NCBI GenBank assembly: GCA_026225275.1
Contig: JAMFSL010000294.1
Coordinates: forward strand, 1-44,957
DNA: 44,957 bases
Source of the DNA: Puia dinghuensis
GTDB taxonomy: Bacteria > Bacteroidota > Bacteroidia > Chitinophagales > Chitinophagaceae
Reading direction: 5' to 3'
The notes under the pieces are model-generated. The model was not told the DNA's origin. It saw only the letters and a list, made by a program, of their open reading frames with translations, and made no database searches. Position numbers and translations under genes: made by a program. Shown here one piece after another: positions 1 through 44,957 of the stretch (the first letter of the stretch is position 1; each line of letters opens with the position of its first letter).

Positions 1-374
1 CTGTGATCCAGGGAGAGCAATAGCCCTTTCGACAGGAGATAATCTCCGACCAGTACCGAGATCTTGGTCTTCCATAAGGCATAGGTGGAGAAAAATCCCC
101 TTCTTTCCAGGGATTCATCGACCACGTCATCATGCACCAGCGTGGCGGTATGAAGTAATTCTACGAGGGAGGCTGCCCGATAGGCAGATTCATTGATGGG
201 TCCGCATAGTTTGGCGGAGAGCAATACGAACATGGGTCGCAGCTGCTTGCCTTTTCTGTTGACAATAAATCGCATGATCCTGTCCAATAAAGGCACCTGG
301 CTCTTTACGGCCTCTTTGAATTTTTTTTCAAAAACGACCAATTCCTCACGTAATATTACTTGTGCTATTTTCAT
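1..374 (-). CDS. Polyprenyl diphosphate synthase family protein, 5' part
   Basis: Runs off the left edge; about 124 N-terminal residues are present, starting at the ATG complementary to 372-374. The translation begins MKIAQVILREELVVFEKKFK and contains the chain-length motif region ELLHTATLVHDDVVDE, with the first aspartate-rich motif DDxxD that binds the Mg-diphosphate of the allylic substrate, followed by the expected ERRG and GDYLLS segments. Trans-polyprenyl synthases of this family condense isopentenyl diphosphate onto allylic diphosphates, and in Bacteroidota this form usually makes the menaquinone side chain. The second DDxxD motif lies outside the window, so chain length and completeness cannot be judged. 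It is divergent from the OmpA gene on its right; I see no convincing TAnnTTTG box for it. Confidence 0.88.
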   Translation of the reverse strand, partial: MKIAQVILREELVVFEKKFKEAVKSQVPLLDRIMRFIVNRKGKQLRPMFVLLSAKLCGPINESAYRAASLVELLHTATLVHDDVVDESLERRGFFSTYALWKTKISVLVGDYLLSKGLLLSLDH

Positions 375-564
375 TTAGGTATTATAGGTCTGTTCAGGTA
401 GTCTCATGCAATTTGCATTTCGGCTCGTGTCCTGCCGCGCATTGAACGGAACGACAATATTACTACTTTGAGAATATTTTCTTTCCAAAGCATCTAATTT
501 TAAATTTCCGGTGTCTAACGGTCTTTGCAATACAATTTTTATTTTATACGTATTGTTAAAAAAA

Positions 565-595
565 TTTGGTTTTTGCTCACCAATCTCTATTTTTG
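565..595 (+). promoter_or_regulatory. Bacteroidota-type promoter of the OmpA-family gene
   Basis: TTTG at 565-568, a 19-bp spacer, then TATTTTTG at 588-595, fitting the Bacteroidota -33/-7 pattern (TTTG, 17-23 bp, TAnnTTTG). It predicts a start near 602 and a leader of about 43 nt before the ATG at 645. Confidence 0.7.
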
Positions 596-644
596 CAGCA
601 TATTCTTCTCAGGTTTAATTCATTCATTCACATAAACTTCAGTT

Positions 645-2324
645 ATGGCAAGTAAAAAATTGACTCTTTTAATTGGGTTAATCTGCCTGTTTATGTCGTA
701 CTCGCAGGCCCAGGTGGGCAATGGCTACCAGTACGACATACGGGACTCTTCTCTTATTCCTACCAGACGACTCGCTCAGCACAATGAATTCCTGAATAAT
801 GCATACCCTTTTCCTGCCAAACCAAGGAATGAATGGGAAATCGGGGTGAAAGGGGGATATACCAATGGCGTAACGGATGTTCCCAACTGGGGTCCTACCG
901 GTGGATTTGGTTTTGATGTCAGAAAGGCCATCGGCTATATTTTCTCGGTCCGCGCAGAATATGACTGGCTGAGGTTAAGAGGCCTGGATTACCAATATTC
1001 TCAATCTTACGGTAAAAACCAATCTTTGATCCAGCCGGAACTCTTCCCGCAACAGGCCAATGGCAGTTATGCGCCTATCTTTTATAATTACCGGTCGACG
1101 ATCCATGAACTGAGCCTGCAGGGCGTGTTCAACTTCAACAATATCCGGTTCCACAAGGCCAAGACTGGCCTCAGCATTTATATCTTCGGTGGCCCTGGTT
1201 TGGCGACCTATAGCACCCTGTACAAGCAGGATGACAGCTATCTGGCCGGCTATGCAAATGTCATTGCGGAATATCCGGACGAAGACCATGCCAACGAGAA
1301 AAAGATCCGGAGCGCGCTGAAGAGTGTGCTGACGGGCAAATGGAACCATATCGCCGAAAGGCCCAGCACCAGCGGGACTTTGGGTGGAGCGCCTCTCACA
1401 GTTGTTGCAGTCGCGGGGGTAGGTATGGAATTCAAACTGAGCAGCAAGTTGAATATAGCGGTTGAAGACAAGTTCACCATCACCGGCAGCGACCTGATTG
1501 ACGGACAGCAATGGCAGAACAACTATTCTCCGAATGCTGTTCAAAGCATTGCCCAGACGAGGTCTGCGGACTCCTACAATTTTGCTTCCGTTGGGATCAA
1601 CTACAACATTTTCGGCAAACATGCCGTCGAGCCACTCTGGTGGATCAACCCGCTGGATTATGCTTACAACGAAATCAATGCTCCCCGTCACATGAAGCTG
1701 CCGAAGCCGGTGCTGGATGACGCCGATGGCGACGGAGTGACCGACCAGTTCGACCTGGAGCCCAACACGCCGAAAGGCTGCCCGGTTGATACACATGGTG
1801 TCAGTCTGGACACAGATGGTGACGGTATGCCCGATTGCCGTGACAAGGAAAAGATCACTCCGACGCAATGTCAGCCTGTTGACGCAGACGGCGTCGGCAA
1901 ATGCCCGGATCCGCAATGCTGTAAGGACCTGAAGGCTTATATCGATTCCAACGGTGTCGGTAACAAAAAATGTAACATTGGCAACCTGCCCAGCATCACT
2001 TTCAAGGGGCACACGGTAACCTTGAGCAAGGATGGACAGGCCCTGTTGGCCAGCGCTGCAGAGCAACTGCGTAACAACCCGAATTGTAAGATCGCTGTTA
2101 TCGGTTATGGCGAATCGAGCAAAGCCGCTCAGCAACTGAGCTGGGATCGTGTGAATGCCGTAATCAACTACCTCGTTGAAAAAGAAGGTGTTAGCTCTGA
2201 TCGGTTCATCTTCCGCTACGGACAAAGCGGCGGTGATGAAAATACGGTTGACCTGCGTGACGGTACTGGCGAAGAAGGCCCGAACACGGTGCCTGCTCCC
2301 CACCCGAACCTGCGGAGAAAATAG
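645..2324 (+). CDS. OmpA-family outer membrane protein with type-3 thrombospondin-like repeats
   Basis: A 559-residue exported protein. Residues 1-23 form a signal peptide ending in SQAQ. Residues of about 60-335 are rich in alternating aromatic/polar segments, as expected for an outer-membrane beta-barrel. Near residues 357-400 are calcium-binding type-3 repeats (DADGDGVTDQFD, DTDGDGMPDC), followed by a Cys-rich patch. From about 450 to 530 is an OmpA-like C-terminal domain. In that domain the usual GHTD peptidoglycan-binding segment reads GYGESS, so the canonical Asp is absent, while the later LSWDRVNAV helix is kept. The likely role is outer-membrane structure or anchoring. It is monocistronic: a promoter lies at 565-595 and a terminator at 2349-2384. 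Family assignment is firm, exact role unknown. Confidence 0.88.
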   Translation: MASKKLTLLIGLICLFMSYSQAQVGNGYQYDIRDSSLIPTRRLAQHNEFLNNAYPFPAKPRNEWEIGVKGGYTNGVTDVPNWGPTGGFGFDVRKAIGYIFSVRAEYDWLRLRGLDYQYSQSYGKNQSLIQPELFPQQANGSYAPIFYNYRSTIHELSLQGVFNFNNIRFHKAKTGLSIYIFGGPGLATYSTLYKQDDSYLAGYANVIAEYPDEDHANEKKIRSALKSVLTGKWNHIAERPSTSGTLGGAPLTVVAVAGVGMEFKLSSKLNIAVEDKFTITGSDLIDGQQWQNNYSPNAVQSIAQTRSADSYNFASVGINYNIFGKHAVEPLWWINPLDYAYNEINAPRHMKLPKPVLDDADGDGVTDQFDLEPNTPKGCPVDTHGVSLDTDGDGMPDCRDKEKITPTQCQPVDADGVGKCPDPQCCKDLKAYIDSNGVGNKKCNIGNLPSITFKGHTVTLSKDGQALLASAAEQLRNNPNCKIAVIGYGESSKAAQQLSWDRVNAVINYLVEKEGVSSDRFIFRYGQSGGDENTVDLRDGTGEEGPNTVPAPHPNLRRK

Positions 2325-2348
2325 TATAATCTATTAATAGTAAATTGA

Positions 2349-2384
2349 TTAGCGCGATCCCTAATGGGGTCGCGCTAATTTTTT
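2349..2384 (+). terminator. Rho-independent terminator after the OmpA-family gene
   Basis: TTAGCGCGATCCC at 2349-2361 pairs with GGGGTCGCGCTAA at 2366-2378 (13 bp including one G-U pair) across a 4-nt loop and is followed by six T residues. Confidence 0.9.
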
Positions 2385-2475
2385 AACGTATTTTTATTTG
2401 GGCCGCAGCAGAAATACCCCCATTTTTGCCCGTCCACATTAATCTGCTTATTTGCTCAAAATTCATTAATTTTGC

Positions 2476-3306
2476 ATGCTTTCTATGCGTCTATTCATTG
2501 TATTATTATCGACGGTTTTCTTGTTCAGTTCATGCTCACGCTTTTCTCAAGTGTTGAAAAGCAATGACTATGAATATAAGTTGCGGGTGGCTGATAAGTA
2601 TTATGCGGATAAGGACTATAACCATGCCCAGCAATTATTTGAAGAGTTGTTCCGCGTATTTAAGGGTAGCGAGCATTTCGAAGACATTTACTATAAGTTC
2701 GCTTATTGTGCCTATTATCTGAAGGATTACCCTAATGCAGAGAACCTTTTCAAAGGCTTTGTGGAGGTTTTCCCGAACAGTAACAAGGCAGAGGAAATGG
2801 ATTATATGCGGGCTTATACTTTTTATGCCCAGTCGCCGAAGGTAGAACTGGATCAGACCAATACGACGAAGGCTATCGGTTTTATGCAAGCCTTTGTCAA
2901 TACGCACCCTGGTTCTGATAAGGTGACGGAAGCCAACCAGATCATTGAAAAGTGCCGGGCCAAGATGGAGCTAAAGGATTATATGGCTGCGCAGTTGTAT
3001 TACGATCTGGGCTATTATAAGGCTGCGGGTGTTACGCTGAACAGCCTTATGAACAGCTATCCGGACTCTGAGAAAAGTGAGGCATATAAATTATTGATAA
3101 TCAAATCGGATTTTCGGTATGCGGAGTTAAGCGTCGAGCAAAAACAGCCCGAGCGGTTTGATGCGGTCATCACACAATGTAATGAGTTCATGGATCGTTT
3201 TCCCGATAGTAAATTAAAGCCCACGGTCCAGGAATATGTCACAGCCACAGAGAATCAAATTAAAATCTTAAAAAGTAATAATGAGCAGATTAAGAAGGCA
3301 AGTTAA
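2476..3306 (+). CDS. bamD: Outer membrane protein assembly factor BamD (lipoprotein)
   Basis: A 276-residue lipoprotein of the beta-barrel assembly machine, which works with BamA to insert outer-membrane proteins. A hydrophobic signal ends in the lipobox LFSSC; mature residues form TPR-like helical repeats (DYNHAQQLFEELF, DYPNAENLFKGF, YYKAAGVTLNSLM). The opening SRFSQVLKSNDYEYKLRVAD is typical of Bacteroidota BamD. An alternative ATG at 2485 gives MRLFIVLLSTVFLFSSC, with a positive residue near the N terminus as normal for a signal peptide; it also fits the -7-like box TAATTTTG at 2467-2474 better, so it may be the true start. The gene opens an overlapping operon: its last 26 bp overlap rpoZ. 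Confidence 0.93.
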   Translation: MLSMRLFIVLLSTVFLFSSCSRFSQVLKSNDYEYKLRVADKYYADKDYNHAQQLFEELFRVFKGSEHFEDIYYKFAYCAYYLKDYPNAENLFKGFVEVFPNSNKAEEMDYMRAYTFYAQSPKVELDQTNTTKAIGFMQAFVNTHPGSDKVTEANQIIEKCRAKMELKDYMAAQLYYDLGYYKAAGVTLNSLMNSYPDSEKSEAYKLLIIKSDFRYAELSVEQKQPERFDAVITQCNEFMDRFPDSKLKPTVQEYVTATENQIKILKSNNEQIKKAS

Positions 3307-3622
3307 CGCGAACACCACCAATGTGGTAGAGACGAAGAACCTTACCGATATCAAGGCTAAGACGGGTAATCTGTATGAGTCTATTGCCATTATCGCTAAA
3401 AGGGCTAACCAGATCAATATCTCCCTGAAGGAAGAATTGCACAATAAGCTGGAAGAATTTGCCAGCCACACCGATAGCCTGGAGGAGATCCATGAAAATA
3501 AGGAGCAGATCGAGATTTCGAAAGCTTACGAAAGGATGCCTAATCCTGCCCTGCTGGCTACGGCGGAATTCATGGATGATAAGATTTATTATCGCAGGAA
3601 TGATGATGACCTGTTTAAATGA
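3281..3622 (+). CDS. rpoZ: DNA-directed RNA polymerase omega subunit (RpoZ/Rpb6-like)
   Basis: A 113-residue protein matching the Bacteroidota omega/Rpb6 family. The N-terminal half contains TGNLYESIAIIAKRANQI, the conserved helix that clamps the beta-prime subunit in omega proteins, and the acidic tail ends in RRNDDDLFK. Omega promotes assembly and stability of RNA polymerase. The chosen ATG lies inside the 3' end of bamD (26-bp overlap), indicating translational coupling. The position between bamD and coaBC is a common arrangement in this phylum. An inverted repeat lies downstream at 3680-3707. Confidence 0.9.
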   Translation: MSRLRRQVNANTTNVVETKNLTDIKAKTGNLYESIAIIAKRANQINISLKEELHNKLEEFASHTDSLEEIHENKEQIEISKAYERMPNPALLATAEFMDDKIYYRRNDDDLFK

Positions 3623-3679
3623 GTTGGTGCGCGCACGAATGGCCGGGCGCGAAAATATTTGCACGAAAAAATGATTTTA

Positions 3680-3710
3680 CGGCAGGGAGCTGACAGGCGC
3701 CCTGCCGTTT
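3680..3710 (+). terminator. Possible weak terminator between rpoZ and coaBC
   Basis: CGGCAGGG (3680-3687) pairs perfectly with CCCTGCCG (3700-3707) and is followed by TTTATA rather than a long T run. It may give partial termination and uneven expression of coaBC relative to bamD-rpoZ. Confidence 0.45.
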
Positions 3711-3722
3711 ATACTTTACCTC

Positions 3723-4928
3723 ATGTTCCAGGGAAAAAAGATTCTACTTGGTGTAACGGGCAGTATAGCGGCTTATAAGTCGCTGCTGCTGGTCAGGCTG
3801 CTGATCCGGGAAGGTGCTACGGTAAAAGTGATCCAGACGCCTGCCTCCCGGGACTTTGTCACTCCGCTTTCCCTATCCACTTTATCCCGGAATCCCGTAT
3901 TGTCGGACCTTTCTACGGCGGATACCTGGGCGAATCATGTTGAACTGGGTCGCTGGGCAGATATCCTGTTAATTGCACCGCTGAGCTGTAATACCCTGGC
4001 GAAAATGGCCCAGGGATTGTGTGATAATTTGCTGTTGGCGACTTATCTGTCTGCTGTCTGCCCTGTAGTCGTGGCTCCGGCCATGGATGAGGATATGTGG
4101 CGACATCCGTCTACCCGGGCGAACCTGGAGCGGCTGCGTTCTTTCGGGAATCTCATCATTCCGGTCGGAAATGGCGAGTTGGCCAGCGGTTTACATGGAG
4201 AGGGGAGGATGGCCGAACCTGAGGAGATACTGGATTTTGTCGGGGTGATGCTGAAGGCGGGGACAGATCGGGATCTGGTAGGTAAGCGGGCGCTGGTAAC
4301 GGCAGGCCCTACCTATGAAGCCATTGACCCTGTAAGGTTTATCAGCAACCATTCATCCGGTAAGATGGGAATAGCCCTGGCCGAGGAATTGGCTGGCAGG
4401 GGGGCGGAGGTGGATCTGGTGCTGGGGCCTTCTGCCCTGTCGGTCCACCAGCAGGGAATAACGACGCACCGGGTGATATCCGCAGCAGATATGTATAAGG
4501 TCTCTATGGAAAGCTTTAGTCGTGCGGATATCGCTATCATGTCGGCTGCAGTGGCCGATTATACACCCGTGGAGGTAGCAGCCGAGAAGATCAAAAAGAG
4601 TGGCAGTGATAGCCTGATGTTGGAACTGACCCGGACGAAAGATATTCTAAAGTCGTTGGGCGACATCAAAAAGAAAGGGCAGGTGCTCGTTGGCTTTGCG
4701 CTGGAGACAAAGGATGAAAAGGCCTATGCGCTAGGCAAATTGCAAACGAAAAATGCCGATCTGATTGTCCTCAACTCTGCCAGGGAGGAAGGAGCGGGAT
4801 TCGGTGTCGATACTAACAAAATCACAATTTTCAGCAAGGACGGGAAGGAATGGGCATATGAGCAGAAACCCAAGCAACAAGTAGCGAAAGATATCGTTGA
4901 TCAGGTAGTAAAACTGTTGTATGTATAA
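3723..4928 (+). CDS. coaBC: Bifunctional phosphopantothenoylcysteine decarboxylase / phosphopantothenate-cysteine ligase
   Basis: A 401-residue cytoplasmic flavoenzyme carrying out two consecutive CoA-biosynthesis steps. The N-terminal CoaC half starts with LGVTGSIAAYKS (FMN-binding loop), has the active-site His72 in NHVELGRWAD, and PAMDEDMW at 119-126 where many homologues have PAMN. The substrate clamp reads ASGLHGEGRM (154-163), with Ser155 where the E. coli enzyme has its catalytic Cys. The CoaB half begins near residue 187 with ALVTAGPTYEAIDPVRFISN and has SSGKMG and AAVADY signatures. The stop overlaps the porD start by 8 bp. Assignment is firm; the residue changes may be lineage-wide. 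Confidence 0.95.
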   Translation: MFQGKKILLGVTGSIAAYKSLLLVRLLIREGATVKVIQTPASRDFVTPLSLSTLSRNPVLSDLSTADTWANHVELGRWADILLIAPLSCNTLAKMAQGLCDNLLLATYLSAVCPVVVAPAMDEDMWRHPSTRANLERLRSFGNLIIPVGNGELASGLHGEGRMAEPEEILDFVGVMLKAGTDRDLVGKRALVTAGPTYEAIDPVRFISNHSSGKMGIALAEELAGRGAEVDLVLGPSALSVHQQGITTHRVISAADMYKVSMESFSRADIAIMSAAVADYTPVEVAAEKIKKSGSDSLMLELTRTKDILKSLGDIKKKGQVLVGFALETKDEKAYALGKLQTKNADLIVLNSAREEGAGFGVDTNKITIFSKDGKEWAYEQKPKQQVAKDIVDQVVKLLYV

Positions 4929-5847
4929 AACATATCTTTTATTGACATTTCTGCTGACAGCTCTCGCACCTTGTCTCGTTCGTGCGCAGGACATACAAGC
5001 GAATGTCACTGTATTGGCCAGCCGGGTGCCCACCACGGTCGATCATAAGGTATTCAATACGCTGCAGACGGCGCTCCATGATTTTCTGAACAGCCGGAAC
5101 TGGTCCAACGAGAGCTTTCAGAACAATGAAAAAATACGCTGTAACTTCCTGATCAATGTCAGTTCCGCGGGGGATAACAATTCTTTTCAGGCCTCGCTGA
5201 CCATACAGGCCGGCCGGCCTATTTATAACTCATCTTATCAAAGCCCGCTGATCAACTTTCAGGACCCTAACTTTGCCTTCCGGTATGCGGAGTTTCAGCC
5301 GCTGGAATACAGTGACAACCGGGTGCAGGGTACTGATGCACTGTCGGCTAACTTAACGGCTACTCTTGCTTACTATATTTACCTGATCATGGGAATGGAT
5401 TTTGATTCTTACTCACAGCGTGGTGGGGACGTCTACTACCAGAAAGCGCTGAATATTGTCAATAATGCTCCCGATGACCGTACCATCACCGGATGGAAGG
5501 CTTTTGATGGAGTACGGAACAGGTACTGGCTGATTGAGAATCTGACCAACAGTAAGTATACGCTGATACATGACGCTTATTACAATTATTACCGGTCGGG
5601 ATTTGATCTGTTATATGATAAGCCGGCAGACGGAAGGACAGGGGTCCTCAATGCCTTGAATATGTTAAATACCGTCAATACGGAGAATCCTGATCTAATG
5701 ATCATTCAGTTCTTTTTTGAGGGCAAATCAAACGAGGTAGCTAAAATTTTTGTCAATTCCGATCCTGATGAGAAGAATCGGGCATTGGACCTACTGAGCA
5801 AAATGGATCCCTCCAACACCAATAAATATAAAGCAGACTTGCAATGA
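4921..5847 (+). CDS. porD: Type IX secretion system PorD-family protein (DUF4835)
   Basis: A 308-residue exported protein with a signal peptide ending in CLVRAQ (about residue 23). The body has the DUF4835 signatures: an early QANVTVLASRV segment, a QTALHDFLNSRNW helix, NEKIRCNFLINV, and SYSQRGGDVYYQKAL. This family was named PorD after a type IX secretion component of Porphyromonas; its biochemical role is not settled. Gene order coaBC-porD is common in Bacteroidota. It overlaps coaBC by 8 bp and the next gene by 4 bp (ATGA), so the five genes from bamD are probably one transcription unit. Family assignment from recalled family knowledge; T9SS role inferred. Confidence 0.85.
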   Translation: MYKTYLLLTFLLTALAPCLVRAQDIQANVTVLASRVPTTVDHKVFNTLQTALHDFLNSRNWSNESFQNNEKIRCNFLINVSSAGDNNSFQASLTIQAGRPIYNSSYQSPLINFQDPNFAFRYAEFQPLEYSDNRVQGTDALSANLTATLAYYIYLIMGMDFDSYSQRGGDVYYQKALNIVNNAPDDRTITGWKAFDGVRNRYWLIENLTNSKYTLIHDAYYNYYRSGFDLLYDKPADGRTGVLNALNMLNTVNTENPDLMIIQFFFEGKSNEVAKIFVNSDPDEKNRALDLLSKMDPSNTNKYKADLQ

Positions 5848-6506
5848 TGGGAACGCGTGGGATAGGAATGCCTTGCCTGACCGGGAAACCGGGGCGCCGG
5901 CTCATCATCGGATATCTGGCCCTTCTGCTGCTGGCTGGTTCCGGGTGTGCGGATAAACAAAGTGTTCCCTCGGGTATTTTGCCGCTGAATAAGATGCAAC
6001 CCATCATGTGGGATATGATCCAGGCCGATCAGTATGCGGCGCTTTCCGTTGCGAAAGATTCTGTTGTAAAAGACTCCACTGCAAAAGATTCCGTCGCTCA
6101 TATCATACGTATTAATACCAAGGCAGAAAAACTAAAGCTGTACGAAGAGGTGTTCCGGCTGCACGAGGTCAGCCGGGAAGAGTTCCGTAAAAGCTATCAA
6201 TACTATCTCGATCATCCTGAACTCAATCAGATGCTTTTCGATAGCCTGATCTCACAAGGCAACCGGTTGCGAACGGAGAGCTATAGCCGTCCTTCCACCA
6301 ATCGCCCGCCTCCTATCATTCCACCCCATCTGCCCGCCGGAGCTACGCCGCCAATGCCCGGCGGAACACCGCTGCATTCACCCATGGCGACTCCGCCAGG
6401 ACAGCAGCGGATATTTCCACCCCACCAGCCTGGCATTGTGCCAGGATTACACCCGACCGCATTTCCTGCGAAAGCGCAAAAGGATTCGGTCCGAAAGCAT
6501 TCTTAG
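5844..6506 (+). CDS. DUF4296-type lipoprotein with proline-rich tail
   Basis: A 220-residue predicted lipoprotein. A hydrophobic stretch LIIGYLALLLLAGSGC ends in a lipobox (Cys near residue 35). The conserved part (SGILPLNKMQPIMWDMIQAD, then helical segments through HPELNQMLFDSL) resembles DUF4296, a family of unknown function common in Bacteroidota. Two oddities: a KDS-containing tandem segment near residues 72-86, and a Pro/Gly/Met-rich tail of about 60 residues after position 150 that the rest of the family is not expected to need. Starts at ATGATG, overlapping the porD stop by 4 bp. Function unknown; location next to porD suggests an envelope role but does not prove it. Confidence 0.75.
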   Translation: MMGTRGIGMPCLTGKPGRRLIIGYLALLLLAGSGCADKQSVPSGILPLNKMQPIMWDMIQADQYAALSVAKDSVVKDSTAKDSVAHIIRINTKAEKLKLYEEVFRLHEVSREEFRKSYQYYLDHPELNQMLFDSLISQGNRLRTESYSRPSTNRPPPIIPPHLPAGATPPMPGGTPLHSPMATPPGQQRIFPPHQPGIVPGLHPTAFPAKAQKDSVRKHS

Positions 6507-6535
6507 TCGTACTTTTAAATGCGAAAAATTTCCAT

Positions 6536-7240
6536 ATGAAAAAAGTCGTCAATGGAGCTGATGAGGCCATCCGGGATATCCGTGACGGTGCTGTGGTCAT
6601 GTTGGGTGGATTCGGGTTGTGCGGGATACCGGAGAATTGTATCGCTGCCCTGGCGCGTAAGGGGGTTGGTCAACTGACCTGTATTTCGAATAATGCCGGC
6701 GTGGATGACTTCGGGCTGGGGCTGCTGTTAAAGACGCGGCAGATCAGGAAAATGATCAGCTCTTATGTGGGTGAGAATGAGGAATTCGAAAGGCAACTGC
6801 TGAGTGGAGAATTGGATGTTGACCTAATTCCTCAGGGGACCCTGGCGACGCGGATCCAGATGGCGGCCATGGGTATTCCCGCCTTTTTTACTCCCGCGGG
6901 ATATGGGACTGAAGTGGCGCAGGGTAAGGAGGTGAGGGAGTTTGGAGGGAAACCATATTTGATGGAATACGCTTTGGCTGCTGATTTTGCCATCGTTAAG
7001 GCCTGGAAAGGCGATACGATGGGGAATCTCCTATTCCAAAAGACTACGCGCAATTTTTCTACTTCTATGGCCAAGGCAGGGACTATTACCATTGCGGAGG
7101 TCGAGCACCTGGTGCAGCCCGGTGAGTTGTATCCCGACCAGGTACATGTGGCAGGGATTTATGTACATCGCATCTTTCAGGGCAGCGGGTATGAGCGGCG
7201 GATCGAACGGCGGACGGTGAGGTTAAAACAAAATCATTAA
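6536..7240 (+). CDS. scoA: 3-oxoacid CoA-transferase subunit A
   Basis: A 234-residue alpha subunit of a two-subunit CoA-transferase (SCOT family). Signatures include the glycine-rich LGGFGLCGIPENCIAALAR near residues 23-40, FTPAGYGTEVAQGKE, and AWKGDTMGNLLFQKTTRNF. With subunit B it exchanges CoA between succinyl-CoA and acetoacetate or another 3-oxoacid, in ketone-body, short-chain acid or branched-chain catabolism in the cytoplasm. Only 3 bp separate it from subunit B, so the pair is co-translated. The substrate cannot be fixed from sequence alone. Confidence 0.92.
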   Translation: MKKVVNGADEAIRDIRDGAVVMLGGFGLCGIPENCIAALARKGVGQLTCISNNAGVDDFGLGLLLKTRQIRKMISSYVGENEEFERQLLSGELDVDLIPQGTLATRIQMAAMGIPAFFTPAGYGTEVAQGKEVREFGGKPYLMEYALAADFAIVKAWKGDTMGNLLFQKTTRNFSTSMAKAGTITIAEVEHLVQPGELYPDQVHVAGIYVHRIFQGSGYERRIERRTVRLKQNH

Positions 7241-7243
7241 TTT

Positions 7244-7900
7244 ATGGCATTGGATAAATTTGGGATTGCCCGGCGGATTGCGCAGGAGCTTCGGGATGGG
7301 ATGTATATTAATCTTGGGATTGGAATTCCTACGCTGGTAGCCAATTATATTCCGGAGGGAATCTCGGTGATGCTGCAATCGGAGAATGGCTTACTGGGGA
7401 TTGGACCATATCCGATGGAGGAGGAAATCGATGCGGACCTGATCAATGCGGGAAAAGAGACGGTGACGGTTTTACCAGGAGGGGCGTTCTTCGATAGTGC
7501 AGAGAGCTTTGGGATGATCAGGGCAGGAAAGGTCGATCTGACTGTGCTGGGGGCTATGGAGGTGTCGGATACCGGTGATATAGCCAACTGGAAGATACCT
7601 GGAAAGATGGTGAAGGGAATGGGGGGGGCTATGGATCTGGTGGCCAGTGCGCGGCTGATCATTGTCGCCATGCAGCATACCAATCCGAGAGGAGAGTCTA
7701 AATTGCTACCGGCCTGTACCTTGCCGCTGACGGGGGTGAAATGTGTGAAGAAGGTGGTAACGGACCTGGCGGTACTGGATATTGTTCCGGAAGGTTTTCT
7801 ATTACGGGAGCGGGCGCCGGGGGTTTCGGTTGAAGAGATAAAGGCGAAGACGGCGGGACGGCTGGTGGTGCCGGATGAAGTGCCGGAGATGGCGGTGTGA
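7244..7900 (+). CDS. scoB: 3-oxoacid CoA-transferase subunit B
   Basis: A 218-residue beta subunit carrying the catalytic residue. Glu47 lies in [13 protein letters not shown], the family motif in which Glu forms the covalent acyl/CoA intermediate. Other conserved parts are [31 protein letters not shown], and the KGMGGAMDL segment. It directly follows subunit A. The gene converges with the response regulator on the minus strand, leaving a 44-bp GC-rich gap. Confidence 0.93.
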
Positions 7901-7944
7901 TCGGGACGGGGGGCGTGGGCGGCTAGTGGTGCCGGAGACGGGGG

Positions 7945-8598
7945 CTAATCGATCAGGTTGTTTTTAACAGCGAAAAAGACCAATCCGGCGGTGTTCTTTG
8001 CACCAAACCGCTCCATGAGGCGATCTTTGATAGCCTCGACTGTACGGGGGCTGCAATCGATTTTCTGGGCGATCTCCTGGGCTGTGTATTCCATACAGAT
8101 ATAGCGGACTACTTCTCTTTCGCGTTCGTTGAGGGTGATCTCCGTATTAAGGCTGGGAATAATTTTTGTGCGGACGTGCGACTTTTTCAGCAGGATGCGG
8201 TTGACGAAGTTGTTGAGGTAGTACCCTTTGGTGGCTACTTCGATGATGGCTCTTTTAATTTCAGCAGGATCGGCGCTCTTGAGGAGGTAACCGTTGGCTC
8301 CGATTTCCATCATATGGCTGACAAACCGCTCGTCTTCATACATGGTCAGGGCAATGATATGGATCGAGGGATAGGTTTTGGCGATGATCTTGGTGGTCTC
8401 GATGCCATCTTTTTGCGGCATACGGAGATCCATCAGCACGACATCGGGCTCCGAAGCAGCAAGGCCATCCAGGAGTTCCTGTCCATTCTCGGCCTCCTGG
8501 ACAAATTTTATGGCGCTGTAGGGACGCAGGGAAAGGATAACTCCCTTGCGGAATATTTTGTGGTCATCGGCGATAGCAACTTTAATTACTCCTCCCAT
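7945..8598 (-). CDS. NarL/LuxR-type response regulator (RR1)
   Basis: A 217-residue DNA-binding response regulator. The receiver domain (5-125) has the acidic pair in IADDH, the phospho-acceptor Asp57 in VVLMDLRMP, the switch Thr in ALTMYED and Lys in YLLKSAD. A LuxR-type helix-turn-helix fills 145-217, with recognition helix SPRTVEAIKDRL. It lies 108 bp downstream of the histidine kinase on the same strand, so the two are a probable cognate pair and operon. RR3 (12987-13658) has a nearly identical recognition helix (SPRTVEAIRDKL), suggesting shared DNA targets. Target genes unknown. Confidence 0.92.
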   Translation of the reverse strand: MGGVIKVAIADDHKIFRKGVILSLRPYSAIKFVQEAENGQELLDGLAASEPDVVLMDLRMPQKDGIETTKIIAKTYPSIHIIALTMYEDERFVSHMMEIGANGYLLKSADPAEIKRAIIEVATKGYYLNNFVNRILLKKSHVRTKIIPSLNTEITLNEREREVVRYICMEYTAQEIAQKIDCSPRTVEAIKDRLMERFGAKNTAGLVFFAVKNNLID

Positions 8599-8706
8599 AG
8601 GCTTTTATTTGGATCCGCGCGTAAGTCAATACATAACGCGAACGCAGTCAGTATATTATCGAGCTTAAGGTCAGGGGGTCGATTGCTTAATAAAGATACG
8701 TACAAT

Positions 8707-9552
8707 TCAGTCCTGTTCCGCCAGCTTATTGTCTTCTTCCTTAATCAGCTCAATAGTGACCTTGTAATAAGTCTGGGACATGTCCTTTTCGAAGAAGATT
8801 TTACCGTGCAATACCTTCAGCCGGCTTTGAATATTCTTCAGTCCAAGGCCTACATTGCTCTTATTCAACTTGTTAAAGTCATTTTGGGTAATCCCGCGTC
8901 CATCGTGATGAAGTCGGATAAAAAATTTATTTCCGCTGGTGTTCTGCGTCAGATGGATGAAGCTGGCATTACTATGTTTCAATATATTATTGATCAATTC
9001 CTGGATAACCCTGAAAATGATCAGTTCGTTTTCGGTTTGCAACCGCTCTCTATAATCATGGAACCGGGAGCTGGCATTCATGCTGCCAGAGCCGCTGATC
9101 TTCTGGAACAGATCGTTTACGGCAGATTCCAGTCCAAAATTTTTCAGAGTTGGAGGCATCAGGCTATGAGAAATATTCCGGATCAGCTGGATGGTGTCGT
9201 CGATGATCTGTTTGGCGTTATAGATGCTTTGGAGCTGGCTGGTTTTATCGAGATTGACGAGGTTTTCGTTGAGGTATAACCTGGCCGTGGCGAGGAGGGG
9301 GCCGGCGTCGTCGTGGAGGTCGGCCGCTATCCGCTGGCGTTCTTCTTCCTGCAGCCGGATGCTGGCATTGAGGAGCAGCTTTTGCTGGTCTTGTTCCATC
9401 CGTTGCAGTTTCATCTGGTAGCGGATGACCTTCCGTTGGTGGAAGATAATAAAAACGATCAACCCGATAGTAAGTGCCAGCATCCCGATAGTGCCAAAAA
9501 AGAGCACCGTCGATACGCTGCTAACGGGGGTAGTGACTTCTAGGATTATCAT
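8707..9552 (-). CDS. NarX/DesK-type sensor histidine kinase
   Basis: A 281-residue membrane kinase. Only about 15 residues precede a single membrane segment (16-38), so there is no extracytoplasmic sensor domain; the signal may be membrane-borne or come from a partner. A coiled segment (40-70) leads to the HisKA_3 H-box with His80 in ERQRIAADLHDDAGPLL. The HATPase domain has the N-box QELINNILKHSNA and the G-box NVGLGLKNIQSRL. It should autophosphorylate and pass phosphate to NarL-type regulators such as RR1. It is the only kinase seen near three related response regulators. Confidence 0.9.
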   Translation of the reverse strand: MIILEVTTPVSSVSTVLFFGTIGMLALTIGLIVFIIFHQRKVIRYQMKLQRMEQDQQKLLLNASIRLQEEERQRIAADLHDDAGPLLATARLYLNENLVNLDKTSQLQSIYNAKQIIDDTIQLIRNISHSLMPPTLKNFGLESAVNDLFQKISGSGSMNASSRFHDYRERLQTENELIIFRVIQELINNILKHSNASFIHLTQNTSGNKFFIRLHHDGRGITQNDFNKLNKSNVGLGLKNIQSRLKVLHGKIFFEKDMSQTYYKVTIELIKEEDNKLAEQD

Positions 9553-9608
9553 GTATAGACCGTCTCCGGGACAGTTGGGTTGGGGGTGTTAAGGGTTTTC
9601 ATGTGGCA

Positions 9609-10244
9609 TTATATATCGGGGTCGAGGTTATCTGTCAGGTAAGATCGCTGTACGTCCTTTTTCATTATAAACGCGACGCAGATGAGGATATTCTTTAGAA
9701 TTTCAAAGAAATTATTGATAGCCCAATAATTGGAACGTTGTTCCGAAGATAGGCTATTGTAGTAGATATACAGAAAGAGCACGGCTGAAAAATAGAGAAG
9801 AAAGGCGATGATAACCCAAAATTTCTTATTATAGTAAACAAATATGATGGTTGGGTCCTGAATTTGTTCGTATAGTAACAGAATGCAATATGGAATGATG
9901 AGGATGGATTCGAGGGAAGCAGAAAGAGAACCGAAGCTTTTGCTGGTAAAATTAATAGACGCGACTATGTAAAATATCACTGCGCCGATGACAGGAATAA
10001 GTTTGAATTTTTTTTTCTCCAGGGAGGAATAAAAGAAAAAGGAGAAAAGGGTGAATTCTATGATGTCGAAACAGGAATAAATGATTTGACGTCTGACCAT
10101 TCCAAAAAAAAGCAATTCCGTCAGGAAGGAAAGTAAGCTATATAAAAATATTACCCATAAGCCTTCCCCCCGGTTTCGTTTTAAAAAAATGAGGTAAAAG
10201 ATGATGGGTAATATTTCAGAGACTAAAGCTATAGACAGGAGCAA
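9609..10244 (-). CDS. Multi-pass membrane protein of unknown function
   Basis: A 211-residue, very hydrophobic protein with six or seven predicted transmembrane helices (e.g. ALVSEILPIIFYLIFL, VIFLYSLLSFLTELLFFGM, FWVIIAFLLYFSAVLFLYIY) and a charged C-terminal tail. I do not recognise a family. The only plausible start is TTG at 10244, because the frame is closed by a stop just upstream and the next Met is near residue 50. A matching promoter lies at 10261-10291. It is AT-richer than its neighbours. It lies 56 bp upstream of the kinase on the same strand, so it could be co-expressed and could supply the sensing part the kinase lacks; that is inference. Confidence 0.65.
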   Translation of the reverse strand: MLLSIALVSEILPIIFYLIFLKRNRGEGLWVIFLYSLLSFLTELLFFGMVRRQIIYSCFDIIEFTLFSFFFYSSLEKKKFKLIPVIGAVIFYIVASINFTSKSFGSLSASLESILIIPYCILLLYEQIQDPTIIFVYYNKKFWVIIAFLLYFSAVLFLYIYYNSLSSEQRSNYWAINNFFEILKNILICVAFIMKKDVQRSYLTDNLDPDI

Positions 10245-10260
10245 TGCCTTGATATTTACT

Positions 10261-10291
10261 CAAATATAAAAGGCATTGTCCAATAATCCAA
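10261..10291 (-). promoter_or_regulatory. Promoter of the multi-pass membrane protein gene
   Basis: On the minus strand, TTGG (complement of 10288-10291), a 19-bp spacer and TATATTTG (complement of 10261-10268) fit the Bacteroidota promoter. The predicted start is about 10 nt before the TTG codon at 10244. Confidence 0.55.
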
Positions 10292-10313
10292 GCAATAACG
10301 ACGATTACGTCCC

Positions 10314-10685
10314 TTAGAACGGCCACCAGCTCGGCAAGCTCTGACCACCAGCACCGAGATTGTCGGCAACGATCGCTTTCTCATGCTTGATGATGCCATT
10401 GGGCATAACAACAGTCTTGTCGGCGAGGGTTTTTCCGTCCGCGCCCATGCCTTCATAAACCATGGTCTTCCGACCTTCTTCGTTCAGGCCATAGTAAAAA
10501 CGAATCCCTGCACATCCGGGTTGAGCCAGGATCTTTTCGATAATATTACGACCCATGTAGTATCCACGGTTTTCGTCAGGGTGAACATCAACATAGGCTT
10601 TTACAAAATCAATGGCCATTTCATGGCTGATTTCTTCGCCTACCGCTGCGTAGTTTTTCTTGGTAAGTAGCTCTTTTTGCATCAT
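10314..10685 (-). CDS. Hypothetical protein, 123 residues
   Basis: A small soluble protein with no signal peptide or membrane segment, beginning MMQKELLTKKNYAAVGEEIS. Recognisable parts are an N-terminal helix ending in MAIDFVKAYVDVHP, a central beta-rich GIRFYYGLNEEGRKTMVYEG, and a Gly/Trp-rich end GGQSLPSWWPF. I do not recognise a family. Codon use and composition match a real gene. An inverted repeat followed by ten T residues on the same strand lies about 56 bp upstream of the ATG (10741-10764), which may act as an attenuator. No functional inference is justified. Confidence 0.7.
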   Translation of the reverse strand: MMQKELLTKKNYAAVGEEISHEMAIDFVKAYVDVHPDENRGYYMGRNIIEKILAQPGCAGIRFYYGLNEEGRKTMVYEGMGADGKTLADKTVVMPNGIIKHEKAIVADNLGAGGQSLPSWWPF

Positions 10686-10740
10686 ACAAATGAGTTTTTA
10701 GAGGTGGTGAAATGTTAGTTTGTAAGGTGAAGTAACCCCT

Positions 10741-10764
10741 AAAAAAAAAACTGACCAACGGTCA
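10741..10764 (-). terminator. Terminator-like hairpin upstream of the 123-residue gene
   Basis: On the minus strand TGACC-GTT-GGTCA is followed by G and ten T residues. It lies between no known minus-strand gene upstream and the 123-residue gene downstream, so it is either an attenuator in that gene's leader, the end of an unannotated transcript, or fortuitous. The perfect palindrome TGACC-N3-GGTCA could also be an operator. Confidence 0.35.
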
Positions 10765-11563
10765 AAATTTATGGAGAAATGGTTTAAATTGCCTGGAATT
10801 CAAGTCTGTATTGCGTTTGAGGGGTTTTTACTAGGGAGTTTACGAGGTAAAAATAGAGTAGTTTCACGCGGTAAAATTAGTATTTTTACTATCGCTAAAA
10901 TCGTAAAACCGTCTAGGGAATCTACCAAAATAAAGAATTCCACTGCAGGGAGACGAATGTGGATAACTGGTGGATTTTAAAAAACGGGGGATTGAAAAGG
11001 CTACGGCCGTGGGATGGGATTAAGCAGGTCTATGTAATTAAATTCCTGATTTCTCGTTTGATAGGTCTGGCGCGAGCTGTATGAGATAATTTTGTTATCT
11101 TTTAATTTTATTGCTGCTCCTAGATAAAAAGATATGACCTGAGGTAGGGAAGTCGGGTGAAAGAATTAGCGAAAATAGGATGGAAGTTGACTGATATTGG
11201 ATTTAATTTTCTGTTTTTCAGGATATTGGGAATCTTTTACTGGACGGTAAATGGGACATTGAATGGTTTGTGAACGATGGTCCTATCAATCAACTTCCGG
11301 TGTAAAGGTAGAGAAGGGGGAGAGGCTGAACAAGAGCAGAACTGCCCGATTTGCGGAAATCGGAAATTACTTTCCAGATCGTAAAGATTCTAAATATAGT
11401 TATAGTATTTCTCCGTGCCGATAGAGGAGCCGTTGGAAGCGGTTCGATGGATGGTCAGACACAACCGAGGGTCGAGCGAAGCTCAGCCGAAGATTGCGGG
11501 CGTAGCCCCATTGTTAACCAAAAAATTGAGACCTATACCTATTAATTTTACAAATCTGCCGGT
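10765..11563. other. Long non-coding stretch upstream of RR2
   Basis: About 800 bp without a convincing gene; small open frames here have no codon bias or recognisable product. Contents: an AT-rich part (10840-10970) with GTAAAAATA/TATTTTTAC inverted copies at 10847-10855 and 10881-10889; the block at 11185-11352 homologous to the one upstream of RR3; and a GC-rich patch at 11440-11520 with GAGCGAAGCTC and an ACAACCGAG start, which weakly resembles the intergenic hairpin elements listed below. Confidence 0.6.
11185..11352 (+). promoter_or_regulatory. Conserved upstream block, copy 1 (upstream of RR2)
   Basis: Alignable by eye to 12586-12750 upstream of RR3: shared AGTTGAYTGA start, TATTGG and TGGACGGT, TGGGACATTG, ATCAATCAACTT, and AAGAGCAGNANTGCNCNATTT. 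It holds two direct-repeat half sites, CTGGACGGTA (11240-11249) and TTGAATGGTT (11259-11268), 19 bp apart, which is the geometry of a dimeric response-regulator site. It ends about 212 bp before the RR2 ATG. No conserved reading frame was found in it. Confidence 0.6.
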
Positions 11564-12223
11564 ATGACTGCTGAATTAGTTATCAAAGTATCGATCGCTG
11601 ATGATCATAAGATTTTCCGTGACGGTATAAAAATGGCGCTGAGGAACAAGGAGTACCTGAGGATTCTATGGGAGGCTGAAGATGGGAAGGACCTGGTACA
11701 TAAGATGCAGATTAAGCGCCCGGACGTATTGCTGATGGATATCCGAATGCCGGAGGTGGATGGTATCAATGCCATCGGCTTGTTGCGAAAGGAATATGAG
11801 GATGTGAAGATTATTGTGCTGACGATGTATGACGACCAGGAAATGATTTCGAAGATGATGGAGATGGGTGCCAATGCTTATCTGACCAAGACGACCGACC
11901 CCGACGAGATCTATCAGGCTATCCTGACCTGTATGAACGATGATTTTTATTTTAACGACCTGGTTAACAAGGCTGTACTCTCCAAATTACAGACAAAGCG
12001 GCAAGTCAGGCAATTTTACCCCAGCCCAATCAAATTTTCTGAAAAGGAGATCCGCATCCTGAAGCTGCTGGCTGAAGATAAAACGACGGAAGAAATTTCA
12101 AAAGAGGTATTTCTCAGTACCCGCACCATTGAGACTATCCGGCAAAACATGAAGACGAAGATCGGGGCCAAGACGATTGCAGGCCTGATCATGTATGCCA
12201 TGAGAAATAAGATAATAGATTGA
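11564..12223 (+). CDS. NarL/LuxR-type response regulator (RR2)
   Basis: A 219-residue response regulator. The receiver domain (7-127) has IADDH, phospho-acceptor Asp59 in VLLMDIRMPEVDG, LTMYDD and YLTKTTD. The LuxR DNA-binding domain (about 148-219) has recognition helix STRTIETIRQNM, differing from RR1 and RR3 at several positions, so its target set may differ. No kinase is adjacent on its strand; the nearest is at 8707-9552. A conserved non-coding block precedes it at 11185-11352. Confidence 0.92.
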   Translation: MTAELVIKVSIADDHKIFRDGIKMALRNKEYLRILWEAEDGKDLVHKMQIKRPDVLLMDIRMPEVDGINAIGLLRKEYEDVKIIVLTMYDDQEMISKMMEMGANAYLTKTTDPDEIYQAILTCMNDDFYFNDLVNKAVLSKLQTKRQVRQFYPSPIKFSEKEIRILKLLAEDKTTEEISKEVFLSTRTIETIRQNMKTKIGAKTIAGLIMYAMRNKIID

Positions 12224-12238
12224 GGATCTGCGAAAAAA

Positions 12239-12290
12239 GCCTGCTTCCCTGCGCTTTTAAGTAACCGTACACGCAGAAAAACAGGCAAAA
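12239..12290 (+). other. Nested inverted repeats after RR2
   Basis: GCCTG (12239-12243) pairs with CAGGC (12282-12286), and inside it CTGCG (12249-12253) pairs with CGCAG (12272-12276), followed by AAAAATTTT. It could be a 3' end structure of the RR2 transcript, but the stems are short and the T run poor. Confidence 0.3.
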
Positions 12291-12986
12291 ATTTTACAAA
12301 CCAGAGAGAAGAACCAGTTGACCCGTTGCGGCCGGTAAAGGCGCACGTGGGTCTGGATATTGGATTGAAGTACGCCTTCAGAGGGGACAGTGCGATTCTC
12401 AAAGGAATGGGATTATCAGCAAGGCGATAGTTTCACAGGAACAAAAAAGCATCTTTCGCCGGAGATTGGATTGTTTTTCATAAGAGCGGGTTCGTTTTCA
12501 CAGGAACCGGATAAGGAAGGTGGGGGATAAGGTAGTTGTCTACATTCGGATCTCTATGGGGATATTGGATAGCGACGGCTTAAAAAGTTGATTGACCATT
12601 GGATTTTGCTTGGATTTCATAGAATATTGAATGCATTTGGACGGTTCTGGGACATTGGACGGTTTGAGGCGCTAATCCTGCGTCAATCAACTTATAAGTC
12701 AAAGTTAAATGTGAATAACTATGTGGACAAGAGCAGTATTGCTCAATTTTAGCTCTTCGGTTTTTACCGCTGAATTAGTAAAAGGACGAAAAAAATGTCA
12801 CGTATAAATTCCTCTTTTATATCGGAAAAAAACCACCTATCTTCGTAAAAAAGGGATATGTCCGTATATTCCGAATTTGATTTGTTGCGTAAATTACCTA
12901 TAGTAAGTATCGCAAATTTTAGTTCATTTTGCAGGTATATCTGGCAGGCCATTAATCCAACTGCCCTTTGTAAATACTAAAATCGT
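12291..12986. other. Long non-coding stretch between RR2 and RR3
   Basis: About 700 bp without a supported gene. Contents: two exact copies of TTTCACAGGAAC (12431-12442 and 12496-12507, 65 bp apart), the block homologous to that of RR2 (12586-12750), and an AT-rich leader up to the RR3 ATG. No tRNA or other known RNA gene was recognised. Confidence 0.6.
12586..12750 (+). promoter_or_regulatory. Conserved upstream block, copy 2 (upstream of RR3)
   Basis: Homologous to 11185-11352. Here the direct repeats are perfect: TTGGACGGTT at 12637-12646 and again at 12655-12664, 18 bp apart with TGGGACA between them. A second shared segment, AAGAGCAGTATTGCTCAATTT (about 12729-12749), contains the small hairpin GAGCAG-TATT-GCTC. 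It ends about 237 bp before the RR3 ATG. Likely a transcription-factor site or a conserved leader; autoregulation is inference. Confidence 0.6.
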
Positions 12987-13658
12987 ATGAAAAGACCAGA
13001 GCCCGGCCAGCCTATCAAAGTAGCCATTGCAGATGATCATGCCCTTTTCCGGGCCGGTGTCAAGACGGCACTGGCTGTTAAGAAGGATGTAGAACTGATC
13101 GCGGAAGCGGATAATGGGATGCAATTGCTGAATCTCCTCAAACATCTTGAACCTGACGTTATTTTGCTGGACATACAGATGCCGATCATGGATGGCATTC
13201 AGACTCTTCCGGAGATCCGTAAGGATCATCCACACGTTAAGGTGATCATTTTGTCCATGCACAATGATCACTCCATGATATCCAAATTGATGGAAATCGG
13301 CGCCAATTCTTACCTGACTAAAAATTCAGATTCGGAAACTATTTACCAGGCGATCAAGACTTGCTATGAGCAGGAATTTTTCTTTAACGAATTGACCAAC
13401 AAAGCTTTATTGACCGGACTGCGGACTAAAAGGCCCGAGCTTGGGATGGCCCAGGATATCAACCTGACGGAAAAAGAGCTGACGGTGCTGAAACTGATGT
13501 GTGAAGAGAAAACGACGAAGGAAATAGCCGATATCGTAGATATCAGCCCCCGAACGGTAGAAGCGATCCGGGATAAGCTGAAAACGAAGACCGGGGCCAA
13601 ATCCATGGCGGGTCTGGTTATGTATGCGGTAAAAAATGGCATCATTAAGCAACAGTAA
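12987..13658 (+). CDS. NarL/LuxR-type response regulator (RR3)
   Basis: A 223-residue response regulator. The receiver domain (10-130) has IADDH, phospho-acceptor Asp62 in ILLDIQMPIMDG, LSMHND and YLTKNSD. The LuxR-type DNA-binding domain (150-223) has recognition helix SPRTVEAIRDKL, nearly the same as RR1. It ends 5 bp before the aminotransferase start, so these two genes may be co-transcribed. No adjacent kinase; cross-talk with the kinase at 8707-9552 is plausible. Confidence 0.92.
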   Translation: MKRPEPGQPIKVAIADDHALFRAGVKTALAVKKDVELIAEADNGMQLLNLLKHLEPDVILLDIQMPIMDGIQTLPEIRKDHPHVKVIILSMHNDHSMISKLMEIGANSYLTKNSDSETIYQAIKTCYEQEFFFNELTNKALLTGLRTKRPELGMAQDINLTEKELTVLKLMCEEKTTKEIADIVDISPRTVEAIRDKLKTKTGAKSMAGLVMYAVKNGIIKQQ

Positions 13659-13663
13659 AAAGC

Positions 13664-14476
13664 GTGTCATTTGTCAATCACAATGGGCGCCTGATTTCTC
13701 AAAATCAATCCTTTCTGACGGCAGATAACCGGTCTTTCCGGTTTGGCGATGGCCTCTTCGAGACGATGCTGGTGAGAGAGGGCGGCGTGCGATTGGGTAA
13801 TTTCCACTGGGAAAGGATGCGTAGCGGCATGCGGTTGCTCCACCTGGATATTCCTTCTTCTTTTACTCCCGATTATCTTGAACGGCAGGTTTTCGCATTA
13901 TATACGGCCAATGAACATGCGGGTTCGTGCAGGGCACGGATGACGGTTTGGCGGGAAGAAGCGGGCATCGGATATGTTATCCAGACGAGTCCGTTGCCGG
14001 CAGGTGCGGAAGGGTGGAACACTGACGGCCTGGTCATCGATATTTTTGCCGAGGGGCGTAAGGCTTGTGATGCGTATTCTGCGCTGAAATCCAATAATTA
14101 CTTACTTTATGTGCTGGCAGGACTGTGTGCGAAGGAACAGCGGCTGGACGATTGCCTGGTCCTGAACAGTCATGGGCGGCTGGCGGACAGTACGATTGCT
14201 AATTTATTCTATATTAAAGATCAACGATTTTATACACCCCCTCTTTCTGAGGGCTGTGTAGCTGGGGTGATGCGGCGTTACCTGCTGGAAGTTCTTCCCG
14301 GGGCCGGATACTCTGTGCAGGAACAGCCGGTGAGTCCGGAAGATCTGGCCGACGCCGATGAGGTATTCCTGACGAATGCCCTGCGGGGCATCAGATGGGT
14401 CCGGTCTTTTCGGGGTATCACCTACGGTAGCGGCCTGACTGCCGTTGTACATGAACAATTCATTGAAAAAATGTAA
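13664..14476 (+). CDS. Class IV (PLP-dependent) aminotransferase, PabC/IlvE-like
   Basis: A 270-residue fold-type IV PLP enzyme starting at GTG. Near the N terminus is the family segment FRFGDGLFETM (26-35). The PLP lysine is Lys142 in AYSALKSNNYL; LNSHGRLADSTIANLFYI and LSEGCVAGVMRR are the conserved cofactor-phosphate loops. Short members of this family include 4-amino-4-deoxychorismate lyase (folate synthesis), branched-chain aminotransferase and D-amino-acid aminotransferase. The length and GDGLFETM motif favour a PabC-like lyase, but the sequence does not decide. The GC-rich repeat element at 14478-14680 follows its stop at once. Confidence 0.85.
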   Translation: MSFVNHNGRLISQNQSFLTADNRSFRFGDGLFETMLVREGGVRLGNFHWERMRSGMRLLHLDIPSSFTPDYLERQVFALYTANEHAGSCRARMTVWREEAGIGYVIQTSPLPAGAEGWNTDGLVIDIFAEGRKACDAYSALKSNNYLLYVLAGLCAKEQRLDDCLVLNSHGRLADSTIANLFYIKDQRFYTPPLSEGCVAGVMRRYLLEVLPGAGYSVQEQPVSPEDLADADEVFLTNALRGIRWVRSFRGITYGSGLTAVVHEQFIEKM

Positions 14477-14477
14477 T

Positions 14478-14680
14478 GGGAGAGGACGCGCGAGGGCGCG
14501 GCCGAAATACCCGAGCGAAGCGAAGGGTACGAACGTTCCCGAGGGAACGAAGGGAACGACCGAGGAAAGGCGAGGGACGAAGCCTTGCCGAAGGTCTGGC
14601 CGTGGCGAAGCAGGCCCAACGAAGTTCTAGGGCCAGTGTTGTGGTCGGGCGGGACAGAAGTGGCCCAGGGTTTGCGAAAA
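14478..14680 (+). repeat. GC-rich intergenic hairpin element A
   Basis: Starts 2 bp after the aminotransferase stop. Modules in order: GGAGAGGACGCGCGAG (14479-14494); hairpin TACCC (14508-14512), loop GAGCGAAGCGAA, GGGTA (14525-14529); GTTCCC/GGGAAC hairpin near 14535-14548; and ACGAAGTTC (14619-14627). The loop and ACGAAGTTC recur in elements D and E, the first module in B and C. An accidental open frame crosses it into the photolyase gene but shows no protein-like content. Confidence 0.75.
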
Positions 14681-14715
14681 AATCATGTTTAATTTCACTA
14701 TTGAAAAAGTTAAAC

Positions 14716-16044
14716 ATGAATGATCGGATAACTATTTTCTGGTTTCGCAGAGATTTGAGGCTGGAGGACAATGCCGGGCTGTATCATGCTCTGAAGCAGG
14801 GGGGACCGGTGCTACCACTGTTTATATTTGACCGGGATATCCTGGACTTATTGGAGGGGAAGGCGGACCGGCGGGTGGAATTTATCCATGCTGCGCTGGT
14901 GGAGATGCAGGGAGAACTTGAACGGGCAGGGTCTTCTCTTGAGGTGCGGGATGGGCGTCCGGTGGAAGTTTTCAAGCAGTTACTGGCAGAGTACGACGTG
15001 GCGGGTGTGGTGACGAATACTGACTACGAGCCCTATGCAACGGAAAGGGACCGGGCGGTGATGGACTTGCTGGCGACGAAGGGAGTTCGGCTCCATGCTT
15101 ATAAGGACCAGGTCATTTTTGAAAAAGGGGAAGTACTGAAGGATGATGGAACTCCTTATACTATTTTTACACCTTATAGCCGGAGATGGAAGGCGGCGGT
15201 GAATGACTTTTATTTATCGTCGTACCCTGTCAGCCGATACCGGCAACATTTCCTTCGACGGCCGCCGGCGGCTATTCCGGCATTAGAGACGCTGGGGTTC
15301 AGGAAGACAGGCGGTCCTTTTCCCTTGTCCACAATGAAGGCGGTGTTCCTGCAGCAATACCAGCAGCAACGGGATTATCCGGGTATTGCCGGTACCACCC
15401 GGATGGGGGTGCATCTGCGCCATGGGACTATTTCTATCCGGGCGCTGGCGCGACAGGCAGTCGCCAGCAGCGAAACCTATCTGAACGAGTTGATCTGGCG
15501 TGAATTTTACCAAATGATCCTTTGGTATTTTCCTGCAGTGGGGAAAGGAGCTTCGTTTAAGCCGGCGTATGACCATATTCAGTGGAGAAATAATGAACAG
15601 GAATTTGAGCGATGGTGTGCCGGGCAGACGGGTTATCCGATTGTCGATGCGGGGATGCGGGAGTTGAATGCTACGGGATTCATGCACAACCGGGTCAGGA
15701 TGATCGTCGCCAGCTTTCTGGCTAAGCACCTGCTGATCGACTGGCGGTGGGGGGAAGCTTATTTTGCCGAAAAATTATTGGACTTTGATTTGGCGGCGAA
15801 CAATGGCGGATGGCAATGGGCGGCGGGTTGCGGGTGTGATGCGGCGCCCTATTTCCGGGTGTTCAACCCGACGCTACAGACGAAAAGATTCGATCCGGAT
15901 TTCAGCTATATCCGCCGGTGGGTACCGGAGTGGGAAGAGCTGACTTATCCGCACCCTATGGTCGATCATGAGCAGGCGCGTAAGAGGGCGCTGGAGGTTT
16001 ATGGCCGGGCGGTGAAAGGAGAAGACGCGCGAGGGCGCGGCTGA
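14716..16044 (+). CDS. phrB: Deoxyribodipyrimidine photolyase (cryptochrome/photolyase family)
   Basis: A 442-residue flavoprotein that repairs UV-induced pyrimidine dimers with blue light. The N-terminal antenna domain starts ITIFWFRRDLRLEDN. The FAD domain contains TRMGVHLRHGTIS, ELIWREFYQMI, HNRVRMIVASFLAKHLLIDW and NNGGWQWAAGCGCDAAPYFR, placing it with class I CPD photolyases. The frame stays open further upstream, but that part is the repeat element A, so the ATG at 14716 is the sensible start. The last eight codons (GEDARGRG) and the stop are encoded by repeat element B. The Trp chain was not traced residue by residue. Confidence 0.93.
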   Translation: MNDRITIFWFRRDLRLEDNAGLYHALKQGGPVLPLFIFDRDILDLLEGKADRRVEFIHAALVEMQGELERAGSSLEVRDGRPVEVFKQLLAEYDVAGVVTNTDYEPYATERDRAVMDLLATKGVRLHAYKDQVIFEKGEVLKDDGTPYTIFTPYSRRWKAAVNDFYLSSYPVSRYRQHFLRRPPAAIPALETLGFRKTGGPFPLSTMKAVFLQQYQQQRDYPGIAGTTRMGVHLRHGTISIRALARQAVASSETYLNELIWREFYQMILWYFPAVGKGASFKPAYDHIQWRNNEQEFERWCAGQTGYPIVDAGMRELNATGFMHNRVRMIVASFLAKHLLIDWRWGEAYFAEKLLDFDLAANNGGWQWAAGCGCDAAPYFRVFNPTLQTKRFDPDFSYIRRWVPEWEELTYPHPMVDHEQARKRALEVYGRAVKGEDARGRG

Positions 16045-16076
16045 TATTAGAAGCGGAGCGATGCGCGAGGGATGCA
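16018..16076 (+). repeat. GC-rich intergenic element B, overlapping the phrB 3' end
   Basis: GGAGAAGACGCGCGAG (16018-16033) matches the first module of elements A and C at 15 of 16 positions and encodes the end of the photolyase. It is followed by TTAGAAGCGGAGCG and GATGC-GCGAGGGAT-GCATC, a small hairpin in the gap between convergent phrB and mqnD. Confidence 0.65.
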
Positions 16077-16913
16077 TCAATGCACGATCGATAGCGGCAG
16101 CGCCACTTCTTCCTGGCGGTCGTGCAGGCGGGCATAGGTCTGCAGCAGGGTCTGGATGGCTTTTTCGCCGTCATGGCCGAGCGAAAGGCTGTAGTTGTTG
16201 ACATAAAGATCGATATGTTGTCGCATGACAGCCTCGTCCATCTCCTGGGCATGATCCCTGACATAATCCGGCAATTTAGGATAATGACTAAAAGCATATT
16301 CCAGGCTTTTCCGTATGAGGGTATTGATCTTTACCGCAAGGGCAGGATCCTGACCTCCACGCAGCACGATACCGCCCAGCGGAATGGGTGCGCCTGTTTC
16401 TTTCTCCCAAAACTCTCCGAGGTCGAGCAATTTGGTCAGCCCTTTGTCCTGATAGGTAAAGCGATTTTCATGGATGATGACGCCGCAATCCGCCTTGCCG
16501 GTCAGCACGGCATCTTCGATGCCTGAAAAGATCATGAATTCTTTGTGACGGGCGGCAGGAAAGGCGAGGGAGAACAAGAGATGCGCCGTGGTGCGCTGGC
16601 CGGGGATGGCGATGCTGCATTCGCTAATATTGTCGAGGGGTATTGGCCGGCGGGCAATCAGCAGCGGTCCGACTCCCTTACCCAGGGCGCCGCCTGCATC
16701 GAGTAATTCATACCGGTCCAGTATCAGCGGTAATACGCCATAACTAATCTTGGAGATATCCAGTCGCCCCTGTAAGGCCCATTGGTTAAGGGTTTCGACG
16801 TCCTCTAGCCGGACATCGAAGTCGAGACCTTCCGTGTCGATCTTTTTGTTGACCAGGGCATCGAAAATAAAAGTGTCGTTCGGGCAGGGGCTAAAGCCTA
16901 AGGTAAGTGTCAT
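16077..16913 (-). CDS. mqnD: 1,4-dihydroxy-6-naphthoate synthase (futalosine pathway)
   Basis: A 278-residue enzyme, MqnD, which converts cyclic dehypoxanthine futalosine to 1,4-dihydroxy-6-naphthoate for menaquinone synthesis. It has the periplasmic-binding-protein-like fold of the family. Visible signatures: LGFSPCPNDTFIFDAL at the N terminus, DISKISYGVLPLIL, AIPGQRTTAHLLF, DCGVIIHENRFTYQ and PIPLGGIVLR. The frame is open 36 codons further upstream, but the ATG at 16913 gives the normal family start. It lies 5 bp after mqnB on the same strand. The remaining Mqn genes are not in the window. Confidence 0.93.
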   Translation of the reverse strand: MTLTLGFSPCPNDTFIFDALVNKKIDTEGLDFDVRLEDVETLNQWALQGRLDISKISYGVLPLILDRYELLDAGGALGKGVGPLLIARRPIPLDNISECSIAIPGQRTTAHLLFSLAFPAARHKEFMIFSGIEDAVLTGKADCGVIIHENRFTYQDKGLTKLLDLGEFWEKETGAPIPLGGIVLRGGQDPALAVKINTLIRKSLEYAFSHYPKLPDYVRDHAQEMDEAVMRQHIDLYVNNYSLSLGHDGEKAIQTLLQTYARLHDRQEEVALPLSIVH

Positions 16914-16918
16914 GGTGA

Positions 16919-17629
16919 CTAGTTTGTTGGTTGAAGAACGGTATTGTCCTGTTTGTTTAATTGTTCCAGTAATCGGATTAACTCTTCGTTTAGCCGGCCG
17001 ATAGCCAGGCGGATATCCCATTTTGTTTTATCCCGGACGCCAATGTCATTGGAAACCGCCCTCAGCTGAAGAAAAGCGATCTTTTCCCGGAGGCATACAT
17101 AATGTAAGGCTCCGCCTTCCATCCCTTCAACAACTGCGGCTGTATTTTGTTGATGCCACCGGATGCGGTCGGGATCGGTGGTGATTTCGTTGACGGTGGC
17201 GCTACGGACCGGTTCGAGGGCGGTCAGGTGCAGCAATCTCCGGTAGGGGTTGATCAAGCGACCGGAGGAAAAGGGTGGAATGTCGGGGCCGGTGAGTTTG
17301 AGATCAAAAAGGCTATTGAACCGGTGATCCTCCCAAACGCCGAGGTCGGCGAGCACTTCTTCTTCCACGGCGAGGACATCTCCATGGGGTCTACCGGTGA
17401 AGCAACCAGCGATGCCGGCCTGGATGATCAGGTCGGGTCGATGGTGGTTGATCTGTCGCATGAGTGACCAGGTGGTAGCGGTGCTGCCGACGCCGGTGAT
17501 CAGCGTGGCGATGGTGCGGGTGGTGCGGGTGGGGACGGCGTCGGAGATCCGGGTGGGGGATTCGGCCCGAAGAAAGTCTATAGTAGGTTGAATTTCAAAT
17601 GATGTGGCGGCGGCCAGTAGGATGTCCAT
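16919..17629 (-). CDS. mqnB: Futalosine hydrolase
   Basis: A 236-residue nucleoside-phosphorylase-fold hydrolase that releases hypoxanthine from futalosine. Signatures: DILLAAATSFEIQPTI start, ITGVGSTATTWSL, DLIIQAGIAGCF, the purine/ribose-binding VVEGMEGGALHYVC, and the catalytic Asp region AVSNDIG. It is followed after 5 bp by mqnD. The start overlaps a TTTG-containing region (GATATTTG, one mismatch to the -7 box, 4 bp from the ATG). Other nucleosidases share the fold, but the mqnD partner supports MqnB. Confidence 0.92.
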   Translation of the reverse strand: MDILLAAATSFEIQPTIDFLRAESPTRISDAVPTRTTRTIATLITGVGSTATTWSLMRQINHHRPDLIIQAGIAGCFTGRPHGDVLAVEEEVLADLGVWEDHRFNSLFDLKLTGPDIPPFSSGRLINPYRRLLHLTALEPVRSATVNEITTDPDRIRWHQQNTAAVVEGMEGGALHYVCLREKIAFLQLRAVSNDIGVRDKTKWDIRLAIGRLNEELIRLLEQLNKQDNTVLQPTN

Positions 17630-17648
17630 GGTACAAATATCGGAATCA

Positions 17649-17678
17649 TTGACATTGTTACACTATGTATTACCTTTG
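17649..17678 (+). promoter_or_regulatory. Promoter of the first PTPS-type gene
   Basis: TTG (17649-17651), a 19-bp spacer, and TACCTTTG (17671-17678) fit the Bacteroidota consensus. The predicted leader of about 60 nt to the ATG at 17747 was inspected for a preQ1 riboswitch and shows none. Confidence 0.65.
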
Positions 17679-17746
17679 CGAAAATTTTAGCGGTAGCGTG
17701 CCCACCCGAGATTATCGACCGGTGAGAGCGCTGCACAATTCGTATT

Positions 17747-18157
17747 ATGGTGTATCTGACGCGCCTGGAACATTTTAACGCAGCTCATAAACTATATAAT
17801 CCGGGCTGGAGTAAGGAAAAAAATGAAGCCGTGTTTGGCAAGTGTGCCAATGAAAACTGGCATGGGCATAATTATGAGCTGTATGTGACGATCAAGGGCG
17901 ATCCGGATCCGGATACAGGTTTTTTATTCGATGTCAAGCAGCTTAGTTCGATCATCAAAGATCATGTGATCGAGAAACTGGATCACAAGAATTTGAATAT
18001 AGAGGTGGATTTCCTGCAAGGGAAAATGTGCACGACCGAAAATCTGGCCATTGGGATCTGGCAGCAGTTGCAGCAGTATCTCCCAAAGGAAGTCCGGTTG
18101 CATGGGATCAAATTGTACGAGACACCGAGAATTTATGTGGAGTATTTCGGTGAATGA
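17747..18157 (+). CDS. 6-pyruvoyl-tetrahydropterin synthase-type protein, copy 1 (PTPS/QueD family)
   Basis: A 136-residue member of the 6-pyruvoyl-tetrahydropterin synthase / 6-carboxytetrahydropterin synthase family, acting on dihydroneopterin triphosphate. Zinc ligands are His14, His39 and His41 and the catalytic Cys is Cys33, giving the spacing C-x5-HGHNY (GKCANENWHGHNY). That spacing is the one in mammalian PTPS (GKCNNPNGHGHNY); QueD has C-x3-HGH. LDHKNLNIEV, TTENLAIGIW and YETPRIYVEY also follow mammalian PTPS closely. Either tetrahydrobiopterin-like or queuosine-precursor synthesis is possible; motif spacing favours the former. Followed by a second copy 69 bp downstream. Confidence 0.9.
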   Translation: MVYLTRLEHFNAAHKLYNPGWSKEKNEAVFGKCANENWHGHNYELYVTIKGDPDPDTGFLFDVKQLSSIIKDHVIEKLDHKNLNIEVDFLQGKMCTTENLAIGIWQQLQQYLPKEVRLHGIKLYETPRIYVEYFGE

Positions 18158-18226
18158 GGGAGAACGGACGGGGGAGTAAGCGAAGCGAATGAGGCGTGGT
18201 AGGACGAAAAATTATAAAAAATAATT

Positions 18227-18649
18227 ATGAGTGTAGGCGACAAGAGAGTGGCGGTCTTCCGTAAAGAACATTTTAATGCGGCGCATCGCATCTTCAATCC
18301 TGCGTGGGATGATGTGAAGAATGCGGAAGTGTTTGGGAAGTGCAGCAATCCTAATTATCACGGACATAATTATGAGCTGGTCGTCAAGGTGACGGGAGTG
18401 CCCGATCCGGAGACGGGGTATGTGATGGATATGAAGGTATTGTCGAAGATTACGGCGGAAGAAGTGCTGGAAAGGTTCGATCACAAAAACCTTAATCTGG
18501 ATACTGTGTATTTCAAGGAGCTGAATCCCACCGCGGAACATATTGCGGTGGTGATCTATGACTTATTACGGGCACGGATCGATATCCGGCTGGACTTACA
18601 GGTTAGGCTATACGAAACAGAAAGAAATTTTGTTGAATATCCTGCGTAA
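18227..18649 (+). CDS. 6-pyruvoyl-tetrahydropterin synthase-type protein, copy 2 (PTPS/QueD family)
   Basis: A 140-residue paralogue of copy 1. The active-site set is intact: His20, Cys39, His45, His47, Asp85/His86 (FDHKNLNLD) and Glu130 (LYETERNFVEY), again with C-x5-HGHNY spacing (GKCSNPNYHGHNY). Both copies keep all catalytic residues, so neither looks decayed; they may act on different pterins, form a hetero-oligomer, or one may serve queuosine synthesis (QueE is at 38486-39124). FolE, which makes the substrate, follows at 18896. Confidence 0.9.
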   Translation: MSVGDKRVAVFRKEHFNAAHRIFNPAWDDVKNAEVFGKCSNPNYHGHNYELVVKVTGVPDPETGYVMDMKVLSKITAEEVLERFDHKNLNLDTVYFKELNPTAEHIAVVIYDLLRARIDIRLDLQVRLYETERNFVEYPA

Positions 18650-18684
18650 GAGGTGGGATATCGTGGTTCAATATCCTGTGTGAA

Positions 18685-18812
18685 AGGAGAGGACGCGCGA
18701 GCAGAGCCCGTTCGAGGGAACGGGCGAACCTAGAAGCGACAGCGCTGTGATCGGGCCCGTCAGGGATTCGGCCGATCTTAGAAGCGCCAGCACTGTGGTC
18801 GGGCTTGTCAGC
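18685..18812 (+). repeat. GC-rich intergenic element C with 48-bp tandem units
   Basis: Opens with GGAGAGGACGCGCGAG (18686-18701), identical to the start of element A. Next is a hairpin, CCCGTTC (18707-18713), loop GAGG, GAACGGG (18718-18724). Then come two tandem units of about 35 bp, 48 bp apart (18729-18763 and 18777-18811), sharing TAGAAGCG, CTGTG(A/G)TCGGGC and GTCAG. It fills the gap between the second PTPS-type gene and folE. Confidence 0.7.
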
Positions 18813-18895
18813 GATATCGTGAGAAGATGGTATGAGGGGGAGATGAGGATCGCGGGTCGGAGGTTAGGACGGAAAATATTCAAATAACCGGATAT

Positions 18896-19492
18896 ATGGG
18901 CTATAAGAAAATAGAACAATACGACGAAGAGATCACGGCGGCGCTTACCGGGAATTACCGGCAATCATTGGATTTACTGGGTGAAGACCCTAACCGGGAA
19001 GGGCTGCTGAAGACGCCTGAGCGGGTGGCCAAAGCGATGCAATTCCTGACACAGGGGTATGACATGGATGCCCATGCCATCCTGAATTCCGCGAAGTTTC
19101 ATGAGCCTGTCAGTGAGATGATCCTTGTAAAAGATATTGAACTGTACAGTCTTTGCGAGCACCACATGCTGCCATTTTTCGGCAAAGCGCATGTCGCATA
19201 TATCCCCAACGGCTGGATCACGGGGCTGAGCAAGATTGCGAGGGTAGTAGATGTTTATTCCAGGCGGTTGCAGGTGCAGGAAAGATTGACGACGGAGATC
19301 CTGCATGCCATCAAGGAGACTCTACAACCGCTGGGTGTCGCCGTGGTTATCGAAGCGTCACACCTATGTATGATGATGCGGGGTGTTCAAAAACAAAATT
19401 CAGTGACGACCACTTCCGCTTTCTGGGGTGAGTTTGAAAAGAATGAGACGCGAAGTGAATTTACCAAGCTGATCTCTTCCAACCTTCATTAA
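18896..19492 (+). CDS. folE: GTP cyclohydrolase I
   Basis: A 198-residue type IA GTP cyclohydrolase, which converts GTP to 7,8-dihydroneopterin triphosphate for folate, biopterin and queuosine synthesis. Zinc ligands are Cys87 and His90 ([18 protein letters not shown]) and Cys158 ([10 protein letters not shown]). [34 protein letters not shown] and [14 protein letters not shown] are the conserved family blocks. It follows the two PTPS-type genes, which use its product, but is separated from them by the repeat element C. Confidence 0.97.
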
Positions 19493-19501
19493 AAAAGAGC
19501 T

Positions 19502-19509
19502 TATATTTG
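19502..19509 (+). promoter_or_regulatory. -7 box upstream of fabD
   Basis: TATATTTG fits TAnnTTTG exactly; a good -33 TTTG is not evident. The predicted start is about 19515, which coincides with the base of the hairpin at 19515-19555. Confidence 0.45.
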
Positions 19510-19514
19510 CAGCC

Positions 19515-19555
19515 GTGCCGGGGATGGATCGTTTTGAATCAATCCTATCCGGCAC
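19515..19555 (+). other. Hairpin at the predicted 5' end of the fabD transcript
   Basis: GTGCCGG (19515-19521) pairs perfectly with CCGGCAC (19549-19555); inside, GGAT (19522-19525) pairs with ATCC (19542-19545) and GAT (19527-19529) with ATC (19538-19540). No T run follows, so it is not a normal terminator; it may stabilise or regulate the fabD mRNA. Confidence 0.5.
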
Positions 19556-19574
19556 ATACTAAACCCCGAACAGA

Positions 19575-20465
19575 ATGAAGCATGCGTACGTGTTCCCGGG
19601 ACAGGGATCTCAGTTTCCCGGAATGGGTAAAAGTCTTTATGAGAACAGCGTTTTTGCCAAGAAGCTATTCGAGCAGGCGAATGAAACGCTTGGCTTTCGG
19701 ATTTCCGACAGTATGTTCACCGGCACTGAGGAGGAATTGAGGCAGACGAAGGTGACGCAGCCGGCTATTTTCCTGCATTCAGTTATCGCGTTCAAGAGTA
19801 TTGAAAATAATAAGCCTGAAATGGTAGCTGGTCATTCCCTGGGGGAATTTTCCGCGCTGGTGGCTTGTGGTGTATTGAGCTTTGAGGACGGATTGCAATT
19901 GGTATCGGCGCGGGCCCAGGCCATGCAGAAAGCCTGTGAAGCAGGGCCTTCCTCTATGGCGGCTGTGCTGGGGCTGGAAGATGACAAAGTAGAAGCTATC
20001 TGTGCCGCTATCAGAGAAACGACGGGTGAAGTGGTAGTGCCTGCGAATTACAATTGTCCGGGCCAACTGGTGATCAGCGGCAGTGTCAAAGGTATTGAGG
20101 TGGCTTGTGAGCAATTGAAGGCGGCCGGTGCGAAGAGGGCGTTGGTATTGCCGGTGGGAGGTGCGTTCCATTCTCCTTTCATGGCTTCGGCGCAGGACGA
20201 ATTGAAGAATGCTATTGAGAGAACTACGTTTTATAATCCTGTCTGTGCCGTCTATCAGAATGTGGCGGCTAAGGCTGTGGTGGAGAAAGACGAGATCAAG
20301 AAAAACCTGATTGATCAGTTGACCGGCGCGGTGCGTTGGACGCAATCGGTGCAGGCGATGATTGCAGATGGCGGCTCACATTTTACGGAAATAGGTCCCG
20401 GTAAAGTGCTGCAAGGGCTGATCCAAAAGATCGACAAGTCGGTGCAGGTGGATGGAGTGAGTTAG
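19575..20465 (+). CDS. fabD: Malonyl-CoA:ACP transacylase
   Basis: A 296-residue enzyme that loads malonyl groups onto acyl carrier protein for fatty-acid synthesis. Nucleophile Ser88 lies in AGHSLGEFSALV; AYVFPGQGSQFPGMG at the N terminus forms the oxyanion loop; KVTQPAIFLHSV carries the conserved Gln; GGAFHSPFM (near 195-203) holds the catalytic His. FabH, the next enzyme to use malonyl-ACP, is encoded close by on the other strand. A structured leader precedes the gene. Confidence 0.96.
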   Translation: MKHAYVFPGQGSQFPGMGKSLYENSVFAKKLFEQANETLGFRISDSMFTGTEEELRQTKVTQPAIFLHSVIAFKSIENNKPEMVAGHSLGEFSALVACGVLSFEDGLQLVSARAQAMQKACEAGPSSMAAVLGLEDDKVEAICAAIRETTGEVVVPANYNCPGQLVISGSVKGIEVACEQLKAAGAKRALVLPVGGAFHSPFMASAQDELKNAIERTTFYNPVCAVYQNVAAKAVVEKDEIKKNLIDQLTGAVRWTQSVQAMIADGGSHFTEIGPGKVLQGLIQKIDKSVQVDGVS

Positions 20466-20479
20466 TGGGCGCGAGTGGG

Positions 20480-20953
20480 TCAGGCCTCGACGGAGCAGTT
20501 GATCCAACCGGCGTCGAACCGGGCCTGGTATTTTTGATAGAAATTGATGGCGGGTTCGTTCCAGTCCAGCACCTGCCAGACCATTCCCTTGAAATTTTTC
20601 TCTTTCATTTCTTCCATTACGCGTTCGAAAAGGAGTTTGCCCAGTCCTTTGCCGCGCATTTCCTGTGTAACGACAAAGTCTTCAAGGTAAAGGCGTTGTC
20701 CTTTCCAGGTGCTGTAACGGATATAGTATAGCGCAAACCCTTCGACCCGGTCATCGACGGTGGCGACAAACGCCCACCACACGGGCTGGGGGCCGAAGCC
20801 ACTGTCCGTAAAATGTTCGACCGTTACGGTCACTTCCTCTGGCGCCCGCTCATAATCGGCCAGTTCGCGGATCAATTCCAGCAAGCGGGGGCAGTCTTCC
20901 TTAACGGCTCTTCTGATGGTTATCGGTGGCTGGGCTATTGGTTGCTGAGTCAT
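20480..20953 (-). CDS. GNAT-family N-acetyltransferase
   Basis: A 157-residue acetyltransferase if started at the ATG (20953) just after the fabH stop in the arrangement TAAATATG; an earlier ATG at 20968 would overlap fabH by 13 bp. The acetyl-CoA-binding motif A is VVTQEMRGKGLGKLLFE, with R-G-x-G-x-G. The C-terminal part (VLDWNEPAINFYQKY) resembles diamine/spermidine acetyltransferase-like GNAT proteins. Substrate unknown; coupling to fabH suggests co-expression but not a lipid role. Confidence 0.88.
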   Translation of the reverse strand: MTQQPIAQPPITIRRAVKEDCPRLLELIRELADYERAPEEVTVTVEHFTDSGFGPQPVWWAFVATVDDRVEGFALYYIRYSTWKGQRLYLEDFVVTQEMRGKGLGKLLFERVMEEMKEKNFKGMVWQVLDWNEPAINFYQKYQARFDAGWINCSVEA

Positions 20954-20955
20954 AT

Positions 20956-21948
20956 TTAGTTTCCCCATTTGACCAAGGTGGCGCCCCAGGTAAATCCACC
21001 TCCAAAGGCTGCCAGTACCAGGTTGTCTCCTTTTTTCAATTTATCTTCCCAGTCCCATAGGCACAGGGGAATGGTACCGGCGGTCGTATTCCCGTAGCGT
21101 TGGATATTGATCATGACTTTTTCGCTGGAAAGTCCCATGCGGTGGGCGGTGGCGTCAATAATACGCTTGTTGGCCTGGTGTGGCACCAGCCAACTTATAT
21201 CTTCGGCCGTCAGGTGATTGCGTTCCATCAGTTCGGCGCTGACGTCGGCCATTCCTTTGACGGCGAATTTGAAGACTGCCTGCCCTTCCTGGTAGATGAA
21301 ATGCTCTTTGGCGGCTATGGTCTCGTTAGAGGCTGGCCGAAGTGAGCCGCCGGCTTTCATGTGGAGGTGATTGCGGCCGCTGCCGTCGCTGCGCAATATA
21401 CTGTCCAGCACCCCATAGCCTTCTTCATTGGGTTCCAGCAGCACTCCACCGGCGCCGTCACCGAAGATGATGCAGGTGGTACGATCGCTGTAGTCGACGA
21501 TGCTGCTCATTTTATCAGCGCCGAGGACCACGACCTTCTTATATCGTCCGCTCTCAATATACATGGCGCCGCTGGTCAGCGCATACAGGAAGCCTGAGCA
21601 TGCGGCACTCATGTCGAAGCCCCAGGCGTGTTTGGCGCCTACTTTGTCGCATACAATATTGGCAGTGGAAGGGAACAACATGTCAGGTGTGACGGTGGCA
21701 ACGATGACGCAATCGATCTCTTCGGGCTGAATGCCCCGTTTGCGGCAAATTTCCAGCACCACCGGAACGCAAAGGTCGGAGGTGGCTTTTCCGGCGCCTT
21801 TGAGAATCCTTCTCTCTTCTATTCCTGTGCGGGTACGTATCCATTCGTCATTGGTATCCACCATTTTCTCCAGGTCGGCATTAGTCAAACGGTCTTCCGG
21901 TACATATCCTCCGATCGCAGTTATAGCGGCGGTCATTTTTTTGCTCAT
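20956..21948 (-). CDS. fabH: Beta-ketoacyl-ACP synthase III
   Basis: A 330-residue condensing enzyme that starts fatty-acid synthesis by joining acyl-CoA and malonyl-ACP. The catalytic triad is visible: Cys117 in [11 protein letters not shown], His in [11 protein letters not shown], and Asn in [29 protein letters not shown] and the C-terminal [14 protein letters not shown] are family hallmarks. ATG codons at 21960, 21948 and 21936 are possible; [17 protein letters not shown] (21948) is the usual start. The downstream GNAT gene is coupled. Divergent from ruvA. Confidence 0.96.
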
Positions 21949-22015
21949 TATGAATTCCAATCAGGTGATGAAAAGTTTTTTGCAAAGGTGGGGAAAAATA
22001 TCCATTTTCGCGGCC

Positions 22016-22603
22016 ATGATCGCTTTCCTACGTGGTGATTTTGCTTACAAGAGTCCCGCCCTCGTGCATATGGACGTGGCCGGGGTGGGTTATGAGCTGC
22101 AAATCAGCCTTAATACCTATGCCAGGATCGAGGGCCAGGACAGGGGAATCCTGCTGACCTACCTGCATATCCGTGAAGATGCGCACATTTTGTATGGGTT
22201 TTTCGACAAGGTGGAGAAGGACCTGTTCATTCAACTGATCAGTGTATCCGGAGTGGGCGCCACCACGGCCCGGATGATGCTGTCTTCGATGAAACCGGAA
22301 GAGATCGTCAGGGCCATTCTGCAAGGGAATGTCCGTCAGTTGGAGAGCATCAAAGGCATAGGAAAAAAGTCGGCGGAAAGGATCGTTCTCGAACTGCGGG
22401 ACAAGGTCGGAAAAGGGAAGGAAGAAACTACAAATATTTCATCTACAACGGGCAATAGCCTGGAACAGGACGCGTTAAATGCACTGATTACGCTTGGCAT
22501 CGCCAGACCTGCGGCAGAAAATGCCATCAAAAAAGTGGCCAACGAGGTGTCGGGGAATGACAAAGTCGAAGATCTTATTAAGAAAGCCTTAAAAATCTTG
22601 TAG
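22016..22603 (+). CDS. ruvA: Holliday junction branch migration protein RuvA
   Basis: A 195-residue RuvA starting at MIAFLRGDFAYKSPALVHMDV. Domain I is an OB-fold (about 1-62), domain II has tandem helix-hairpin-helix motifs (SVSGVGATTARMML and SIKGIGKKSAERIVLEL), and domain III (about 150-195) binds RuvB. It recognises four-way junctions and directs RuvB branch migration. A longer frame upstream runs antisense through fabH and is not real. sprA follows after 41 bp; the order ruvA-sprA is, to my recollection, frequent in Bacteroidota. Confidence 0.95.
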   Translation: MIAFLRGDFAYKSPALVHMDVAGVGYELQISLNTYARIEGQDRGILLTYLHIREDAHILYGFFDKVEKDLFIQLISVSGVGATTARMMLSSMKPEEIVRAILQGNVRQLESIKGIGKKSAERIVLELRDKVGKGKEETTNISSTTGNSLEQDALNALITLGIARPAAENAIKKVANEVSGNDKVEDLIKKALKIL

Positions 22604-22644
22604 CCTATCATTGGAACTCTACCTAACTAATTTTCACAGGAGAA

Positions 22645-25600
22645 TTGACTCGCTATTGCTTTTCGTCAATACTAGCAACGCTGCTTACTTGCGCCGCTTC
22701 GGTTGTATTTTCTGCAACTGCCTCGGCGAAACCTTTTCGGCTGCCGGTAATAACGAGATCAATAAGGGACACAATACCCGCTGACAGTGCTAAAAAGGTT
22801 AAAGATTCCAGCAAAAAGGACAGTCTGCGCTGGCCCATCTTTGACCGCCGCGGAGATCCTCTCTCCAATCCCGACCTCAACCCTTTCGACCTCAAAGATC
22901 CCTCCAATCTTCATGATTCGATAGAATACGACCCCGTCACGCAGCAGTATTACATTGTTGAAAAGGTTGGAGATCAATACTATAGAGAGCCTACTTATCT
23001 GACGATGGATGAAATGATGGCTTTGGAGTCGCAGCAGGCGGAAGACGATTATTTCCGAAGTCGGGCGGATGCGGTGGACGCTCTTAACCGCAAGCTCATG
23101 CGCCCGAATCTGACGGTCAGCGACAACCTCTTCAACCGGATCTTCGGCGCGGGTAAGCCGGACATCCGACCACAGGGCAATGTGGATATCACGGCCGGTT
23201 ATCAGGGGCAGAATATTGAGAATCCGACCCTACCTCAAAGTGCGAGGAGTACCGGAGCGCCCTATTTCAACGAGGATGCCAACCTGAACGTAGTGGGCGC
23301 CGTAGGCAGCAAGCTAAAGCTCCCGATCAGCTATAACACCCTGTCGACTTTTAATTTCGAGAATCAGCTTAAACTGGATTATACCGGCGGTCCGGATGAA
23401 ATTGTCAAAAAGATCGAAGCGGGGAATGTCTCCTTTACCACTAAGAGCACGTTGATGACGGGTGCACAGTCCCTGTTCGGGATCAAGACTACTCTGCAAT
23501 TCGGAAAACTGACGATTACGGGCGTTATAGCCAACGAAACCTCTCAGAAACAATCTGTTAACTCCGCAGGCGGGGCTGCCGTGCAGAATTTTAGCTTTAG
23601 TGCGGATGCTTATGACCAGAACCGTCACTTTTTGCTGGCGCAATATTTCAAGAACAATTTTAATAACGCCATGTCCCGGCTGCCGGTCGTCAATTCCAAT
23701 GTGCAGATCCTGCGGATCGAAGTATGGGTGACCAACCGGCAGGGTACGGACACCAGCTCACGCCAGATCGTGGGGCTGATGGACCTTGGGGAAACACAGC
23801 CTTACAATCCCAAGATCCATGCGCAGACGAATATTCCTTATCCTTTCAGTAACGCGAACTCGGAATATACGAGCATTGTCAATCAGCCCAACAGCCGGAA
23901 TCCTTCGCAGGTCGTGAGCATCCTCAACAATCTGGGGCTGACCCAGGTACAGGATTTTGAAACGGTCTATGCCCGGAAGCTGAATGCTTCGGAGTATTAT
24001 TTTAATCCGCAGATAGGCTTTTTGTCTCTTAACCAGACGCTCCAGTCCAGTGACGTGCTGGGTGTAGCCTATCAATATAGCTATAACGGGACTATTTATC
24101 AGGTGGGGGAATTTGCAACGGATGTCCCGCCGGATACGGCATCAGCCGTCACCACGGGTGATATCGCCTCTCCCTCTGCCACCTCAGGACAATCGAAAGT
24201 GTTGTTTGTCAAATTGTTGAAGGCCACAGCGCAGCGGACTACCCTGCCGATCTGGAACCTGATGATGAAAAATGTCTATTCGTTAAAAACGGCCAGCGGA
24301 TCTTCGCTGTCCAATATCACGAAGACCGGATTTCAGTTCAATGTCAATTACAACCAGCCCAGCGCGGGCACCAAAAGATATCTGCCCGTGGGGCCGAAGG
24401 CGGACGTTCCGCTACTAACGGTGCTGGGTCTGGATAGGTTGAATGCCAATAACGATCCGGGTCCGGACGGGATTTTCGACTATATAGAGGGCTTGACGGT
24501 GATTTCCACACTGGGAACAGTGATTTTCCCGGTGCTGCAACCTTTCGGAGCAGATCTGGATACGCTGGCCTTTGCGGGCTCTCCGGCGTCCCTGAAGGAG
24601 CAATATGTATTTAGTCAGCTATACGATACGCTGCAAGCGGTGGCGCAGACCTATGCGAATGTGGACAGGTATGTCCTGACGGGAACGGCCAAAGGGCAGA
24701 CTACGAATAGTCTGTCGTTGGGGGCGTATAATGTTCCCCAGGGTTCGGTGGTGGTGACGGCGGGCGGGCAAACTTTGAAGGAGAACGTGGATTATGTGGT
24801 GGATTATAACCTGGGCCAGGTCCAGATCATCAACCAGTCCATCATCAATTCAGGCGTGCCCGTCAATGTCTCGTTCGAGAATAACGCCAATTTCGGATTG
24901 CAACAAAAGAGTTTTATGGGTCTCCGGATGGACTACGTGGCGAAGCAAACGGCTACGGAGACGCTGACACTGGGTAGTACGATCGAAAGGTTGAATGAGC
25001 GACCTTTCTTCGCCAAGACGGATTATGGTGAAGATCCGGTTCGCAATACTATGTTCGGGGTGGATGCGAATTATAAAGGGCAACTGCCGCAGTTAACGCG
25101 GGCGCTGAACCACCTGTATAACACCAAGGAGATGAGTACGATCAATGCCTACGGAGAGGGCGCTATCCTTCGCCCGGGGCATCCCTCACAAATTGGCAGC
25201 GGCACGAGCGGCGCGGTATATATCGATGATTTTGAAGGTTCGACGAGTGCTATCGACCTTCGATTCCCGCTGACGAGCTGGAACCTTGCTTCGGCACCCA
25301 GCGGGTTGAATGGTCTCTATACGCCGCTTTTTCCTGAGGCTAACTACAATGATTCGCTGCCATACGGCTATAACAGGGCCCGGCTTGCCTGGTATAATAT
25401 CGATCCTACGCTGCAGAATACGGGAGGAGGAAGTGATCCGGATTCGTATGAAAATGTGCTGCTGGATCCCAGGATCGATCCGGTCCTGGTGCAGAATATC
25501 TTTCCGCAGCAATCGGTGGCGACGGGCCAGGCACAAGAAGTCACCTTTGACATGGCGTACTATCCTTCCGACCGGGGTCCTTATAACTTCGATACCCGGC

Positions 25601-28600
25601 CGGGCAGTATCATCGCCAGCACGGGGAAACTGGCTAACCCGGCGACACGCTGGGGTGGTATCATGCGGGCTCTACAGCAGACCGACTTTGAAACGGCCAA
25701 TATCGAGGTACTGCAGTTCTGGATAGAAAGCCCCTTCGACAAGACGAGTTCTTCACTGCCAGCCGGGCAGGCCAATGTGGGCAATTCGACAGGTGGGGTA
25801 TTATATATCGACCTGGGTAGTGTGTCGGAGGACATTCTAAAGGATGGGCAGAAGGCATTCGAGAATGGGTATAATACGCCGAATATCGTAGCGGCTGTCG
25901 ATAGCTTTTCGGTATGGGGCAGGGTTCCGGCCAACCCGATCGAGGTGACTGATGCGTTCAGTAATAATGCGGGCGACCGGCCTTACCAGGATATCGGGCT
26001 GGACGGGATGAGCGACGGTTCCGAGGCCAATCATTTTGCGTCGTACCTGCAGCAGTTGGGGGCCATTGTAGGCACCGGGTCCAGTGTCTATAAAGCAGCC
26101 GCTCTTGATCCGTCCAGCGATGATTATGTTTACTATGAAGATGCCCGTTATAATCCGGGCGGCCTCAGTGCAAACGGGACAGGGATCTTAGGCCGGTATA
26201 AATATGTCAATAACCCCGATGGTAACTCGCCGATCGCTTCGACGGGCTCGACCACTGTCAGCGCTTTTACGTTGTATCCGGACCAGGAGGATATCAATAA
26301 CGACAACACGATGAACACGCTGGAGCAGTATTTTGAATACAAGGTTAACCTGTTCCCGTTACCCGATAGTTTCGGTACCAGCATGGGGCATAATTTCATC
26401 ACGGATTCGATTGGTCCGTTTACTCCCACAGGTGGGGTACCCCAGACCTGGTACCAGATCAGCATTCCGCTGGCGCAATATTATCAGAATGTAGGATCGA
26501 TGCCTGATTTCACGTCTATCCAGTACATGCGGATGTATATGACGGGGTGGCAGGATTCGGCGGTGTTACGGTTTGCGCAATTGCAGCTGGTCAGGAATAC
26601 CTGGAGGAGCTTCAGCTATGTGATCGATACCACGGGCAACCTGACGTTATTGCCCACCAACAGTCCGACGACCTTTAATGTCACGGCGGTGAATATCGAA
26701 CAGAACAGTAACCGGAGCCCTATTCAATATCAAGAACCACCGGGAGTGCAGCGGCAGCAGGAATTGAGCAGCAACAATGTCAACCTTTTGCTGAACGAGC
26801 AGTCGATGAGCCTGCAGATCTGTGAGCTGGCCCAATTCGATACGCGTGGGGTTTATAAGACGACCAACCTGGATCTTCGCAGATACGGGACGATGGATAT
26901 GTTCATCCATGCGGAAGCGGCGGGTACCAACCAGGGCAATTTCAACAGTGGTGACCTGAACGCTATTATCCGCATTGGCAGTGATTTCACCAGCAACTAT
27001 TATGAGATCAGGATCCCGTTGGTAAAAACGCCGTGGTTTGATAATCAACTCCCGGATGTCTGGCCGGACTCTAACAATCTGAATCTTTCACTTCAGCGAC
27101 TGGTCAAGCTGAAGGAGGACCGGAATAACGCAGGCTTCGCCAATACTCAATATTATAAAGAAATAGCTGGCAGTCGGTCGTATGCGATTATAGGTAACCC
27201 CAACCTGGGGGCTATCCAGGCTATCTTCCTGGGGGTGGAGAATGCACAGCAGCCTGGATATATCTGTACAGAAGTATGGTTTGATGAACTTCGATTGACC
27301 GACATCAGCGAGAAGGGGGGCTGGGCGGCTGTCGGTAAGGTAGATGTGAAACTGGCCGATCTGGGGACCTTGTCGGTCGCGGGAAGCAACAAGTCTGCGG
27401 GATGGGGAACGATCGATCAGAATACCAGTGAGCGATCGTATGAAAACGATATGGAACTGGATGTGGCGACCAATCTGGAATTAGGGAAGCTGCTGCCCAA
27501 GAAGGCCAACCTGTCTGTGCCCATATACGCGGGAGTGACGCGAACGGTGGCGACGCCGGAGTATGACCCTTTCCAACTGGACATTCCATTGAAGACCGAG
27601 GTTGGCTTAGCCACTTCTGCCAAAGCAAAGGATTCTATCAGGAAGGAGGCGATAGACGCACAAACGGTGACGACTCTCAATCTGACCAATCTGCATGTGA
27701 ATAATCCCACGAACAAAAAGCTGCAACCGTGGAGCATACAGAATTTTAATGTCAGTTATTCCTATACCAATACCTCGCATCACAGTCCCCTGGCCATAGA
27801 GGATGATAATACCACCAATAAAGCGATCTTTGCGTATAGTTTTAACCGTACGGCGAAGTTTCATACGCCGTTTGCAAAAATGATCAAGTCGAAATCCAAG
27901 TGGCTGGGTTTGATCAGGGATTTTAATTACAATCTCATGCCAAGCGTGCTGAGCTTTCAGGCGAACGTGTTCCATCAATTCTCTCCCTATCGATCGCGCA
28001 ATGTCGGCGGTCCTGCGGATATTTTGCCGGAAACGTTCAATAATATCTTTACGTTCAATCGACTGTATACGCTTCGTTGGGATTTCACGAAGTCACTGTC
28101 GGTGGATTACACGGCGACGAATAGCGCCTGGATAGATAATGATTCGGGAAGACTGGACAAGTCGATGCGCCGGAAGGTATGGACGCAGTTCTTTAAGGGC
28201 GGGCGTACGATCTTGTTTACGCAGAATGTCAACGTGACGTATATCGTGCCTACGAGTAAGATACCGTTGCTGGACTGGACGTCGATCAAGGCTGGATATA
28301 CGGGCAGCTATACGTGGACGTCATATTCGCAACAGGTGCCGACATGGGGTAGTAGCATAGCGAATACGCAGCAGAGGAATTTGCTGGCCGACCTGGACTT
28401 TACGAAATTGTATGATAAATGGAAGGTGCTTAAAAATCTGAATGCGGGGTTGAATTCTCCTGCGAACGGCAAGCCGGATACCTCGAAAAATAAGAAGCCG
28501 CTGCCTCTGCCGCCCCCGATCACGGGGCCTCAATTGACGGGTATACCGAAGGCGCTGGGCAGGTTGCTGACGATGGTTAAGCATATCACATTCAACTATT

Positions 28601-30003
28601 CGGACAATTCGACCAGTAATATCTATGGGTACATGGACAGCACACAGGTGTTTGGCATGGATCTGCGTGACCAGCAGCCGGGATGGAAGTATGTGTTCGG
28701 GTCACGGCCGGATACGAACTTTATCAATAAGCTGGGGCAAAGAGGGCTGTTATCGTCAGATACGACTTTCAACAACCAGAATCTGATCAGTTATTCGCAG
28801 AAGATCGACATTTCGGCGGCCCTTGAGCCCATCAAGGATCTCCGGATAACCATTAACATTGATAAGAGTTTTGGCATGAACTATTCCGAGCTGGATAAGG
28901 ATACGTCCGGCGGATCTGGTCTCAACCGGCTTAACCCATACATGTCCGGCACTTTTACGATCAGCTATCTATCCTACAAGACGCTTTTTGAAAAGTATCA
29001 ACCGGACGAGGTGACGAGTACCTTTCTCAAGTTTGAAGATAACCGGTCGGTGATTTCGAGGCGACTGGGTTCAATCAATCGTTATACGGGTGGGTTGACG
29101 GGTGCGGACGGTTATGCACAGGGCTATGGCCAGTATTCGCAGGACGTGCTGATACCCGCTTTCCTGGCGGCTTATACGAAGACGGATGCCACGAAGATAC
29201 CGTTGATGAATGAGGCAGGAGGAGGTGTGACGAGCAGTCCCTTCAGCGGGTATTTGCCGAGGCCGAACTGGCACATCTCGTATTCGGGTCTGAGCAAGCT
29301 GCCCTGGTTCAGTAAGATCTTTACCAGTTTTAACCTATCTAATGCCTATACCAGCGGCCTCAGTATGGGCAGTTTCAATTCTAACCTTAGTTATGGTGAT
29401 CCGTTGAGATATGGGGTGCCGGGTTTTATCGATACGGCGACGGGGAATTTTCAGCCTTATTACCAGGTGCCCAATATCACGATACAGGAACAATTCTCGC
29501 CTTTATTGGGAGTCGACATGGCATTTGTCAACCAGATGCAGGGTAAGATGTCCTTTAGCCGGTCAAGGACAGTGAGTCTCAGCCTGGTGGATTACCAGAT
29601 GAGTGAGAGCCGGTCGACGGAATTGGATGTCGGCTGGGGCATCAAGATACCGAATGCGCCGCTGCCTTTTGGCTGGAAGGTGCCGGGCAATGGGAAGACG
29701 CCGCCTAACGGGCCACCCGGCAGTATCAATGCGAAGAAACCGTCTAATGATCTGACGCTGCGGATTGATGTGAGTTATCGGGATGATGCAATGTCCAGCA
29801 GTTATATCGGTCAGAATACCTCGCAGCCGACGGGTGGGCAGACGGTGATCAGGATCGATCCGTCTATCAATTACGTCCTGAATAACAGGATCAACCTGAA
29901 GTTTTATTTCGATGAGCAGCGGACGACACCCAAGATATCGACTACGCCGCCGATTGTGACGACGAAGGGGGGTATACAGTTGAGGATTGCGCTGGCGCCA
30001 TAG
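22645..30003 (+). CDS. sprA: Cell surface protein SprA, type IX secretion outer-membrane translocon
   Basis: A 2452-residue exported protein, the giant beta-barrel channel of the type IX secretion system required for protein export and, in gliding species, motility. A signal peptide occupies about residues 1-29 (ending ATASAKP). Family landmarks include LMRPNLTVSDNLFNRIFG, KLPISYNTLSTFNFENQLKL, VYIDDFEGSTSAIDLRFPL, GVENAQQPGYICTEVWFDEL and long antiparallel strand-rich stretches to the C terminus, which ends in GIQLRIALAP as an outer-membrane strand. TTG at 22645 is the only good start before a closing stop and directly follows AGGAGA. Length matches the family (about 2400). Repeat element D follows the stop. 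Confidence 0.95.
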   Translation: MTRYCFSSILATLLTCAASVVFSATASAKPFRLPVITRSIRDTIPADSAKKVKDSSKKDSLRWPIFDRRGDPLSNPDLNPFDLKDPSNLHDSIEYDPVTQQYYIVEKVGDQYYREPTYLTMDEMMALESQQAEDDYFRSRADAVDALNRKLMRPNLTVSDNLFNRIFGAGKPDIRPQGNVDITAGYQGQNIENPTLPQSARSTGAPYFNEDANLNVVGAVGSKLKLPISYNTLSTFNFENQLKLDYTGGPDEIVKKIEAGNVSFTTKSTLMTGAQSLFGIKTTLQFGKLTITGVIANETSQKQSVNSAGGAAVQNFSFSADAYDQNRHFLLAQYFKNNFNNAMSRLPVVNSNVQILRIEVWVTNRQGTDTSSRQIVGLMDLGETQPYNPKIHAQTNIPYPFSNANSEYTSIVNQPNSRNPSQVVSILNNLGLTQVQDFETVYARKLNASEYYFNPQIGFLSLNQTLQSSDVLGVAYQYSYNGTIYQVGEFATDVPPDTASAVTTGDIASPSATSGQSKVLFVKLLKATAQRTTLPIWNLMMKNVYSLKTASGSSLSNITKTGFQFNVNYNQPSAGTKRYLPVGPKADVPLLTVLGLDRLNANNDPGPDGIFDYIEGLTVISTLGTVIFPVLQPFGADLDTLAFAGSPASLKEQYVFSQLYDTLQAVAQTYANVDRYVLTGTAKGQTTNSLSLGAYNVPQGSVVVTAGGQTLKENVDYVVDYNLGQVQIINQSIINSGVPVNVSFENNANFGLQQKSFMGLRMDYVAKQTATETLTLGSTIERLNERPFFAKTDYGEDPVRNTMFGVDANYKGQLPQLTRALNHLYNTKEMSTINAYGEGAILRPGHPSQIGSGTSGAVYIDDFEGSTSAIDLRFPLTSWNLASAPSGLNGLYTPLFPEANYNDSLPYGYNRARLAWYNIDPTLQNTGGGSDPDSYENVLLDPRIDPVLVQNIFPQQSVATGQAQEVTFDMAYYPSDRGPYNFDTRPGSIIASTGKLANPATRWGGIMRALQQTDFETANIEVLQFWIESPFDKTSSSLPAGQANVGNSTGGVLYIDLGSVSEDILKDGQKAFENGYNTPNIVAAVDSFSVWGRVPANPIEVTDAFSNNAGDRPYQDIGLDGMSDGSEANHFASYLQQLGAIVGTGSSVYKAAALDPSSDDYVYYEDARYNPGGLSANGTGILGRYKYVNNPDGNSPIASTGSTTVSAFTLYPDQEDINNDNTMNTLEQYFEYKVNLFPLPDSFGTSMGHNFITDSIGPFTPTGGVPQTWYQISIPLAQYYQNVGSMPDFTSIQYMRMYMTGWQDSAVLRFAQLQLVRNTWRSFSYVIDTTGNLTLLPTNSPTTFNVTAVNIEQNSNRSPIQYQEPPGVQRQQELSSNNVNLLLNEQSMSLQICELAQFDTRGVYKTTNLDLRRYGTMDMFIHAEAAGTNQGNFNSGDLNAIIRIGSDFTSNYYEIRIPLVKTPWFDNQLPDVWPDSNNLNLSLQRLVKLKEDRNNAGFANTQYYKEIAGSRSYAIIGNPNLGAIQAIFLGVENAQQPGYICTEVWFDELRLTDISEKGGWAAVGKVDVKLADLGTLSVAGSNKSAGWGTIDQNTSERSYENDMELDVATNLELGKLLPKKANLSVPIYAGVTRTVATPEYDPFQLDIPLKTEVGLATSAKAKDSIRKEAIDAQTVTTLNLTNLHVNNPTNKKLQPWSIQNFNVSYSYTNTSHHSPLAIEDDNTTNKAIFAYSFNRTAKFHTPFAKMIKSKSKWLGLIRDFNYNLMPSVLSFQANVFHQFSPYRSRNVGGPADILPETFNNIFTFNRLYTLRWDFTKSLSVDYTATNSAWIDNDSGRLDKSMRRKVWTQFFKGGRTILFTQNVNVTYIVPTSKIPLLDWTSIKAGYTGSYTWTSYSQQVPTWGSSIANTQQRNLLADLDFTKLYDKWKVLKNLNAGLNSPANGKPDTSKNKKPLPLPPPITGPQLTGIPKALGRLLTMVKHITFNYSDNSTSNIYGYMDSTQVFGMDLRDQQPGWKYVFGSRPDTNFINKLGQRGLLSSDTTFNNQNLISYSQKIDISAALEPIKDLRITINIDKSFGMNYSELDKDTSGGSGLNRLNPYMSGTFTISYLSYKTLFEKYQPDEVTSTFLKFEDNRSVISRRLGSINRYTGGLTGADGYAQGYGQYSQDVLIPAFLAAYTKTDATKIPLMNEAGGGVTSSPFSGYLPRPNWHISYSGLSKLPWFSKIFTSFNLSNAYTSGLSMGSFNSNLSYGDPLRYGVPGFIDTATGNFQPYYQVPNITIQEQFSPLLGVDMAFVNQMQGKMSFSRSRTVSLSLVDYQMSESRSTELDVGWGIKIPNAPLPFGWKVPGNGKTPPNGPPGSINAKKPSNDLTLRIDVSYRDDAMSSSYIGQNTSQPTGGQTVIRIDPSINYVLNNRINLKFYFDEQRTTPKISTTPPIVTTKGGIQLRIALAP

Positions 30004-30006
30004 GAG

Positions 30007-30175
30007 TATGGCCCTTGCGGGCTACGGGACAACCGAGCAGAGCGAAGGTTGCGAACAAGGAGGAGCGAGGAACGACGCTCCAACGAAGTTCAGCCCGCGG
30101 GCCATACCGGCTAATGATGAGCCTTCGGCTGGTCGGCCTGTGGCCGTCCTTGATGGCCCTTGCGGGCTACGGGAA
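30007..30175 (+). repeat. GC-rich intergenic hairpin element D
   Basis: Located just after the sprA stop. Hairpin CAACC (30030-30034), loop GAGCAGAGCGAA, GGTTG (30047-30051) matches the hairpins of A and E with different stem bases; ACGAAGTTC is at 30083-30091, and GGAGCG/CGCTCC forms a further stem (about 30061-30080). The core lies inside a large inverted repeat: TATGGCCC-tt-GCGGGCT at 30007 onward against AGCCCGCGGGCCATA (30092-30106). A 22-bp segment at 30008-30029 is repeated exactly at 30153-30174. Confidence 0.75.
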
Positions 30176-30186
30176 AAATAGGCTGG

Positions 30187-30951
30187 CTACCCTTTATAAA
30201 AATAGATAGCGTCGGCCTGGGCTTTGCAGGTAATGACGAGGTCATTGATGCAGACGTGCGGCGGAAGCGATGCGCAATAGAATATGGCATCTGCTACGTC
30301 TTCTGCACTGAGTGGCGTATAACCTTCATAGATTTTTTTTGCCTGTCCTTCATCGCCTTTGAAGCGTACTTTGGAGAATTCTGTCTCGGCGGCGCCGGGA
30401 TGAATAGCGGTTACTTTGATCCCATGCCGCAGCATATCTATTCGCATCGACCGGGAGATGGCGTCGACTGCAAATTTACTACCGCAATACACGTTACCTT
30501 TTTCATAGACTTCTTTGCCGGCTACGCTACCGAGATTTATTATATGGCCATCGCCGGAAGGGATGAGCAGGGGGAGCACGGCTCTGCTCACGTAGAGCAG
30601 TCCTTTTACGTTGGTATCGATCATGGTTTCCCAGTCTTCGAGGCTGGCTTCATCGAAGTAGTCTCTGCCGAGGGCCAGGCCGGCATTGTTGATGAGGATG
30701 TCTATTTTTTGCCATTCGGAAGGCAGGCTGGCGACTGCGGCGAAGACGGCTGTGCGGTCCTGTACGTCGAAGTTGAGGGTGAAAACACGCTCGGGCGCGC
30801 CAGAGAGACTTTCGAGTTCGTGCTTTAAGGCGTCGAGTCTGTCTTTGCGGCGGCCGGTCAGGATGAGGCGGGCGCCGGCGGCGGCAAATTTCCGGGCACA
30901 GGCTTCACCGAAGCCTGAGGTTGCACCCGTGATGAAGATGGTCTTGTTCAT
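30187..30951 (-). CDS. SDR-family NAD(P)-dependent oxidoreductase (YdfG-like)
   Basis: A 254-residue classical short-chain dehydrogenase. Cofactor motif TGATSGFG (8-15), NNAG (88-91), catalytic Ser142, Tyr155 and Lys159 (YCGSK). TGRRKDRLD after beta-2 suggests NADP preference. The sequence resembles YdfG-type 3-hydroxy acid/serine dehydrogenases. Its ATG overlaps the alpha/beta-hydrolase stop by 4 bp, making it the last gene of the guaB-lnt-hydrolase-SDR string. Exact substrate unknown. Confidence 0.9.
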   Translation of the reverse strand: MNKTIFITGATSGFGEACARKFAAAGARLILTGRRKDRLDALKHELESLSGAPERVFTLNFDVQDRTAVFAAVASLPSEWQKIDILINNAGLALGRDYFDEASLEDWETMIDTNVKGLLYVSRAVLPLLIPSGDGHIINLGSVAGKEVYEKGNVYCGSKFAVDAISRSMRIDMLRHGIKVTAIHPGAAETEFSKVRFKGDEGQAKKIYEGYTPLSAEDVADAIFYCASLPPHVCINDLVITCKAQADAIYFYKG

Positions 30952-31838
30952 GCTTGTTGTACAAAGTTTATGAAATCATGTAAGATATCGTTGCAGGGGC
31001 CGGGGGTTTCATGCATGCCCTCGTGACCGGTGTTTTTTACCAGATGGATATGCGAAATGGCCGGCAGATGAGATTGTTCGAGGGCGCCTTGTAAGGGCAC
31101 GATGCTGTCTTCTTCGCCGATAATAAAGAGGACGGGGCCGGGAAATTCTCTGAGCACGGCTGTGCGGTCTGGCCGGGTGATCATGGCCTGGTACCAGGCG
31201 ATCAGTGTGTCCGGGGGAAACGCGGCATACCGGTCGATCATCGCATCGATCAGTTGGGGATGATGCTGATGGGTATACTGACCAAACAGGCCCGGGGTGG
31301 ATTGACGGATAAACAGATCGGCTCCGTTCTTCCGGATGAATTCAATGCTTTTACGGCGGATGGTTTTCTTTTCTTCGCTGTCGGGATAGGCGGTGGAATG
31401 AAAGAGCCCGAGAGCGGCGAGACGGTCGGGGTATTTTTCGGCAAAGGCGAGGGTAATATAGCCGCCCATACTATGGCCGATCATGATGCATTTGTCGATG
31501 CCGAGATGATCGAGGAGGGTCTTGACTGCGGCGGCGAGGTCTTCTATGGTGGTGGCAGACCCGGGCGTGGGATCGGAGGGCTGGGCAGGTGTCGCGAAGT
31601 CGGGAGCGCGATCGGCGGGGATGGCGGGGACGGCGGATGAGCGGCCACTGCCCGGAAGGTCGGGGATGATGAGCCGGCAGTGAGTTGATAAGGGGCCTGC
31701 GATGTTGTCCCAGGTGGCGCCGTCTTCGGCGAATCCATGAAGGAGCACGACGACAGGGCCGGTGCCGATATCGCGACAGAAGAGGTTGTCGGCCTGCGAG
31801 CCGACGGGCAAGCGGCCGATGTTGATCATTTTATCCAC
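30948..31838 (-). CDS. Alpha/beta hydrolase
   Basis: A 296-residue alpha/beta-fold hydrolase. The oxyanion HGFAEDGATWD near 34-44, nucleophile Ser123 in IGHSMGGYITL, acid Asp in IIGEEDSIVP, and catalytic His in NTGHEGMHE near 270 are in order. A low-complexity Pro/Ala/Ser/Asp-rich insertion (about 68-97) sits between LPGSGRS and the next helix, longer than in typical relatives. It overlaps lnt by 8 bp upstream and the SDR by 4 bp downstream. Substrate unknown; esterase, lactonase or C-C hydrolase activity are all possible. Confidence 0.9.
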   Translation of the reverse strand: MDKMINIGRLPVGSQADNLFCRDIGTGPVVVLLHGFAEDGATWDNIAGPLSTHCRLIIPDLPGSGRSSAVPAIPADRAPDFATPAQPSDPTPGSATTIEDLAAAVKTLLDHLGIDKCIMIGHSMGGYITLAFAEKYPDRLAALGLFHSTAYPDSEEKKTIRRKSIEFIRKNGADLFIRQSTPGLFGQYTHQHHPQLIDAMIDRYAAFPPDTLIAWYQAMITRPDRTAVLREFPGPVLFIIGEEDSIVPLQGALEQSHLPAISHIHLVKNTGHEGMHETPGPCNDILHDFINFVQQA

Positions 31839-33447
31839 GACTATTCTGCGTTTTAATGATGGTGATCACATGCCAGGCGAACAGCAGGACGGTCAACAGG
31901 ATGGCGATCTTTGAGATCAGGTCTCCGAACCGGACATAAAAGGTCATTTCCTGTTGCGGGGGGACATGGGTTGTGATGGTGCCTTGCTGGTCCCAGGGGA
32001 GGGACTGGAGTATATCGCCTGCGGGATCGATGACGCAGGAGATGCCTGTATTGGCGCTACGTATGATCCAGCGTCTTGTTTCAATGGCCCTGAGCCGGGC
32101 ATAGTCTCTATGCTGGCGGTGGCCGGGTGTGTTGCCCCACCAGCCGTCATTGGTGATGATGGCGATCAGGTCGGCGCCGTTGCGGACGTAGCGGGACATG
32201 AATTCGCCATAGATGCTTTCGTAACATACGGCAGGGGCTATATGGTACAGATTATCGGTGGTGGTCAGGGCGATGCGGTTGGGCTGGCCGGTATAGCTGC
32301 CGGTGGAACCGCCGAATTTTTCGAACCAGCTATCGAGGAAATGCAGGAAGGGGGGAAGGGTCTCTACGCCCGGCACCAGCATGGTTTTATGATAGATTCG
32401 GACCAGTCCGCCGCTATCCAGAATGGCAGCGGCATTATAGGTTTCGGCATATCTGTTGGACTGGGGAATTTGAAAGGCAGTGGGGGAATGTTTGTCATTG
32501 AAGAACCGGTAAGAATCTATTCCCGTAAGGAGATTGATCCGGGGGTGGCGCCGGAGAAAATCCCATAGCGGATTGAGAAAATAATTGTCTTTCAGGTGAT
32601 CTTCGTCGAAACCGCCATTTTCCAAGGCTGTTTCAGGCCAGATAACGAGGGTTGTGCTGCTGTCGGTGGCGGAGTCGCTTAGCCGGATGAGCTTTTGGAG
32701 TTGGGCGTCGAAGGTGCCGGTTTGAATCTTTTCATAGGGATCGATATTCGGCTGGACGATGACGATGTCGGAAGTGGGGCCTTTATCGGTGGCGAGGGTC
32801 TTACCGGAGGCGTAATCCTGATCGGGCGAGGGGGGAGTGAGGATCCTGGAACCGACCAGCGGGATGATCAGCAGCAGGGCGGCTATGAGGGCTTTGCGGC
32901 GACCTAACCGTTTATGCTGCACGAAATCCCACAGGAGCAAAAAGAACAGGATGTTCAGTAACCAAATCCACAATCCGCCGCCACTGACGCCGGTGTACTC
33001 ATACCATTGGACCCAGCCGGGGTGCGAGGCGAAGACATTACCAATGGTCAGCCAGGGCCAGCTGAGTCCCCAGTTCGATAGATGGAAATATTCGAAGCTC
33101 AGCCAAAAAACTATCAGTGCACTATAACCGAAAGCATGCCCCATCCTTTTATGGACCCAATGAAAGAGCATCCAGGGGATGCACATGAGCAAGCTGTTGG
33201 CGAGGATGGCGCCGCAGGCGCCGGGACCGGTGGAATTCCAGACCCACCAGGTGGCGCCGATATTCCAGATCAACATGGAAAGGTAGGTCCAGCCAAAGAA
33301 TTTAATTCGACGGATACCTTGCCGGTCCAGCCATAACAGGGGAACGAAGGCGATAAAAATCAATGGAGTCAGCGGTGATTCCGGCCACGCAGCATATAGC
33401 AGCAGTCCGGTGAGTGCCGACAGAAGAAAGGGGTGGAACTTTTTCAT
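31831..33447 (-). CDS. lnt: Apolipoprotein N-acyltransferase
   Basis: A 538-residue inner-membrane enzyme that adds the third acyl chain to lipoproteins. N-terminal half: several membrane helices (from FHPFLLSALTGLLLYAAW). C-terminal half: nitrilase-like periplasmic domain with catalytic Glu in VIWPETALEN (about 270), Lys in YHKTMLVPGVETLP (about 352) and Cys in VCYESIYGE (about 407), then a final membrane helix. Start is MKKFHPF at 33447; an upstream extension overlaps guaB. It lies 13 bp after guaB and overlaps the hydrolase by 8 bp. Lipoproteins such as BamD and SusD in this window are expected substrates. Confidence 0.95.
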   Translation of the reverse strand: MKKFHPFLLSALTGLLLYAAWPESPLTPLIFIAFVPLLWLDRQGIRRIKFFGWTYLSMLIWNIGATWWVWNSTGPGACGAILANSLLMCIPWMLFHWVHKRMGHAFGYSALIVFWLSFEYFHLSNWGLSWPWLTIGNVFASHPGWVQWYEYTGVSGGGLWIWLLNILFFLLLWDFVQHKRLGRRKALIAALLLIIPLVGSRILTPPSPDQDYASGKTLATDKGPTSDIVIVQPNIDPYEKIQTGTFDAQLQKLIRLSDSATDSSTTLVIWPETALENGGFDEDHLKDNYFLNPLWDFLRRHPRINLLTGIDSYRFFNDKHSPTAFQIPQSNRYAETYNAAAILDSGGLVRIYHKTMLVPGVETLPPFLHFLDSWFEKFGGSTGSYTGQPNRIALTTTDNLYHIAPAVCYESIYGEFMSRYVRNGADLIAIITNDGWWGNTPGHRQHRDYARLRAIETRRWIIRSANTGISCVIDPAGDILQSLPWDQQGTITTHVPPQQEMTFYVRFGDLISKIAILLTVLLFAWHVITIIKTQNSRG

Positions 33448-33460
33448 AGTGATAGCTGCG

Positions 33461-34963
33461 TTAACGGCTATAGTTCGAGGATTCCTTCGTGATCTCCACA
33501 TCGTGCGGATGGCTTTCTTTCATGCCGGCATTGGTGATCCTGATGAACTGTGCCTGTTCCCGCAAGGCGCGGATGTCTTTGGCGCCGCAGTAGCCCATCC
33601 CTGCCCGCAGGCCACCTACATATTGTTGCACCACTTCGGCGAGGTTGCCTTTGAAGGCTACGCGTCCTTCGATGCCTTCGGGCACCAATTTTTTGATATC
33701 GTCTTCCACGTCCTGGAAATAACGATCGCTGCTACCTTGTGTCATAGCGCCGATCGAACCCATGCCGCGATATTGTTTGAATTTCCGGCCTTCGTAGATG
33801 ATGGTTTCACCGGGGCTTTCTTCCACGCCGGCAAATACGCTGCCCATCATGACGGTGTTGGCGCCGGCAGCGAGGGCCTTGACCATGTCGCCGGTATAGC
33901 GGATGCCGCCGTCGGCAATGACGGGGATATTTCTGGCATTGAGGACAGATGCTGCCTCCAGTACTGCGGTGATCTGAGGAACACCTGCGCCCGCTACGAT
34001 CCGGGTGGTGCAGATGGATCCTGGGCCGATACCGACTTTTACGGCATCTGCCCCGGCATCGGCGAGGGCTTTAGCCCCTGATGCGGTGGCAATGTTACCG
34101 GCGATGACCTGAAGATTTTTGAAAGATTTCTTTAATGTTTTCAAAGCATTGATGACGCCTATATGGTGGCCATGTGCGCTGTCGAGGGTGACGACGTCTA
34201 CGCCGATCTGTTGTAATGCGGCGGCCCGGTCGAGGAGATCTTTGGTAATGCCAAGGGCAGCGCCGACGAGCAGGCGGCCGTAGGAATCCTTGACCGCGTT
34301 GGGATAGCTGGAGAGTTGCAGGATATCGCGATAGGTGATCAACCCGATGAGCTTGCCCTGCTTGTTGACGACCGGCAATTTTTCTATTTTGAATTTCTGC
34401 AGGATCTTCTCGGCCTTTTTGAGGTCGGTGCCTTCGGGGGCGGTAACGAGTCTATCTTTGGGGGTCATCACTTCGCTGACTTTGCGGCGCTTGTTGTCTT
34501 CGAAGCGCAGATCGCGGTTGGTGAGGATGCCTACGAGTACTTTATTATTATCTACGATGGGGATGCCGCCGATCTTGTTTTCCTTCATGAGGCGGAGGGC
34601 ATCGCTGATGGTGGACTCTTCGTGGAGGGTGATGGGATCGATGATCAATCCGGACTCACTACGTTTGACTTTACGAACTTGTTCGGCCTGCTTCTCGATG
34701 CTCATGTTCTTATGCAGGATGCCGATGCCGCCTTCGCGGGCAAGGGCGATGGCGAGGGTTGCTTCCGTGACGGTGTCCATTGCAGAGGACAGCATGGGAA
34801 TATTGAGTGTAAGGTCTTTGGTGAGCTTGCTACGGATATCCACTTCACGGGGCAATACCTCAGAAAATGCCGGTAATAACAGCACATCATCGAATGTCAG
34901 TCCATCGCCGAAAAATTTTGTGGGGGATTTTGCCTTGCGTGCGGGGGAAATTATTCTTGCCAT
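33461..34963 (-). CDS. guaB: Inosine-5'-monophosphate dehydrogenase
   Basis: A 500-residue enzyme oxidising IMP to XMP, the committed step of GMP synthesis. TIM-barrel domain with [17 protein letters not shown] and SAMDTVTEA near the N terminus; two CBS domains inserted at about 98-215; catalytic loop [11 protein letters not shown] with the active Cys near 314; and flap [17 protein letters not shown] with RYFQ. ATG at 34963 is preferred; an upstream TTG at 34969 is less likely. Its promoter at 34967-34999 ends 3 bp before the ATG, so the mRNA may be leaderless. Confidence 0.97.
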
Positions 34964-34966
34964 GTG

Positions 34967-34999
34967 CAAAGATAAAGCAAGCGCCCGGTACGCTCCAAA
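34967..34999 (-). promoter_or_regulatory. Promoter of guaB, with almost no leader
   Basis: On the minus strand TTTG (complement of 34996-34999), a 21-bp spacer, and TATCTTTG (complement of 34967-34974). Only CAC separates the -7 box from the ATG, so transcription should start at or near the start codon. Confidence 0.6.
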
Positions 35000-35012
35000 T
35001 TTTTGTCCGGAG

Positions 35013-35083
35013 CATGTAACCGAGCGAAGCGAAGGTTACGAACGAGGAGGGCCGTGTCGAAGCAGGCCTGACGAAGTTCTGAG
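35013..35083 (+). repeat. GC-rich intergenic hairpin element E
   Basis: Hairpin GTAACC (35016-35021), loop GAGCGAAGCGAA, GGTTAC (35034-35039), followed by GAACGAGGAGG, CGAAGCAGGCC and ACGAAGTTC (35071-35079), the last two shared with element A. Placed between dprA and the guaB promoter. Compared with A and D the loop is conserved and the stem bases change in compensating pairs. Confidence 0.75.
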
Positions 35084-35160
35084 TGGCGAAGATGGCGACT
35101 GGTGAGGGAATGGGACGCGGGTGAATTGGTTGGAGGCGAGTGCGGTGGAACGAGTGAGGA

Positions 35161-36321
35161 TCAATGGATAAGACGATAACGTTTGCCCGGGAGCGGCTTG
35201 ACCTTTCCTGCCAGCTCGAGGTGTAGCAAAGTGACGGCCAGCGATGGGGCGTCGAGGTGGCTGATCGTGGCGAGTTCATCGATAGAGAGGCTGTCTTTTT
35301 GGCGAAAGAGTTGGAGCAAATCATTTTCGGATTTGGGGGAGGGTTGTCTGGCGGAAGACGCCGGGCGATCGGGGGTGGTTTGGTGACTGGTAGAGGAGGC
35401 GGTTGTGGGGAAAGGTAATAGGGATTGAGTGCCGGGATATTCGGCAGGCCGATGCCATCCCAGGTCGGCCTGCAATTGTTTGGCGGAAATCAGCAGGTTG
35501 GCTTTGCCTTCCCGAATGAGCCGGAGACAACCTTCACTCATTTCATCGGTGATGCGGCCGGGAACGGCGAAGATCTTCTTGTCAAGTGCGATGGCGGTTT
35601 TGACAGTGAGATGGCTGCCACCTATGATGCCGGTTTGTACGACGATGAGGGCATCGCACAATGCGGCGACAAGATCGTTGCGCTGAGCGAAAGTATACTT
35701 GTCGGGTTTGACATCGTTGTGGAAGGAAGTGAGCAGTCCTCCCTGGTGGCGCATTGACCGGGACAGTCCCCAGTTTTCTGCGGGATAGATCTTATCGAGG
35801 CCGTGTCCGAGTATGCCGACGGTAGGAACATGATAATGAAGTGCGGCCTGGTGTGCCGCCGCGTCGATGCCTGCCGCAAGTCCGCTGATGATGAGCAGGC
35901 CGGGTTCTGCCAGATCGCGGACGAGTTGTTGCGTAATCGCTCTGCCATATTCGGTTGCTTTTCGGGTGCCGATGATGGCGAGGATCTTTTCTGAGTTGAG
36001 GTTGGCCGTACCCTGGTAGAAGAGTAGGGCCGGAGCATCCGGGAACTGGTGGAAGCGGCGGGGATAATCCGGATCGTTAGAGGCCAATAGCCGGATGCCT
36101 TTTTGCGTCATTCGGCGGCATTCGATGCTGAGCGATTGAAGATCGGGACGGAGGAGGGCGGCGGCAGCCGCCGGCGGGATGCCGGTCGCGGCCAGGGTCT
36201 TCTTGTCCGACCGGAAGATAGATTCGGCGTCGCCAAAACGAAGGAGTAGTTTTTTCGCATAGGCGAGACCGATACCAGGGGTGTTGGTGAGGGCGAGGCG
36301 GTATAAGGTTTGATTGTCCAA
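35161..36321 (-). CDS. dprA: DNA-processing protein DprA
   Basis: A 386-residue DprA/Smf protein, which loads RecA on incoming single-stranded DNA in natural transformation. N-terminal helical region with NTPGIGLAYAKKLL; Rossmann-like core from about 115 (IGTRKATEYGR, IISGLAAGIDAAAHQAAL, TFAQRNDLVAALCDALIVVQT); C-terminal winged helix (about 325-386) after a Ser/Thr/Pro-rich linker. The usual GGSLITA segment reads GGSHLTV here. The start appears to be TTG at 36321; a -7-like TAATTTTG lies about 20 bp upstream. Confidence 0.93.
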   Translation of the reverse strand: MDNQTLYRLALTNTPGIGLAYAKKLLLRFGDAESIFRSDKKTLAATGIPPAAAAALLRPDLQSLSIECRRMTQKGIRLLASNDPDYPRRFHQFPDAPALLFYQGTANLNSEKILAIIGTRKATEYGRAITQQLVRDLAEPGLLIISGLAAGIDAAAHQAALHYHVPTVGILGHGLDKIYPAENWGLSRSMRHQGGLLTSFHNDVKPDKYTFAQRNDLVAALCDALIVVQTGIIGGSHLTVKTAIALDKKIFAVPGRITDEMSEGCLRLIREGKANLLISAKQLQADLGWHRPAEYPGTQSLLPFPTTASSTSHQTTPDRPASSARQPSPKSENDLLQLFRQKDSLSIDELATISHLDAPSLAVTLLHLELAGKVKPLPGKRYRLIH

Positions 36322-36414
36322 GCGTGCCGTTTGAGGGGCAAAATTACGGCAATGCGGAAAAAATCCGGCGGCAAATTTGTGGGTGGTCGGCGTGGCAAAA
36401 ATACGCTTGTGGGC

Positions 36415-38343
36415 TTACTTGCTGATGACCGTCAATTCGGTGCGTCTGTTCCTGGCGCGGCCTTCCGTCGTGCCGTTATCGGCGACGGGTTTGGTGTCAC
36501 CCCAGCCTTTGGAGGACAGGCGGAGAGCGGCGATCCCCCGGCTGACCAGATAGGTGGTGACGGCCCTGGCCCTGTTCTCCGACAGGGTGATATTGTCGGC
36601 AGGTTTGCCGGAGTTATCGGTATGGCCGTTGATCTGGATTTTCAGCGTGGGGTTGTCTTTCATCAGCTGCACGACCTGGTCGAGTTCTGCGTCGGACTCT
36701 GGCATCAGGTTATATTTATTGGGGTCGAAGAAGATATTTTTCAGCACGATGGTGGCGTTGGCTTCAAGGGGCTGGAGGGGGATGTCGATGGTATAAGCAG
36801 TGTCGCCATGATCGTGAGAGAGGGAGAAATTTTCTGAAAAGAAGAGGTAACCCCGTCTTTTGACGGTAAAGGCATAGTCTTTTCCTTCGGGGAGGGTGAT
36901 CAGGTAATTGCCGGTCTCGTCGGTTTGCAGGTTGCTGATGATGGCGCGGGTGGCGAGATCGGTGAGGATGACGCTGGAGGGCAGTCCTTTGTTTGTCGAG
37001 CGGTCGAATACTTTTCCTTTGACCCAGAGGGTTTTTGCCGGGCGGATATTCTCGCGCAAGGGGAAGGTGTAGAGGTCGAGCCCGCCTTTGGTGTCGGCTT
37101 TATCGCTGGCGTAATAGGCTGTTTTCCCATCGGCTGCGACCACGAGACTGCTCTGATCGTCAATGGTATTGATAGGGTAGCCGAGATTCTCGGGTTTGCC
37201 CCAGGTACCATCGGGTTGTTTGCGGGAAACGAACAGATCGTTGTCGCCGTATCCGGGCTGGCCGGTGGAATTAAAATAAAGAGTTTGATTATCGGCGTGA
37301 ATGAAGGGGGTGCCTTCGTCGCCGATGGTATTGATGGTGGGCCCCAGGTTTTCTGCTGCGCTCCACTGACCGTTCAGCAGCCGGTGACTGACATAGATAT
37401 CGCTGCCACCGTAGCCGCCGGGCCGGTTCGAGGTAAAGTAAAGATCTCTTTTATCGGGAGAAAGAGACGGGGCGGTCTCCCAGAACTCGGTATTGATGCT
37501 GTCGCCCATGTTTTCGGGGGTGCTCCAGCCATCGGTGGTGAGGTAGGAAATATAGATGTCGCAGCTGCCCATGCCGTCGGGATAATTGCATCCGTTGAAG
37601 ATCAGCCATTGTCCGTCCTGGGATACGCATTCTGCCCCTTCGTTTTCGTTGGTATTGATATTGCCTGGCAGGCTGTGTGCCATTCCCCATACTCCGCCGG
37701 TGCGGGTCGATTCATAGAAGTCTTCATTCATACCGTTGACGCGGCGGGTGAAGACCAGTTTATTTCCATCGAGGCTGATAGCGGGAAAATATTCTGAAAC
37801 GTCCGAGTTGATGCTGTCGCCGAGGTTGACGGGGGAAAACTGGTAGTTGTTATTGGCCGGGTGGCTGGCTGCGTAATCGAGAGCGAACTGGTAGCAGCTT
37901 TGCCGGTAGGTGCCGGCTTTACGGCTGGTTTCATTAAGGGTGGGGATGGTAAGGAAGGAATCGACGGCCTGCAGAGCGGCAGCGAAATGGCCAATGCCGG
38001 CGAGGTAAATGGAATAGGGAAGGCTGAAATCCAGAAAATAGATGCTATCGATGGCTTTGGCTTTTTCATAATATTCGACGGCCTTCGGGTAGTTTTTCAT
38101 TTCTCCGTAGATGCCGGCAATGGACAGGTAAGCGTCTTCGAATCTGTTGTCGATGCGGATAGCCTCTAGCAGGGATTGGATGCTGCCGTTGAAGTCATCG
38201 CTTTCAGCTTGTTCACGGCCTTTGGAGTTCAGCTGAGCGGCTTTTTTGTTGACTTTGTCTGGGTTGTACTGCTGACCCCGGGTGAGGTAGGCGGACAGGC
38301 AGAATAGTATAATGAAGAGGGAGATGCGATGGTTTTTACTCAC
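36415..38343 (-). CDS. PorE-like OmpA-family protein (TPR, beta-propeller, CRD, OmpA)
   Basis: A 642-residue exported protein starting at GTG, with signal peptide to about LTRGQ. Domain order: TPR repeats (about 30-150), PD40/WD40-like beta-propeller with repeated blades such as SPDKRDLYFTSNRPGGYGGSDIY and TLYFNSTGQPGYGDNDLF (about 175-430), a carboxypeptidase-regulatory-like domain (about 440-520), and a C-terminal OmpA domain (about 535-642) with an intact INGHTDNSG motif for peptidoglycan binding. This architecture is that of PorE, which anchors the type IX secretion machinery to peptidoglycan; other Bacteroidota OmpA proteins share it, so orthology is probable rather than proven. Confidence 0.85.
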   Translation of the reverse strand: MSKNHRISLFIILFCLSAYLTRGQQYNPDKVNKKAAQLNSKGREQAESDDFNGSIQSLLEAIRIDNRFEDAYLSIAGIYGEMKNYPKAVEYYEKAKAIDSIYFLDFSLPYSIYLAGIGHFAAALQAVDSFLTIPTLNETSRKAGTYRQSCYQFALDYAASHPANNNYQFSPVNLGDSINSDVSEYFPAISLDGNKLVFTRRVNGMNEDFYESTRTGGVWGMAHSLPGNINTNENEGAECVSQDGQWLIFNGCNYPDGMGSCDIYISYLTTDGWSTPENMGDSINTEFWETAPSLSPDKRDLYFTSNRPGGYGGSDIYVSHRLLNGQWSAAENLGPTINTIGDEGTPFIHADNQTLYFNSTGQPGYGDNDLFVSRKQPDGTWGKPENLGYPINTIDDQSSLVVAADGKTAYYASDKADTKGGLDLYTFPLRENIRPAKTLWVKGKVFDRSTNKGLPSSVILTDLATRAIISNLQTDETGNYLITLPEGKDYAFTVKRRGYLFFSENFSLSHDHGDTAYTIDIPLQPLEANATIVLKNIFFDPNKYNLMPESDAELDQVVQLMKDNPTLKIQINGHTDNSGKPADNITLSENRARAVTTYLVSRGIAALRLSSKGWGDTKPVADNGTTEGRARNRRTELTVISK

Positions 38344-38485
38344 GGGAATATTTGATTTTCAATGGAGTTTGTGGATGCTATGGCATTTTATAGGGCCAAG
38401 GTACAAATTTTAGTGCAACGGATACAGTGGATCCGTGGTGAAGACGAGGCAGCGAATGCCTGGGAGAGAAGGTGAAAATGGGGGG

Positions 38486-39124
38486 TCAGGGCACGTGGAT
38501 GTACTTGTGCAGTTGGAGGGAGAACCGCCATTGGGGGTGATCCTTGATGTAGTCGATGATGAGGGGAGTAATGGTTTGGGATCTGCCAAATTCAGGCTGC
38601 AGGAATAGCTGGCAGTGGGGATTTACTTTGGCGGCCCATTGTTCGGCCCAGTCGAAATCGCTCTTATTATAAATGACCACCTTCAGTTCGTTCGCCAGGG
38701 GCAGTATTTCGGGTAGTGGGGCTTTGAATTTTTTTGGCGACAGGCAGATCCAGTCCCATTCGCCGCTGAGGGGCCAGGCGCCGGAGGTTTCGATATGGGT
38801 GGCGAATCCGGCCTGGTGCAGGTGGCGGGTGAGAGCGGTGCAGTCATGCATGAGGGGTTCGCCGCCGGTGATCACGGTCAGCCGGCCGGGGCAGGCAGTG
38901 GCCGCTGCTACCAATTCGGGTATTGATAGTCTGGGGTGTTTGCCTGCATCCCAGCTGTCTTTTACGTCGCACCATACGCAACCGACGTCACAGCCACCGA
39001 GGCGGATGAAATAGGCCGCGCGTCCCTGGTGGGCGCCTTCGCCCTGGAGGGTATAGAACTGCTCCATGACGGGCAGGCCGTCGCCTGCGGCGGAGGGGTC
39101 GGTTATGTGGGGATCAGTTGTCAT
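38486..39124 (-). CDS. queE: 7-carboxy-7-deazaguanine synthase (radical SAM)
   Basis: A 212-residue radical SAM enzyme converting 6-carboxytetrahydropterin to 7-carboxy-7-deazaguanine on the queuosine path. Iron-sulfur ligands are Cys45, Cys49 and Cys52 in [14 protein letters not shown] (C-x3-C-x2-C). [23 protein letters not shown] and the C-terminal [10 protein letters not shown] are family signatures. It overlaps the folD stop by 11 bp and follows it in one unit. Its substrate would come from a QueD activity, possibly one of the PTPS-type genes at 17.7-18.6 kb. Confidence 0.95.
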
Positions 39125-39995
39125 TTCGTTCCTGGCAGGCGGTGAAGGTATTTTTCATCAGTGCCGCGATGGTCATAGGTCCTACGCCGCCGGGCACGGG
39201 GGTGATAAAGCTGGAGTGGGGAGCCACTTCATTGAATTTGACGTCTCCTTTAAGGGAAAAGCCGGATTTTTTGGTGGTGTCGGGCACTCTGGTGATGCCG
39301 ACGTCGATAATGATGGCGCCGGGCTTGACCATGGAGGCATCGACAAATTCGGGGCGACCGAGTGCTGCGACGATGATATCGCCCTGCAGACAGAGTTCGC
39401 GCAGGTTATGGGTATGAGAGTGGCAGATGGTGACCGTGCAATTGCCGGGTTGAGTATTGGCACTCAGCAGAATGCTCATGGGTCTGCCGACGATATTGCT
39501 GCGACCGATGACGATGGCATGTTTACCGCGGGTATCGATCTTATAGTGTTCAAGAAGCAGCATGATGCCGTGTGGAGTGGCGGAGACGAAGGCGGGCAAT
39601 CCCTGAACCATTTTCCCGACGTTGACGGGGTGAAAGCCGTCGACGTCTTTAGAGGGGTGGATGGCATTGATGACGTTATTGTCTGAAATGTGTTTGGGCA
39701 GGGGCAACTGCACCAGGATGCCGTCTACGTCCGGATCGTTGTTGAGGTCTGTGATGACGGACAGGAGACGATTTTCCGTCACGTCATCTTCCAGCCGGAT
39801 GAGGGTGGATTTAAAGCCTATTTCTGCGCAGGTTTTCACCTTTGCTCCGACATACGTTTCGCTAGCGCCATTGTTGCCTACCAGTACTGCCGCGAGGTGG
39901 GGAATTTTCTTTCCTTCGGTCTTTGATTGGGCTACTTTGAGGGTCAGTGAGTCGATGATCGCTTTTGAAGCGAGCTTGCCATCTAATAATTCCAT
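39114..39995 (-). CDS. folD: Methylenetetrahydrofolate dehydrogenase / methenyltetrahydrofolate cyclohydrolase
   Basis: A 293-residue bifunctional one-carbon enzyme. Active-site segment [17 protein letters not shown] with catalytic Lys52; [24 protein letters not shown]; Rossmann motif [11 protein letters not shown]; and the C-terminal [14 protein letters not shown]. An open extension upstream of the ATG (39995) is not typical of the family. A -7 box TACCTTTG ends 4 bp before the ATG. queE overlaps its 3' end by 11 bp. Divergent from the DUF3467 gene. Confidence 0.96.
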
Positions 39996-39999
39996 GGCG

Positions 40000-40007
40000 C
40001 AAAGGTA
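40000..40007 (-). promoter_or_regulatory. -7 box just upstream of folD
   Basis: The minus strand reads TACCTTTG then CGCC and the folD ATG. The -7 box is exact; no clear -33 TTTG is present at the right distance, so confidence is limited. Confidence 0.4.
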
Positions 40008-40048
40008 GGATTTCACTGCGCTCTTTGTATATTGCCCCAAATCTTTAT

Positions 40049-40363
40049 ATGGCGGATACTAATCAACCCGGCAACCAGCTGAATATCGAGATCAGCGAAG
40101 AAGTGGCAGAAGGAGAATATGCTAACCTGGCCATTATTACTCATTCTCATGCGGAGTTCGTGATCGATTTTGTGAATGTGATGCCCGGTACACCGAAGAG
40201 CAAGGTAAAATCCCGGATCATTTTGACCCCTCAGCATGCCAAGCGATTTATGAAAGCCCTGACAGAAAATGTCATCCGTTTTGAGACGGCCAATGGGAAG
40301 ATCCAGGACCTGGAGGATGTGCAGTTGCCGATGAATTTCGGGGGTCCGACGGCCCAGGCGTGA
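40049..40363 (+). CDS. DUF3467-family protein
   Basis: A 104-residue soluble protein. The conserved core runs from [25 protein letters not shown] through [26 protein letters not shown], the DUF3467 signature; the function of the family is unknown. The ATG at 40049 gives the usual length; a longer frame upstream runs into the folD promoter. Only 53 bp separate it from the divergent folD start, so the two probably share a regulatory region. Confidence 0.88.
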
Positions 40364-40373
40364 GCGGGTAGGG

Positions 40374-40430
40374 CCAACTTGAATGGTTCGTGCTTCAGAG
40401 GAGTGGAAAGAGTCCCAACTTGAATGGTTC
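40374..40430 (+). repeat. Direct repeat of 16 bp after the DUF3467 gene
   Basis: CCAACTTGAATGGTTC occurs at 40374-40389 and 40415-40430, 41 bp apart. No hairpin or terminator was found between them. Confidence 0.6.
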
Positions 40431-40758
40431 TGGCTCAGGTATGCGGGTATTTTTTTATTTTGCAGCTTTTTAGCCACCCTCGGTGTCTTATTTTTTAGTA
40501 TTTTTAATCTTTAATTAACATTGCCCGCACATAGAATGAAATAATATAATATAGTGGCCAGCCATTTTTCGGCTAACGTTTTGTGAGGAGCTGGTCGCTA
40601 AAATTTGACTGTCAACATTTTATAAACGCCAAAACTACGTCACATGAACCAACTAAACAACTTTTGAGGCATGCCCATTTTCGGGCCACACATTCCACTT
40701 TTTTTATTTAATGTATTATGCTGGCGGCCTTCCCCAGCTAAACCACCAAAACAGACAC
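40431..40758. other. Leader region of susC with two related stem-loops
   Basis: About 330 bp without a gene. AGCC-ATTTTTC-GGCT lies at 40560-40574 and GCCC-ATTTTC-GGGC at 40673-40686; the loops are nearly identical. GGCCAGC (40557-40563) can instead pair with GCTGGTC (40590-40596), which would exclude the first stem-loop. TAAAATTTG (40599-40607) resembles a -7 box with one extra base. No sigma/anti-sigma gene pair is present. Confidence 0.45.
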
Positions 40759-43700
40759 ATGCGTAAAATTCTTATGCTGATTACAATGCTAGTATGTTGT
40801 TCCGTACTGGTATTTGCCCAGACCAGAGAGGTAACAGGAACGGTCACAGATGCTAACGGCTTGCCGGTCCCCGGTGCAACCATAGCGGTTAGAGGGGTCA
40901 GAGGCGGAACGAGTACGGACGCCAACGGAAAGTTCACCATTCATATATCGGGCAATGGGCAGCTGATCATCAGCGGCGTTGGCTTCGAGACCCAGGAGTT
41001 GAAGGTTGGCGCTTCTTCCAATGTAACCATTTCTTTAAAACAGGGCGGCTCCAATTTGTCTGAAGTGGTCGTGACTGCTCTGGGTATCAGGCGGGACAAA
41101 CGTTTGCTGACCTACTCTACTCAGGAAGTGGGCGGGCAAGCTCTCGTGGACGCCAAACAGGATAACATCGTCAATGCCCTGGACGGTAAGATTGCCGGGG
41201 TACAGATCAACAATTCCAGCGGGATGCCCGGCAGCTCCACCCGTATCGTCATCCGGGGTGTTGCCTCTTTGGAAGGGGACAATACGGCATTATTCGTCAT
41301 AGACGGCGTTCCTATGGATAACACGGAAGTGGGCAACCCTGACGGCTCTCTGGGCGCCGGGGGTACGGCCAACCGGGCCATTGATATCGACCCGAACATC
41401 GTCGAGAGCATTACGGTACTGAAAGGAGCGGCTGCCACGGCCCTTTACGGGTCAAGCGCCTCCCGCGGCGCCGTCCTCATCACTACCAAGAACGGCCAGG
41501 GCAAGAACGGAAAACCGACTGTTTCCGTTAGCAGCAGCTATTCCAATATCAACGCCCTTCTCCCCGAGCGCCAGTATGCGTGGGGACAAGGGTCTGACGG
41601 CCAGTACGTAAATGGCAATATCGAAGGGAACCTCAGCTCCACCTCCTGGGGACCTAAAGTGGACACCCTTACGGTGAACGGCAAAAAAGCCCCACTCTAC
41701 AACCCGCTGAAGATGTTCTTCCAGACGGGACATACCACCGACAATAACGTCAGTGTTTCGGGCGCGAGTGACAAGTCCAGTTATGTTGTCTCTTATTCTT
41801 TCCTGAAAACGGACGGGACGGAGCCTACGACCAATTATATCCGCAACGCATTTTTTGCGAAATATACCACTGCTATTTCCAAACAAATCAGTCTGACCAC
41901 GCAGTTCAACTATATCCATACGGATAACAACCGTAATTTGGAAGGGAACTCGTTGGCCTCTCCTCTGTGGACCGTGCTTTCCGCACCGGTAACCTGGAAC
42001 CCCTTACCCATTACGAACGCGGACGGGACCCAGCAGATCTACCGGGCGGCCCGCAATAACCCCTACTGGCTGCTGGCCAATACCCACCTGCTGGACCAGA
42101 CGGACCGCATACTCCCCGTGTTCAACTTAACATACACGCCACTGAGCTGGCTGTCGGTCACGGAAAGACTCGGCGGAGATATCTACAACGACATACTCTC
42201 ATACCATGAGAATACGGGAATACAGGACGGCAATAATTACGCCGGTCGTGTTTATACCCAGACGGTCCCTAACCTGAATTTCAACAATGACCTCATTGTT
42301 CACGCAAAGAAGGATTTCAGCAACAACTTCTTTGGAGACCTCATTTTGGGGAATAACATCCTGACCAGGTACAACAGCAATACCCTGACAACAGGGTTAG
42401 GACTGTCCATTCCCGGATTCTATAATATCAGCAACGCTTCCACCGTCACATCCAAATACAATTATTATGAAACCCGCAAGGTGGGCTTCTATGGTCAGGC
42501 TACGGGAGAATATAAAAAAATGCTGACCCTCTCCCTGACAGCCCGTTATGACGGGAGCTCTCTCCTCACTCAATCCAATCAGTTCTATACCTATGGTTCT
42601 GCCAGTGCCGGCTTCATCTTTACCGAGCCTTTGGGAATGGCCAACAATCCCATCCTGAATTTCGGTAAGTTGAGAGTGGGTTATTCGATCGTTGGGAACG
42701 ACGACGAAGTTTCACCTTATTCCCTGAGTAATCCCTACTACCAGGCATATCCGGGGAACATCTCCTTCCCCTACAACGGGCAGAACGGTTTTCAGCTGAC
42801 TACGACCTATGCCTACCCGCTCAAGGATGAAACCATCAAGGAATTTGAAACGGGTATCGAAACGCACTGGTTCAACAACCGGATCTCGCTGGATGTTACC
42901 TATTATGACAAGAAAAGTACCAACTTGCTGACTGACGGTGTTCCGATATCCCCGGCCACGGGTTTCAGCTCAGCTACTCTCAATGCGGGCAGCATTGACA
43001 ATAAGGGTGTCGAGGTGGAATTTGGCGCTACCATTGTCAAGACCAAGGACTGGAACTGGCATGTGGATGTCAACTGGACGAAAAATAAAAATGAGGTGCT
43101 TGCTCTTGCTCCGGGCGTCAACGATCTGCAATTTGCCGGCTTTACCGCCCCGGGCATCTTCGCCTTTGCCCATACCCCCTATGGGACCATCTATGGGACC
43201 CACTTCCTGAGGAACGCCCAGAATCAGCTGTTGCTGGACGACAATGGATATCAGCAGGAAGCTCCCGATCCGGGGCCCATCGGGAACGTTACTCCCGACT
43301 GGATAGGCGGCCTGACCAATACCCTCAGCTACAAGGGTATCCTCTTCTCGTTCGTGCTGGATGAAAAGAAGGGTGGCAAAGTCCTGAACTTTGACGATTA
43401 CTACCTGGGTTATTACGGCACCTCCAAAGTAACGGAGAACAGAGACGGAACGCAAGTCATCCCGGGTATCATTCAGAGCACAGGTAAGGCCAATACCCTC
43501 GCCATTCCGACCAACCAGAGCTATTATCAGGATGTATACACTACCGTGAATGAGACATCGGTGGAAGATGGTTCTTTCCTCAAGCTGCGTTCGGTATCCC
43601 TGGGGTATAATTTTGCAGGCGGCCTGCTGAAGAATTCCGTGTTTAAATCCCTGACCCTGAACGCCACAGGGACCAATTTCATCCTGCACAAGAACTATAC

Positions 43701-43812
43701 GGGTTCCGATCCTGAAGTCAGTCTCAGCGGCAGCGGCAATGGACAGGGATTTGCAAACTTCAATGCCCCTTCCAACCGGAGCGTTGTCATCGGATTGAAG
43801 GCCACCTTTTAA
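40759..43812 (+). CDS. SusC/RagA-type TonB-linked outer membrane transporter
   Basis: A 1017-residue TonB-dependent transporter. Signal peptide to about residue 21 (VLVFAQ); carboxypeptidase-regulatory-like domain (about 24-105, GTVTDANGLPVPGATIAVRG); TonB-box/plug start SEVVVTALGIRRDKR; plug domain with FVIDGVPMDN and SITVLKGAAATALYGSSASRGAVLITTKNG; then a 22-strand barrel ending in NRSVVIGLKATF. It forms the channel below the SusD-like lipoprotein encoded 21 bp downstream. The nutrient (glycan, peptide or other) cannot be told from sequence and no degradative enzyme is in the window. MRKILML at 40759 is preferred over the upstream Met at 40711. Confidence 0.95.
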   Translation: MRKILMLITMLVCCSVLVFAQTREVTGTVTDANGLPVPGATIAVRGVRGGTSTDANGKFTIHISGNGQLIISGVGFETQELKVGASSNVTISLKQGGSNLSEVVVTALGIRRDKRLLTYSTQEVGGQALVDAKQDNIVNALDGKIAGVQINNSSGMPGSSTRIVIRGVASLEGDNTALFVIDGVPMDNTEVGNPDGSLGAGGTANRAIDIDPNIVESITVLKGAAATALYGSSASRGAVLITTKNGQGKNGKPTVSVSSSYSNINALLPERQYAWGQGSDGQYVNGNIEGNLSSTSWGPKVDTLTVNGKKAPLYNPLKMFFQTGHTTDNNVSVSGASDKSSYVVSYSFLKTDGTEPTTNYIRNAFFAKYTTAISKQISLTTQFNYIHTDNNRNLEGNSLASPLWTVLSAPVTWNPLPITNADGTQQIYRAARNNPYWLLANTHLLDQTDRILPVFNLTYTPLSWLSVTERLGGDIYNDILSYHENTGIQDGNNYAGRVYTQTVPNLNFNNDLIVHAKKDFSNNFFGDLILGNNILTRYNSNTLTTGLGLSIPGFYNISNASTVTSKYNYYETRKVGFYGQATGEYKKMLTLSLTARYDGSSLLTQSNQFYTYGSASAGFIFTEPLGMANNPILNFGKLRVGYSIVGNDDEVSPYSLSNPYYQAYPGNISFPYNGQNGFQLTTTYAYPLKDETIKEFETGIETHWFNNRISLDVTYYDKKSTNLLTDGVPISPATGFSSATLNAGSIDNKGVEVEFGATIVKTKDWNWHVDVNWTKNKNEVLALAPGVNDLQFAGFTAPGIFAFAHTPYGTIYGTHFLRNAQNQLLLDDNGYQQEAPDPGPIGNVTPDWIGGLTNTLSYKGILFSFVLDEKKGGKVLNFDDYYLGYYGTSKVTENRDGTQVIPGIIQSTGKANTLAIPTNQSYYQDVYTTVNETSVEDGSFLKLRSVSLGYNFAGGLLKNSVFKSLTLNATGTNFILHKNYTGSDPEVSLSGSGNGQGFANFNAPSNRSVVIGLKATF

Positions 43813-43833
43813 TTGAGAACAAAAAAAATTAAA

Positions 43834-44957
43834 ATGAAACGAAATATCATAATTACTTCAGTACTGGCCTTAATCGTCCTGTCCATGGGGGGATGTAAGA
43901 AGTTCCTCAACATTAACACGGACCCCAACCATCCGTTGGCCGTTTCGGAGTCTCTCCTTCTCACACCGGTGGAAATCAATACGGCTACGGAAGTAGTTGG
44001 CGGATTCAATGGTACCACTGAGGCCTATTGGATGCAGCAGCTATCGCTGAACCAGCCATCCCCCGGTATCGAGACCTACCTGATCCAACCCCAGGACGTG
44101 GACAATACCTGGAGTTTTTACGAATACCCCAACAACTTAGAGAACCTCAAGGTCATGATCGCCGAGGCTGAAGTGGCGGGGCACCACGAATATGCAGCCA
44201 TCGGAAAGACGCTTTTTGCGTACAACCTGGCTATCATCACGGACGTATGGGGCGATGTTCCCTATTCCCAGGCCTTCCAGATCCCGACGATCCTCAAACC
44301 CGCCTACGATCCTCAGGAGTCTATCTACGGCGACATCCAGAATTTGCTGGACAGTGCCCTGTATTATGCTGCTCAGCCCGCCAGCATCATAGCTCCCGGC
44401 ACCGACGACCTCATTTACGGTGGGAATATGACACAATGGACCAAATTCATCTACATGCTGCAGGCCCGGTTCTACCTGAGGCTCACCAAAGCACCCGGAC
44501 GTACGGCCGCCACACAGGCGGACTCTGCCCTGACGGCATTGGCAAACGCCTTTGGTTCCAACTCCGATAATGCGACGGTGTATTATACGGGCAGCGCCAC
44601 AGGTCAGAACCCCTGGTATGAAAATACCTTGCCGGGGGCAGGTGGAGTGGTATTTGCTGCGTCGTTCATCGATACCCTGATCGCCCGCAATGACCCCAGG
44701 TTAACTATCCTGGCCGATACCGGGGATGCCGGTACCTATGTGGGAAGGACTTCCGGCGCCGCTACTTCGACCGACCCCAACTATTTTTCTACCCTCAATA
44801 CTTTTTACGGAGGTTCCATTCCGTTGGATCCCAATAACGTGGCCGGAGCCTCTGCGCCTCTTTATCTGGGAACCTATACTGAACAACTGTTCATCCAGGC
44901 AGAAGCTACGTTCCTCACCTCGGGCGCTGCTGCGGCAGCGCCGATCTACAAGGCCGC
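43834..44957 (+). CDS. SusD/RagB-like outer membrane lipoprotein, 5' part
   Basis: Runs off the right edge; about 374 codons are present. Signal and lipobox LIVLSMGGC (Cys21), then KKFLNINTDPNHP, a start typical of the SusD-like_2 branch. Helical SusD landmarks follow: YAAIGKTLFAYNLAIITDVWGDVPYSQAF, QESIYGDIQNLLDSAL, and QWTKFIYMLQARFYLRL. It should form the extracellular lid of the SusC channel and bind the substrate. Located 21 bp after susC, so co-transcribed. The C-terminal end is not visible. Confidence 0.92.
   Translation, partial: MKRNIIITSVLALIVLSMGGCKKFLNINTDPNHPLAVSESLLLTPVEINTATEVVGGFNGTTEAYWMQQLSLNQPSPGIETYLIQPQDVDNTWSFYEYPNNLENLKVMIAEAEVAGHHEYAAIGKTLFAYNLAIITDVWGDVPYSQAFQIPTILKPAYDPQESIYGDIQNLLDSALYYAAQPASIIAPGTDDLIYGGNMTQWTKFIYMLQARFYLRLTKAPGRTAATQADSALTALANAFGSNSDNATVYYTGSATGQNPWYENTLPGAGGVVFAASFIDTLIARNDPRLTILADTGDAGTYVGRTSGAATSTDPNYFSTLNTFYGGSIPLDPNNVAGASAPLYLGTYTEQLFIQAEATFLTSGAAAAAPIYKA

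Follow-up and report, generated by a model that had tools for sequence, protein, structure and literature searches.

A dispersed family of two-module, REP-like palindromic repeats in Puia dinghuensis and its relatives, probably handled as folded single-stranded DNA

The genome of Puia dinghuensis contains a family of short, structured repeats, which probably represents a non-autonomous REP-like element family handled as folded single-stranded DNA. The copies share a two-module structure, are nested within one another at some sites, differ in occupancy between close relatives, show a strand bias, and are co-distributed with a tandem pair of RAYT-like genes. The starting point was a window of 44,957 nucleotides (contig JAMFSL010000294.1 of the assembly GCA_026225275.1), in which the original prediction had located three intergenic hairpins at 14508-14529, 30030-30051, and 35016-35039. 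All three are followed by ACGAAGTTC, beginning at 14619, 30083, and 35071, and the first and third sites also by CGAAGCAGGCC; the hairpins, their coordinates, their loops, and the two downstream words were all borne out. The hairpins had been likened to REP elements, and the comparison holds in idea, as the repeats are short extragenic palindromes present in many copies.

Architecture of the repeat unit

Aligning eleven copies revealed a repeat unit of approximately 65 nt. The unit starts with hairpin 1 (e.g., GTAACC-GAGCGAAGCGAA-GGTTAC), usually followed by a C and then by an outer stem, GAAC/GTTC, which encloses the letters GAGGA, a variable hairpin 2, and the letters GACGAA. The single hairpin with a 12-nt loop that had been predicted is therefore a part of this larger unit: the hairpins exist, but their "loop" holds further base pairs, forming a GA/GAA internal loop that is often capped by a mini-hairpin. 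Among the 68 rows of our hairpin-1 set, in which two places are entered twice, 56 segments start with GA and end with GAA, and in 27 segments two additional pairs close a loop of the GNA (22) or GNNA (5) type. The inner pair of hairpin 1 changes in a paired fashion (GC...GC, GG...CC, GA...TC). Hairpin 2 occurs in at least two forms; in one of them, an RGT turn is flanked by palindromic stems of nearly arbitrary sequence. The unpaired letters of the unit are thus nearly constant and the stem letters variable, from which we infer that the repeat is probably recognised by its shape together with the letters of the internal loops.

The two-pair closure of a GNA or GNNA loop in these 27 of the 68 segments is also that of d(GCGAAGC), whose type of mini-hairpin is described as very stable in DNA (PMC4686876). 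The motif described there is synthetic DNA, in contrast to the genomic repeat here, and the two are likened by their letters. As for a conserved end tag, the flanks of our own copies show no more than a weak TAAGC beyond the last GTTC, and a GTAG/GTGG or CGTC tag at the hairpin foot is absent from the flanks of 64 own copies.

The three sites in the window

All copies in the window lie on the plus strand. The copy at 35 kb (35015..35079; covariance model 89.3 bits, E 2.9e-21) comprises hairpin 1 at 35016-35039, the outer stem GAAC 35040-35043/GTTC 35076-35079, and hairpin 2 within 35048-35069. It resides between the genes for IMP dehydrogenase and DprA, both on the minus strand, and is hence antisense to both. 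The copy at 30 kb (30028..30091; 78.1 bits, E 2.6e-18) has hairpin 1 at 30030-30051, the outer stem GAAC 30053-30056/GTTC 30088-30091, and hairpin 2, GGAGC-GAGGAACGAC-GCTCC, at 30062-30081; its neighbours are a 2452-codon ORF on the plus strand and a short-chain dehydrogenase gene on the minus strand.

The 14.5 kb site is more complex than had been noted, with a nested unit, an extra 5' hairpin, and a 3' tail. Hairpin 1 (TACCC-GAGCGAAGCGAA-GGGTA, 14508..14529) scores 27 bits alone. The second module (14531..14627) is interrupted by a complete unit lying directly after the GAAC of the outer unit; alignment to un-nested copies identified the outer stem as GAAC 14531-14534/GTTC 14624-14627, with the second-module hairpin GGCC...GGCC at 14598-14616. 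The nested unit (14535..14596; covariance-model match 14534-14596, 57.9 bits, E 5.3e-13) consists of hairpin 1, GTTCCC-GAGGGAACGAA-GGGAAC, at 14535-14557 and module 2, GACC...GGTC, at 14558-14596. The 5' hairpin GAGGACGCGCGAGGGCGCGGCCGA (14482..14505) and the 3' tail TAGGGCCAGTGTTGTGGTCGGGC (14628..14650) define a long composite form, which nine other own copies share wholly or partly; the 5' hairpin, with other stem letters, precedes eight other own copies. No Rfam family matched the window above its gathering score, and no tRNA or tmRNA genes were found within it.

Distribution and turnover among related genomes

In the 6.59 Mb genome, the exact loop word is found 16 times and its backward reading never. 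Judged by eye, 11 of the 16 occurrences belong to recognisable units, of which one is truncated at the end of a contig, and five lie outside. A scan of 890 kb of clade DNA, mostly chosen for holding copies, returned 72 hairpins of the pattern stem(5+)-GAG...CGAA-stem, as opposed to one in a single mononucleotide shuffle. Searching the own genome with a covariance model built from the eleven-copy alignment gave at least 70 matches at E ≤ 1 and, with stricter filters, at least 60 at E ≤ 0.001. The model detected copies in 15 of the 33 genomes of the genus and in none of 25 others, with only a single weak match in one of the 15 (G029). An outer-stem pattern chosen independently of the model matches the same 15 genomes; read backwards as a control, it is absent from these 15 and occurs once in one other genome. 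The relatives are recorded as Chitinophagaceae or Bacteroidetes MAGs. The copies are nearly all intergenic, and a limited literature search retrieved no description of the repeat. The proposal of a dispersed repeat family is supported, and neither a scarcity of copies nor a loss of pairing in the stems, both of which would speak against it, was encountered.

Turnover was assessed by comparing the own genome with the closest relative compared (G030), which has no copy at two of the sites, C180:28052 and beside the RAYT1 gene described below. Two gaps hold copies in both genomes but at different points, and the 35 kb site carries in the relative a copy with other stems. One true orthologous pair (L038 in the own genome, L244 in the relative) differs by compensated changes at neighbouring stem pairs, on both sides. 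The flanks of the two genomes differ too much, and a clean empty site, an insertion boundary, or a target duplication was not found in this comparison. Nesting of the same kind as at the 14.5 kb site is found in the relative's counterpart of the 30 kb site, and four other own copies (L042, L113, L116, and L119) are situated inside a second hairpin at a similar junction ending TAAGCAG. This nesting may reflect site-specific insertion or descent from one composite.

Covariation and its possible origins

The differing yet paired stems had been taken as covariation and hence as a sign of selection on the structure of the RNA or of single strands. Among 66 distinct own copies, 97.1% of the pair cells are standard, compared with 78.5% in shuffles, two-sided changes are found at 12 of the 14 pairs, and the covariation score is 0.448, compared with 0.136 for shuffles and at most 0.096 for slid controls, in an alignment that was fitted to the covariance model and therefore leans towards it. 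The MAFFT alignment of eleven copies, which was not fitted to a model, has 97.9% standard pairs (86.9% when shuffled) and two-sided changes at seven of the 14 pairs, with further pair types not above the shuffles (11 vs. 11.4). Folded as DNA, the 35 kb copy does not stand out in energy (z -0.52), and the 30 kb copy does so moderately (z -2.30); it is thus the covariation, not the stability, that argues for structure.

The step from covariation to selection is the part of the original prediction that does not fully hold, as covariation alone does not show selection. The 881 pair cells comprise 843 Watson-Crick pairs, 13 G-T pairs, and 25 unpaired cells. Of the two levels that had been proposed, the rarity of G-T (G-U) pairs speaks against the RNA, and it is also what the correction of palindromes by template switching would give. 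Template switching, correcting one arm of a quasi-palindrome from the other, would produce covariation without any present function; it is described as capable of generating and preserving perfect stems, with compensatory changes of several bases at once (PMC8794818). It competes seriously, if only in part, to explain where the covariation comes from. As an explanation of the repeat we consider it quite possible, though we lean against it. The few one-sided states among the pair cells, the nearly arbitrary palindromes of hairpin 2, and the orthologous pair differing at neighbouring stem pairs on both sides are all in line with template switching, but it leaves unexplained why at least 60 copies are dispersed, why the GA/GAA letters stay constant next to stems that change freely (56 of the 68 hairpin-1 segments), and why there is a strand bias. 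Template switching may have made part of the covariation, and it can act together with the handling of a REP-like element as folded single-stranded DNA.

Strand orientation and replication

In three well-assembled relatives, 114 copies fall into 98 clusters, 86 of which are on contigs with more than one cluster; counted contig by contig, the majority strand holds 72 of these 86 (mean of 59.0 in shuffles, p 1e-4). The direction of replication was read from GC skew and not from a mapped origin, using stretches of up to 20 kb in the relatives. By this measure, the G-rich strand carries 45 of 53 copies in the three relatives; the figure is 35 of 39 at |skew| ≥ 0.04 and 31 of 38 when each stretch is counted once, in a sample restricted to copies flanked by called genes on either side, with every gap used only once. 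The flank skew in the own genome places 43 of 55 rows on the G-rich strand (42 of 54 without the double count of the nested site in the window), and 38 of 44 where |skew| ≥ 0.05; 13 of the 68 rows were dropped because of a duplicate locus, short flanks, or a second same-strand copy at the locus. As a control, words matched in composition fall on the G-rich strand in 57.8-62.8% of cases, and an excess over this control remains, with p 2e-5 to 4e-4 for the relatives (45 of 53) and 0.001 to 0.011 for the own genome (43 of 55). The window itself has positive skew in all eight 5-kb bins (1-40000), with its copies on the plus strand. The bias in the own genome is 26 to 2 among high-scoring copies and 17 to 10 among low-scoring ones, which fits biased insertion better than biased decay. 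A limited literature search found no paper on an orientation bias of REP elements.

The preference for the G-rich strand is the signature expected of single-strand insertion at the lagging strand. The insertion sequences IS608 and ISDra2 use the lagging-strand template for both excision and insertion and are oriented in accordance with replication (PMC5371812). The strand reading GAGCGAAGCGAA would fold into two adjacent modules, in each of which a short stem leads through a GA/GAA internal loop to an inner hairpin; that of hairpin 1 is often a mini-hairpin of the GNA or GNNA type. At replication forks, the folded strand would leave and enter the lagging-strand template, like IS200/IS605 elements, and insertion there would set the orientation of the copies. 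A HUH (Y1/RAYT-like) protein is the likely mobilising agent.

Orientation could alternatively follow transcription. The repeat might be an RNA element of 3' untranslated regions, whose sense transcript would form the fold and influence the stability or termination of mRNA. Gene neighbours were called with a crude custom caller for 93 sites, 17 of which had no called gene on one side and five of which fell into a gap that an earlier site had already taken. Copies flanked by co-directional genes lie on the coding strand in 35 of 41 cases (34 of 40 without the double count of the nested site), which, together with the very good covariation, is what such an RNA element would show. However, the sense bias is weaker in the 20-kb sample (20 of 29, partly the same copies, with the same gene caller), and eight of the 10 copies for which gene direction and skew are in conflict follow the skew. 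Taken with the G-U pairs at 13 of 881 cells, the 35 kb copy antisense to both neighbours, and no Rfam family reaching its threshold in the window, the RNA element appears distinctly improbable.

Fixed, oriented chromosomal DNA signals such as KOPS and Chi are another possible source of strand bias. A signal read by a strand-tracking host protein, with selection on orientation keeping the bias, would account for the strand bias observed here, but not for 65-nt modular units with nesting, tandem arrays, and differing occupancy in close relatives. The bias is also incomplete, with eight of the 53 copies against it, and we regard this explanation as very unlikely.

RAYT-like proteins

The original prediction had suggested looking for a RAYT elsewhere in the genome. 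Related genes are indeed present, but their link to the repeat is indirect. RAYT1 (158 residues; PF01797, 70.3 bits) is encoded downstream of a DAHP synthase gene and is directly followed by a repeat copy in the own genome, the only one of 16 orthologous RAYT1 loci with an adjoining copy. The gene is missing from three copy-bearing genomes (G009, G019, and G031) and present in four copy-free ones (G015, G026, G027, and G028), and in six of the 16 proteins Phe replaces Tyr. RAYT1 as the sole partner is weakened by the single adjoining copy and by this mismatched presence.

RAYT2 is a tandem pair of 199 and 198 residues, matching NCBIfam REP_Tyr_transpos (NF047646) with 57 bits (E 1.9e-15) for RAYT2a and 49.9 bits (E 2.9e-13) for RAYT2b, both below the curated cut-off of 80 bits. 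Orthologues of RAYT2a are found in 15 of the 33 genus genomes, all of which have the complete pair, and in a genome of the sister genus (G034). The pair is present in all 14 genomes with five or more copies, and also in G011, which has no copies. In a tree of DAHP synthase, read without support values, 13 of the 14 copy-rich genomes form one clade with G011 as neighbour; since the genomes placed are one clade, the co-distribution is not independent evidence. No copy was found beside the RAYT2 genes at a significant score, the best match being 14.3 bits (E 0.16).

RAYT2a retains HLH and WQ in 16 of 16 orthologues, and its catalytic column (YIH[QN]NP) has no Tyr in any of the 16, showing His in 13, Ser in two, and Glu in one. 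Homologues at a greater distance have the catalytic Tyr in 13 of 13 cases. In RAYT2b, HxH is gone from 15 of 15 orthologues. A profile search of the PDB with RAYT2a returned only weak IS200-type matches (E 0.14 and 0.19), no PF01797 protein with a catalytic tyrosine was found in the copy-rich genomes G007, G009, and G014, and no GA/GAA hairpins were seen near RAYT genes at 21 loci, comprising the 13 distant homologues and other element-free RAYT loci.

It is a doubtful idea that this tandem pair, which would have given up the tyrosine nucleophile, with HUH kept in one partner and lost in the other, binds and perhaps mobilises a family read by its shape, with hypervariable stems, fixed GA/GAA internal loops, and mini-hairpin caps. 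If true, the pair and the repeat would constitute a domesticated, non-canonical single-strand DNA system at replication forks. Nearly free drift of the stems, against a fold and internal-loop letters that persist, within one clade with many genomes, makes the repeat a natural system for separating recognition of shape from recognition of letters, and structural selection from template-switch mutation. These questions are hard to test in conserved REP families, and concrete targets for assays are offered by an orientation tied to replication and by a RAYT pair that lacks a tyrosine nucleophile.

Relation to described systems

The repeat is REP-like in its looks and probably in its working. REP elements usually keep the sequence of their stems, unlike the repeat here, whose stems vary widely within one genome and belong to a two-module unit of about 65 nt. 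Integron attC sites, with the core RYYYAAC/GTTRRRY, are likewise single-strand hairpins read by structure, with variable stems, constant unpaired letters, and an orientation tied to replication, but TACGAAC/GTTCTAA does not form this core by eye and the copies stand singly between ordinary genes and not between cassettes, so that an integron-like origin is extremely improbable.

The likeness to canonical REP/BIME elements and TnpAREP of E. coli, as described, extends to short extragenic hairpins in tens of copies, mosaic or nested arrangements, stem irregularities, and a RAYT-like gene in the genome, whereas the GTAG or CGTC end tag is not seen here (PMC8266576, PMC3733652). The repeat is accordingly not filed as a canonical REP, with the end tag not found and a copy at one of 16 RAYT1 loci. 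With IS200/IS605 it shares the orientation following replication and, putatively, a folded single-strand substrate; it differs from the elements of that account in having no internal transposase gene, two-ended element, or cleavage site identified (PMC5371812).

The closest described relative is subclass 2.6 of the RAYTs (TnpAREP; Quentin et al. 2018; group 5 of Bertels) of Bacteroidetes, reported to be associated with "atypical secondary structures" (PMC6006769). The comparison is by description only. In the available part of that description, the repeats of the subclass are without the GT[AG]G foot and have copies elsewhere in the genome, both as found here, and RAYT2 shares with it the phylum, the WQ motif, and a YIHxNP region recognisable as xIHENP (PMC6006769). 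The present system differs from the subclass, as far as the latter is described there, in the catalytic tyrosine replaced in 16 of 16 RAYT2a proteins, a tandem partner without HUH, and no copy flanking the genes.

The RAYT1 locus and tandem arrays of the repeat unit

The gene of RAYT1, an IS200-type RAYT-like protein of this genome, lies directly behind a DAHP synthase gene and upstream of a dehydroquinate synthase gene (L017:1420-2992), and DAHP synthase is encoded on the same short locus as RAYT1 in the relatives checked as well. The catalytic tyrosine of RAYT1 is replaced by phenylalanine in 6 of 16 orthologues.

Parts of the ~65-nt repeat unit form short tandem arrays at loci L123 (near 1501-1566), L127, and L035, and at G012:C202:19443-19577 in another genome. 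Several of these arrays, including those at L127 and L035, coincide with the end of a contig, and the assembly may have been interrupted there by the arrays themselves. The repeat copy at L038:1501-1564, which has an orthologue in the closest relative compared (G030), resides within, or at the end of, a gene according to our own gene calls.

Additional palindromic elements

Copy 2 of the repeat is flanked on both sides by a further inverted repeat with the arms TATGGCCCTTGCGGGCT ... AGCCCGCGGGCCATA, as seen from sequence and fold, and GGCCCTTGCGGGCTACGGG is found again shortly downstream of this enclosing structure (window 30008-30110 and 30153-30176). The inverted repeat, with GGCCCTTGCGGGCTACGGG recurring downstream, is another palindromic repeat. 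A 36-nt palindromic word beginning with CCTTCGGCCGCCGAAGGCTTGCCGTAGGC (L251:3395-3430) possibly represents another clade repeat family, based on several matches in G030.
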